Shown here one piece after another: positions 1 to 64,000 of a stretch of DNA of 64,000 nt; the stretch's first letter is position 1; each line of letters starts with the position of its first letter. The stretch spans positions 48,923,293 to 48,987,292 of the forward strand of contig OZ024927.1 of NCBI GenBank assembly GCA_964017235.1. The letters run 5' to 3'. The DNA is from Sabellastarte sp. h YS-2021 (taxonomy: Eukaryota > Annelida > Polychaeta > Sabellida > Sabellidae). The position numbers and the translations under genes are program-made. A model generated the notes under the pieces. The model saw nothing but the letters and a program-made list of their open reading frames with translations, searched no databases and was not told where the DNA came from.

Positions 1-3000
1 GAAGAGCTTTCACATTGTGAAGTTTCAGACCCGTAGCTAATTACTCGCCTACTCAAAATGAGTAAATGCGAATTATCTCTAAAAGTATTGCAGATAGCCA
101 ATTTTTCTCAAATAACTCATTCATCTACTTTTGGAAGAGCTTTCACATGGTGAAGTTTCAGACCCATAGCTAATTACTCACCTACTCAAAATGAGTAAAT
201 GCGAATTCTCTCTAAAAGTATTGCAGATAGCCAATTTTTCTCAAATAACTCATTCATCTACTTTTGGGAGAGCTTTCACTTGGTGAAGTTTCAGACCCGT
301 AGGTAATTACTCACCTACTCAAAATGAGTAAATGCGAATTCATTCTAAAAGTATTGCAGATAGCCAATTTTTCTCAAATAACTCATTCATCTACTTTTGG
401 GAGAGCTTTCACTTGGTGAAGTTTCAGACCCGTAGCTAATTACTCACCTACTCAAAATGAGTAAATGCTAATTATCTCTAAAAGTATTGCAGATAGCCAA
501 TTTTTCTCAAATAACTCATTCATCTACTTTTGGAAGAGCTTTCACATGGTGAGGTTTCAGACCCATAGGTAATTACTCACCTACTCAAAATGAGTAAATG
601 CGAATTCTCTCTAAAAGTATTGCAGATAGCCAATTTTTCTCAAATAACTCATTCACCTACTTTTGGAAGAGCTTTCACTTGGTGAAGTTTCAGACCCGTA
701 GCTAATTACTCACCTACTCAAAATGAGTAAATGCTAATTATCTGTAAAAGTATTGCAGATAGCCAATTTTTCTCAAATAACCCATTCATCTACTTTTGGG
801 AGAGCTTTCACTTGAAGTGTCAGACCTGTAGCTAATTTCTCACCTACTCAAAATGAGTAAATGCTAAATATCTCTAAAAGTATTGCAGATAGCCAATTTT
901 TCTCAAATAACTCATTCATTTACTTTTGGAAGAGCTTTCACATGGTGAAGTTTCAGACCCATAGCTAATTACTCGCCTACTCAAAATGAGTAAATGCGAA
1001 TTATCTCTAAAAGTATTGCAGATAGCCAATTTTTCTGAAATAACTCATTCATCTACTTTTGGAAGAGCTTTCACATGGTGAAGTTTCAGACCCATAGCTA
1101 ATTACTCACCTACTCAAAATGAGTAAATGCGAATTCTCTCTAAAAGTATTGCAGATAGCCAATTTTTCTCAAATAACTCATTCATCTACTTTTGGGAGAG
1201 CTTTCACTTGGTGAAGTTTCAGACCCGTAGGTAATTACTCACCTACTCAAAATGAGTAAATGCGAATTATCTCTAAAAGAATTGCAGATACACAATTTTT
1301 CTCAAATAAGTCATTCATCTACTTTTGGGAGAGCTTTCACTTGGTGAAGTTTCACGCCCGTAGCTAATTACTCACCTACTCAAAATGAGTAAATGCAAAT
1401 TATCTCTAAAAGTATTGCAGATAGCCTATTTTTCTCAAATAACTCATTCACCTACTTTTGGGAGAGCTTTCACATGGTGAAGTTTCAGACCTGTAGCTAA
1501 TTACTCACCTACTCAAAATGAGTAACTGTGAATTATCTCTAAAAGTATTGCAGCTAGCCAATTTTTCTCAAATAACTCATTCATGTTCTTTTAGGAGAGC
1601 TTTCACTTGGTGAAGTTTCAGACCTGTAGCTAATTACTCACCTACTCAAAATGAGTAAATGCGAATTATCTCTGAAAGTATTGCAGATAGTCAATTTTTC
1701 TCAAATAACTCATTCATCTACTTTTGGAAGAGCTGTCACATGGTGAAGTTTCAGACCCATAGCTAATTACTCACCTACTCAAAATGAGTAAATGAGAATT
1801 ATCTCTAAAAGTATTGCAGATAGCCAATTTTTCTCAAATAACTCATTCATCTACTTTTGAAAGAGCTTTCACATGGTGAAGTTTCAGACCCGTAGGTAAT
1901 TTCTCACCTACTCAAAATGAGTAAATGCGAATTATCTCTAAAAGTATAGGAGATAGCCAATTTTTCTCAAATAACTCATTCATCTACTTTTGGGAAAGCT
2001 TTCACTTGGTGAAGTTTCAGACCTGTAGCTAATTTCTCACCTACTCAAAATGAGTAAATACTAATTATCTCTAAAAATATTGCAGATAGCCAATTTCTCT
2101 CAATAACTCATTCATCTTCTTTTGGAAGAGCTTTCACATTGTGAAGTTTCAGACCCGTAGCTAATTACTCGCCTACTCAAAATGAGTAAATGCGAATTAT
2201 CTCTAAAAGTATTGCAGATAGCCAATTTTTCTCAAATAACTCATTCATCTACTTTTGGAAGAGCTTTCACATGGTGAAGTTTCAGACCCATAGCTAATTA
2301 CTCACCTACTCAAAATGAGTAAATGCGAATTCTCTCTAAAAGTATTGCAGATAGCCAATTTTTCTCAAATAACTCATTCATCTACTTTTGGGAGAGCTTT
2401 CACTTGGTGAAGTTTCAGACCCGTAGGTAATTACTCACCTACTCAAAATGAGTAAATGCGAATTCATTCTAAAAGTATTGCAGATAGCCAATTTTTCTCA
2501 AATAACTCATTCATCTACTTTTGGGAGAGCTTTCACTTGGTGAAGTTTCAGACCCGTAGCTAATTACTCACCTACTCAAAATGAGTAAATGCTAATTATC
2601 TCTAAAAGTATTGCAGATAGCCAATTTTTCTCAAATAACTCATTCATCTACTTTTGGAAGAGCTTTCACATGGTGAGGTTTCAGACCCATAGGTAATTAC
2701 TCACCTACTCAAAATGAGTAAATGCGAATTCTCTCTAAAAGTATTGCAGATAGCCAATTTTTCTCAAATAACTCATTCACCTACTTTTGGAAGAGCTTTC
2801 ACTTGGTGAAGTTTCAGACCCGTAGCTAATTACTCACCTACTCAAAATGAGTAAATGCTAATTATCTGTAAAAGTATTGCAGATAGCCAATTTTTCTCAA
2901 ATAACCCATTCATCTACTTTTGGGAGAGCTTTCACTTGAAGTGTCAGACCTGTAGCTAATTTCTCACCTACTCAAAATGAGTAAATGCTAAATATCTCTA

Positions 3001-6000
3001 AAAGTATTGCAGATAGCCAATTTTTCTCAAATAACTCATTCATTTACTTTTGGAAGAGCTTTCACATGGTGAAGTTTCAGACCCATAGCTAATTACTCGC
3101 CTACTCAAAATGAGTAAATGCGAATTATCTCTAAAAGTATTGCAGATAGCCAATTTTTCTGAAATAACTCATTCATCTACTTTTGGAAGAGCTTTCACAT
3201 GGTGAAGTTTCAGACCCATAGCTAATTACTCACCTACTCAAAATGAGTAAATGCGAATTCTCTCTAAAAGTATTGCAGATAGCCAATTTTTCTCAAATAA
3301 CTCATTCATCTACTTTTGGGAGAGCTTTCACTTGGTGAAGTTTCAGACCCGTAGGTAATTACTCACCTACTCAAAATGAGTAAATGCGAATTATCTCTAA
3401 AAGAATTGCAGATACACAATTTTTCTCAAATAAGTCATTCATCTACTTTTGGGAGAGCTTTCACTTGGTGAAGTTTCACGCCCGTAGCTAATTACTCACC
3501 TACTCAAAATGAGTAAATGCAAATTATCTCTAGAAGTATTGCAGATAGCCAATTTTTCTCAAATAACTCATTCATCTACTTTTGGAAGAGCTTTCACATG
3601 GTGAAGTTTCAGACCCATAGCTAATTACTCACCTACTCAAAATGAGTAAATGCGAATTCTCTCTAAAAGTATTGCAGATAGCCAATTTTTCTCAAATAAC
3701 TCATTCATCTACTTTTGGGAGAGCTTTCACTTGGTGAAGTTTCAGACCCGTAGGTAATTACTCACCTACTCAAAATGAGTAAATGCGAATTATCTCTAAA
3801 AGAATTGCAGATACACAATTTTTCTCAAATAAGTCATTCATCTACTTTTGGGAGAGCTTTCACTTGGTGAAGTTTCACGCCCGTAGCTAATTACTCACCT
3901 ACTCAAAATGAGTAAATGCAAATTATCTCTAAAAGTATTGCAGATAGCCAATTTTTCTCAAATAACTCATTCATCTACTTTTGGAAGAGCTTTCACATGG
4001 TAAAGTTTCAGACCCATAGCTAATTTCTCACCTACTCAAAATGAGTAAATGCGAATTATCTCTAAAAGTATAGGAGATAGCCAATTTTTCTCAAATAACT
4101 CATTCATCTACTTTTGGGAAAGCTTTCACTTGGTGAAGTTTCAGACCTGTAGCTAATTTCTCACCTACTCAAAATGAGTAAATACTAATTATCTCTAAAA
4201 ATATTGCAGATAGCCAATTTCTCTCAATAACTCATTCATCTTCTTTTGGAAGAGCTTTCACATTGTGAAGTTTCAGACCCGTAGCTACTTACTCACCTAC
4301 TCAAAATGAGTAAATGCAAATTATCTCTAAAAGTATTGCAGATAGCCAATTTTTCTCAAATAACTCATTCATCTACTTTTGGAAGAGCTTTCACATGGCA
4401 AAGTTTCAGACCCATAGGTAATAACTCACCTACTCAAAATGAGTAAATGCGAATTATCTCTAAGAGTATTGCATATAGCCTATTTTTCTCAAATAACTCA
4501 TTCACCTACTTTTGGGAGAGCTTTCACATGGTGAAGTTTCAGACCTGTAGCTAATTACTCACCTACTCAAAATGAGTAACTGTGAATTATCTCTAAAAGT
4601 ATTGCAGCTAGCCAATTTTTCTCAAATAACTCATTCATGTACTTTTAGGAGAGCTTTCACTTGGTGAAGTTTCAGACCTGTAGCTAATTACTCACCTACT
4701 CAAAATGAGTAAATGCGAATTATCTCTGAAAGTATTGCAGATAGTCAATTTTTCTCAAATAACTCATTCATCTACTTTTGGAAGAGCTGTCACATGGTGA
4801 AGTTTCAGACCCATAGCTAATTACTCACCTACTCAAAATGAGTAAATGAGAATTATCTCTAAAAGTATTGCAGATAGCCAATTTTTCTCAAATAACTCAT
4901 TCATCTACTTTTGAAAGAGCTTTCACATGGTGAAGTTTCAGACCCGTAGGTAATTTCTCACCTACTCAAAATGAGTAAATGCGAATTATCTCTAAAAGTA
5001 TAGGAGATAGCCAATTTTTCTCAAATAACTCATTCATCTACTTTTGGGAAAGCTTTCACTTGGTGAAGTTTCAGACCTGTAGCTAATTTCTCACCTACTC
5101 AAAATGAGTAAATACTAATTATCTCTAAAAATATTGCAGATAGCCAATTTCTCTCAATAACTCATTCATCTTCTTTTGGAAGAGCTTTCACATTGTGAAG
5201 TTTCAGACCCGTAGCTAATTACTCGCCTACTCAAAATGAGTAAATGCGAATTATCTCTAAAAGTATTGCAGATAGCCAATTTTTCTCAAATAACTCATTC
5301 ATCTACTTTTGGAAGAGCTTTCACATGGTGAAGTTTCAGACCCATAGCTAATTACTCACCTACTCAAAATGAGTAAATGCGAATTCTCTCTAAAAGTATT
5401 GCAGATAGCCAATTTTTCTCAAATAACTCATTCATCTACTTTTGGGAGAGCTTTCACTTGGTGAAGTTTCAGACCCGTAGCTAATTACTCACCTACTCAA
5501 AATGAGTAAATGCGAATTCTCTCTAAAAGTATTGCAGATAGCCAATTTTTCTCAAATAACTCATTCATCTACTTTTGGGAGAGCTTTCACTTGGTGAAGT
5601 TTCAGACCCGTAGCTAATTACTCACCTACTCAAAATGAGTAAATGCTAATTATCTCTAAAAGTATTGCAGATAGCCAATTTTTCTCAAATAACTCATTCA
5701 TCTACTTTTGGAAGAGCTTTCACATGGTGAAGTTTCAGACCCATAGGTAATTACTCACCTACTCAAAATGAGTAAATGCGAATTCTCTCTAAAAGTATTG
5801 CAGATAGCCAATTTTTCTCAAATAACTCATTCACCTACTTTTGGAAGAGCTTTCACTTGGTGAAGTTTCAGACCCGTAGCTAATTACTCACCTACTCAAA
5901 ATGAGTAAATGCTAATTATCTGTAAAAGTATTGCAGATAGCCAATTTTTCTCAAATAACCCATTCATCTACTTTTGGGAGAGCTTTCACTTGAAGTGTCA

Positions 6001-9000
6001 GACCTGTAGCTAATTTCTCACCTACTCAAAATGAGTAAATGCTAAATATCTCTAAAAGTATTGCAGATAGCCAATTTTTCTCAAATAACTCATTCATTTA
6101 CTTTTGGAAGAGCTTTCACATGGTGAAGTTTCAGACCCATAGCTAATTACTCGCCTACTCAAAATGAGTAAATGCGAATTATCTCTAAAAGTATTGCAGA
6201 TAGCCAATTTTTCTGAAATAACTCATTCATCTACTTTTGGAAGAGCTTTCACATGGTGAAGTTTCAGACCCATAGCTAATTACTCACCTACTCAAAATGA
6301 GTAAATGCGAATTCTCTCTAAAAGTATTGCAGATAGCCAATTTTTCTCAAATAACTCATTCATCTACTTTTGGGAGAGCTTTCACTTGGTGAAGTTTCAG
6401 ACCCGTAGGTAATTACTCACCTACTCAAAATGAGTAAATGCGAATTATCTCTAAAAGAATTGCAGATACACAATTTTTCTCAAATAAGTCATTCATCTAC
6501 TTTTGGGAGAGCTTTCACTTGGTGAAGTTTCACGCCCGTAGCTAATTACTCACCTACTCAAAATGAGTAAATGCAAATTATCTCTAGAAGTATTGCAGAT
6601 AGCCAATTTTTCTCAAATAACTCATTCATCTACTTTTGGAAGAGCTTTCACATGGTGAAGTTTCAGACCCATAGCTAATTACTCACCTACTCAAAATGAG
6701 TAAATGCGAATTCTCTCTAAAAGTATTGCAGATAGCCAATTTTTCTCAAATAACTCATTCATCTACTTTTGGGAGAGCTTTCACTTGGTGAAGTTTCAGA
6801 CCCGTAGGTAATTACTCACCTACTCAAAATGAGTAAATGCGAATTATCTCTAAAAGAATTGCAGATACACAATTTTTCTCAAATAAGTCATTCATCTACT
6901 TTTGGGAGAGCTTTCACTTGGTGAAGTTTCACGCCCGTAGCTAATTACTCACCTACTCAAAATGAGTAAATGCAAATTATCTCTAAAAGTATTGCAGATA
7001 GCCAATTTTTCTCAAATAACTCATTCATCTACTTTTGGAAGAGCTTTCACATGGTGAAGTTTCAGACCCATAGCTAATTACTCACCTACTCAAAATGAGT
7101 AAATGAGAATTATCTCTAAAAGTATTGCAGATAGCCAATTTTTCTCAAATAACTCATTCATCTACTTTTGAAAGAGCTTTCACATGGTGAAGTTTCAGAC
7201 CCGTAGGTAATTTCTCACCTACTCAAAATGAGTAAATGCGAATTATCTCTAAAAGTATAGGAGATAGCCAATTTTTCTCAAATAACTCATTCATCTACTT
7301 TTGGGAAAGCTTTCACTTGGTGAAGTTTCAGACCTGTAGCTAATTTCTCACCTACTCAAAATGAGTAAATACTAATTATCTCTAAAAATATTGCAGATAG
7401 CCAATTTCTCTCAATAACTCATTCATCTTCTTTTGGAAGAGCTTTCACATTGTGAAGTTTCAGACCCGTAGCTAATTACTCGCCTACTCAAAATGAGTAA
7501 ATGCGAATTATCTCTAAAAGTATTGCAGATAGCCAATTTTTCTCAAATAACTCATTCATCTACTTTTGGAAGAGCTTTCACATGGTGAAGTTTCAGACCC
7601 ATAGCTAATTACTCACCTACTCAAAATGAGTAAATGCGAATTCTCTCTAAAAGTATTGCAGATAGCCAATTTTTCTCAAATAACTCATTCATCTACTTTT
7701 GGGAGAGCTTTCACTTGGTGAAGTTTCAGACCCGTAGGTAATTACTCACCTACTCAAAATGAGTAAATGCGAATTCTCTCTAAAAGTATTGCAGATAGCC
7801 AATTTTTCTCAAATAACTCATTCATCTACTTTTGGGAGAGCTTTCACTTGGTGAAGTTTCAGACCCGTAGCTAATTACTCACCTACTCAAAATGAGTAAA
7901 TGCTAATTATCTCTAAAAGTATTGCAGATAGCCAATTTTTCTCAAATAACTCATTCATCTACTTTTGGAAGAGCTTTCACATGGTGAAGTTTCAGACCCA
8001 TAGGTAATTACTCACCTACTCAAAATGAGTAAATGCGAATTCTCTCTAAAAGTATTGCAGATAGCCAATTTTTCTCAAATAACTCATTCACCTACTTTTG
8101 GAAGAGCTTTCACTTGGTGAAGTTTCAGACCCGTAGCTAATTACTCACCTACTCAAAATGAGTAAATGCTAATTATCTGTAAAAGTATTGCAGATAGCCA
8201 ATTTTTCTCAAATAACCCATTCATCTACTTTTGGGAGAGCTTTCACTTGAAGTGTCAGACCTGTAGCTAATTTCTCACCTACTCAAAATGAGTAAATGCT
8301 AAATATCTCTAAAAGTATTGCAGATAGCCAATTTTTCTCAAATAACTCATTCATTTACTTTTGGAAGAGCTTTCACATGGTGAAGTTTCAGACCCATAGC
8401 TAATTACTCGCCTACTCAAAATGAGTAAATGCGAATTATCTCTAAAAGTATTGCAGATAGCCAATTTTTCTGAAATAACTCATTCATCTACTTTTGGAAG
8501 AGCTTTCACATGGTGAAGTTTCAGACCCATAGCTAATTACTCACCTACTCAAAATGAGTAAATGCGAATTCTCTCTAAAAGTATTGCAGATAGCCAATTT
8601 TTCTCAAATAACTCATTCATCTACTTTTGGGAGAGCTTTCACTTGGTGAAGTTTCAGACCCGTAGGTAATTACTCACCTACTCAAAATGAGTAAATGCGA
8701 ATTATCTCTAAAAGAATTGCAGATACACAATTTTTCTCAAATAAGTCATTCATCTACTTTTGGGAGAGCTTTCACTTGGTGAAGTTTCACGCCCGTAGCT
8801 AATTACTCACCTACTCAAAATGAGTAAATGCAAATTATCTCTAGAAGTATTGCAGATAGCCAATTTTTCTCAAATAACTCATTCATCTACTTTTGGAAGA
8901 GCTTTCACATGGTGAAGTTTCAGACCCATAGCTAATTACTCACCTACTCAAAATGAGTAAATGCGAATTCTCTCTAAAAGTATTGCAGATAGCCAATTTT

Positions 9001-12000
9001 TCTCAAATAACTCATTCATCTACTTTTGGGAGAGCTTTCACTTGGTGAAGTTTCAGACCCGTAGGTAATTACTCACCTACTCAAAATGAGTAAATGCGAA
9101 TTATCTCTAAAAGAATTGCAGATACACAATTTTTCTCAAATAAGTCATTCATCTACTTTTGGGAGAGCTTTCACTTGGTGAAGTTTCACGCCCGTAGCTA
9201 ATTACTCACCTACTCAAAATGAGTAAATGCAAATTATCTCTAAAAGTATTGCAGATAGCCAATTTTTCTCAAATAACTCATTCATCTACTTTTGGAAGAG
9301 CTTTCACATGGTGAAGTTTCAGACCCATAGCTAATTTCTCACCTACTCAAAATGAGTAAATGCGAATTATCTCTAAAAGTATAGGAGATAGCCAATTTTT
9401 CTCAAATAACTCATTCATCTACTTTTGGGAAAGCTTTCACTTGGTGAAGTTTCAGACCTGTAGCTAATTTCTCACCTACTCAAAATGAGTAAATACTAAT
9501 TATCTCTAAAAATATTGCAGATAGCCAATTTCTCTCAATAACTCATTCATCTTCTTTTGGAAGAGCTTTCACATTGTGAAGTTTCAGACCCGTAGCTACT
9601 TACTCACCTACTCAAAATGAGTAAATGCAAATTATCTCTAAAAGTATTGCAGATAGCCAATTTTTCTCAAATAACTCATTCATCTACTTTTGGAAGAGCT
9701 TTCACATGGCAAAGTTTCAGACCCATAGGTAATAACTCACCTACTCAAAATGAGTAAATGCGAATTATCTCTAAGAGTATTGCATATAGCCTATTTTTCT
9801 CAAATAACTCATTCACCTACTTTTGGGAGAGCTTTCACATGGTGAAGTTTCAGACCTGTAGCTAATTACTCACCTACTCAAAATGAGTAACTGTGAATTA
9901 TCTCTAAAAGTATTGCAGCTAGCCAATTTTTCTCAAATAACTCATTCATGTTCTTTTAGGAGAGCTTTCACTTGGTGAAGTTTCAGACCTGTAGCTAATT
10001 ACTCACCTACTCAAAATGAGTAAATGCGAATTATCTCTGAAAGTATTGCAGATAGTCAATTTTTCTCAAATAACTCATTCATCTACTTTTGGAAGAGCTG
10101 TCACATGGTGAAGTTTCAGACCCATAGCTAATTACTCACCTACTCAAAATGAGTAAATGAGAATTATCTCTAAAAGTATTGCAGATAGCCAATTTTTCTC
10201 AAATAACTCATTCATCTACTTTTGAAAGAGCTTTCACATGGTGAAGTTTCAGACCCGTAGGTAATTTCTCACCTACTCAAAATGAGTAAATGCGAATTAT
10301 CTCTAAAAGTATAGGAGATAGCCAATTTTTCTCAAATAACTCATTCATCTACTTTTGGGAAAGCTTTCACTTGGTGAAGTTTCAGACCTGTAGCTAATTT
10401 CTCACCTACTCAAAATGAGTAAATACTAATTATCTCTAAAAATATTGCAGATAGCCAATTTCTCTCAATAACTCATTCATCTTCTTTTGGAAGAGCTTTC
10501 ACATTGTGAAGTTTCAGACCCGTAGCTAATTACTCGCCTACTCAAAATGAGTAAATGCGAATTATCTCTAAAAGTATTGCAGATAGCCAATTTTTCTCAA
10601 ATAACTCATTCATCTACTTTTGGAAGAGCTTTCACATGGTGAAGTTTCAGACCCATAGCTAATTACTCACCTACTCAAAATGAGTAAATGCGAATTCTCT
10701 CTAAAAGTATTGCAGATAGCCAATTTTTCTCAAATAACTCATTCATCTACTTTTGGGAGAGCTTTCACTTGGTGAAGTTTCAGACCCGTAGCTAATTACT
10801 CACCTACTCAAAATGAGTAAATGCGAATTCTCTCTAAAAGTATTGCAGATAGCCAATTTTTCTCAAATAACTCATTCATCTACTTTTGGGAGAGCTTTCA
10901 CTTGGTGAAGTTTCAGACCTGTAGCTAATTACTCACCTACTCAAAATGAGTAAATGCTAATTATCTCTAAAAGTATTCCAGATAGCCAATTTTTCTCAAA
11001 TAACCCATTCATCTACTTTTGGGAGAGCTTTCACTTGAAGTGTCAGACCTGTAGCTAATTTCTCACCTACTCAAAATGAGTAAATGCTAAATATCTCTAA
11101 AAGTATTGCAGATAGCCAATTTTTCTCAAATAACTCATTCATTTACTTTTGGAAGAGCTTTCACATGGTGAAGTTTCAGACCCATAGCTAATTACTCGCC
11201 TACTCAAAATGAGTAAATGCGAATTATCTCTAAAAGTATTGCAGATAGCCAATTTTTCTCAAATAACTCATTCATCTACTTTTGGAAGAGCTTTCACATG
11301 GTGAAGTTTCAGACCCATAGCTAATTACTCACCTACTCAAAATGAGTAAATGCGAATTCTCTCTAAAAGTATTGCAGATAGCCAATTTTTCTCAAATAAC
11401 TCATTCATCTACTTTTGGGAGAGCTTTCACTTGGTGAAGTTTCAGACCCGTAGGTAATTACTCACCTACTCAAAATGAGTAAATGCGAATTATCTCTAAA
11501 AGAATTGCAGATACACAATTTTTCTCAAATAAGTCATTCATCTACTTTTGGGAGAGCTTTCACTTGGTGAAGTTTCACGCCCGTAGCTAATTACTCACCT
11601 ACTCAAAATGAGTAAATGCAAATTATCTCTAAAAGTATTGCAGATAGCCTATTTTTCTCAAATAACTCATTCACCTACTTTTGGGAGAGCTTTCACATGG
11701 TGAAGTTTCAGACCTGTAGCTAATTACTCACCTACTCAAAATGAGTAACTGTGAATTATCTCTAAAAGTATTGCAGCTAGCCAATTTTTCTCAAATAACT
11801 CATTCATGTTCTTTTAGGAGAGCTTTCACTTGGTGAAGTTTCAGACCTGTAGCTAATTACTCACCTACTCAAAATGAGTAAATGCGAATTATCTCTGAAA
11901 GTATTGCAGATAGTCAATTTTTCTCAAATAACTCATTCATCTACTTTTGGAAGAGCTGTCACATGGTGAAGTTTCAGACCCATAGCTAATTACTCACCTA

Positions 12001-15000
12001 CTCAAAATGAGTAAATGAGAATTATCTCTAAAAGTATTGCAGATAGCCAATTTTTCTCAAATAACTCATTCATCTACTTTTGAAAGAGCTTTCACATGGT
12101 GAAGTTTCAGACCCGTAGGTAATTTCTCACCTACTCAAAATGAGTAAATGCGAATTATCTCTAAAAGTATAGGAGATAGCCAATTTTTCTCAAATAACTC
12201 ATTCATCTACTTTTGGGAAAGCTTTCACTTGGTGAAGTTTCAGACCTGTAGCTAATTTCTCACCTACTCAAAATGAGTAAATACTAATTATCTCTAAAAA
12301 TATTGCAGATAGCCAATTTCTCTCAATAACTCATTCATCTTCTTTTGGAAGAGCTTTCACATTGTGAAGTTTCAGACCCGTAGCTAATTACTCGCCTACT
12401 CAAAATGAGTAAATGCGAATTATCTCTAAAAGTATTGCAGATAGCCAATTTTTCTCAAATAACTCATTCATCTACTTTTGGAAGAGCTTTCACATGGTGA
12501 AGTTTCAGACCCATAGCTAATTACTCACCTACTCAAAATGAGTAAATGCGAATTCTCTCTAAAAGTATAGGAGATAGCCAATTTTTCTCAAATAACTCAT
12601 TCATCTACTTTTGGGAGAGCTTTCACTTGGTGAAGTTTCAGACCCGTAGGTAATTACTCACCTACTCAAAATGAGTAAATGCGAATTCTCTCTAAAAGTA
12701 TTGCAGATAGCCAATTTTTCTCAAATAACTCTTTCATCTACTTTTGGGAGAGCTTTCACTTGGTGAAGTTTCAGACCCGTAGCTAATTACTCACCTACTC
12801 AAAATGAGTAAATGCTAATTATCTCTAAAAGTATTGCAGATAGCCAATTTTTCTCAAATAACTCATTCATCTACTTTTGGAAGAGCTTTCACATGGTGAA
12901 GTTTCAGACCCATAGCTAATTACTCACCTACTCAAAATGAGTAAATGCGAATTCTCTCTAAAAGTATTGCAGATAGCCAATTTTTCTCAAATAACTCATT
13001 CATCTACTTTTGGGAGAGCTTTCACTTGGTGAAGTTTCAGACCCGTAGCTAATTACTCACCTACTCAAAATGAGTAAATGCGAATTCTCTCTAAAAGTAT
13101 TGCAGATAGCCAATTTTTCTCAAATAACTCATTCATCTACTTTTGGGAGAGCTTTCACTTGGTGAAGTTTCAGACCTGTAGCTAATTACTCACCTACTCA
13201 AAATGAGTAAATGCTAATTATCTCTAAAAGTATTCCAGATAGCCAATTTTTCTCAAATAACCCATTCATCTACTTTTGGGAGAGCTTTCACTTGAAGTGT
13301 CAGACCTGTAGCTAATTTCTCACCTACTCAAAATGAGTAAATGCTAAATATCTCTAAAAGTATTGCAGATAGCCAATTTTTCTCAAATAACTCATTCATT
13401 TACTTTTGGAAGAGCTTTCACATGGTGAAGTTTCAGACCCATAGCTAATTACTCGCCTACTCAAAATGAGTAAATGCGAATTATCTCTAAAAGTATTGCA
13501 GATAGCCAATTTTTCTCAAATAACTCATTCATCTACTTTTGGAAGAGCTTTCACATGGTGAAGTTTCAGACCCATAGCTAATTACTCACCTACTCAAAAT
13601 GAGTAAATGCGAATTCTCTCTAAAAGTATTGCAGATAGCCAATTTTTCTCAAATAACTCATTCATCTACTTTTGGGAGAGCTTTCACTTGGTGAAGTTTC
13701 AGACCCGTAGGTAATTACTCACCTACTCAAAATGAGTAAATGCGAATTATCTCTAAAAGAATTGCAGATACACAATTTTTCTCAAATAAGTCATTCATCT
13801 ACTTTTGGGAGAGCTTTCACTTGGTGAAGTTTCACGCCCGTAGCTAATTACTCACCTACTCAAAATGAGTAAATGCAAATTATCTCTAAAAGTATTGCAG
13901 ATAGCCTATTTTTCTCAAATAACTCATTCACCTACTTTTGGGAGAGCTTTCACATGGTGAAGTTTCAGACCTGTAGCTAATTACTCACCTACTCAAAATG
14001 AGTAACTGTGAATTATCTCTAAAAGTATTGCAGCTAGCCAATTTTTCTCAAATAACTCATTCATGTTCTTTTAGGAGAGCTTTCACTTGGTGAAGTTTCA
14101 GACCTGTAGCTAATTACTCACCTACTCAAAATGAGTAAATGCGAATTATCTCTGAAAGTATTGCAGATAGTCAATTTTTCTCAAATAACTCATTCATCTA
14201 CTTTTGGAAGAGCTGTCACATGGTGAAGTTTCAGACCCATAGCTAATTACTCACCTACTCAAAATGAGTAAATGAGAATTATCTCTAAAAGTATTGCAGA
14301 TAGCCAATTTTTCTCAAATAACTCATTCATCTACTTTTGAAAGAGCTTTCACATGGTGAAGTTTCAGACCCGTAGGTAATTTCTCACCTACTCAAAATGA
14401 GTAAATGCGAATTATCTCTAAAAGTATAGGAGATAGCCAATTTTTCTCAAATAACTCATTCATCTACTTTTGGGAAAGCTTTCACTTGGTGAAGTTTCAG
14501 ACCTGTAGCTAATTTCTCACCTACTCAAAATGAGTAAATACTAATTATCTCTAAAAATATTGCAGATAGCCAATTTCTCTCAATAACTCATTCATCTTCT
14601 TTTGGAAGAGCTTTCACATTGTGAAGTTTCAGACCCGTAGCTAATTACTCGCCTACTCAAAATGAGTAAATGCGAATTATCTCTAAAAGTATTGCAGATA
14701 GCCAATTTTTCTCAAATAACTCATTCATCTACTTTTGGAAGAGCTTTCACATGGTGAAGTTTCAGACCCATAGCTAATTACTCACCTACTCAAAATGAGT
14801 AAATGCGAATTCTCTCTAAAAGTATTGCAGATAGCCAATTTTTCTCAAATAACTCATTCATCTACTTTTGGGAGAGCTTTCACTTGGTGAAGTTTCAGAC
14901 CCGTAGGTAATTACTCACCTACTCAAAATGAGTAAATGCGAATTCTCTCTAAAAGTATTGCAGATAGCCAATTTTTCTCAAATAACTCTTTCATCTACTT

Positions 15001-18000
15001 TTGGGAGAGCTTTCACTTGGTGAAGTTTCAGACCCGTAGCTAATTACTCACCTACTCAAAATGAGTAAATGCTAATTATCTCTAAAAGTATTGCAGATAG
15101 CCAATTTTTCTCAAATAACTCATTCATCTACTTTTGGAAGAGCTTTCACATGGTGAAGTTTCAGACCCATAGGTAATTACTCACCTACTCAAAATGAGTA
15201 AATGCGAATTCTCTCTAAAAGTATTGCAGATAGCCAATTTTTCTCAAATAACTCATTCACCTACTTTTGGAAGAGCTTTCACTTGGTGAAGTTTCAGACC
15301 CGTAGCTAATTACTCACCTACTCAAAATGAGTAAATGCTAATTATCTGTAAAAGTATTGCAGATAGCCAATTTTTCTCAAATAACCCATTCATCTACTTT
15401 TGGGAGAGCTTTCACTTGAAGTGTCAGACCTGTAGCTAATTTCTCACCTACTCAAAATGAGTAAATGCTAAATATCTCTAAAAGTATTGCAGATAGCCAA
15501 TTTTTCTCAAATAACTCATTCATTTACTTTTGGAAGAGCTTTCACATGGTGAAGTTTCAGACCCATAGCTAATTACTCGCCTACTCAAAATGAGTAAATG
15601 CGAATTATCTCTAAAAGTATTGCAGATAGCCAATTTTTCTGAAATAACTCATTCATCTACTTTTGGAAGAGCTTTCACATGGTGAAGTTTCAGACCCATA
15701 GCTAATTACTCACCTACTCAAAATGAGTAAATGCGAATTCTCTCTAAAAGTATTGCAGATAGCCAATTTTTCTCAAATAACTCATTCATCTACTTTTGGG
15801 AGAGCTTTCACTTGGTGAAGTTTCAGACCCGTAGGTAATTACTCACCTACTCAAAATGAGTAAATGCGAATTATCTCTAAAAGAATTGCAGATACACAAT
15901 TTTTCTCAAATAAGTCATTCATCTACTTTTGGGAGAGCTTTCACTTGGTGAAGTTTCACGCCCGTAGCTAATTACTCACCTACTCAAAATGAGTAAATGC
16001 AAATTATCTCTAGAAGTATTGCAGATAGCCAATTTTTCTCAAATAACTCATTCATCTACTTTTGGAAGAGCTTTCACATGGTGAAGTTTCAGACCCATAG
16101 CTAATTACTCACCTACTCAAAATGAGTAAATGCGAATTCTCTCTAAAAGTATTGCAGATAGCCAATTTTTCTCAAATAACTCATTCATCTACTTTTGGGA
16201 GAGCTTTCACTTGGTGAAGTTTCAGACCCGTAGGTAATTACTCACCTACTCAAAATGAGTAAATGCGAATTATCTCTAAAAGAATTGCAGATACACAATT
16301 TTTCTCAAATAAGTCATTCATCTACTTTTGGGAGAGCTTTCACTTGGTGAAGTTTCACGCCCGTAGCTAATTACTCACCTACTCAAAATGAGTAAATGCA
16401 AATTATCTCTAAAAGTATTGCAGATAGCCAATTTTTCTCAAATAACTCATTCATCTACTTTTGGAAGAGCTTTCACATGGTAAAGTTTCAGACCCATAGC
16501 TAATTTCTCACCTACTCAAAATGAGTAAATGCGAATTATCTCTAAAAGTATAGGAGATAGCCAATTTTTCTCAAATAACTCATTCATCTACTTTTGGGAA
16601 AGCTTTCACTTGGTGAAGTTTCAGACCTGTAGCTAATTTCTCACCTACTCAAAATGAGTAAATACTAATTATCTCTAAAAATATTGCAGATAGCCAATTT
16701 CTCTCAATAACTCATTCATCTTCTTTTGGAAGAGCTTTCACATTGTGAAGTTTCAGACCCGTAGCTACTTACTCACCTACTCAAAATGAGTAAATGCAAA
16801 TTATCTCTAAAAGTATTGCAGATAGCCAATTTTTCTCAAATAACTCATTCATCTACTTTTGGAAGAGCTTTCACATGGCAAAGTTTCAGACCCATAGGTA
16901 ATAACTCACCTACTCAAAATGAGTAAATGCGAATTATCTCTAAGAGTATTGCATATAGCCTATTTTTCTCAAATAACTCATTCACCTACTTTTGGGAGAG
17001 CTTTCACATGGTGAAGTTTCAGACCTGTAGCTAATTACTCACCTACTCAAAATGAGTAACTGTGAATTATCTCTAAAAGTATTGCAGCTAGCCAATTTTT
17101 CTCAAATAACTCATTCATGTACTTTTAGGAGAGCTTTCACTTGGTGAAGTTTCAGACCTGTAGCTAATTACTCACCTACTCAAAATGAGTAAATGCGAAT
17201 TATCTCTGAAAGTATTGCAGATAGTCAATTTTTCTCAAATAACTCATTCATCTACTTTTGGAAGAGCTGTCACATGGTGAAGTTTCAGACCCATAGCTAA
17301 TTACTCACCTACTCAAAATGAGTAAATGAGAATTATCTCTAAAAGTATTGCAGATAGCCAATTTTTCTCAAATAACTCATTCATCTACTTTTGAAAGAGC
17401 TTTCACATGGTGAAGTTTCAGACCCGTAGGTAATTTCTCACCTACTCAAAATGAGTAAATGCGAATTATCTCTAAAAGTATAGGAGATAGCCAATTTTTC
17501 TCAAATAACTCATTCATCTACTTTTGGGAAAGCTTTCACTTGGTGAAGTTTCAGACCTGTAGCTAATTTCTCACCTACTCAAAATGAGTAAATACTAATT
17601 ATCTCTAAAAATATTGCAGATAGCCAATTTCTCTCAATAACTCATTCATCTTCTTTTGGAAGAGCTTTCACATTGTGAAGTTTCAGACCCGTAGCTAATT
17701 ACTCGCCTACTCAAAATGAGTAAATGCGAATTATCTCTAAAAGTATTGCAGATAGCCAATTTTTCTCAAATAACTCATTCATCTACTTTTGGAAGAGCTT
17801 TCACATGGTGAAGTTTCAGACCCATAGCTAATTACTCACCTACTCAAAATGAGTAAATGCGAATTCTCTCTAAAAGTATTGCAGATAGCCAATTTTTCTC
17901 AAATAACTCATTCATCTACTTTTGGGAGAGCTTTCACTTGGTGAAGTTTCAGACCCGTAGCTAATTACTCACCTACTCAAAATGAGTAAATGCGAATTCT

Positions 18001-18395
18001 CTCTAAAAGTATTGCAGATAGCCAATTTTTCTCAAATAACTCATTCATCTACTTTTGGGAGAGCTTTCACTTGGTGAAGTTTCAGACCCGTAGCTAATTA
18101 CTCACCTACTCAAAATGAGTAAATGCTAATTATCTCTAAAAGTATTGCAGATAGCCAATTTTTCTCAAATAACTCATTCATCTACTTTTGGAAGAGCTTT
18201 CACATGGTGAAGTTTCAGACCCATAGGTAATTACTCACCTACTCAAAATGAGTAAATGCGAATTCTCTCTAAAAGTATTGCAGATAGCCAATTTTTCTCA
18301 AATAACTCATTCACCTACTTTTGGAAGAGCTTTCACTTGGTGAAGTTTCAGACCCGTAGCTAATTACTCACCTACTCAAAATGAGTAAATGCTAA
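1..18395. repeat. 133-bp satellite array with higher-order structure
   Basis: The stretch is an uninterrupted head-to-tail array of 133-bp monomers; monomer starts (GAAGAGC or GGAGAGC) fall at 1, 134, 267 and so on. Monomers differ by private substitutions, and those variants recur in register. A monomer carrying CACATTGTG together with TACTCGCC, or its close relative, appears at 1, 2125, 4249, 5179, 7436, 9560, 10490, 12348, 14605, 16729 and 17659. The spacings are 2124 bp (16 monomers minus 4 bases), 930 bp (7 monomers minus 1), 1858 bp and 2257 bp. The missing bases come from two fixed small deletions that mark particular monomers (CACTTGAAGTG and CTCTCAATAAC). No gene is present. The left edge lies outside the window. 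This is typical of heterochromatic or centromere-like satellite; that location is an inference. Confidence 0.97.
781..13260. repeat. 12480-bp super-repeat unit of the 133-bp satellite
   Basis: Sequence from about 781 onward recurs 12480 bases later. For example 781-840 equals 13261-13320, 1381-1440 equals 13861-13920, and 4081-4140 equals 16561-16620. The match runs on to the point where a mobile element interrupts the second copy at 18396. Differences are few (for example GAGGTT at about 2675 against GAAGTT at 15155). The unit contains several 2.1-kb and 0.93-kb blocks, so it is a third level of periodicity made by segmental duplication inside the array. Boundaries are approximate because any phase of the period can be chosen. 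Confidence 0.85.
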
Positions 18396-18397
18396 TT

Positions 18398-18424
18398 ATA
18401 TCCCCAGACGAAAGTCGGGGATAT
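18398..18424 (+). repeat. 5' terminal hairpin of element copy 1
   Basis: ATATCCCCAGAC, a GAAA loop and GTCGGGGATAT form a stem of 11 pairs with one bulged A. The left arm (18398-18409) is repeated exactly in inverted orientation near the 3' end at 21644-21655. The first one or two bases may belong to the target. The same hairpin is at 37739-37765 in copy 2. Confidence 0.8.
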
Positions 18425-18442
18425 ATTGGATTCAGGTCCGTC

Positions 18443-18444
<2 letters not shown>

Positions 18445-18493
<49 letters not shown>
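18445..18493 (+). repeat. (GCC)16 trinucleotide tract
   Basis: Forty-nine bases of pure GCC repeat lie 20 bases inside the 5' hairpin. The tract at 37786-37834 in copy 2 has exactly the same length, which argues that the two copies separated recently, because such tracts change length quickly. Confidence 0.95.
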
Positions 18494-18494
<1 letters not shown>

Positions 18495-18639
18495 AGAAAT
18501 TTCCTTGTGGACGCGATAACTCAAAAACAAATTAATATTTTTTTTTCAAACTTGGTACACATGTTAAGGGTGCCCAAAGGAAGATCCCTATTTTAAGGTG
18601 ACCTTAAACTCCCAGTAAAAAAGAACTTATGGCCACCTT

Positions 18640-20470
18640 AAGGTCAGAAATTGGACTTTTGGCCACTTAGAGCCCTGTAGGTCACAAACTATGATGCTCA
18701 GCTGGCTGAAATTTTACCTGACAACACATTAATATGTTCTTAGTACATGTGCCGAAAATCACGACTTTAAGTTGAGGAGAAAATTGTGTTTGAGGCCCAT
18801 AAATACCCCCACTTGGGGATTTTTTGCTATACTTTTCACATATTTTGCCCTATAATTTGGAAGTGGTAATTCTGATGAGTCTCAAACTGCGCTAGGTATA
18901 ACTTTGATATGTAATCCTTGTCTGTAGAAAATTTTAGGGCTGTAGGTTTACCCAAAGGGGTCGACTTAAGGTCTCAAAAGTGCCCACAGAGACCCAATTT
19001 ATGCACTTTTTGCCACTTTCAAGCACTGTAGCTTTCAAACTATGTCTCTCATCTAAGTTAAATATCATCTGGGAATATATCTATGTGTTTTCTTATATGT
19101 GCCCCAACATTTAGGCCTTTAATAGACAGTTAACCTGTGTATCAGGACCATAAACACTCACCCGAGTGACCCTTATAAGACATTTTTCACATCTTTTTCC
19201 CTGTAACTTGGAAATGGTAAGTCTGAGAAGTTTCAAACTGTATTAGATATATATTCTGTGTGTAATCTTAGTATGTAACAGATTTTAAGTCTGAAGCTTT
19301 AATTTTGAAGGTCAAATTGAGGTCTCTAAAAGGCTCCCAAAGACCCAATATTTGGACTTTTTGCTACTTTTAAGCCCTGTGACTGTCAAACTATGTGACT
19401 GATAGAGCTCAAATCCTATCTGGGAAGATATTAGTATGTTATTTATATATGTGCCAAAAATTAAGGCTTTAAGAAGACATTTAACCTGTGTATGAGGACC
19501 ATAAATCCCCACCCGAGTGACCATTTTTAGACATTTTTCACATATTTTGCCCTGTAACTTGGAAATGGTAAGTCTAAGAAGTTTCAAACTGTATTAGATG
19601 CATATTCTATGTGTAATCTTAGTATGTGACAAATTTTAAGTCTGAGGCTTTAATTTGAAGGCCACATTTAGGTCTCTAGAAGGCCCCATAAAGACCCAGT
19701 ATTTGGACTTTTTGCCAATTTTAAGGCCTGTGACTGTTAAACTATGTGACTGATAGAGCTGAAATCTCATCTGGGAATACATTATTATGTTCTTTTTACA
19801 TGTGCCAAAAATCAAGGCTTCAAGTAGACATTTAACCTGTGTATGAGGACCTTAAACACCCACCTGAGTGACCCTTTTAAGACATTTTTCACATATTTTG
19901 CTCTGTAACTTGGAAATGGTAAGTCTGAGAAGTTTCAAACTTTATTAGATACATATTCTATGTGTAATCTTAGTATGTAACAAATTTTAAGTCTGAAGCT
20001 TTAATTTGAAAGCCACATCGAGATCTCTAAAAGGCCCACAGAGACCCAATATTTGGACTTTTTAACCACCTTTAAGCCCTGTGACTGTTAAACTATGTGA
20101 TTGATGGAGCTGAAATCCCATCTGGGAATGCATTATTATGTCCTTTTTACATATGCCGAAAATCAAGGTTTTTAGTAGACATTTAACCTGTGTATGAGGG
20201 CCATAGACACTCGCCCAAGTGCCTTTTTGGACATTTTTTCCGTATTTTGCCCTGTTATTTGGAAATGCTTAGTGTGACAAGTCTTAAACTGTATTATATA
20301 TAATTTTTGTTTGTTATGTATGTCCCCCAAAAAGTTTCAGATCTGTTGTTTAATTGCTAAGGTCTCTTTAACAATTGTAAAATGCCCACAGAAACCCAAT
20401 TTATGGACATTATGCCACTTTAAAGCCCAGTAACTGTCAAACTATGTGGGTTATAGAGCTGAAATCTTTG
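18640..20470 (+). repeat. Internal tandem array, about 353-bp units
   Basis: About five diverged units can be followed by the recurring phrase GACCCAATATTTGGAC and relatives at about 18980, 19335, 19690, 20040 and 20395, giving a spacing of 351-354 bp. Each unit also carries a 'CCTGTAACTTGGAAATGG' phrase and a 'CTGTGACTGTCAAACTATG' phrase. The last unit is the part still recognisable in the old copy at 30815. Minus-strand reading frames of about 91 codons here are not conserved between units and are not taken as genes. Confidence 0.85.
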
Positions 20471-21643
20471 AATTTTTAAAAGGAAATGCCTGTCTATTTC
20501 AATTTTGAATATTAATAATGTTATGGCTATCTTAGTCTTTTAAGAACTTATTTTTGTGTGTTATACCTCTGCTTGCTGAGTTTTTAACTTTTTAAAATGA
20601 AACTGGTTAAACATATTCAAGTAGACAAAATGGACACTTTAAGTGAGCTTTAAGTCCCAATATTAATGAAATTATATCCTTATGTAGTAAAAGTAGGGGA
20701 TTTTTAACCCTCAACTAGCCCAGTTTTATTCAACTTGCCTCAGTTAATTTTGACACAGCTCCTACAGTTATGAACTCATTTCAGTTGATAATCACATACT
20801 TAAAATTCTCAATTCTTTTTGTATTTGAGTACCCCTTTTATATAGATTGTTTGTTTACCATTTATGCATCCCCCACCCGGATTCCCCCCACCCACCTCTG
20901 GGACCTCCAGCTATATTGAGTGACACTAAATAAACAAAGGTATTTAATGATATCAGATGAGAAACAAAGAACTCAGTGGGGTTGCAGATCTTGTGTAATA
21001 GTGAGAGAGGTGTGGAGAAGGGGAGAGGGGTGGGGGTGGGAGGTGGTGGGCTTCATTACATATAACACAAAGGGGAGTCAGAACTGAGATTGTGTCACAT
21101 ATTTAGGTTGCATATATATGGACCACATATATAGGTATAGAGGAAATGAATAACTGAAAACAATTTGCAAATTCTAAAAATAATATAATAAAATAATAAT
21201 ATAAATAATTTTTTTTAAAATAATATTTTATTTGTGAACAAATATAGAAACAGATATGCGCTTTTGGGATTATGAATTTTAGAATGGACATTGAATCATC
21301 AATCATTTAAATACTTTGAAGGAAGATTGAAAAGTATGATGAGTTGAGTTAAAAATAATATTTTATTTGTCAACAAATATAGAAACAGATATGCTCTTTT
21401 GGGATTATTATTTTAGAATGGACATTCAATCATCAATCATTTAAATACTTTGAAAATAGGTTTAGAGTTATCATTGCAGGAAGATTGAAAATATAATTTG
21501 AGTTATGTATTCGGCGTCTGGGGATACACCATCTTCCTTGGAAGATATAAACAGAGTAGATTGATGTGCTGAAGTTCATATAATAATGGGTAATTATGTT
21601 TTAAAAAATTCCCGATCAAAACCTGTGGCGTGAGTGATGACCT

Positions 21644-21681
21644 GTCTGGGGATATGTTGGCGCCGAGTTGGCCCAATCTAG
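21644..21681 (+). repeat. 3' terminus of element copy 1: inverted arm, hairpin and CTAG
   Basis: GTCTGGGGATAT (21644-21655) is the inverse of the 5' hairpin arm. It is followed by TTGGCGCCGAGTTGGCCCAA (21657-21676), which folds as TTGG, a bulged C, GCC, a GAGTT loop, GGC and CCAA. Then comes TCTAG, and the satellite resumes with TTATC. A short 3' hairpin a few bases before a terminal CTAG is a Helitron/Helentron trait. The same block is at 40994-41031 and, degenerate, at about 33643-33680. Confidence 0.8.
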
Positions 21682-24020
21682 TTATCTGTAAAAGTATTGC
21701 AGATAGCCAATTTTTCTCAAATAACCCATTCATCTACTTTTGGGAGAGCTTTCACTTGAAGTGTCAGACCTGTAGCTAATTTCTCACCTACTCAAAATGA
21801 GTAAATGCTAAATATCTCTAAAAGTATTGCAGATAGCCAATTTTTCTCAAATAACTCATTCATTTACTTTTGGAAGAGCTTTCACATGGTGAAGTTTCAG
21901 ACCCATAGCTAATTACTCGCCTACTCAAAATGAGTAAATGCGAATTATCTCTAAAAGTATTGCAGATAGCCAATTTTTCTGAAATAACTCATTCATCTAC
22001 TTTTGGAAGAGCTTTCACATGGTGAAGTTTCAGACCCATAGCTAATTACTCACCTACTCAAAATGAGTAAATGCGAATTCTCTCTAAAAGTATTGCAGAT
22101 AGCCAATTTTTCTCAAATAACTCATTCATCTACTTTTGGGAGAGCTTTCACTTGGTGAAGTTTCAGACCCGTAGGTAATTACTCACCTACTCAAAATGAG
22201 TAAATGCGAATTATCTCTAAAAGAATTGCAGATACACAATTTTTCTCAAATAAGTCATTCATCTACTTTTGGGAGAGCTTTCACTTGGTGAAGTTTCACG
22301 CCCGTAGCTAATTACTCACCTACTCAAAATGAGTAAATGCAAATTATCTCTAGAAGTATTGCAGATAGCCAATTTTTCTCAAATAACTCATTCATCTACT
22401 TTTGGAAGAGCTTTCACATGGTGAAGTTTCAGACCCATAGCTAATTACTCACCTACTCAAAATGAGTAAATGCGAATTCTCTCTAAAAGTATTGCAGATA
22501 GCCAATTTTTCTCAAATAACTCATTCATCTACTTTTGGGAGAGCTTTCACTTGGTGAAGTTTCAGACCCGTAGGTAATTACTCACCTACTCAAAATGAGT
22601 AAATGCGAATTATCTCTAAAAGAATTGCAGATACACAATTTTTCTCAAATAAGTCATTCATCTACTTTTGGGAGAGCTTTCACTTGGTGAAGTTTCACGC
22701 CCGTAGCTAATTACTCACCTACTCAAAATGAGTAAATGCAAATTATCTCTAAAAGTATTGCAGATAGCCAATTTTTCTCAAATAACTCATTCATCTACTT
22801 TTGGAAGAGCTTTCACATGGTGAAGTTTCAGACCCATAGCTAATTTCTCACCTACTCAAAATGAGTAAATGCGAATTATCTCTAAAAGTATAGGAGATAG
22901 CCAATTTTTCTCAAATAACTCATTCATCTACTTTTGGGAAAGCTTTCACTTGGTGAAGTTTCAGACCTGTAGCTAATTTCTCACCTACTCAAAATGAGTA
23001 AATACTAATTATCTCTAAAAATATTGCAGATAGCCAATTTCTCTCAATAACTCATTCATCTTCTTTTGGAAGAGCTTTCACATGGCAAAGTTTCAGACCC
23101 ATAGGTAATAACTCACCTACTCAAAATGAGTAAATGCGAATTATCTCTAAGAGTATTGCATATAGCCTATTTTTCTCAAATAACTCATTCACCTACTTTT
23201 GGGAGAGCTTTCACATGGTGAAGTTTCAGACCTGTAGCTAATTACTCACCTACTCAAAGTGAGTAACTGTGAATTATCTCTAAAAGTATTGCAGCTAGCC
23301 AATTTTTCTCAAATAACTCATTCATGTACTTTTAGGAGAGCTTTCACTTGGTGAAGTTTCAGACCTGTAGCTAATTACTCACCTACTCAAAATGAGTAAA
23401 TGCGAATTATCTCTGAAAGTATTGCAGATAGTCAATTTTTCTCAAATAACTCATTCATCTACTTTTGGAAGAGCTGTCACATGGTGAAGTTTCAGACCCA
23501 TAGCTAATTACTCACTTACTCAAAATGAGTAAATGAGAATTATCTCTAAAAGTATTGCAGATAGCCAATTTTTCTCAAATAACTCATTCATCTACTTTTG
23601 AAAGAGCTTTCACATGGTGAAGTTTCAGACCCGTAGGTAATTACTCACCTACTCAAAATGAGTAAATGCTAATTATCTCTAAAAGTATTGTGGGTACCCA
23701 ATTTTTATCAAATAACTCATTCATCTACTTTTGGAAGAGCTTTCACATGGTGAAGTTCCAAACCTGTAGGTAATTACTCATCTACTCAAATGAGTAAATG
23801 CGAATTATCTCGAAAAGTATTGCAGATAGCCAGTATTTTTCAAATAACTCACTTCACCTATATTTTGGGAGAACTTTCAATTAGTGAATTTTCAGATCCA
23901 TATCTAATTACTCACCTACTCAAAATGAGTAATTGCCTATTATCAGTAAAAGTATTGCAGATAGCCTGTATTTCTCAAATAACTCATTCACCTACATTTT
24001 GGAGATATTTCACATGCTAA
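21682..24020. repeat. 133-bp satellite, continuation after the insertion
   Basis: The array resumes in the same monomer that was broken at 18396 and in the expected order (the TCTGTAAAAG monomer, then the CACTTGAAGTG monomer). Near 23065 one monomer is missing relative to 9560-9692, because the CTCTCAATAAC monomer runs directly into the CATGGCAAAG monomer; unequal exchange would explain it. From about 23640 substitutions and small indels accumulate, and by 24000 the monomers are barely recognisable, so this is the true right edge. A 76-codon reading frame at 23790-24020 simply reads through two decayed monomers. Confidence 0.93.
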
Positions 24021-24282
24021 AGTTTTTTTATGAATTATTAAAATAATTTTTAATGCATTAAAATTAATGAAATCATGCAGTAAATCGATTATAACTTGAA
24101 AAGTATTGTATTTAGAGCATTTTGTTAAAATATGTTATTCACCTACTTTTTCCCACAGCAACAACATGGTGAGTAACTTGGGTGTCTATCTCAATAGATA
24201 AGTGAGTAATAGCTACTTTTGGATTTTTCACTAACTACCATCATGAGTGAAATCACTTGTAACTTGAAAACTATTGCATTTA
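24021..24282. repeat. Decayed, chimeric junction between two satellites
   Basis: Two diverged monomers can be seen, marked by AACTTGAAAAGTATTG at about 24093 and AACTTGAAAACTATTG at about 24253, 160 bases apart. Their first part resembles the 133-bp monomer (CACCTACTTTT and ACATGGTGAGTAA are recognisable). The second one passes straight into the GGGTAGTACAA phrase of the 151-bp satellite. The stretch therefore links the two repeat types. Confidence 0.6.
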
Positions 24283-25245
24283 GACCTTCAGGGTAGTACA
24301 AAAGTGTCCTATGCAAAGGGGAAAGATTTCAATTTTCGCCACTTTTGGCGGCCATCTTGGATTTTAGCGGAAAAAAATGAAAAAGTGTGAATATCTCGAA
24401 AACCATAAGAGATAGAGCGATTTCGAGCGAATTTTTGACCTGCAAGGTAGTACAAGAATGTCCTGTGCAAAAGGGTAAAATTTCAATTTTCACCACTTTT
24501 GGCAGCCATCTTGGATTTTTGCGGAAAATGGAAAAGTGTGAATATCTCTAAAACCGTAAGAGATAGAGCGATTTCAAGCGAATTTTTGACCAGAAGGGTA
24601 GCACAAGAGTGTCCTGTGCAAAGGGGAAAAATATCGATTTTCGCCACTTTTGGCGGCCATTTTGGATTTTTGCGGAAAATAGAAAAGTGTCAATATCTCG
24701 AAAACCGTAAGAGATAGAGCGATTTCGAGCAAATTTTTGACCTGCAGGGTGGTACAAGAGTCTCCTGTGCAAAGGGGGAAAATTTCAATTTTCACCACTT
24801 TTGGCGGCCATCTTAGATTTTTGCGGAAAATGAAAAAGTGTCAATATCTCAAAAACCGTAATAGATCGAGCGATTTCGAGCGAATTTTTGACCCGCAGGG
24901 TGATACAAGAGTGTTCTGTCCAAAGGGGAAAAATTTCATTTTTCGCCACTTTCGGCGGCCATCTTGGATTTTTGCTGAAAATGAAAAAGTGTCAATATCT
25001 CAAAAACCGTAAGAGATCGAGCGATTTCGAGCGAATTTTTGACCCACAGGGTGATACAAGAGTGTCCTGTCCAAAGGGGAAAAATTTCATTTTTCGCCAC
25101 TTTCGGCGGCCATCTTGGATTTTTGCTGAAAATGGAAAAGTGTCAATATCTCAAAAAGCGTAACAGATAGAGCGATTTCAAGCGAATTTTCGACCTGCAG
25201 GATGGTACAACAGTGTCCTATGCAAAGGGGAAAAATTTCAATGTA
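24283..25245. repeat. 151-bp satellite, about 6.4 copies
   Basis: The phrase ATATCTC followed by AAAA recurs at 24391, 24542, 24693, 24844, 24995 and 25146, exactly 151 bases apart. Each unit also contains GGTACAAGAGTGTCCTGT, a CACTTTTGGCGGCCATCTTG box and GAGATAGAGCGATTTC. Units are 85-95% alike by eye. The array stops abruptly at about 25245. Open frames of 70-90 codons on both strands come from the repeat period (151 is not a multiple of three) and are not taken as genes. Confidence 0.93.
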
Positions 25246-26844
25246 GTATTTCTTCCCCTGCGGTACTCGGCGGGAGATACATACCGCGGCAGTGGTCTTG
25301 TTTTCTGCTAAATTTATAATTTATCAGATGAAGCTCTATGCCATAGTGATGTAATTATTACTTTGACAAGAAATATACATGGATTTGCAAAGTCAAAGTT
25401 CAAAGTTGGGGTGTTACATCCCGTTCAACAGCCAGGGTCATATTAGGACAGGTTCTAAGTATTGCCACTTATGAGACTCGAACCCAAAGAGGTGACAGAG
25501 TTTGATTACATGCAAACTTTCTTGTCACTAGGTCACTTGAGGATCTCATACATTTGCCTATGCACACTTTGACATAACATAATGTTGAGTGCATACATCT
25601 GGAGAATAAAGCATGTGTACATGTGGTGTCAAAGGCCTGGTCTCATGTGGGTAAGCTGTTAGTTGTTAGGCTTTTGTTGCCAGTTTAAAGTTCATAACCT
25701 TGACCAACAATATGTATGGGTTTCCTCCAGCTGTGTGTCATAATATCTCCAATAAGGGACTAGGTGTAGTGTGAAACACATTAATACTCCCTGTGTCCAA
25801 TGGTCTACACAGGAGGTGACCTTGCAAGGTCATATTGATAAACCAAATCATTTCAACTTTATGCCAATAACAATATGATTGAGTCACAAAGATTTCATCT
25901 GCATGTGTTTAGGTGACTATTGGAATGGGTTTGACATAATAATATGTACTTTTTAGTACAAATCTCCCTTGTTTAAGATGAGGTCACAAGTACTAGTACT
26001 TGAGACTGTAATTTCCTCATTAGTTAATCAGATGTGGCACCTTCCATATGATTCTGTAAAGTTTCCATTAAAGGTTAAGTTATATTCAGCGGTACATTGC
26101 TTCTACATTTAAAGGGCAACATGGAACTTTGTGCCTTTTCACACCAAATACCATGCTGTCATGGCATGACCTAAGTGGATTTCTTTGCAAGATCTCTGGA
26201 AACCACGCATTTCCTGTGCTCTGGTGGTGCACATTCTTCTAAAGTTTTAATGGATCTGTGAGAAAGTCTCATCCTGCCAGTGGATGTGTGTCTTGCCTGC
26301 TTTCACCTTTCATATTCTGGATGTTCAGGAGATAGAATTTTTAGTATGACCTTAGGATATTTATTAATAAAAAACTCTTTACAGGTTCACTATAATTGGT
26401 TCCCTCACTTTGATTTTTTTCATAGTCAAAAGTAGCTGCCTATATAACAACTTACATACCTGAAATGCATTGGTTAAACTCTATTTCTAGAAACATTTGC
26501 AGTAGTTCCTGCAACTGGAATCATTATTTGTAATGTCTGCTTAAGTTACCATGAGGTTACCTCCTAACTTTTGTCCAATAAGAGGCAGGTTCCATCAGTG
26601 CCTTGTAGGTATTGCCATATTACAATTTGGCATTGGTTTACAGACACCAACCATTTACGTAAATTACCCTACAAATGTCATTAATTTTAATCAACATAAT
26701 ATAACCTTTCAGTCATCATTTTAATAAAGCCAATTATGTTCATGAAACTGTGGAACTTTGAATAATGAGGGCAATTGGTATTTGTTCATGTAACTGCCAA
26801 TAAATGACACACTAGGGTAATCACTCATAGGCTTGGAAACTGAA
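25246..26844. other. Spacer with one SINE, no gene seen
   Basis: Apart from the minus-strand SINE at about 25375-25575 and a weak SINE-like phrase (GGTTTCCTCCAG near 25723), this stretch shows no coding exon, RNA gene or clear repeat. I looked for the missing first exon of SPCS3 here and did not find it. Confidence 0.6.
25375..25575 (-). mobile_element. tRNA-derived SINE
   Basis: Read on the minus strand, a B-box-like GGGTTCGAGTCTC lies near 25495-25483. It is followed by CCTGTCCTAATATGACCCTGG and a tail ending CGGGATGTAACACCCC. The same tail type (GACGTTAAACCC or GACGTAAAACCCC) occurs in two more copies in this window (42425-42575 and 51880-52052). This arrangement is that of the tRNA-derived SINEs common in bivalves and other molluscs. 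The A box is weak and the ends are approximate. Confidence 0.6.
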
Positions 26845-29234
26845 TAATTAAGCGTCCCTGAAAGGGCGCTTATTTGTTTTCGCCTCAGTTTCCTCGCCGC
26901 CGCCGCATTATGGTCTTCCTTGAATATCTCCCTGATTATTAGAAGGTTTCAAACCATATTTGGCAGTTATATACCTTAGGCGTGGGAAAATTTTTCTGCA
27001 TGCTTAAATTTGACCTTTATGAAAGTCACATGATCAAAAACAATTTTTTGAAGTACACCCCCCCCCCCCATCATCGCGGTTCAGGAAAAACTACTTACTA
27101 CAGAGCCTTTTAATTTGACACACGTGTTTATACTATCGAAAACGCAAGCTGATTAGATTTTGGGAGCAATCCCTTGAAAAATGTCTCATTTAGGAGTGAT
27201 TTTCTGACCCCTTCCAATCTGAAAGCCTTAAATTTAGGCCAATCCCCTATTATCTTCTTAAGTATTGCATTTAGAGCTATAAAATGTACTGGGAGGTAAT
27301 AGGGAACCATATGTGGAGAGTCTAAATAGCCGGTCAGTTTTACCCCACGGCCCCCCCTTATGGGTTAACCTGGGGTCATAAAATAGCTGATTTTGAGTTT
27401 TTGCCTTATGTCTCCTTTATTGTTGCTTTTATAGCTTCAGAATGTATTAAGAGGTATTGGGAAAGCATATATGGAGAGTCTAAATAGCTGGTCAGTTTTA
27501 CCCCCCGACCCCCCCTTATGGGTCAAACTGGGGTCATAAAATAGCCGATTTTGAGTTTTTGCCTTTATCTCCTTTATTGTTGCTTTTATGGCTTCAGAAT
27601 ATATTAAGAGGTATTGGGAAAGCATATGTGGAGAGTCTAAATAGCCGGTCAGTTTTACCCCCTGCCCCCCCCCCCCCCTTATGGGTCAAACTGGGGTCAT
27701 AAAATAGCTGATTTTGAGTTTTTGCCTTATATCTCCTTTATCTTTGCTTTTATAGCTTCAGAATGTATTAAGAGGTCTTGAGAAAGAATATGTGGAGAGT
27801 CTAAATAGCCGGTCAGTTTTACCCCCTGACCCCCCCTTATGGGCCAAACTGGAGTCATAAATAGCTGCTTTGGAGTTTTTGCCTTATATCTCCTTTATCT
27901 TTGCTTTTATAGCTTCAGAATGTATTAAGAGGTATTGGGAAAGCATATGTGGAGAATCTAAATAGCCGGTCAGTTTTATCCCCCGACCCCCCTTTATGGG
28001 TCAAACTGGGGTCATAAAATAGCTGATTTTGAGTTTTTGCCTTATATCTCCTTTATTGTTGCTTTTATAGCTTCAGAATGTATTAAGAGGTATTGGGAAA
28101 GCATATATGGGGAGTCTAAATAGCCGGTCAGTTTTACCCCCGACCCCCCCTTATGGGTCAAACTGAGGTTATAAAATAGCCGATTTTGAGTTTTTCCCTT
28201 TATCTCCTTTATTGTTGCTTTTATAGCTTCAGAATATATTAAAAGGTATTGGGAAAGCATATGTAGAGAGTCTAAATAGCCGGTCAGTTTTACCCCCCGA
28301 CCCCCCCTTATGGGCCAAACTGGGGTCATAAATAGCTGCTTGGAGTTTTTGCCTTATATCTCCTTTATTGTTGCTTTTATAGCTTCAGAATGTATTAAGA
28401 GGTATTGGGAAAGCATATGTGGAGAATCTAAATAGCCGGTCAGTTTTATCCGCCAACCCCCCCTTATGGGTCAAACTGGGGTCATAAAATAGTTCCTTTA
28501 GAGTCTAAATAGCCGGTTAGTTTTACCCCCCGCCCCCCCCCCCCCTTATGGGTCAAACTGGGGTCATAAAATAGCTGATTTTGAGTTTTTGCCTTATATC
28601 TCCTTTATCTTTGCTTTTATAGCTTCAGAATGTATTAAGAGGTCTTGAGAAAGAATATGTGGAGAGTCTAAATAGCCGGTCAGTTTTACCCCCTGACCCC
28701 CCCCTTATGGGCCAAACTGGAGTCATAAATAGCTGCTTTGGAGTTTTTGCCTTATATCTCCTTTATCTTTGCTTTTATAGCTTCAGAATGTATTAAGAGG
28801 TATTGGGAAAGCATATGTGGAGAATCTAAATAGCCGGTCAGTTTTATCCCCTGACCCCCCTTTATGGGTCAAACTGGGGTCATAAAATAGTTGCTTTGGA
28901 GTTTTGCCTTATATCTCCTTTATTGTTGCTTTTAGACCTTGAGAATGTATTAAGAGGTATTGGGAAAGCATATGTGGAGAGTCTAAATAGCCAGTCAGTT
29001 TTCCCCCGACCCTCCCTTATGGGCCAAACTGGGGTCATAAATAGCTGCTTTGGAGTTTTTGCCTTATATCTCCTTTATTGTTGCTTTTATAGCTTCAGAA
29101 TGTATTAAGAGGTATTGGGAAATCATACGGTGCAGCTTTGTGCATTCTTAGCTTTACAGCATGCTTATTAAAACCACAAAGCATTTTAAACTTTAAGGGA
29201 CGCTTCGCTTTTGTTAGCAAAAGCATTCCTCTAG
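26845..29234 (+). mobile_element. Second Helentron-associated-like element, with 157-bp array
   Basis: The left end is TAATTAAGCGTCCCT; AAGCGTCCCT, a GAA loop and AGGGCGCTT fold into a hairpin (26850-26871). A short GCC tract follows at 26896-26907, then about 250 bases of unique sequence, then about eleven 157-bp units. Near the right end AGGGACGCTT (29196-29205) is the exact inverse of the hairpin arm. GCTTTTGTTAGCAAAAGC (29207-29224) forms a perfect 7-bp hairpin, and six bases later CTAG (29231-29234) is followed by TT. The order of parts is the same as in the element at 18399 although the sequences are unrelated. No protein is encoded. Boundaries are inferred from structure, since no empty site is available. 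Confidence 0.65.
27300..29128 (+). repeat. 157-bp tandem array inside the second element
   Basis: The phrase TCTAAATAGCCGG, or a close variant, starts at 27321, 27479, 27636, 27800, 27957, 28115, 28271, 28427, 28504 (truncated unit), 28667, 28825 and 28982. Each unit has a C-rich run (5-13 C in a row) before TTATGGG and a CCTTATATCTCCTTTATTG phrase. The unit around 27800 and the unit around 28667 share private changes (GGTCTTGAGAAAGAATATG), so a block of 867 bp was duplicated within the array. A more diverged first unit lies at about 27140-27300. Open frames here, such as 28042-28329 on the minus strand, are repeat artefacts. Confidence 0.92.
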
Positions 29235-30107
29235 TTGACATATATGTGTATCGTCTATTATGTAATAATTTGATAAAATTAAATTTAGCATGCATGGAAT
29301 TAAATAATATAAATGTGAAAAATTCCAAAAAATTAACTTTACAGCATTTACGACCTAATCCAGCACAAATAAACATCCTATTATGTACGAGATCATAAAG
29401 TAGTGATAACCCCTTAGATAAATATTTACAATTACTTCAACAATAAAGCTAGTATTATAACCAACAAACATATATATACAATAAAGTAACATAAATTCAA
29501 CAGCTTCAGAAGTTATAACTTGATACTACAACCAAACTGGGTGTCCCAAGTGTGGATGTAGGAGACACAAGATTGTTTACTTTTCTTCTGCAGTTACGTA
29601 ATTTTACAACTGAACTAATAAACAGCATACAGACAGCACCTTTGCTTTTTATGCTAAAAACTGCACAAAAATATCGTATTTGGAGTGGAATTAATGTAAA
29701 ATATATAATTAACAATTCATACCCTCTTGGGCCTTATTATCTATGGCTAATAAAGTGGTAATAGACCCATATTATGCACGGGTGATATTTGGGGATGTGA
29801 GCGATAATTGCATATTTTTGGTATTTTACTCAGCTAATATCAATTTCCAGACTGTAATCCGACCTTTAGAAATTATGGGATGGATTAATTCATCTATTTT
29901 TATAAACAAAGTGACCGCTAATGCTGTTATTTGTGTATATCCTTCCGTTTTTACCGTCGTTAGGCCCATAATGCGACGGTAAGCAGTAAAGTATTTAGAT
30001 GCAGGAACACAATTTTCTGTGTTTGCAGTAATATAGACACTTATATGCACTTCCTGTTTGTATACACAATGATGAAATTTTGCAAGTGAAATAAATTTTG
30101 GTAAATA
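29235..30107. other. Spacer, no supported gene
   Basis: AT-rich sequence with several overlapping open frames of 60-93 codons on both strands (for example 29743-29982). None shows a recognisable domain, a start context or a codon pattern that sets it apart. I see no RNA gene. Confidence 0.5.
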
Positions 30108-30812
30108 CAGTAGAACCTCAATTATCCGGCCTTCTATTATCCGAATCTCCGGATTAACCGAACCGAAATCGTGTCTCCCTACATATATTTATGCATCGTC
30201 ATGCGTCAGCGATAATACAGGATTTTACTCACTCTCTCGGAAACTATTAATTCTAGTGCTTTATAAAACGTACCATTCACTGAAACGCCTAACTTCTTTG
30301 ATCTTTATCACCATTGTTAGAATAGGGGAGGGATTAAGACAATTACACGACCCCGCTTCACAACTTCTTTCATAATGCGCCAATCAATGAAAGCGTGTTC
30401 GGTTACCTCTCGCAATTTATAATCTCCCGGAGTAGGTTTACAGACTGACAACATGTATCAAAAGAAAAGACGTCAACAATGTATTACCAACCAAACACAC
30501 ATATCACTGAAGGCGTCTTCGCTTGGGGTTTTACAATAAATAATCTCCCGGACTTTTCCAAATGATAAAATGCATAACGATGTTTATCTAAAGTTAAAAC
30601 GGCCACAATGCATGTACAAACCGAACACAACCATTTCAAATCCGCGTACTGTTTTAAATAAAAATGAAAATATCCATAGATATGGAGCAAATAAGTGACA
30701 ATTATAGGTTCAGTTATATAATATTACACAAATATATTAAACTATATCTTCAAATACCACCGATGTCTATATTTAGTGCAAAAATGCATAACGATGTTTA
30801 TCTAAAATTAAA
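30108..30812 (-). mobile_element. pogo/Tigger-like MITE, right end lost
   Basis: The element begins CAGTAGAACCTCAATTATCC after a TA at 30106-30107. It matches, in reverse orientation, the complete copy at 32155-32960 (about 95% where compared). The match runs to about 30780. There the sequence switches to a repeat of its own interior: AATGCATAACGATGTTTATC, seen at 30569, is repeated at about 30783. It then abuts the old Helentron-like copy. A 68-codon frame at 30484-30690 on the minus strand is shared with the other copy. No transposase domain is visible. Confidence 0.65.
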
Positions 30813-32154
30813 ACCACTGCCACTTTAAAGCCCTGTAACTGTCGAACTATTTGGCTCATAGAGCTGAAATCTTTGAATTTTTCAAAGGAAGTGCCTGTCT
30901 ATTTAAATTTTGAATATTAATGATGTTATGGCTATTTTAGGCTTTTAAGAACTTATTTTTGTGTTTTTATCTCTCTGCTTGCTGAGTTTTTAACTTTTTA
31001 AAATGAAACTGGTTATACATATTAAAGTAGGCAAAGTGGACACTGTTATTTTCTGGTGAGCTTTAAGTCCCAATATTAGTGAAATTGTAGCCTTATGTAG
31101 GGAAAATAGGGGATTTTTAACACTTACCTAGCCCAGTATTATTCAACAACTTGCCTCAGTTAATTTTCACACAACTCCTACAGTTATGAACTTATTTCAG
31201 TTGACAATCACATATTTAAAATTCTCAGTTCTGAATTATTATTATAAATCTGTTCTTGTGGTTTAATAATTGATATTTAACTCTGTTGGACAATCCTTAT
31301 TTATATATTTGATTTTTTTATTAGTCATAAGATTAACTGAGCTTTTTGTATTGCAAGTTTATAAAATAGATAGAGTGGACCATTGATGATTTCTGAGTAT
31401 TGTATTACCCCTTTGATATATATCAGAGTGTTTGTTATCTCTTACCGTTTGTACAGTATCACTCCATCTCTTTGTCATATTAGGTAATGTAGTCCCACCC
31501 CCACCCCACCCCCTCTGGGGACTTCCGGCTATTGAGTGACACCAAATAAACAAAGGTATTGAAATGATATCAAATGAGAAACAAAGAACCAGGCTGGTCA
31601 GTGGGGTTGCAGATCTCCTGAAATAGTGTTAGATGTTTAATTAGATGGTCATCATTCATCAATCAGATTTATAGCATATCTTTTTTTTTTTTTTTGCTCT
31701 ACACAGATATATGAAAAAAACACTCCTCCTCTTTGTTTAAGCAGTATGATGGTATAAAACCAGGTATATGTAGCACTATATATAGTACAACTTCATTTTG
31801 TTTGCAAGGAACTGAGAAGTGATATTGTCAGATTTTGCTGTTTCTTCTTATTATAAATGAAACCGTGAAATCAGCTTTAATTTACTTTTGAAGGATACAT
31901 GTAAAATTATGAAGAAAGAAAAACAAAATCTAATTGTATATTTGTTTTATAATATTTCATCTATCCACTAATATATTAAAACATAGAAACAGATAAACTT
32001 GTGTGTGGACCTTTGCCCACATGGACTCTTGCACGTAGGACCTTTGCCCACAAAGGACTTTGCCCACCACATTTTTACAGGGGAGGAACTTTGCATAAAA
32101 TAATGATATGAAATAATGTCCACAAAATTAGCTTTTTAAAGTTTTATTGAAGTA

Positions 32155-32960
32155 CAGTAGAACCTCGATTATCTGAACCCAGTGGGGGACATGCAATCTG
32201 GTTGGATAATAGAGGGGTTCGGATAGATGAAGGAAACCAAAGTTCACCGTCTATAGGTCACCGCGTGGGCGATAATTGAAGACATCGATTTATGCACTAA
32301 ATATAGACGTCGGTGGTATTTGAAGATATAGTTTAATATATTTGTGTGATATTATATAACTGAACCTATAATTGTCACTTATTTGCTCCATATCTATGGA
32401 TATTTTCCTTTTATTTTAAAGTATTACACGGATTTGAAATGGTTGTGTTCGGTTTGTACATGCATTGTGGCCGTTTTAATTTTAGATAAACATCGTTATG
32501 CATTTTGTCATTTGGAAAAGTCCGGGAGATTATTTATTGTAAAACCCCAAGCGAAGACGCCTTCAGTGATATGTGTGTTTGGTTGGTAATGCATTGTTGA
32601 CGTCTTTTCTTTTGATACACGTCAGTCTGTAAACCTACTCTGGGAGATTATAAATTGCGAGAGGTAATCGAACACGCTTTCATTGATTGGCGCATTATGA
32701 AAGAAGTTGTGAAGCGGGGTCGTGTAATTGAATTAATCCCTCCCCTATTGTAACAATGGTGATAAAGATCAAATAAGTTAGGCGTTTCTGTGATTGGTAC
32801 GTTTTATAAAGCACTAGAATTAATAGTTTCCGAGAGTGTGTAAAATCCTGTATTATCGCTCACGCTTGACGATGCATAAAGATATGTAGGGAGACACGAT
32901 TTCGGTTCGGTTAATCTGGAGATTCGGATAATAGAAGGTCGGATAATCGAGGTTCTACTG
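32155..32960 (+). mobile_element. pogo/Tigger-like MITE, complete
   Basis: CAGTAGAACCTCGATTATC at 32155 is matched by the inverse GATAATCGAGGTTCTACTG ending at 32960. A TA dinucleotide lies on each side (32153-32154 and 32961-32962), as expected for the Tc1/mariner superfamily. It is 806 bp long. The only sizeable frame (32383-32589, 68 codons) has no transposase motif, so it is a non-autonomous derivative. The element at 30108 is a second, inverted copy. Confidence 0.8.
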
Positions 32961-33283
32961 TATAAGTGTACAGTATCTACCATATTAAAGGTCAGCTTCT
33001 TATTATATTATCGAATTTTAATTATGTAATGTTACAATGTAATAATATTCTCAATGACTGTTGGACTTTCTTGAAACTTTTTTTGTGTATATGCATTCTT
33101 CATTGCAAAGGTTTTGGCCACCTGGTATTTTTATTGTTTCCATTTTGCAGTACTATATTAAATCTATGAACAGTGAATTAAATGCTAATGAAATCAACTT
33201 GCATACTTTATATGGTGCAACTTTACTTCAGTTAATGTTTACCTCTTTCAACACTATATATATTGAGTAGTTATCTAAATGGA

Positions 33284-33321
33284 GTATTGATTGATTGAAT
33301 GATTGATTGATTGATTGATAA
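33284..33321 (+). repeat. (GATT)n microsatellite
   Basis: GATTGATTGAATGATTGATT and continuation form a short tetranucleotide tract. It may be the 3' tail of a decayed LINE, since the LINE at 63690 ends in the same motif, but no LINE body is visible upstream. Confidence 0.8.
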
Positions 33322-33680
33322 AAAATGAAAATGTATATGTGGTTAGAAAAATTTCTGTTGTGGGTGAACATCCTACCCTGTCAGATTGTTGTGGGCAAAG
33401 TTCCTTGTGGGCAAAGTGCCTGTGGATAGAGTTTGTATTGGGCAAAGTTCTTGTGGGCAAAGTTCCTGGATGCTCATCAGTCGTCTGGGGATACCATTTT
33501 GCCTACAAAATAAAAATATTGTAGATTGAATTACTCAAGTTCTTATATAAGTGGTTGATTATGTTTTCCCTCAAAATTATATCACACAAGAGGGGTCCCA
33601 TAAAAAATACCCAGTCAAAACATGTTGCGTGAGTGATGACCTGTCTTGGGATATGTTGGGGCCGAGTTGGCCCAATCTAG

Positions 33681-34199
33681 GTATCTATGATGTGGTAAAC
33701 ATCTTTTCCATGAAAAGGTACAAATCTTTGAGAAAATTGAGGATGGGCGTGAATAGGTACATGAGCACGAATTGGTCCACCACCACTACCCAAGTGATCC
33801 TATGAGGGAGACTGATCACTTACATCATGATTCAAGTGAACAGAGTGATCATGAATCGAATAAGCCTACTAATCACTGCCGGTGTCGGGTGAAGTTTGTC
33901 CCCCTGTGAAAAAAGTTTCTTTTTGTTGTGTGAAATTTGATCCTCCATGAAATAAGTTCCTCAAAGTTGAAACTAAACCACGGATGGCAAATATTGATAT
34001 ATTTTATTAAATTATTGTTAAATGATTGTTTAAGAATTATAATGTATGGTGTTCCTTCAGCGTACTAAGCAGCTAATCATATATATATAAAAACTATATG
34101 AATATTAAATAAAATGAAGCTACATATATGGCAGCTGATGTCTTCCCACATGTATTCTACCAAATTGCACTCATACAATTCTCGGATCCAGTGGTACAG
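33681..34199. other. Spacer, nothing recognised
   Basis: No exon, RNA gene or clear repeat was recognised between the end of the old element copy and the AT-rich repeat field. Confidence 0.5.
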
Positions 34200-35045
34200 T
34201 GACAAAATATTGCTAGAAGAAACCTTTGTTTAGTCTGTGTGTGTGTACCAGTACTACCACTTGATATTCTGTTTGTAAAATATTGCCAGAAAAGTTCAAC
34301 AATAGGTGCGGTGGCAGTGTATTGCTAGAAGAAACCCCACAGTGGCCTGATATTTTCTTGTGTTTGCGGGACCTTCTATTTGTAAAATATTGCTAGAAAC
34401 CACATCATGGCTTGATATTCTAGTAATAATATATTGCTAGAAAAGTTCAACAGAAGGTGCAATGGGAGTAAAATATTGCTAGATCTTCTGTTTATAAAAT
34501 ATTGCCAGAAAACCCCATAATAGCCTCATATTTCCTTCACTCCATGTGTGTAAAAGTACCACTATTTGATATTCTATATGTTAAATATTGCTAGAAAAGT
34601 TAAGCAGTAGGTGCGGTGAGCGTATAACATTGCTAGGTCTTCTATTTGTGAAATATTGTTAGAAAACCCCACAGTGGCCTCATATTTCTCAAGTTTGCAT
34701 GTACAAAAAGTATTTGGTCTCTAATTTTAAAATATTGTTAGAAAGTCCCATTGTGGCCTCGTATCTGGCATTTGATATCCTATTTGTAAAATATTGATAG
34801 AAAAGTACAACATGAGGTGCGGTAAAAGTAAAATATTGCTAGATCTTCTGTTTGTAAAATATTGTTAGAAACCCCATTGTAGTCTTATTTTGTTCACTCC
34901 ATCTGTTTACAAGTACTAGCATTTTATATTCTATTTGTAAAATAATGTTAGAAAACTTTATCGTGGTCTCATATTTCCTACACTCCATGTATATGTAGAT
35001 CTACAAGTTCAACAGTAGGTGGTGACAAAATATTGCTAGAAAACC
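34200..35045 (+). repeat. Degenerate complex repeat built on an AT-rich motif
   Basis: The motif TAAAATATTGCTAGAAAA, with small variants, occurs about sixteen times in 850 bases (for example near 34207, 34275, 34381, 34472, 34496, 34573, 34650, 34728, 34787, 34827, 34855 and 35021). Longer blocks recur. Motif + GTTCAACA(G)(A/T)AGGTGC + motif + GATCTTCT + motif + ACCCCA + GCCTCATATTTCC is seen at least three times (from about 34428, 34573 and 34787). Spacing is irregular. No gene is present. It lies upstream of the first visible SPCS3 exon, probably in an intron. Confidence 0.75.
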
Positions 35046-35611
35046 CCAGTGTGGCCTCATGTTTCCTCTATTCCATGTGTGTACTAGTACCGGCATTGAT
35101 ATTCTATTTGTAAAGTATTCAGGCAATCAGAGATGAGATGTGTTAAAAAGGTACGGTAAGAGGTGTGGCTCCAAGTAAAGCTCCAAGTTTTATAATGGGA
35201 TGTAGCGTTAAATTAGTTCCCATGTAAAATAAATTCCTCACATTTGAATGAATTGATACTTAACCACATGCAAAAATTACTTTTATTTTTCCTTGTTGTT
35301 CAATGTTTATGGATTACAGTATAGCTGATGTACATGTTTTTGCTGCTATATTCACATTTTCCATCATTTAAACAATAAGCTTCATGATGCACTGGGTACT
35401 CTATTGGTGAAGTCCTAATGCAGATTCTGTCAGATAATCCATAATATGTTTTCTCGTCCTTTATCCAGAAAGAGTATATCTTGGCATTGTTCAGTGTCTG
35501 CTGTTATTTATATTTCCAGTAAATCGATGAGAATTGTTTTTCAACATACTGCTTTAATCTAATAACTTTACAAAGAAATTCTAAATTGAGTCTAGAAGAT
35601 ATATCTAGGTT
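35046..35611. other. Spacer, nothing recognised
   Basis: AT-rich, probably intronic sequence of SPCS3. It shows no exon-like open stretch flanked by splice sites and no repeat. Confidence 0.5.
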
Positions 35612-35766
35612 TATGATGTGCTACAACTTTATGATTATTATTAAGAACTCTTGCTGATTAATACAACTATATACAAAATTTTTTTATAATATTTTTTCCA
35701 GAAAAAATGTGTCAGAATACAGCACAGGAAAGGAGAAAAATTACCTTAGATTTATAAAAATTTGAT
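35612..35766 (+). pseudogene. Dead duplicate of the first visible SPCS3 exon
   Basis: About 156 bases (intron plus exon) are tandemly duplicated. 35612-35766 corresponds to 35767-35922, matched by GATGTGCTA, CTTTATGATTATTAT and ATACAAAAT. The exon part starts at 35702 after TTTTTTCCAG. It reads [13 protein letters not shown], then YLRFIKI and a stop, whereas the working copy continues [11 protein letters not shown]. It has no 5' splice site at the right place, so it is a decayed pseudo-exon. It keeps a good acceptor. Confidence 0.8.
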
Positions 35767-35857
35767 CTTGATGTGCTAAAACTTTATGATTATTATTTAG
35801 AACTCTTGCTGGTTGACATAAATATATACAAAATCTTTTTATTGTATTTTTTCCTAG

Positions 35858-35931
35858 AAAAAATGTTCCAGATTACAGCACAGGAAAGGAGAAAAATGAC
35901 CTTGGATTTATAACATTTGATCTCAAGACAG
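35858..35931 (+). CDS. SPCS3: SPCS3 exon, residues about 48-73
   Basis: The acceptor is TTTTTTCCTAG and the donor is GACAG|GTAACT. The exon is 74 nt long: one base completes a codon from the preceding unseen exon, 24 codons follow, and one base is left over. It encodes [20 protein letters not shown] and DLKT. A decayed tandem copy lies 156 bases upstream. Confidence 0.93.
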
Positions 35932-37783
35932 GTAACTGATCATTATTACATCTTTTGATCACTATTTAATAAATTAATATCTTTTGATCACTATTTAATA
36001 AATTAATATCCAACATCTTTTTGTTCTCATCTTGTGTGAAATAACAAGCATCTTATGAAATATTCTGAACTATTTAAAAACTGTTTTCAAAATATAGGAT
36101 TAGTGTTGTCAAGATTGTTCTTTCTCGATTTCTTATAAAATTTTCGGGGATCACATTCATAACTAGGTCTCATCGATAATAAATTTTGTTTAAATTAAAA
36201 AAAAAAATTTTTCAACTTTTTACTAAAGAACATACTAACTTCATCTGAAGTACTGAGTTGTTCTCTGCTTATTATCAGAGTACAAGGTTTTCTTTGCAAA
36301 CTGTAGCAAATTATGGTAGATTACTAAGATTAGGCTTTTCCAGATTGATTAACAAATATTTGTATTTCTTTTAGATTTAGAACCAATTTTTAACTGGAAC
36401 GTGAAGCAGCTATTTCTATATTTGACAGCAGAATACGAAACTGAAAACAATGTAAGTTTAAGTCACTAATATATTTTATGTAATCAACCTTTGTAAATGT
36501 TGATTAGGCTATGTATGGTAGCTAGTACCTTACTTAAAGTTGAGCAAAAGCTGATTTTCTAAAATCTTGGTTGCTGTTATTCTTGGGAGAGATATTGACA
36601 AAATTTTATTATAAGCAAATTAAGCTTTTGCTGAATGCTGAGAGTGTTGATTTGTTGTTTCAGTTTATAAAAGGTGTTTGTACAAGGTTACATGGTACTG
36701 GAAGATCATTGTTGTGTCATGGGCACTGGTACCTTGGCCATTTAAAAATGCCCTATAGGGCACAGGACTACAGTTTTGCCTTAGTCTGCAAATTAGTACT
36801 AGTTTCTGAATTAACTCAGGCTGGACATGTAAATATTTACAATGCATATAAATATTTTGACAGTTTTTATACAAAATATTTATAGATGGAGTGATTGCAG
36901 TTATCTATAGATTGAATAAATTAATTCAAATAATTTATGTTTATTCATATTAGAACAGTCGGTGACCACAAACAAAACTGACAAGGTGTGCTCTATTATA
37001 TATTATTATATTACAACAGAAAGTGAATCAGGTTGTTTTGTGGGATAAAATAGTCCTCAGAGGAGAAAATGTGAACCTGGATTTCAAGAGTATGAACACA
37101 AAGTACTACTTCTGGGATGATGGTAATGGACTGAGGTATGTATCACGAGAAGTTGTGTCTTTACATTCACTCTTTGTATTATGCTCCTCAATGTCCACCT
37201 GATTCACACTTTTCTCTTTCACAAGGCAGTGCAATTTGATGTACCAGAGGCTGATGGACATTATGTCATGTCTTAGGAAGTTACATCTAATAAATATCAA
37301 GAAAGATGTTACAGTACTAACAAATGACTCATCAACTCTGTTTTCTATATTAAGACAAAATAAAAGTTAGGTGTTTTACATGTGTATTCAAACAACAAAC
37401 AAAGCTTTGCACTCTCTGATGTCACAAGTATCTGTCAATGACGTTACATCAACCCAATACAAAGCACCACTCATTAACCTCACCAGGAGGCTATGTTTTT
37501 GGGTGTGTTGTCTGTCTGTATGGCTGCATTCACAATACATCCAAAATGGATGGACAAGTATTTCTCAAATGTTTTTTGTAGGTAGAGTGTCACCAAAAGG
37601 AAGAAGTGATCAAATTTTGGAGAAGATCCAGATCATATTCTGAATACAAATAAAAAAACTAAATTTTTAGAAACACCACAACCCCCCACCCCCACCCCCA
37701 CCCCCATGAAGGTCTGTGCTGTAGAGTGCTGTCTAATTATATCCCCAGACGAAAGTCGGGGATATATTGGATTCAGGTCCGTC

Positions 37784-37835
<52 letters not shown>

Positions 37836-40800
37836 AGAAATTTCCTTGTGGACGCGATAACTCAAAAACAAATTAATATTTTTTTTTCAAACTTGGTACA
37901 CATGTTAAGGGTGCCCAAAGGAAGATCCCTATTTTAAGGTGACCTTAAACTCCCAGTAAAAAAGAACTTATGGCCACCTTAAGGTCAGAAATTGCACTTT
38001 TGGCCACTTAGAGCCCTGTAGGTCACAAACTATGATGCTCAGCTGGCTGAAATTTTACCTGACAACACATTAATATGTTCTTAGTACATGTGCCGAAAAT
38101 CATGACTTTAAGTTGAGGAGAAAATTGTGTTTGAGGCCCATAAATACCCCCACTTAGGGATTTTTTGCTATACTTTACACATATTTTGCCCTATAATTTG
38201 GAAGTGATAATTCTGATGAGTCTCAAACTGCGCTAGGTATAACTTTGATATGTAATCCTTGTCTGTAGAAAATTTTAGGGCTGTAGGTTTACCCAAAGGG
38301 GTCGACTTAAGGTCTCAAAAGTGCCCACAGAGACCCAATTTATGCACTTTTTGCCACTTTCAAGCACTGTAGCTTTCAAACTATGTCTCTCATCTAAGTT
38401 AAATATCATCTGGGAATATATCTATGTGTTTTCTTATATGTGCCCCAACATTTAGGCCTTTAATAGACAGTTAACCTGTGTATCAGGACCATAAACACCC
38501 ACCCGAGTGACCCTTATAAGACATTTTTCACATCTTTTTCCCTGTAACTTGGAAATGGTAAGTCTGAGAAGTTTCAAACTGTATTAGATATATATTCTGT
38601 GTGTAATCTTAGTATGTAACAGATTTTAAGTCTGAAGCTTTAATTTTGAAGGTCAAATTGAGGTCTCTAAAAGGCTCCCAAAGACCCAATATTTGGACTT
38701 TTTGCTACTTTTAAGCCCTGTGACTGTCAAACTATGTGACTGATAGAGCTCAAATCCTATCTGAGAAGATATTAGTATGTTATTTTTATATGTGCCAAAA
38801 ATTAAGGCTTTAAGAAGACATTTAACCTATGTATGAGGACCATAAATCCCCACCCGAGTGACCATTTTTAGACATTTTTCACATATTTTTCCCTGTAACT
38901 TGGAAATGGTAAGTCTAAGAAGTTTCAAACTGTATTAGATGCATATTCTATGTGTAATCTTAGTATGTGACAAATTTTAAGTCTGAAGCTTTAATTTGAA
39001 GGCTACATTTAGGTCTCTAGAAGGCCCCATAAAGACCCAATATTTGGACTTTTTGCCAATTTTAAGGCCTGTGACTGTTAAACTATGTGACTGATAGAGC
39101 TGAAATCTCATCTGGGAATACATTATTATGTTCTTTTTACATGTGCCAAAAATCAAGGCTTCAAGTAGACATTTAACCTGTGTATGAGGACCTTAAACAC
39201 CCACCTGAGTGACCCTTTTAAGACATTTTTCACATATTTTGCTCTGTAACTTGGAAATGGTAAGTCTGAGAAGTTTCAAACTTTATTAGATACATATTCT
39301 ATGTGTAATCTTAGTATGTAACAAATTTTAAGTCTGAAGCTTTAATTTGAAAGCCACATCGAGATCTCTAAAAGGCCCACAATGACCCAATATTTGGACT
39401 TTTTACCACCTTTAAGCCCTGTAACTGTTAAACTATGTGATTGATGGAGCTGAAATCCCATCTGGGAATGCATTATTATGTCCTTTTTACATATGCCGAA
39501 AATCAAGGTTTTTAGTAGACATTTAACCTGTGTATGAGGGCCATAGACACTTGCCCAAGTGCCTTTTTTGACATTTTTTCCGTATTTTGCCCTGTTATTT
39601 GGAAATGCTTAGTGTGACAAGTCTTAAACTGTATTATATATAATTTTTGTTTGTTATGTATGTCCCCCAAAAAGTTTCAGATCTGTAGTTTAATTGCTAA
39701 GGTCTCTTTAACAATTGTAAAATGCCCACAGAAACCCAATTTATGGATATTATGCCACTTTAAAGCCCAGTAACTGTCAAACGATGTGGGGTATAGAGCT
39801 GAAATCTTTGAATTTTTAAAAGGAAATGCCTGTCTATTTAAATTTTGAATATTAATAATGTTATGGCTATCTTAGTCTTTTAAGAACTTATTTTTGTGTG
39901 TTATACCTCTGCTTGCTGAGTTTTTCACTTTTTAAAATGAAACTGGTTAAACATATTCAAGTAGACAAAATGGACACTTTAAGTGAGCTTTAAGTCCCAA
40001 TATTAATGAAATTATATCCTTATGTAGTAAAACTAGGGGATTTTTAACCCTCAACTAGCCCAGTTTTATTCAACTTGCCTCAGTTAATTTTGGCACAGCT
40101 CCTACAGTTATGAACTCATTTCAGTTGATAATCACATACTTAAAATTCTCAATTCTTTTTGTTTTTGAGTACCCCTTTTATATAGATTGTTTGTTTACCA
40201 TTTATGCTCAACCCACATCCCCCACCCGGATTCCCCCCACCCACCTCTGGGACCTCCAGCTATATTGAGTGACACTAAATAAACAATGGTATTTAATGAT
40301 ATCAGATGAGAAACAAAGAACTCAATGGGGTTGCAGATCTTGTGTAATAGTGAGAGAGGTGTGGAGAAGGGGAGAGGGGTGGGGGTGGGAGGTGGTGGGC
40401 TTCATTACATATAACACAAAGGGGAGTCAGAACTGAGATTGTGTCACATATTTAGGTTGCATATATATGGACCACATATATAGGTATAGAGGAAATGAAT
40501 AACTGAAAACAATTTGCAAATTCTAAAAATAATATAATAAAATAATAATATAAACAATTTTTTTTTAAATAATATTTTATTTGTGAACAAATATAGAAAC
40601 AGATATGCGCTTTTGGGATTATGAATTTTAGAATGGACATTGAATCATCAATCATTTAAATACTTTGAAGGAAGATTGAAAAATATGATGAGTTGAGTTA
40701 AAAATAATATTTTATTTGTCAACAAATATAGAAACAGATATGCTCTTTTGGGATTATTATTTTAGAATGGACATTCAATCATCAATCATTTAAATACTTT

Positions 40801-41701
40801 GAAAATAGGTTTAGAGTTATCATTGCAGGAAGATTGAAAATATAATTTGAGTTATGTATTCGGCGTCTGGGGATACACCATCTTCCTTGGGGAGATATAA
40901 ACAGAGTAGATTGATGTGCTGAAGTTCATATAATAATGGGTAATTATGTTTTAAAAAATTTCCGATCAAAACCTGTGGCGTGAGTGATGACCTGTCTGGG
41001 GATATGTTGGCGCCGAGTTGGCCCAATCTAGTTAATTATTTGCCTCAAATAGAATATACCCAGGTTCTATTCCCCTATACTGAACTTGACTATGTGTCTA
41101 TTATCATTAGAAATACAAATTTTGTTCCCGAACTTTTTTTGAGAAAATTTAACCATTTTTATCAACAACTAGTTGACATTATATGTGACCATTATGACAT
41201 GAACACCAGTCTAGAATGTTGTGGACTGTTTAGAAAATCATTATGTCCTCATAAAAAAAGGACTTTATGAAAATGTAGATAACAAGTTATTCCATGTTAA
41301 ATCGGCTGTTGTGAGCGCCTATTGTATAGTAAATGTATTATACATTTATACAGATAATAATAAGAGAGAAGTATTCTTGTTACATGGTTTGCAAATGACT
41401 ATCTGTGTGTGTGAAATTTGCCACTTACTGTATTTCAATGTATTTTTAAGATGACAAGTGAATAGACATACGAGTTTGTGAAACATGAAAATTGCATTAC
41501 ATCCTCAATACAAGTAAACATTGCGTTGCAATGAAGCAACATTTGAATAAAAACTCCTGTGTATTTTTCAGAGCCAACCCAAATGTGACCTTGACATTAT
41601 CGTGGAATGTCATTCCCAATGCAGGCACTTTACCAAGGGTACAAGGAAGTGGCTCACATAAATTTGAATTCCCAACAGAATACCACAGCAGTAGATTTTA
41701 A
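35858..41701 (+). CDS. SPCS3: Signal peptidase complex subunit 3 (3' four coding exons)
   Basis: Four exons with consensus splice sites and matching phases join into 131 residues, equivalent to about residues 49-180 of the 180-residue animal protein: 35858-35931, 36375-36451, 37020-37135 and 41572-41701 (TAA at 41699-41701). Recognisable stretches are [71 protein letters not shown] and [18 protein letters not shown], the last with the conserved NVT glycosylation sequon. SPCS3 is the single-pass luminal subunit of the endoplasmic reticulum signal peptidase, which removes signal peptides. The exon(s) for the N-terminal membrane anchor are not visible in the window. Either they lie upstream of the satellite, making an intron of more than 35 kb, or they were missed. 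The last intron (37136-41571) holds a 3.3-kb mobile element. No frame-disrupting change is seen in these exons. Confidence 0.95.
36375..36451 (+). CDS. SPCS3: SPCS3 exon, residues about 73-98
   Basis: The acceptor is TTTCTTTTAG and the donor is AACAAT|GTAAGT. The 77-nt exon encodes [20 protein letters not shown] and YETENN, in phase with its neighbours. Confidence 0.94.
37020..37135 (+). CDS. SPCS3: SPCS3 exon, residues about 99-137
   Basis: The acceptor is TTACAACAG and the donor is CTGAG|GTATGT. The 116-nt exon encodes [20 protein letters not shown], then [19 protein letters not shown], with the arginine codon split across the next intron. Confidence 0.95.
37480..37645 (+). mobile_element. 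Fragment of a dispersed repeat (CCAGGAGG type)
   Basis: CACCAGGAGGCTATGTTTTT, then GTCTGTCTGTATGG, then CAAAAGGAAGAAGTGATCAA and ATTTTGG lead to GATCCAGATCATATTCTG. The same order is seen at 57557-57700. From memory this is part of a widely dispersed non-coding family in marine animals; I cannot confirm its class. Confidence 0.5.
37681..37706 (+). repeat. C-rich simple repeat
   Basis: CCCCCACCCCCACCCCCA-type tract just before the element insertion at 37740. The minus strand is G-rich and could form a quadruplex. Confidence 0.7.
37740..41031 (+). mobile_element. Helentron-associated-like element, copy 2, in the last SPCS3 intron
   Basis: This 3292-bp copy has the same parts as the element at 18399: 5' hairpin 37739-37765, (GCC)16 at 37786-37834, 353-bp units, inverted arm 40994-41005, 3' hairpin 41007-41026 and CTAG 41028-41031. 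Only scattered substitutions and a 12-base insertion (CTCAACCCACAT type, near 40207) separate them; by eye the copies are 98-99% identical. Flanks are TCTAATTA on the left and TTAATTATTTG on the right, again consistent with a TTA duplication or a T|T insertion. It is in the sense orientation of the host gene. Confidence 0.8.
41572..41701 (+). CDS. SPCS3: SPCS3 last coding exon
   Basis: The acceptor is GTATTTTTCAG. The exon completes the split arginine codon and encodes [20 protein letters not shown], then [20 protein letters not shown] and RF, followed by TAA. An open frame that starts at 41492 is only the intron read-in. Confidence 0.95.
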
Positions 41702-42424
41702 TAGACTGTTTTAATTCTCTTTCAATTCTAACTGATTTCATAATTGTACTGAAGGTAATATTTGCTTAGATGTTGTCAGTTTGACTTTGATGATTTGATA
41801 ACATTCCCTGTTTTGTTAAAGGTGGAAGAATTTCAGCTGTAGTTTCTGTGTTGATGGCATTTTATAAATGTATATTGTTTCCCACAATTCTGACATGGCC
41901 CAGTTTACGGTAGCTCAGCTATTACTTTACTACATGTACATGATACATTTAAACCAGTATGGTAAACAAGTTGTTTAAATATATAATGACTGCATTTGAT
42001 CATTTTATAAGTTCGTAACAAGTAACCCAAATAAAATGGTTGAACATGTAATCTGAGAAATCTTGTTTTTGAAGTTATTGACTTATTCACATAAGTCTGT
42101 TTTAATTTACTAGAGATTATTTTTCCCCTCTTTCTTAAAAAGGTTAGCAGTACAGTGTGAAATGTGTTTTAGATCTGTGTGTTAAGTACTAGTAGATATA
42201 TTAGTTTCTTGTGTATAAGGTAAAGAAATATGTGTTCAACTTCTTGATGAAGTAACTCATTAACTATGTCCAAAAAAATATAATCAAACTACCAATCACC
42301 GCTTATCTGGTTAGTTTTGTTGCGTAAAATGTGTAATAAGGCAGTTTTCCTAGCCACATCTTAGTGTTTCATACAGACACTTGATGAATAATGGTGATGC
42401 AGAACTGTCATTCATTAGTATACA
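41702..42424 (+). other. SPCS3 3' untranslated region and spacer
   Basis: Sequence after the SPCS3 stop is AT-rich, with a candidate polyadenylation signal AATAAA at 42030-42035 and a later one at 42686-42691. The true 3' end cannot be decided from sequence alone. No other gene is seen. Confidence 0.5.
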
Positions 42425-42575
42425 GCTGAGTGCCTTAAAGTAAATCTCGGTATAAGTTAAAGGCGGGTCAATCACAGGTTATGGGTTCAACTCCCTCAAG
42501 TGGTGATGTTGATGGCCTGTCGAAATATGATGCTGGTTGTTAAAGGACGTTAAACCCGAACTTTGACCTATATAT
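42425..42575 (+). mobile_element. tRNA-derived SINE
   Basis: A B-box-like ATGGGTTCAACTCCC lies near 42481. It is followed by GGCCTGTCGAAATATGATGC and a tail GTTGTTAAAGGACGTTAAACCC. The tail matches the other two SINE copies of the window. The 5' end is indistinct. Confidence 0.65.
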
Positions 42576-42820
42576 GTTTCATACTTCTGAATAGAAGACT
42601 GTAATTTATACTTGCAAACCATTCATTTTCACCTTTATCTACTTGTGAAGTTTGTATCACTTTGAACTTTATCACATTAGTGTATAATAAATTTGTGAAT
42701 ATAATCTAGGAAACAGATTTTGTTAAAGAAATATGATTCTTAAGATGAAAGGATTAAAAAAATCAACAAATATTTAAATAAAACAATTAGCAACAAAATT
42801 AGCATGCTTAGTATTGTTTC

Positions 42821-44120
42821 TAACCCCAGCCTTTATGGCCCATACAGGCTGGGGTTATAGTCGCCCCCTGCACTGTCCTGGTGGTGGCGGTGGGCATAAA
42901 GTTTGTGGGTGTTCCACAGCCTAATTCCATATTTGGATTTTCACCAAATTTACAGGATATGTTTAACGTAAGAGGATCTAGAGCCGATTAGGTTTTGACA
43001 GGTATCTGGCAACAACTGTTGCCAAGGCAACACTTTTAAGGTGTTAAAGATTGTACTACTACTAGGTGCTCTAAAGCCTAAACCCATGCATGGATTTTTA
43101 CCATATTTTCAGCATATTTAAAGCCCAAGAGGATCTAGATCTGATTAAATTGTGGGGGGTATTGGGCAACATCTGTTGCCGTGGCAATACTTTTGAGATT
43201 TTTGGATCTTAAAGTTTGTGGGTGTTCCACAGCCTAAACCCATGCATGGATTTTCGCCAAATTTTCGGGTTATGTTTACCCAAGATGATCTAAAGCTGAT
43301 TAGGTTTTGGCAATGTGAGGCAATGCTTTAAATACTTTTCAGTCATAAACTTCTTAATTAAAAAGGGGGCATTATTAAACTGGTATTACTACAGTTGCAT
43401 TTTTATGTCCTACTGGCCAAAGGCCAAAGTTAGGTGATTATGAAATTACTTCCATACATCTGTGTGTGTATGTGCGAACATGTGTGTCCGTCAAGTTTTG
43501 ACTTAAACCTGTACATCTCATTTATTCATGAAGATATCTTCACCAAATTGGCAGAGAATGTTTATGCCAGTGAAAACATGTCTAAAATAATTAGTTTGTT
43601 CTAAAACTTAAAATATTGCAGATAGCCCCATCATGTTTGCACAAAATATATTTGGCTAGGAAAGCTTGCCAGAGAGTAATTTTGGCCTTCTTTTAAAATC
43701 AAAATTGCTGCCATGTCATATGAAAAATGCCTAATATCACCCTTACAATTGGTCCTACGGGTTCGGAATTAGAAAACAACTTGTTAGAAATCATATCCTG
43801 TGAATCTTTTGCAAGTGTCAAATTTGACCTTGGATCCATTCTTCAAGGTCAAGTGGAGTCATCATGTTAAAACAGCCATAGTTCTCTTATATATTGGTCC
43901 TTGGGCTTGGAAACTCACACAATGAAAAAAATAAAATGTGTAACTTTTAACCTGTCTTCATCTACATGAAAGTTCTTATATTTGACAACATCTCGTAGGT
44001 TCTGTATACATCTTCAACCGAAGTTGTTCTTTAGATTATCCCAAATCTCAATGTTGTTGCCCATTTAGTTGTACCTGCAGGATAGGGTTCTTGCCTGCTG
44101 AGGCTGGCTATTTTTATGTC
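42821..44120 (+). mobile_element. Third repeat-bearing element with 5' hairpin
   Basis: TAACCCCAGCC (42821-42831) and GGCTGGGGTTA (42847-42857) form an 11-bp hairpin. A GGTGGTGGCGGTGGG tract follows at about 42880. Next come about 2.5 units of about 157 bp starting with AAGTTTGTGGGTGTTCCACAG (42897, 43056 degenerate, 43207), then another block with ATATTGCAGATAGCC at 43611. Near the right end, GGATAGGGTT (44080-44089) is a degraded inverse of the hairpin arm; the second copy at 63779-64000 keeps it intact. The end falls at about GGCTATTTTTAT, where the two copies diverge. No protein is encoded. It might be two adjacent elements rather than one. Confidence 0.5.
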
Positions 44121-44474
44121 AGCATGGCATTATGGCATCAAAAAAGGCCTGATATCTTATTCATTATTTTGTACGAGGGGTTTGGAATGTTAACTCATAG
44201 GGAGTCAAGGGGGCAGAGAATCTTTTAGAACAATCAAATGTGACCTTTGACCCTACTTTGAGGTCAAACTGTGTTTGCGTGCTAAAAATGTCTTCTTTCT
44301 TTTCCTATACTTTTGGATATTTTCATTTGTAGCCTTTTATTACCCTGTGACCTTTGACCCCTGCTTCATCATGAAACTGTGTTTGCATACTAAAATAGCT
44401 TTATGTCTGATTATTAGTGATCTATACTGCTATGGTAAATTATAGTAAATTTTACATTTTATTACGCTACAATA

Positions 44475-44621
44475 GCTTACCATGTGGGACTTAATGCTGT
44501 TCTCGGGTTGCCACACCCGGGGCCAACGTCTTAGAAAAAAAGATCGTTCTTGTTAGCCACCGGATATACTGGTAGTTGTCGTCACGTCATATCTTCTGAT
44601 CAATCGCCCTACTTTCTCGTT
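44475..44621 (+). repeat. DIRS left inverted terminal repeat
   Basis: It runs from GCTTACCATGTGGGACTTAA to CCCTACTTTCTCGTT. It is the inverse of 50646-50792 with about three substitutions. The 20 bases outside it (ATTTTATTACGCTACAATA) are specific to the left end and reappear inverted in the internal complementary region. Confidence 0.93.
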
Positions 44622-44847
44622 GGCCACGATTGACTGGTAGCAGTTTGTAAATATACAGACATTTTCATTTATTTCTCAGTCTTTACGTATTGTTGGGGGC
44701 TAATATTTGGATATTTCTTTTTATATATTTCATAGATTATCCTGTAAAATTATTAATTTCACAACTTAAGTATTTTCCTTACAATCCGCGTGTTTTGAGT
44801 TTTCTCGGTGCAGCAATTCCAATTGTACGTCTTTTTATTGCGTTAAA

Positions 44848-47008
44848 ATGTCTCTCCATCAAGCAAACAAAGACAAACCGAGAGCTCAGAAATGCCGGCA
44901 TTTTTGCTTCAGTTTTGATAATCATAATTACTGCCCTACCTGTAGGGAGGCTGGCAAGGGAGATGACCCCTGTGTCACTTTTGAAGCACCCTGCCATATT
45001 TGCACGTCTCTCACTGATGAACAATTGCAAAAAATTCAAAACAGGAAGCGGTATTTAAAAAAGCAAAAACCGGAAACTAGTTCTAAAGATGAACTAGATC
45101 TCTTGGGTGAAAGCGATGGGAACTCTTTTACTGGTTCTAATGCAGACCTTGAGAGTGCTGCCGATAACCTCTTTACCTCACCCCACCCGTCCTCAACCTC
45201 TCGCCTTCAGTTCTTTATCATTGAAAACCCCAGCTAAAGCTGTCCCACCAACCCCAGGTACTGTTTTGCAAAACAAAATTCAAAGAAATTTAGAAAAATC
45301 CCTGGGTGATTCCTTAAATATACATATTCAGCAGCAAATGGGTTCCTTCCAGGCATCCATGTTAGAAGCATTTCAATCACTCCGAGAGGAGTTTGCAGTT
45401 AAAAAGCCAGCCGAGGTTGATCCCTCGCCTCATGCTTCAAAAGCTGGTCCATCCAGCAACATTGCTGCTCATCTGGACCTGCCCCCTCCGAGGTCTAGTA
45501 CTAATGCTCAGTCCGAGGCAATGGATGTGGACGTTGGTCCAGCACTCCCTCCTCGACTAGTACTTAACCAATCTACCTCGGATCAGTACGTTGCCCCTTC
45601 TGAGGCTATACCGAAGGATTCCTCGTACTCACACAAAAAACAAAGCCACAGACAAACAGTAGCACCGAGCTCTGCCTCGGATCAACTGGATGAGGATTCC
45701 GACGAACCTCGGATTCATCCTAGACCTAAGAAACACTCTGACAAGAGCAAGCATAAATCTAGGTCCAGATATGTGTCATCTTCAGAGGAAGATCACTCCC
45801 CTGTTGCCAGACACAGGTCTTCTAAGCCCTCTAGGGCTCAGCCCTCAGGCGCAGCTTCTGATCAAGACCTCCCACAACATGATCCAGACGCCCCTTATTA
45901 TAGGGAAGTAGCCCTGTCTGACATTCCCTCCCAATACTCTGAAGAGGTAGACACCTTCAGGCGCATTCTTTCTCTCCCTGACCCCAGGGACTCTATGCCT
46001 AGGTCTTCAACTTCAGTGTTGGGTCTGGATGACGAAAAAGGCCGTCAAGAGCTCAGACCTAGAGGTCCTTCCTCTATCCTACCACTTAGCTCAGTTATCA
46101 AGGACGCCTTTGATAAATTTCAACATGATTTCAAAGCTGCCAATTTATCTGAGGGAAAATATGTCAAGCCTCCTCCATCCACTTCTAAGTGGTATAAGGT
46201 TGGACAGCCCACTTTTCAAGACAAAATCCAGGAGTTGAATACAGACTTTGCTAAGATCTGTATTACTCCTAGACCTCCTGGGGCACCAGTAGCCAAAATC
46301 CCTCTGCCAGTTCTTAAGGAGCTGGAACATCAGGCTAGACAAAATATTTCAACCCTCAATTTCACCGCTGCCTTTGCCAAAACCTCTTCTTCTTGCAATG
46401 CTTCCTTGGAAAAGTGCCAACATAGCATTAAGTCAACTGTCAAGAAGATAAAATCTCAGATCCAGAAAGGTGCCAATCCTGAGAAAGCAGCAAAGCGCGG
46501 ATATGAGGAAGTTGCTGAGTACTTGGATTTTTGGAACAAGACGGTTCTTGTTCAACATAGAGCTCTTACCTGTCTCAGCAAATCACTAGCCCATATTCTC
46601 CAGAGGGAATTATATTCCATGGCTAATACCGGCTTGCTTAGGCGCGAAGCCGAAATGACTCTATTACATCCCCAGCTAGGGGAAACGAGACGCCAAGAAC
46701 TTAGGAACTCGTCCTTCTGGGACTCCTCCTTGTTCGAGTCTCAACTTGTAAAGGAAGGTGAGGACTTCCTTCTCAAAAAAGGCACCTCAAAAGATTCTCA
46801 GGGTTTCGCACCCTACCAGAATAAGCCCTTTCGTGGCCCCCACAAGAAAAGAGGCTCCTACAGGAAATGCCCCTATGGGGGCAATACCTCTCAAAGCAGT
46901 AACCAATCCTTTCCCTCGGGAAGAGGAAAATCCAACTTCAGAGGCTCCAGCGGTCGTTTTCGACCCCACAATAGGGGAAGGGGGCGTGGAAACCCCCCTT
47001 CTCAATGA
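44848..47008 (+). pseudogene. DIRS gag, frameshifted
   Basis: The N-terminal part reads from ATG 44848 in one frame to a stop at 45237. It has a cysteine-rich segment (CRHFCFSF, YCPTC, PCHIC) followed by a basic KRYLKKQK stretch. The rest lies one frame over (open 45107-47008): a long Ser/Pro-rich linker, a conserved central block around KYVKPPPSTSKWYKVGQ, and an RG-rich C-terminus (RPHNRGRGRGNP). Cys-rich N-terminus, Pro/Ser linker and basic end are usual for DIRS gag. The switch must fall in 45180-45240. A single-base indel is the simplest cause, but a programmed frameshift is not excluded. The gag stop lies inside the overlapping RT frame. Confidence 0.8.
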
Positions 47009-49064
47009 CTCCTCCAAAGCCTCACTCAGTCCACCAGTAGGAAGTCGCCTCCGTTCTTTCAAGAGAGACTGGCTAATAAACAAATGTTCTCAAAACATGT
47101 TAAACATTATCACCAATGGCTACGTTCTGCCATTCCGTTCAAAGCCAAACTTGATCAGATTTCCTCTGATTCTATCAGAGTACAAGGCCCAACAAAAAGA
47201 CCAAGCCTGGGCCACTTGTATCCAGTCTCTCTTGTCAAAGAACGCCATCGAAAGGGTGGAAAACGTAAAATCTCTCGGGTTTTACACTCGCCTGTTCCTA
47301 GTACCCAAGCCTCACCAAAGGTGGAGGCCAGTCATAGACTTAAGCAGGCTCAACACTTTTCTACATGTAGAAAAGTTCAAAATGGAAACCCCGGAGTCCA
47401 TCAGGACTTCCCTGGTCCCAGGGGAGTGGGTATCGTCGATAGACCTGTCGGACGCATACCTTCACATCCCCATCCATCCAAACTCAAGGAAGTACCTAAG
47501 GTTTTGCTACAAGGCCCAGGTGTTCCAGTTCACCTCCCTACCTTTCGGACTGGCCACAGCCCCCCAGGTCTTTATGATGATCGTAAAGGAAGTGAAACTA
47601 ATGGCCCTCTCAAGAGGACTCAGAATTCACCAATACCTGGACGACTGGCTGATCAGGTCCCAGTCTCAGGAGGAATGTCAAAGGGACACACAGGCAGTGG
47701 TAGACCTAACCCAATCCATGGGTTGGATAATCAACCAGGAAAAATCAGAACTGAAACCTACTCAGGTGTTTTCGTTCGTGGGCTACGAATACCACCTAGA
47801 TTCAGCCCTTGTAAGACCCACTCACGAGAGATGGCTCAAACTTCAGGATTTGATCCTACGACTCAAGTCAAAACGTGTTTTGACTGCAAGATATTTGATG
47901 TCTCTAATTGGGTTGCTAGACTCAATGGAGAAAATGGTCCCGGAGGGACGCCTTCACATGAGGCCCTTTCAGTTTCATCTCAAGGAGCACTGGAGATATC
48001 CTCAGTCGCTGGACAACCTCCTTCCTTGGACAGAAGCCATTGTAGCCCACCTAGATTGGTGGCAAAACCCCTCAAATGTGATGAAAGGCGCAGACCTTCA
48101 TCCCAAGGACCACAGTATCTAACTCTTTACCGACGCCTCAAACGAAGGTTGGGGCGCTCACTTAGATCAAAATTCTACAAAAGGGCTGTGGTCAGAGGGG
48201 GAAAAAAGGCTACACATAAATGTCCTGGAATTGAAGGCGGTCTCCCTGGCCCTTCGAGACTTCAAGGACCAGTGCCAGAATCAAACAGTGTTAGTTGCGA
48301 CGGACAACTCAACAGTGGTAGCCTACATCAACAAGCAGGGGGGAACTCACTCAGCAGAGATGTGCGCTCTCCTGTGGAAAATCATGACCTGGTGCCATCA
48401 CTACCATATAACATTGAAAGCCAGGCACATTCCAGGGTGTCTGAATTTGATGGCCGACCTCCTATCCAGGTCCAACCAAGTGCAGTCAACAGAATGGTCT
48501 CTGCACCCTCAGGTCTTCAAGCAAATCTGCCGAAAGTGGTTCACCCCTCATGTAGACTTATTCGCCACTCACCTGAATCACAAACTCCCTCTATATGTGT
48601 CTCCTATCCCAGACCCAAGGGCCTGGAACAAAGATGCTCTGAACATAAACTGGACCAACCTCACGGCCTACGCCTACCCTCCTATGGCTCTCCTTCACAA
48701 GGTGATCCAAAAGATCAAGCAATGCCATTGCCTGATCATCGTGATAGCCCCAGGCTGGCCAGGGATGCCCTGGTTTTGGGACCTAGTGCAGCTCTCAACA
48801 GAGATCCCACTACAACTCCCAGTGTCAACGACCCTACTCAAACAGTCCCACAACTATGTGTTCCACAACAATCCACAACAGCTGAACCTCCACGCCTGGT
48901 GTCTAGGAGCGGACAACTCCAAGAACAAGGCTTCTCTGTGGAGGTGGCAGAGAGAATTGCTGCCCCTCAGCGGTCATCAACAAGGACCATCTACAGGTCA
49001 AAGTGGGCCCTATTTGAAAAATGGTGCAGAGAAAATTCGGTGGATTTCTCAACTCCATCTGTGA
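46758..49064 (+). pseudogene. DIRS reverse transcriptase/RNase H/methyltransferase-like polyprotein with one internal stop
   Basis: The frame starting at ATG 46758 overlaps the gag end by 250 bases. Reverse transcriptase motifs are RPVIDLSRLNTFL, SSIDLSDAYLHIPI and LPFGLATAP, and the YLDD box falls at about residue 292. A TAA at 48120-48122 interrupts it just before the first RNase H aspartate (LFTDAS). The same frame then runs on to 49064. RNase H residues follow (VLELKAV, VATDNSTVVAYIN, NLMADLLSR), then a segment with DLFATHLNHKLPLY and AYAYPPMALL, which resembles the adenine-methyltransferase-like domain described in DIRS elements. With the stop the protein is split into 454 residues and a remainder. 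One substitution separates it from an open frame. Confidence 0.88.
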
Positions 49065-50092
49065 AACAAATCTCAGATTTTTTCATGTACCTATACCAAG
49101 ACTTAAACAGGCGCCCCTCGACCATTGATGGTTACAGGACTGCAATCGTTGACACTTTGGGCCCAACGGCCCAACACATTGCACACAATGCAGACCTTCA
49201 TAGGTTACTCTCCAGTTTTCACAGGGATCGTCCTAAAAGTTCCAGAAATTTACCCAAGTGGAACCTTTCTGTTGTCCTTAACGAGCTCACCAAAGCACCA
49301 TTTGAGCCCATGAAAGACTCAGACCTCAAACATCTTACTCTCAAAACTGCTTTCTTGCTAGCCTTGGCCTCCGGCAAGCGCCGCAGCGAAATCCATGCCT
49401 GGGTCGCGAACAAAGTATCTAATTTAGGCCAATGGGAAAAGGTGGCCTTGTTCCCTTCTTCTGATTTCATAGCCAAAAACCAACTAGCAAGAGAAGGTTC
49501 TCAAAGTGTGTCACCAGTGACTATCCCTGCTTTGACTACCATTGTAGATAGACAATTTAAGGAAGACAGGACCCTGTGTCCCGTGCGGGCCCTGAGGTTT
49601 TATTTGGACCGAACTAAAGACCTGAGAGGGTCTCGTTCTCTCCTTTTCATCTCCTTTAAGAAAGGACATACCTCAGACATCAGACCCGCTACACTCTCCT
49701 CATGGTTGAAACAAACCATCCTACTTTGTTACAAACAAGCAGATCAACAAGCCTTGGACTTGGTCCAAGTCAAAGCGCATGACATCCGGGCCTTCGCGGC
49801 CTCTAAGGCCTTTTACGGTGGAGTATCGGTGGACCAAATCATGCAAGCCTGTCACTGGAAAGCTCACAACACATTCACAAATTTTTACCTAAAAGACCTT
49901 ACTTGGTCGGACACCGACAACAATATGTATCTGGGACCCGTGGTGGCAGCACAACAAGTCCTAGATCCTTCCCCTCAGACCAGTTGTCCTCGGAAAGAAA
50001 AAAGGGGGGGGGGGCACATCCGCTACAACCAAGTCTTCAGGAGTCTCTCCCAGGATCTAGGTATTCCTTTACCTTCAAGATGTTACGGGTAA
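48722..50092 (+). CDS. DIRS tyrosine recombinase
   Basis: The catalytic set can be read: Arg in GKRRSEIHAW (about 49382), His and Arg in HDIRAF (49778 and 49787), His-Trp in ACHWKAH (49853-49858) and the nucleophile Tyr in NFYLKDL (49886-49888). The N-terminal half (SKWALFEKWC, STIDGYRTAI) is the usual DNA-binding core. The enzyme integrates the circular DNA intermediate. The frame is open from 47084, but upstream it lies opposite the RT/RNase H coding in another frame, so I chose the ATG at 48722 as a candidate start; the true start is unknown. A run of about 10 G (about 50007-50016) lies after the catalytic tyrosine and could change the last residues. Otherwise intact. Confidence 0.85.
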   Translation: MPLPDHRDSPRLARDALVLGPSAALNRDPTTTPSVNDPTQTVPQLCVPQQSTTAEPPRLVSRSGQLQEQGFSVEVAERIAAPQRSSTRTIYRSKWALFEKWCRENSVDFSTPSVKQISDFFMYLYQDLNRRPSTIDGYRTAIVDTLGPTAQHIAHNADLHRLLSSFHRDRPKSSRNLPKWNLSVVLNELTKAPFEPMKDSDLKHLTLKTAFLLALASGKRRSEIHAWVANKVSNLGQWEKVALFPSSDFIAKNQLAREGSQSVSPVTIPALTTIVDRQFKEDRTLCPVRALRFYLDRTKDLRGSRSLLFISFKKGHTSDIRPATLSSWLKQTILLCYKQADQQALDLVQVKAHDIRAFAASKAFYGGVSVDQIMQACHWKAHNTFTNFYLKDLTWSDTDNNMYLGPVVAAQQVLDPSPQTSCPRKEKRGGGHIRYNQVFRSLSQDLGIPLPSRCYG

Positions 50093-50480
50093 GGTCATTT
50101 TATTTTTTAATTATCAGGTAATTTCTATTAAGGACTTATTCAGTTGTCGTTAATCTCATATTTCAGGTTAAAAATTTCATGAGATGCCCAACCACTGGGT
50201 TGGTCAGTCACACGTGAAGGTCTACTAGGGACCCTTAGACCTCGAAGTGAGCACCGCTGCACTTCCGTCCTACTACCAAACATCTGGACAGTTTTAGCAC
50301 TGTCCCTTTTTACTTAGGTTTTTTGGCTCGTTACAGGCCCGATCTTCGGGATCGGGGCTCTGTAAAAGGGACTCAGACTGGTATTTCTGGCACTATTCTG
50401 TATATATTAATTCAAATCTTAGAAAAAATGACATATCTTCCAGTCTCAGCTGTAATCCCGCCACCGGGCGGTTGAATTCA

Positions 50481-50583
50481 GCATTAAGTCCCACATGGTA
50501 AGCTATTGTAGCGTAATAAAATTGAAAATTTTAATTACTTAAATGTAGCTTTTATAAGCTACAAGCTTACCATGTGGGACTTA
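50481..50583. repeat. DIRS internal complementary region
   Basis: The first part (GCATTAAGTCCCACATGG to GTAGCGTAATAAAATT) is the inverse of the left end. The second part (AAATTTTAATTACTTAAATG to CATGTGGGACTTA) is the inverse of the right end. It thus preserves the joined-end sequence, the template for the circular intermediate in the accepted DIRS model. Confidence 0.9.
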
Positions 50584-50645
50584 GGAGAGTCCCACCCTGC
50601 CTCCCCGCTGTTTACAGCTGAGGGGTAGGTTTAATAAAAAATTTC

Positions 50646-50792
50646 AACGAGAAAGTAGGGCGATTGGTCAGAAGATATCACGTGACGACAACTACCAGTA
50701 TATCTGGTGGCTAACAAGAACGATCTTTTTTTCTAAGACGTTGGCCCCGGGTGTGGCAACCCGAGAACAGCATTAAGTCCCACATGGTAAGC
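50646..50792 (-). repeat. DIRS right inverted terminal repeat
   Basis: Inverse of the left repeat. The outer extension on this side (TTGTAGCTTATAAAAGCTAC, then ATTTAAGTAATTAAAATTTTC) differs from the left one, as is usual for DIRS elements. Confidence 0.93.
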
Positions 50793-50838
50793 TTGTAGCT
50801 TATAAAAGCTACATTTAAGTAATTAAAATTTTCAATTT

Positions 50839-51879
50839 CATATGCATATAGTTAATCATGAATAAACATATGCAGACAAAAGCAGGGACAGCTTTTATTT
50901 GGGGGGTCATTCTACTCATGATACATGCTAAACTCTGAGGATTATTTCAAGAATACACTCAGATCTTTTATTGTGGACTTCTAATAGCAGCCTGTGAAGA
51001 AAATCCCATCAACTAATTTTGTGGTTAAAACCTCTAAACTCAATATCAAAACACCTGAACTGTCAAAATCAACATTTTTCTAGTTGGTCTTTGGGGTTCA
51101 AAATATGGAAACATCCCGTGAAATATAATATTACAAGGATCATTCCCAATGTTCACATTTGGTCAGAGGGAGATTATCATTTACAAAGTGTTATGTCTGT
51201 GTTCTATTTGCTCCTAGACTTTCATAGCACTTCTGCATCAGAATGACGCAGGTTTCTAATTAATACCTTAGTAGTGTGAAGCTTTTATAATACTGAGACG
51301 GATGTAGGCAGTGATGTAGTGTTAAAGTGCAAATGTCTGTTTATTTGAAAAGGTGCTATATTCACAGTCAGTATAATATGTTTATTTACTCTATGATCTG
51401 TAATATTTTCTTGGTGTTATATCCCTGTGACTATAACACACAAATGTACAAGTCCAGTAAGCATCTAATTTATTCAAGCAAGATGTTACAGTGCAGACGG
51501 CCACAGTAAAAGTTGTTTTGTTTTTTAACCACACACACAACATACAAAGTACATGCATTGAGAATCTGCACTCATTCACAGTGTAGGGTTTATTTGTGTA
51601 CTAGTTGGAGCTTTATCTATAATATTACATGATCATTTGTCATTTTCTTGATATTAAACCCCTTGCTGATGTATTTCAGGTAGAGGGTATGGTGGCAATA
51701 GTCCTTAACACATTTGGAATTTAGCTACTTGACTCTCACATATATGGTCATTGGTTGAAACCTAGCTAATGTTAATATGTGGGAAGCACTGACTGGCCAT
51801 TCTTGGCATGACCAATACTGTTTCAAAAGGAACATAAAACCTCCAAAATCTGTCAGTTTTTATTATAATTCTTCATATC
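50839..51879. other. Spacer, no supported gene
   Basis: AT-rich sequence with short open frames lacking any recognisable domain (for example 51019-51246). I see no repeat structure. Confidence 0.5.
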
Positions 51880-52052
51880 CCCGTCATGGCCGTAAGTGGG
51901 AAAGCTGGTAGTTGCTTGCCGTTGGTCGGCAGTTTACAGTACAGAACCCTAGCGAACTATATGTACTGGTTTCCTCTGCCCTTCCAACTACCCATCGTGA
52001 TATGACCTGTACAGTGTTGAAAGCGACGTAAAACCCCAAATAAACAAATATA
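51880..52052 (+). mobile_element. SINE
   Basis: GTAAGTGGGAAAGCTGGTAG, GTACTGGTTTCCTCTGCCC and CATCGTGATATGACCTGTAC lead to a tail GTTGAAAGCGACGTAAAACCCC followed by AAATAAACAAATA. The central GGTTTCCTC block and the GACGTAAAACCC tail belong to the SINE type found in many mollusc genomes. The tRNA-like head is weak. Confidence 0.65.
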
Positions 52053-54059
52053 ATTCTTCATCTATTGGTGTTGGTGTTTTCACATGCGGATATTTCACTG
52101 AAAAAAAAAAGCATTCAGTCAAAGACATGTACTTAATAAAGTAACAGTCTCAGAAATGTCTTTCTTTTAAACATTGAAGTGTAATGCCTTTTGGTATCCA
52201 CTTAAGGACTTTGTAAACAATTGTTGTATATTCCAACAGAATAAAAGTGCTGAAACAAGACGCGATGAGTATTACTCTCTGATTTTTTTCCCAAATCTTT
52301 TTACTAGCTTTTTTCAATTTTTTTCTAACAATTTTTCAGTGTTAATAATTTAAATAACGAAACTTTGTAGAACCAGTTTTGAAATCCTCGCAGGAGAAAA
52401 TGTTGTACATTTACAAGTACAAGTTGATGTTAAGCTTAACTGTAAGTAAATCCTGTAGTTTTTGTGAAATATATACTGTCTAGTGCATATAAACCCCCAT
52501 TTGTAATAAAAATTTATCTTTATTTTGGAGAACAAATTATCAAAACATTGCCATTATTCTATCAATTGGTGTCTAACTTGAAGCTATTGATATTTATGAG
52601 AACCTGGACCATAACATGAGAACCTTTATGCATCATTTCAGCAAGATCACACTGAAGTTCAAATATTTCAAGGATTGCTTGTCACCTGCTGGATATTTGC
52701 AGCAAATCATTATCCTGAAATATGAGATTTTAATGACCTAAAGAAAACATTGTTTTGATATTGAATGAATGCTAAAACTCGTGCACAGATGTATAAAACC
52801 ATAATGCCCCTGAAATGGGCTCAAATTTCAGAGTGCTTTTGGCAATAGTTATAGTAAGACAAGGACTTTGAATATTGAATTTTCTATGTGACCTTTAAGA
52901 GTGTCAAAACGTCAAATGCCATGGTTTTATAAATACTCTGGAGGTTCCTACACCATAATTTTGTGTGGGTTTCACATCCAGAGACTCTGCAAGAAACTTT
53001 CGAATAATCATATCAACTCCGTGGTTAATCTTTGCCAGCATATTTTAAGGGAGAATCAATATATAACAAGTTCCATTAAAAAAATGAAAATATAGTGAAT
53101 GAAAACTAGGCCTTACAATGTTCTTTAATAATATCTATAAGCAGTACAATCTCTCTGACTGCCCAGACAGATTGGAGTCTGGAGAGTACAAAGTGCCACT
53201 TGGCTTAGTTGTATACTTCAGTGTGATACAAAGAACTTATTTGAAAACTGCAATGATGCAACATTCATGGTTGGCAGTTTGTATATGCTTATAGGGAGTA
53301 ACCTCCGCAACAATACTTTGGTACAGTGCCATAAAGATCCCCATTTAAGAACCAATCAACCTCTAAATATTCCTGTATTTCATTCATATTTGGTAAGCAA
53401 AATAAAATGTACACCTTCTCAGTGAGTCAAAATCAGAACATTAACTGTAATAGACTTGATTTTACAGAGCTAATAATATTAGTATTTTCCTAAAATTCAC
53501 TGTTGTATGGGAGTTTGTTATTGGCATGAAGTAAAAATCAATTTCTCAGGTAAATTATTAACACCTAACTGCTTCTATGAATATTGGTAAAGGTGTTCTA
53601 TTCGCAAGTTGATATTGAGGAAGGTTAATAATGTTCATTATCTGCTTACCACCATTATAATCCATTAAAGGATTGATTTCAAAAAGAAAAATCTTGGCAA
53701 CGCCTTATATTTTGAGAAAATTAATGAAGAAATGTTGAATTGAAATTATTCCTCGTGTAATAATTAGCTGTCAAAATTTTGCTTGACAAGATCACTTCAA
53801 GTTCTAGAATATCACCATTAAGGAACAAAAGGTTGATCTACTCTTGATTTATAAGACATCTCAAATTTGCCATTCTTGTAACATATTCACTATTTCTGAC
53901 TGTATATCTAATATCTTTCAAAAAGCCAATGTATCCAACAACAGCATAGCCACACAAAATGTTAAATTTTAATCAAATTAAAATTTAGAAAGTTATTAAT
54001 TTTCAATACTTCACAGAACATTATGTTTGATATGTCTGCATATTTGAGACATTCAAATG
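52053..54059. other. Spacer, no supported gene
   Basis: No exon, RNA gene or repeat recognised. Small open frames (52350-52535 minus, 52901-53095 plus) show no domain. Confidence 0.5.
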
Positions 54060-54730
54060 AGAAACGGTGCTGACGTCTTCAATTTCATTTATATTACATT
54101 TTTAAGAGATCTGGTTTCTTTGTTTTTTGTTTTTTTGTCTGTAAATTTACCTGTGTACATAAGAATACCAAATCTAGTTTGGACTACACAAGATCTTAAG
54201 CCAGAATTTATATTATCAAAGACATATTTCTTGACTTTATATGTTGATTTTAACTGCCTTAATAAAAACTTATATAACTTTGTCTTGTCCCATAAACCCT
54301 CAATTCTTGTATTCATTAATAACATGTTTTTTGTCCCTAGACATAAGTTAAAACATGCTTCTGTTTTCCCTACTCCTTCATAAAGTACTTTTGATTTCCC
54401 TTCATTAATTTGAAGATGTCATTTTTCACACCAGTCTTAAAGTTTGTGGATTGTATATTGTTTATTTTCTACAATTGCAAGATCATCTCCATATAAGATG
54501 CATGTAAGATGTCCTTACCATTTAAATTCACACCTTTTTAAAAGTGAGTTTGACTTTACAATGAGGTTGTTCATGAATATAGGAAATAATGTTGGAGTCA
54601 GAGTATCACCTTGTCAAATTTTATCCCTGTCTACACAAACAACTAAAAATTTTACTCATATTCTTACAATTGTTTTTTTTTTCAAGATGTTTTCTATTAT
54701 TAACGTCTGTTAAGGTTTGAAAGAAAAGAA
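54060..54730 (-). pseudogene. LINE reverse transcriptase remnant
   Basis: Reading the minus strand from about 54720, broken frames give QGDTLTPTLFPIFMNNL (reverse transcriptase motif B), then CILYGDDLAIVEN (the Y-x-D-D motif C), then WCEK and INEGKSKVLY. The last part continues in the open frame 54089-54325. At least two stops lie within it. The order and spacing fit a non-LTR reverse transcriptase thumb-proximal region; 5' and 3' parts are missing. Plus-strand open frames here (54057-54383, 54444-54713) are its shadow. Confidence 0.65.
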
Positions 54731-57556
54731 AGCCTGTATGTTTAAAGAGAAAAAAAAATGGAGAAAAAGAAACCACATCAAGCTATGTGTACATTTCAAT
54801 TAACACTATAAATCCTGACATGATTGTTATAAAATCACAAAGATTATTTTATTCTATCAACCCTGGGGATTTATTAGTGGACTTTTTATTGATTAACATT
54901 GCTGCCTGTTTCAATGAGACAGTCTAAACTTGTCTGTATTCACAATGAATGGATAATGTAGTAAACTCACAGACTTGTTTCAACAGATGCTCTGCTCTAT
55001 TGAAAATCAGATACAAAATCATAAATCTCTTGCTCACAATCTGTCACTGTGCATTACAAATAACACATTCTTAGCATTTCACTTATTCAATAAAGCCTTT
55101 TCAATACAAGTAATTCTTGCATGAATTCAAGTCTTATTATTTGTTATCTTAATCATTTGCTCTCATAGAGGTGATAAATATAAATGTGCAATAAAATGTT
55201 ACAGCAGATGTATGAATTTTCATTACATATTTTCTGAAATATCCGTTATTTTTGTGTAACTTTTTTAAAAGTTGTTAATTTTTACTTGGAGTTATCTGAA
55301 TTCAACCATTTATGAAAATGGAATTTATATACAGAGCTCTTCATCTACTACAATATTTATCATTATACCTTTGTATTAATTTTGTCTGCACAACTGGATC
55401 ATTTACTACAGGTAAATACAATATTTTGCTATGAATATAATGTCATACTTTCAAATTGGTCTTTTTACTTACAGTTCATATAATTACTTATCTTATACTC
55501 TATAAATCTGCACCATTTTTAGCTTTAGATGTCAAACCAAATATGCCTTATATTTCTATATGTGAATTGTAAACAAGAGCTGATGATTCAGAAAAGAAAT
55601 GTGCAATGAAATGTTTTGCAAATACGGTGAAATAGCAAAATAATTAACAGATTCTTGTGTGAAAGCATTACTGTAATAAATATACAGAATATTTTGATCC
55701 CCTAAGATTTGAGTATAACAATGCATGTTCCAATAACTTTCACATGAAGAGACCAAAACTAACTTACATGTCAATTATTTCCCCTTATTCAAACTCGGTA
55801 GAACATTATTATTATATGTGTATAGTCAGCCTAAAATTAAGACAAGATAACTTTAAGACTTATCTTAAGACAAAACAACTGTAAAAGAAAAGTTATTCAA
55901 AGGTATTCCAATTTAATAAACAAAATGAAAAATTCTTATTTAATCACATACTAGCATGCAATATCATTTGTTCGATATAATTTTGGCTGCTTTGATAGTC
56001 TTATGTTCAAACTTCATCTCAAAGGGCTTGTGCATATGGCTGGATGACAAGCAACACTATTATACTTTTCTGATTGGATGGGACATGTTGACCCTGATAC
56101 AACAATAGTGTATTATTTTTATTTTATGCAGTGACATCATAATTTAACAGTTCTAATGTGGTACAATGCATTGAAGCATGGCCAGTTAAAACTAGGTCAT
56201 CATGTTAAAGATGTAGCCCTTAGTAGCAGGAAGGTCATAAAATGTGGCACGAACTGAATATAAATCATTTTGCTTGATCAATCATGCTATGTTTCCAAAC
56301 AGGGTTCCATCTGTGTGTTCAGTTCAAATGGATAACTGTGATCAGAGTTTAATGGGTAAAATAATATACCAATTCTAGCATATCATAAAATTGTGATCAC
56401 CTTGTATGATTATGATAAAAAGGGTACTTTTTCGCAAAAATGGAGTGAAAGTGCATGCTTAAATTTTTTTATTAAACTCTGAAAGAGGGTGACATTATTA
56501 TTATTATTATTATTAGTAGTAGCATTCATTTATCAACATGCATTAAGTTTAAAAAGAACAAAATACATGTAAGGGTTACAAAAGCTTAAATAGCAAACAC
56601 AGAATCCTTAATTGTAACTGGATGTACAAACTTAATAATTATTTTGCATGGAGATATTCAACAACATTTTTTTTTCTTCATTGGACATATCAAATGAACC
56701 TGATTCTTGTAGATGTATGTTAAGTCTGAAATAAAGCTTATGGATATGCAGGCATCTTCAGTTAAGTTGGTACACATATACATTTAAAAGTCTAGCGTTA
56801 TTTGTTCAACATAATATAATGTGCATCTAATGTATTGTAAAATAAAGTATCGTCAGTATGCTGTAATTGTCATTACAGCAATGAAACATGTTCCAATATA
56901 ATCTATATTTCAGTTTACTTTAAAGGTCAATATATTATATATATTTACAACCAGTGAAGGTCAAAGTTTCATTCACATATTTAATGAAACTCAAATCTGT
57001 AAAGTTGTGAAATAACACAGGTTAAAAACCACATGTATTGACTGAAAATTTTAGGAAAAACACATATTTACTGTCCAAATCAGTAAATATGTGTACTGAT
57101 TTCATATATTTTTAGTGTAACATATATACCATTAAAGACAGAGTGTAAAACAACATTTGCAGTCTGAAATGACCAAAGAGAATTGTTGTTAATGACAAGA
57201 AATCTCATTTGCAGCTTCTCTTCTGTCCATACATAAAGAGAATACATACAGATGCTTTGGTGTTAACCTAATTAACAAGACGAGCTTTGTTTACAAAGAG
57301 ATAGGGGTGGAAAAACATATCATTGTTATTTTTCGGAATTGATGGTTAGTGTTGAGTTGATGAGCCACACCAGCTTGACATAATACTACAAAGCCATGGC
57401 AACTGGTTAGTAAACAAGTCATTTGATATCTCTGAAGGTATAATATACACAAGACATTTATTTGAGGAAAACCTCATTAAGGATAATAGACATGTAAAAG
57501 CTGCCCCTGTATGTGTGACATTTTCCTCTAAGTAAACACCCTTATTACAAACACCA
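54731..57556. other. Spacer, no supported gene; (TTA)n microsatellite
   Basis: AT-rich non-coding sequence. A (TTA)n tract lies at about 56488-56515. No exon, RNA gene or larger repeat recognised. It may be the intergenic or promoter-distal region of the Ig gene. Confidence 0.5.
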
Positions 57557-57900
57557 GGAGGTCATGTTTCTAGGTTTATCTGTCTTTTTGTCTTTTTTGT
57601 CCAAAAATTAACAGATGTTATGAATTTTTTTATGTGGCTAGGGCTTGGCAAAGGAAGAAGTGATTAAATTTTCAGAAAGATTTGGATCATATTTGGGACA
57701 CAAGAAAATGATGAATTTTTAAAAATCCCATTTTCAATGTATTTTCAAAGGTTTGGCTTTCTGGTTGATATTACTGTGATATAATAAGTGAAACTTCATG
57801 AAACTTTGTTATGTGGGTAGGACCTAGTCATTTTAAGAAGTGGTTACATTTTGGGAAAGATATGAAAAGGTTTTCATAAATTATATCCTGATCTCAGTAA
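57557..57900 (+). mobile_element. Dispersed repeat copy (CCAGGAGG type)
   Basis: CACCAGGAGGTCATGTTTCT, GTCTTTTTTGTCC and TGTGGCTAGGGCTTGG, then GGAAGAAGTGATTAAATTTT and GATTTGGATCATATTTGGG, follow the same order as 37480-37645. A second internal unit (GAAACTTCATGAAACTTTG, then GTGGGTAGGACC) follows. Non-coding and diverged. Confidence 0.5.
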
Positions 57901-58504
57901 AACAAATATTACCAAAATATGAAGCACATTATAAAGGTTATTAGTCAATCAAGATTATCAGTCAGTCAACCTTTCTGATGCGCTGGGGGAGATTTCATGA
58001 AAGGTCTCAGACTTAACCCAGTCTCAGATTTAAACCATTGGATCAAATCTGAGCCATTTCTGCTAAGCAAAGTTTTTGTCTCAAATGGTTTTCATAGTGC
58101 GGGTCTCAGTTGAGACCAAGCTTATCAAATAACCACAGTGGTTTTCTGTGTCATGTGACCCTTTAATTCTAGTCAAAATATTCTGCTGATGACATTTATT
58201 CCTTGTTTGACACATATTAGCTCTGGTAAAATGTTATTTTGCAATGGAAAACCTTGAAAACAGGGGGTTATTTTATATACTTGTACTTTATATTCAGCCA
58301 TTTTAAATTTTGAAGTAGAGAAAGAACTAGAAAAACAAGCATCCCACAGCAGAAAGTGAATAATGGTAAAAAAATAGTAAAGATAAAGATTTGTAAAATA
58401 CATAAATAGAGTTGTCAGTAGAAAAACATAAGTACAAGTCATATGACAAGGCATATAAAATTAAGCAATAAGTTTAAACCAACAGGTTAATAAATTTGAC
58501 CTTG

Positions 58505-59241
58505 ACAGGTAAGAAGGGGGCAAAAACAATATCACTAGGTTTGAATAGTCATGAAGACTAATTCAATTAAGTTTTATAGGAATTCAGGCGATATTGTTGA
58601 AGATACATTGCAATATACAAGAAATTCAACTTTATGACCCAGTTTGATCTTGAGCGGGGAGGGGGCAAATTTGATGATTTCTGTGAAATACTAGGCCTTG
58701 GTTTCCTGTTACCTCCCAACACATTCCAAAGTTTCAATTGCAATTATTAAAGAGATATTCAGCCACAAGTAAAAATCTGGCCCATTTAGGATAAAAAACC
58801 CACATCCCTAGGTTTAAATAGTCCTGAATAATAACTTAATTAGATTTTGTAGGATTTCAGGCAATATTTTTGTAGATACACTGCCAAATGCAAGAAATTC
58901 AACTTTATAACCTCAGGTTGAACTTGGAAGTGCTCGGGAGGGGGGAAATTTGATGACATTTTTTTTAATTCCAGGCCATACTTTCCTTTTACCTCCCAAT
59001 ACATTCCAAAGCCCTAATTGCGATAATTCAAAAGATATTAAGCAATATGTGAAAGTTGGACCCATTTAGGGTAATAAAATTGACCTTGAAAGACAAAAAT
59101 TAGCAAAAAGCCACATCCTGAGCTTTGAATAGTCTCGAAGAATAATTCAATTAAGTTTTATAGGATTTCATGCAATAATTATGTAGATACACTTCAAATA
59201 CAAGGAATTCAACTTTATGGTCCCATTTTGACCTTGGGTGG

Positions 59242-59278
<37 letters not shown>

Positions 59279-59960
59279 GTTTGATGTGATTTATGGAATC
59301 CCAAGCCATGGCTTCCTATTACATCCCAATACATTTCAAAGGTCTAAATCTAAAAGTAAAAGCGATTTTTGACATTTTACAAATCTCTTCTGCCTCTATG
59401 CTGCATATCAAAAAGAGTTAGACACCTGATTTGGCTGATTTTAAGGCAACCTTTATATGAGGATCTAACGTTTGAAGCTATAGAGCAAATTTTCATGCTT
59501 CAATAACATATTGAACCTGTGTAGATTCCTCAATGTGAGTAGTTATACACAATATGTGCCCAAAATGGTCAGATTCAGCATGTATTTTACTAATCAACAA
59601 TCATTTAGCTCTCAATCAGTCAAGTATGGCCTAACTGCTTTGAAATTCAACCGGTGCCTAGATATCGATGCTAGAAAAGCACTTGCCAAATTTTGGGATC
59701 CCCATGTAGTAGTTTCTGAGAAAATATGGTGAGAGGAAGTACCAGAAAAAATTATTTTTGATCAATATGTGACCTTTAAAGTTCCAACATCAAATTCGCA
59801 TCCCCCCCAAAATTTTCCCATATAGCTACCAAAAATCATTTTGATGGGGCTTATATTAAGGGGACATTCAACTTAGAAAATACTGAGGTGGCGGTGTAGA
59901 CTGTCAGGAAAAAAAGGAGTGAAAGCAATAGGCATCCCCTTTTTAAGGGACGCTTAATTA
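58505..59960 (-). mobile_element. Repeat-bearing element with the 26845-type 5' end, minus strand
   Basis: On the minus strand the sequence starting at 59960 reads TAATTAAGCGTCCCT, identical in 15 of 15 bases to the left end at 26845-26859. It continues into a hairpin with AAGGGGATGCC, then a short CCGCCACC tract about 35 bases further in. An array of about three units of 273-310 bp lies at 58505-59345, marked by ATTCAACTTTAT at 58624, 58897 and 59207. The inner sequence is unlike the 157-bp array. The far end was not located. Confidence 0.45.
59245..59277 (+). repeat. G homopolymer of 33
   Basis: An uninterrupted run of 33 G inside the third unit of the local tandem array. The other two units have only GGGAGGGGG-type stretches at this place. 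Its length may be affected by sequencing or assembly. Confidence 0.9.
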
Positions 59961-60564
59961 TGGTGGCCATCTTTTTTGTGTGACTGTTTACAAAACTTAA
60001 GCATACTTTCTACATGTCTCAGCATCTGAGCAACTGGCTGAGCCAAAACTGAGACTGAAACTCATTACTAAATTTCATAAAGTCTGAGACCATGGACTCA
60101 ACTAAACATTCTAAAAATTTGAGAAAAAAGTCTTAACTTCAAGCCTGAAACCAGGCTTAGACCTTTCCTGAAATTGACTCCATGAGTTCATAGTGTCCCC
60201 AAATTACTCCTAGCTGTGGCATGTAGTTTTTAAACTCAACACTGTGTTTATTCTTTGCCTAAAGAAATTTTTATATTTTAAAATTTTTTTTTTTTTTTTG
60301 CTATTTTAAATCTTCCATTCTGTTTGTTATTCTGATTGCTACATTTATATAATAGTATATTTTTTAACTTTCCAACTTTCAAGTTCCCTTTAGAAACAGT
60401 AACACAATATAATAGTAGTTCAAATGGTGATGTTGAAACCTATTAACACCAAGCTAAGACAACATAATTGCAATTCTGTATTCTTAGGAAAACTATTGAC
60501 GGTGTAATAATTAGCACAAAATTCCAGTTTTCCCAATACGTCATATTAGCACACTCATTGAAGC

Positions 60565-60573
60565 TATATAAAG
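60565..60573 (+). promoter_or_regulatory. TATA box of the Ig-domain gene
   Basis: CTATATAAAGC lies 152 bases before the proposed start codon, so transcription would begin near 60595 and leave a 5' leader of about 120 bases. Sequence match only; no expression evidence. Confidence 0.55.
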
Positions 60574-60716
60574 CGAGATGTCACCGGTGAAAATCACCCA
60601 TAGCCTGTTTCTCTATTACTTATTAAAGAAAGAATAATTGCTGTATTTCAGTGTTCACTAGATCAACCTCTGATAAGGAGCACATTCTTTTTCACTTTAT
60701 AGTAAGCAGAAATATT

Positions 60717-61239
60717 ATGCGGTTTCTGCTATGTTCTCTTCTAACAATAAATATGATGTTATTTTCTCCAATCTTTGCAGCACTGACTATAAACCAGTTG
60801 CACCCAGGAGGTCAGGTTCATCTTGGAGATAGTTTGCTTTTGCTGTGTAAATACAGCAGTGTGAATGAACAGAACAAAGGTAGTTCTCCTGTTGAATCTA
60901 ACTCTACCAAATCAGTGGAAGATGACAAAGAATGCCAGATGATTTGGACATTGGCTCCTGACACAAAATCACAAAGTCATACACTGCCTCCAGATGTCAC
61001 TGTGATGTTTTTTAAGGAAGACTCATCTTCAACACAAGGTGAAGGGGATGAAGTACAGGATGATGATACAACCAAAGACAACATGGTGCTGAGTTTATAT
61101 GTGGAGAAGACTACTTCTAAACATGCTGGGCTGTACACATGCAACCTAGACTGTCCTGGACTGTCGCTGTCAGACTCAAAACAAATTCAGTTTGCAGACA
61201 GCCATCTGGAAAAAAAACTGCTGGAGGAGACAACTGAAG
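60717..61239 (+). CDS. Immunoglobulin-domain secreted/membrane protein, first exon
   Basis: I chose ATG 60717 because it begins a good signal peptide (MRFLLCSLLTINMMLFSPIF, cleavage near FAA); an upstream in-frame ATG at 60651 would put 22 polar residues before it. The mature part begins LTINQLHPGGQVHLGDSLLL. It has the first Ig cysteine in LLLCKY, a tryptophan in MIWTLAP, and the typical end of an Ig domain, KHAGLYTC. The loop between is long and acidic (EDSSSTQGEGDEVQDDDTT). The exon ends at GAAG|GTAGGT (61239). Later exons are outside the window or not recognised, so the protein class (adhesion molecule, receptor) is open. The first intron holds a LINE. A TTTGCAG at 60774-60780 looks like a splice acceptor, but the open frame across it argues against its use. 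Confidence 0.7.
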
Positions 61240-61439
61240 GTAGGTAACTACAGTGCAGCCTCTATTATTCAAACATTGCTCAGCAAAGTATATTTAGTTT
61301 TGATAATGGAATGTCCATAAGAAATCAAGAAGAGACAAGTTTTCACTGTATTTTTGTTGACATAATTTTATAGTACATATAATAACATCTTTGAAAGGAT
61401 CAATGATATTTATATTACATATTTTTATCTTATCTGCCA

Positions 61440-63690
61440 TTTGCGGTGAAAGGACTTACTTTAAATGAATGTGAACAGTACATGTCTGGTTTGTCTGGCC
61501 TTCTTGATATTCATGCACCAGTGAAGACTAAACAACTCATATCAAACCAGCCCCATGCTGGATAACCGATGAGTATAGAACTGCCAAGTGCATGAGAAGG
61601 CAGTATGAACGCGCCTGGCGAAGAGACAAATCCTCTGAAAATCATTCCCGTCTTCGACGGCAGATAAACAGATGTAACCACATTCTAAATAGAAACAAGG
61701 GGTGTTTCTACCGTGATCTAGTTAGTGAAAATTACGGTGATAGTAAGAGGTTATGGCATGCACTAAATAGAACATTGAGTCGGTCAAATTCTACTGTCCT
61801 CCCATCCTTTGATGATGAAAAATCTTTAGCAAACAGATTTGGTTCATTTTTCATTGATAAAATTAAAAAGATTCGAGACACCTTTAAATACACCAGATCT
61901 CAGGTTCTTCACCCAGACAAGGAGCCACCGACTTTCAGTTCTTTTCAAGTTGTCACTGATACTGAAGTCCTTAAGTTTATCAAGGAATCCCCTTCAAAAA
62001 CTTGCTCCCTTGATCCATGCCCCACTCACATTGTGAAACAATGTATTGATATTCTTCTCCCTTCATTGACTAAACTGGTTAACTTGTCCCTCAAAAATGG
62101 CATTTTCCCTAATCCTTTCAAACAGGCTATTGTCACACCCCTCCTCAAAAAGTCCACCCTTTCAAAAGAGGACTTGAAGAGCTATCGACCGGTGTCCGGT
62201 CTTAGCTTCTTGGCAAAATTGGTTGAGCGAATTGTGGCTGCCCAAATTAGAACTCACATGGATTCTCATGATCTTGGTAACACTTTCCAGTCAGCCTATA
62301 AGTTGGGGCACTCGACAGAAACTGCCTTGTTGTGCATCAAAAGTGAGATTCACTTATCTCTGTCCAAGGGCATGCCTACAGCACTAGTGCTACTCGACCT
62401 GTCCGCGGCTTTTGACACTATCGATCATGACACACTCCTATCCTGTTTGTCGTCTAGATTTGGTTTTGCTGGATCGGCACTAAAATGGTTTAGATCCTAC
62501 CTCCAGGATCGTTTTCAGTCAGTCAAGATTGGTTCCAGTCTTTCGAATCTGTTCAAATTCAAGTTTGGAGTCCCCCAAGGTTCTGTCTTAGGTCCTCTTC
62601 TGTTTTCCCTCTACACAACACCTCTTGGTCAAGTCATCAGAAAATATACCGGAGTCCGTTACCACTTCTATGCGGACGACACTCAGCTGTTCATTCACTT
62701 ATCCCCTGATGATTGTCTCAAGTCTTTTGACCGTCTTAAATCGTGTTTGAATGATATTCAGGTCTGGATGTCTGAAAACAAACTCAAGCTAAATCCTGAT
62801 AAAACAGAATTCATAGTCTTTGGTGCCAAAGACAGACACATATGGCTCAGTGACTCATTTCCTGTCAATATCCTGGGTAATTGCCTCTCTCCCACAGATG
62901 TTGTACGCAATCTGGGTGTTCTGTTTGATGCAAAGTTTTGTTTCACCAATCACGTAAATTCTGTTATCAAATCCTGTTTTACTTGCCTCAGGGACCTTCA
63001 TCGCATCAGGAGGTTTCTTTCTGTGGATACATCAGTGGTGATTGCAAATGCTCTGGTCAGTAGTCGTTTGGATTATTGCAATTCTCTTTTTCGAAGTTTG
63101 TCATCCCGAAATGCTACAAGGCTCCAATATGTTCAAAATGCGCTTGCACGGTTTGTCACTGGTGCTTCAAAGTACACTCACATTACATCCACCCTTAGGA
63201 CACTTCATTGGCTACCCATTAGACAATGTATTATCTTCAAAACCCTAGTTTTGGTTTATAAGTACCTCACCACTGGCCAGCCTAAGTATTTTGCACCATA
63301 TCTCCCCTTGTACAAATCTGCCATGAATACAAGACGTTCCAATCCCAAAAATTTGTTCCTTCAGGTTCCCTCTTACTGTGCTTCCATCCATAAATCAAAG
63401 GTCCATTTTAACAATAGTTTCTCATATGATTCCCCTAAGTTATGGAATGATCTTCCATATGATATACGCAGTGCTCCAAATCTCTCCAGTTTCAAAAGTC
63501 GACTCAAAACCTACCTATTTCAGAAATCATTCCCACCATAGCTTCTTACTACCGAACACCGGACCACCTCTCTGGGAATGACTCGGAACATGTCTAATGT
63601 CTTATGAATTATGCCTTATGAATTGGATGGTGTGCCTTAGAATCCGTTGATACGGAGATTAAGCACGTGGACAACTGATTGATTGATTTA
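61440..63690 (+). mobile_element. 5'-truncated CR1/L2-like LINE in the Ig gene intron
   Basis: From about 61445 broken coding sequence of the end of the endonuclease/linker region is seen (GLLDIHAPVKTKQ), then a one-base frame change near 61555, then the open frame below. After the stop at 63541 a short 3' region ends in TGATTGATTGATT at about 63677-63690. Such an octamer-like tail instead of poly(A) is typical of CR1/L2-group elements. It is on the same strand as the host gene. Confidence 0.85.
61592..63541 (+). CDS. LINE reverse transcriptase (ORF2 C-terminal part)
   Basis: An open frame of 649 residues, open upstream at least to 61559. It contains the reverse transcriptase motifs in order: CSLDPCPTHIVKQC, YRPVSGLSFLAKLVERI, LVLLDLSAAFDTIDHD (A, about residue 270), FGVPQGSVLGPLLFSLY (B), YHFYADDTQLFI (C, about residue 360), LKLNPDKTEFIVFG (D) and NLGVLFDAKF (E). 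The C-terminus (LPYDIRSAPNLSSFKSRLKT) is typical of CR1/L2/Rex1 elements. No internal stop is present, which suggests recent insertion, but the endonuclease is missing, so this copy cannot retrotranspose by itself. Confidence 0.9.
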   Translation: MRRQYERAWRRDKSSENHSRLRRQINRCNHILNRNKGCFYRDLVSENYGDSKRLWHALNRTLSRSNSTVLPSFDDEKSLANRFGSFFIDKIKKIRDTFKYTRSQVLHPDKEPPTFSSFQVVTDTEVLKFIKESPSKTCSLDPCPTHIVKQCIDILLPSLTKLVNLSLKNGIFPNPFKQAIVTPLLKKSTLSKEDLKSYRPVSGLSFLAKLVERIVAAQIRTHMDSHDLGNTFQSAYKLGHSTETALLCIKSEIHLSLSKGMPTALVLLDLSAAFDTIDHDTLLSCLSSRFGFAGSALKWFRSYLQDRFQSVKIGSSLSNLFKFKFGVPQGSVLGPLLFSLYTTPLGQVIRKYTGVRYHFYADDTQLFIHLSPDDCLKSFDRLKSCLNDIQVWMSENKLKLNPDKTEFIVFGAKDRHIWLSDSFPVNILGNCLSPTDVVRNLGVLFDAKFCFTNHVNSVIKSCFTCLRDLHRIRRFLSVDTSVVIANALVSSRLDYCNSLFRSLSSRNATRLQYVQNALARFVTGASKYTHITSTLRTLHWLPIRQCIIFKTLVLVYKYLTTGQPKYFAPYLPLYKSAMNTRRSNPKNLFLQVPSYCASIHKSKVHFNNSFSYDSPKLWNDLPYDIRSAPNLSSFKSRLKTYLFQKSFPP

Positions 63691-63778
63691 AATGTAACAT
63701 TCCTGGAATAATATGGTAATACACAATGCTTACAAAAAATGTTTTTTCTCAAGACTGTTGACAAAGTAATTCAGTTAT

Positions 63779-64000
63779 GAAAATAGCCAGCCTCGGCAGG
63801 TAAGAACCCCAGCCTGCAGATACAACTAAATGGGCAACAACATTGAGATTTGGGAAAATCTTAGGAACAATTTCAGTTGTAAGAAGTATACAGAATCCAC
63901 GAAATGTTGTCCGATAAAAGATTCACAGGCCATGATTTCTTACAAGTTGTTTTTATATTTTGAAGCGCTAGAACCAATTATAAGGGAGATATAAGGCCCT
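63779..64000 (-). mobile_element. Inverted, shorter copy of the 43740-44120 repeat
   Basis: The minus strand of 63779-64000 matches 43735-43810 joined to 43981-44120. Shared phrases include AAATCTCAATGTTGTTGCCC, GCCTGCYGAGGCTGGCTATT and AACAACTTGTAAGAAATCAT. It lacks one internal unit of about 150 bases and keeps the intact GGCTGGGGTT (63805-63814 inverted). The window ends inside it. Confidence 0.75.

Follow-up and report, generated by a model that had tools for sequence, protein, structure and literature searches.

Probable Helentron-associated elements, one of them satellite-bearing, in a 64-kb window of a Sabellastarte genome

The window, i.e. the whole 64,000-nucleotide stretch of Sabellastarte DNA analysed here, contains two copies of a HINE, family (a), located on the forward strand at 18397..21681 and 37738..41031 and 98.6% identical to each other in the window comparison. 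Copy 1 lies inside a 133-bp tandem array and has the ends found in 21/21 two-ended copies; copy 2 has the same ends, with T on its left and TT on its right. The 5' hairpin, whose stems are TATATCCCC and GGGGATATA, is accompanied by a (CGC)16.7 microsatellite and 351-bp tandem units, as determined by TRF. The 5' arm recurs in inverted orientation near the 3' end over 12 exact bases, against at most 9 in 200 shuffles, starting 38 nt from the element end, within the HINE range of 38-60 bp. The 3' hairpin is bulged, its longest exact stem being 4 bp and folding giving 8 pairs with one bulge, and the terminus is CTAG, with TT outside. A preliminary description had given the same hairpin-to-CTAG extent, but with the first base of each copy two positions further inside. 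A diverged, 5'-truncated relative occupies 30818..33680 (+), with 89% identity to (a) over 415 bp in its initial part and 90% over 84 bp in its final part, where the (a)-type CTAG is followed by GT, not TT.

Genome copies were used to define the ends of the family. A 40-bp pattern including CTAGTT, with at most 3 mismatches, detects 8,230 (a) 3' ends genome-wide, and its reversed control none. The 21 copies with both ends, comprising the two window copies and 19 of 20 retrieved places (the remaining place had no 5' end where it was expected), invariably show TTA on the left and TT on the right, the base preceding TT being A at 18 sites. Joined flanks, compared with the loci retrieved for this analysis, match uninterrupted DNA for 6 of the 21 pairs, with a gapless junction and no duplication; the identities are 100% for window copy 1 (win1), 97.5% for L043, 93% for L062, 95% for L051, 87% for L055 and about 80% for L049, and the joined flanks of copy 1 are satellite monomers over 80/80 bases. 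A seventh candidate site, L044, was dropped, having matched its own locus. Family (a) targets TT without target duplication. Of the outcomes named beforehand as refuting, those concerning ends and duplications did not occur: the ends fall at the hairpins and at CTAG, and the six joined sites bear no duplication of fixed length.

Family (b), a HINE with a 157-bp core, is located at 26846..29234 (+) and features a 5' hairpin, a short GCC tract and a CTAG end followed by TT. Its inverted 3' arm, of 10 bases (shuffle maximum 8), starts 39 nt from the end. The 7-bp 3' hairpin, originally reported for both families, is exact in (b) and does not hold as such for (a). The ends were taken from the genome, using 20 copies for the 5' end and 20 other copies for the 3' end. 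Exact 5' ends number 737, for a pattern excluding G at five flank places; TT follows the 3' end in 20/20 copies, a count which is biased, since the query extended 6 bases into the flank.

A relative of (b) lacking the 3' part, family (d), is found at 58505..59959 (-), with units of roughly 270-330 bp, a poly-C tract and a 5' end only; no 3' arm above shuffles was found in the window copy. Its first 20 bases are 95% identical to those of (b), and one stretch of its array matches the (b) leader (z = 11.7). The elements, initially regarded as unrelated, cannot all be so, because the 5' module of (d) is also that of (b). A comparison of 91 core pairs, with 60 shuffles per pair and control sequences reaching z 2.8, gave high values for the array edge against itself (13.7), for (d) against the (b) leader, and for short motifs (up to 6.1); the likeness of (b) and (d) units depends on the poly-C run, and a common ancestor of all cores is not claimed.

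Family (c), HINE-like and apparently older, extends over 42821..44111 (+), starting with a T-run and a AACCCCAGCC hairpin of 12 bp and ending near CTAT. Its units, of about 157 bp, are diverged (73% over 248 bp), its GCC tract is irregular and its 3' palindrome measures 5 bp only; the 3' arm in this copy, 7 bases against a shuffle maximum of 8, is not above shuffles. A 3' fragment of a second element of this type, at 63777..63997 (-), matches at 87% over 145 bp and carries a longer 3' arm, AGGCTGGGGTT. The 3' limit was set from these two window copies alone. The left arm is present in 17/20 fetched copies, with TT immediately before it in 16 of the 17, TT being known for the 5' side only. Other copies, among the matches listed from 1,759 first-look candidates, are 80-88% identical.

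The Helentron-like build initially proposed for all these elements is found in full in (a) and (b), partly in (c) and least in (d), where it is limited to the 5' end. The inverted arm stands for (a), (b) and the second (c)-type fragment; the GCC-rich tract is CGC in (a), short in (b) and irregular in (c), and the combination of microsatellite and tandem core is weak in both (c) and (d). No stop-to-stop frame of at least 150 aa lies within (a), (b), (c) or (d). A strict window scan for hairpin, inverted arm and end detected no elements, not even (a) and (b), and is no test of these elements, because it demanded identical 9-base arms. Each DNA search listed the best 40 matches among candidates numbering from hundreds to thousands, which biases identities towards young, complete copies.

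The 133-bp array extends over 1..18396 (+; about 138 units by TRF), with the 5' end of the element of which it would be the core lying beyond the window, and resumes past the (a) insertion at 21682..24025 (+; 17.6 units, by TRF and long-range repeat analysis). It contains a long-range repeat of 12,480 bp, 99.4% identical. Next to it are a conserved right-hand module (24026..24278, +), defined on genome copies, a 151-bp array detected by TRF (24279..25242, +), and the terminus ...GGCGGGAGATACATACCGCGGCAGTGGTCTTG, followed by TT (25243..25300, +), where matches share a stop. The module adjoins the 133-bp array at 4 loci (88-92%), and the best 40 of its 1,278 first-look candidates, window included, are all 100% identical over 131 bp. 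A query with the 1.5-kb right end gave 8,251 candidates, of which the best 40 were considered: among these listed matches, 37 of the 39 outside the window stop at 25302-25306, and 37 of the 39 begin in 133-bp units, no more than 3 bases from where the query starts, in a list selected for length. The full left extent of the matches is partly due to this selection, the shared stop being unaffected.

Twenty-four Rep matches were found in the genome, where several Rep lineages coexist, and a PIF1 helicase together with an endonuclease-like end is present at the three loci scanned further (H1, L009 and C7). H1 has an open frame of 2,245 residues with DUF6570, Helitron_like_N, PIF1 and Exo_endo_phos domains, Rep and PIF1 scoring above cut-off. 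Exo_endo_phos falls just below its Pfam cut-off of 24.5 bits (H1 23.6, L009 23.7, C7 21.3), and Exo_endo_phos_2 passes only in L009 (30.0, cut-off 27.4). The H1 element measures 12.27 kb in C3; its copies in C3 and C4 are 98.1-99.5% identical across the three stretches compared, and their ends coincide at the hairpin, at AGGTGGG and at CTCTTG|TT. Its 5' ends occur at 3,774 places genome-wide (control 0). The inverted arms have 8 exact bases in common (shuffle maximum 9) and the 3' hairpin is weak. H1 is the sole Rep lineage with both ends defined; these resemble the passenger ends in build, and its arms are unlike those of (a), (b) and (c).

The search for an autonomous copy yielded genes for Rep, helicase and an endonuclease-like domain, but at none of the 24 Rep places could an autonomous element be established that has the ends of (a), (b) or (c), or a partner with 11 or more arm bases identical to theirs. 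Flanks were seen wide at 10 of the 24 places (five 20-kb stretches, C3, C4 in pieces, and L009, L013 and L016 at 15.6-16.6 kb) and over 1.5 kb at the other 14. A scan for strict arms plus CT(A/T)G detected H1 only, missing (a) and (b) in the window; with looser arms, five matches in C5b and C5_132 were taken for chance. The arm scans are therefore weak evidence of absence. Among the Rep lineages, L009 alone has a 5' module like that of (b); the match is 74% over 90 bp, and the module lies about 220 bp ahead of its first same-strand frame.

The Helentron at C7:89.79M has Herpes_teg_N, Rep, helicase and endonuclease-like frames, the first of which we take to be OTU-like. An (a)-like HINE lies directly upstream on the same strand, with (a)-like pieces 0.4 kb downstream; this locus is a lead for the partner of (a). 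Its own ends were looked for at the locus and not found, and a 95% relative at C5:132.6M is interrupted. Three other associations were rejected: at L012, an apparent union of Rep with (a), (a) sits inserted in an H1 Rep gene; at C3, which resembled a (b) element containing Rep because both a 5' end and an array of (b) type lie upstream of H1, the comparison with C4 shows H1 inserted in a (b)-type array; and at L016 (shared with L010), the Rep gene harbours a (b)-like HINE in opposite orientation.

It had been proposed that one enzyme, itself not seen, apparently moves all the elements. A single enzyme for (a), (b), (c) and the satellite element would account for the similar build, for TT and CT(A/T)G ends, and for the 38 bp of 5' end which (a) shares with an element at L131. 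We nonetheless regard it as unlikely: the subterminal arms differ, families being grouped by at least 11 identical arm bases in the available part of the work on DINE-1 and mite elements (PMC4067079), multiple Rep lineages exist, and H1 has arms of its own. A common enzyme is not supported, since the arms of H1 differ from those of (a), (b) and (c).

The satellites had been suspected to belong with the elements, and the association goes beyond that claim, as the right module and CTTG|TT end recur at 39 other listed places. The last 1.7 units of the 133-bp array, the module, the 151-bp array and CTTG|TT form one block there; the 133-bp 'satellite', the 151-bp array and the end are one dispersed right end. 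At L131, an array of 4.6 units is found past a 5' end resembling that of (a). That the array is an independent classical satellite into which mobile elements merely landed would suit its roughly 156 units here, the plain insertion of (a), and the stand-alone arrays of element-type repeats described in oyster, as far as the accessible text of two reports goes (PMC8268682, PMC12628747). It is quite improbable, given that array edge and terminus travel together in the length-selected list and that the L131 array follows an (a)-like 5' end. The 133-bp array looks like the expanded core of a HINE-like passenger, with (a) inserted into it, and this core, of at least 20.7 kb, looks like a classical satellite.

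The window very probably holds non-autonomous Helentrons (HINEs), namely (a), (b)/(d), (c) and a satellite-bearing fourth element at 1-25300, presumably moved in trans in the manner of Helentrons. This architecture is supported by ends derived from genome copies, by TT insertion of (a) without duplication and by the Helentron-type proteins which the genome encodes. Canonical Helitrons insert at A|T, start with 5' TC, end with 3' CTRR and have no endonuclease. Elements of that class would be compatible with CTAG and with the A before TT at 18/21 (a) sites; they are nevertheless very improbable here, as the left T and right TT are invariant (21/21), as T|T predicts, a 5' hairpin and subterminal inverted arms are present, no 5' TC start is seen, and all three scanned Helentron loci have an endonuclease-like end. 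A DDE transposase moving MITE-like or fold-back elements is hardly credible despite hairpin ends, high copy number and the original classification of bivalve pearl as a MITE, as stated in the consulted portion of PMC7492417. Against it are the six joined sites without target duplication and the position of the 3' arm, which ends 26 to 29 nt short of the terminus, so that the ends do not qualify as terminal inverted repeats.

According to the Helentron-type reading, Rep would nick at the T preceding the 5' hairpin, the helicase would peel off a strand for rolling-circle copying, termination would occur at the 3' hairpin and CT(A/T)G, and the product would be joined into TT. Passengers could be mobilised in trans by autonomous elements having like ends, and the tandem core may lengthen via slippage or repeated rolling-circle copying. 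It is possible, if rather doubtful, that several recent and perhaps active Helentron lineages coexist and that rolling-circle copying makes satellite DNA by lengthening passenger cores, elements grading into satellites which keep the 3' terminator while new passengers enter the T-rich repeats; the array's long-range repeat of 12,480 bp would then have arisen in such copying.

The elements are new members of a build already described, with the same order of parts, for oyster HINEs (PMC7492417) and for fruit-fly DINE-1 and mite elements (PMC4067079); here and below, comparisons refer to the portions of these reports available to us. Cg_HINE of Crassostrea gigas shares the 5' subterminal arm with its inverted partner, the microsatellite, the satellite-like core, the 3' arm and palindrome, the TT preference and the lack of duplication (PMC7492417). 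By description, its cores consist of 140-180 bp repeats in up to 29 units, whereas (a) has 351-bp units and one core here exceeds 20 kb. Bivalve pearl, named in the same source, is alike by description in having conserved ends on either side of central repeats of about 160 bp. DINE-1 and the mite HINE/Helentron pairs are alike, by description, in the arm 38-60 bp from the 3' end, the stem-loop, TT and the Rep/helicase/endonuclease class of the partner, but the partner of (a), (b) and (c) was not found here (PMC4067079). Satellites derived from Helitron or Helentron cores likewise form arrays with element parts on one side (PMC12628747, PMC8268682); in the present case an identical one-sided end recurs at 39 other listed places, along with a 12,480-bp long-range repeat. 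For Cg_HINE no related autonomous element is reported in the text available, and which autonomous elements pair with satellite-bearing HINEs is a question left open by the oyster work (PMC7492417), while in the present genome both ends of H1 are defined and its 5' end occurs at 3,774 places. An open-frame Helentron with defined ends, thousands of its 5' ends and several passenger families are present in one genome; the movers of HINEs and the origin of the satellite are testable in a single species, because H1, passengers and an array with its terminator occur together.

The elements of the window are real, and their typing as Helentron-associated in the preliminary description was right. That description drew on four repeat types with a hairpin at the 5' end, a GCC tract and tandem units, some of them also having an inverted arm and a hairpin ahead of CTAG. 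The genome searched was the window's own (1.79 Gb, 647 contigs), and element ends were taken from copies. Family (a), made up of HINEs (non-autonomous Helentrons), has two window copies, at 18397-21681 and 37738-41031, 98.6% identical across 3.29 kb. A 1,001-bp 5' query retrieved 40 listed places at 96-100% identity, window copy 1 included (the best 40 of 1,804 first-look candidates), and a 172-bp 3' query 40 places, all at 100% (the best 40 of 392). The 3' end, taken as 40 bases including CTAGTT, occurs 8,230 times genome-wide with up to three mismatches, against 0 for the reversed control. For the first 20 places of the listing, the 3' side was fetched and the 5' end sought 3.29 kb away, where it was present in 19. 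In all 21 copies, these 19 and the two of the window, TTA precedes TATCCCC, i.e. a T stands before TATATCCCC, and TT follows the terminal CTAG; the base before the TT target is A in 18, T in two and G in one.

Empty sites were sought by comparing all 21 joined flank pairs with the loci fetched in this analysis. Six match across the junction, gapless there: those of window copy 1 correspond to satellite monomers (80 of 80 bases), those at L043 and L062 match the interiors of other (a) copies, and those at L051, L055 and L049 match at about 80-95%. A match for the L044 flanks was dropped, having fallen on its own locus, and 14 pairs had no match among these fetched loci. Given the six gapless junctions and the fixed T and TT flanks, family (a) therefore targets TT and duplicates nothing.

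The suggested link between the satellites and Helentron-type elements is supported, and is the strongest addition to the original observation. The 133-bp array, a core of about 156 units in the window, forms two blocks (1-18396 and 21682-24025) split by an (a) copy. At four loci (the window, L035, L131 and L133) it ends in one common right module (88-92%); every one of the 40 places listed for this module, window included, has it at 100% identity (the best 40 of 1,278 candidates). A 1,531-bp query, running from the 133-bp array through the 151-bp array to past 25300, gave 39 listed places outside the window with 96-99% identity (the best of 8,251 candidates, hence selected for length); 37 of the 39 start at most 3 bases from the query start, inside 133-bp units, and 37 break off at query positions 1503-1507, where GGTCTTG is followed by TT and a few bases, the remaining two stopping at 1516 and 1441. 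The two arrays and the end thus form a single dispersed right end that bears the TT signature. The 5' end of the satellite-bearing element lies left of the window. At L131, the 133-bp repeat forms 4.6 units on the far side of a second array and of a 5' hairpin, which over 38 bp is related to that of (a) (score 41 versus a maximum of 20 in 200 shuffles); hairpin and arrays are likely one element. Within the window array, 1-5916 repeats at 12481-18396 (99.4%, lag 12,480 bp), both limits being set by the window start and the chosen cut rather than by the true length; weaker lags are 5,311 and 7,169.

Twenty copies other than that of the window gave the 5' end of family (b), a HINE at 26846-29234; each starts with TAATTAAGC. 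Exact 5' ends number 737 genome-wide, by a pattern excluding G at five flank places, and the base preceding TAATT is A, T or C in the listed rows. TT follows the 3' end in 20 of 20 fetched copies, but the query, extending 6 bases into the flank, is biased towards TTG. The element (d), at 58505-59959 on the minus strand, shares its 5' start with (b) (20 bases, 95%) and has an array stretch resembling the (b) leader; it reads as a truncated relative of (b). Family (c), HINE-like and located at 42821-44111, has 39 listed places outside the window (the best of 1,759 candidates); since these are only 80-88% identical, it is an older family. Its arm is carried by 17 of 20 fetched 5' ends and absent in three, and TT directly precedes it in 16 of the 17; the 3' end was defined from two window copies.

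A Rep profile search returned 24 places over the cut-off, 10 viewed with wide flanks and 14 by 1.5 kb. Four are one young autonomous Helentron lineage, H1 (98.9-99.4% over 2.0-3.6 kb), with an open frame of 2,245 residues at C3:168.67M, containing DUF6570, Helitron_like_N and PIF1, plus an Exo_endo_phos match just under cut-off. Between this copy and that at C4:41.57M, similarity starts at a T run before AGGTGGGTTGCGTGTAACCAACCCGCC, continues with a GTCTGTC-type microsatellite and then tandem units, and ends at CGCAACCCGCC...CTCTTG, then TT. This is much the build described for the window elements; the H1 arms have only 8 exact bases in common, and the 3' stem is weak. The claim that the four repeat types share one build holds for (a) and (b), partly for (c), whose inverted 3' arm in the main window copy is no better than shuffles, and least for (d), for which no 3' end was found in the window. 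The H1 5' end, counted by itself, occurs 3,774 times (control 0), whereas Rep matches number 24, an imbalance that passengers would be expected to produce. H1 in C3 lies within a (b)-type array, its rejoined flanks giving a (b)-like unit. Nesting was seen three times: HINEs within Rep genes at L012 (C11:69.2M) and L016 (C2:115.88M), and H1 within a HINE core at C3:168.67M.

Besides H1, the Rep locus L009 has a (b)-like 5' module about 220 bp before its first frame, together with helicase and endonuclease-like domains; its 3' end was looked for and not found. For (a), the sole lead is an ambiguous locus (L039/L040, C7:89,787,500-89,807,499), a Helentron one of whose frames matches Pfam Herpes_teg_N (35.8 bits); the (a)-like HINE beside it has its 3' end twice in tandem, at a spacing of 183 bp. 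A doubled (a)-type 3' end also occurs at C1:37,926,489 (spacing 186 bp), and L040:3085-3700, upstream of the Helentron frames, holds another dispersed repeat, about 158 bp long and in part palindromic. A single enzyme mobilising all families is not supported.

The window also holds a retroelement with reverse transcriptase (44770-50092; PF00078 in 46752-48122), perhaps DIRS-like, whose later long frame, which we take to resemble a tyrosine recombinase, matched no Pfam family. A 669-residue open frame (61532-63541) may encode a non-LTR reverse transcriptase, and a 206-residue frame with an immunoglobulin domain (60627-61247) is perhaps a host gene exon.

The window families are members of an already known kind of element. 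Arm distances, stem-loop, TT and a Rep/helicase/endonuclease partner are given for HINEs in PMC4067079, and PMC8268682 and PMC12628747 describe Helitron-borne satellites as well as one-sided arrays. Oyster HINEs, according to PMC7492417, could be related to no autonomous elements; they have 140-180-bp cores, a TT preference and no duplication, and their parts follow the same order as in the window elements.
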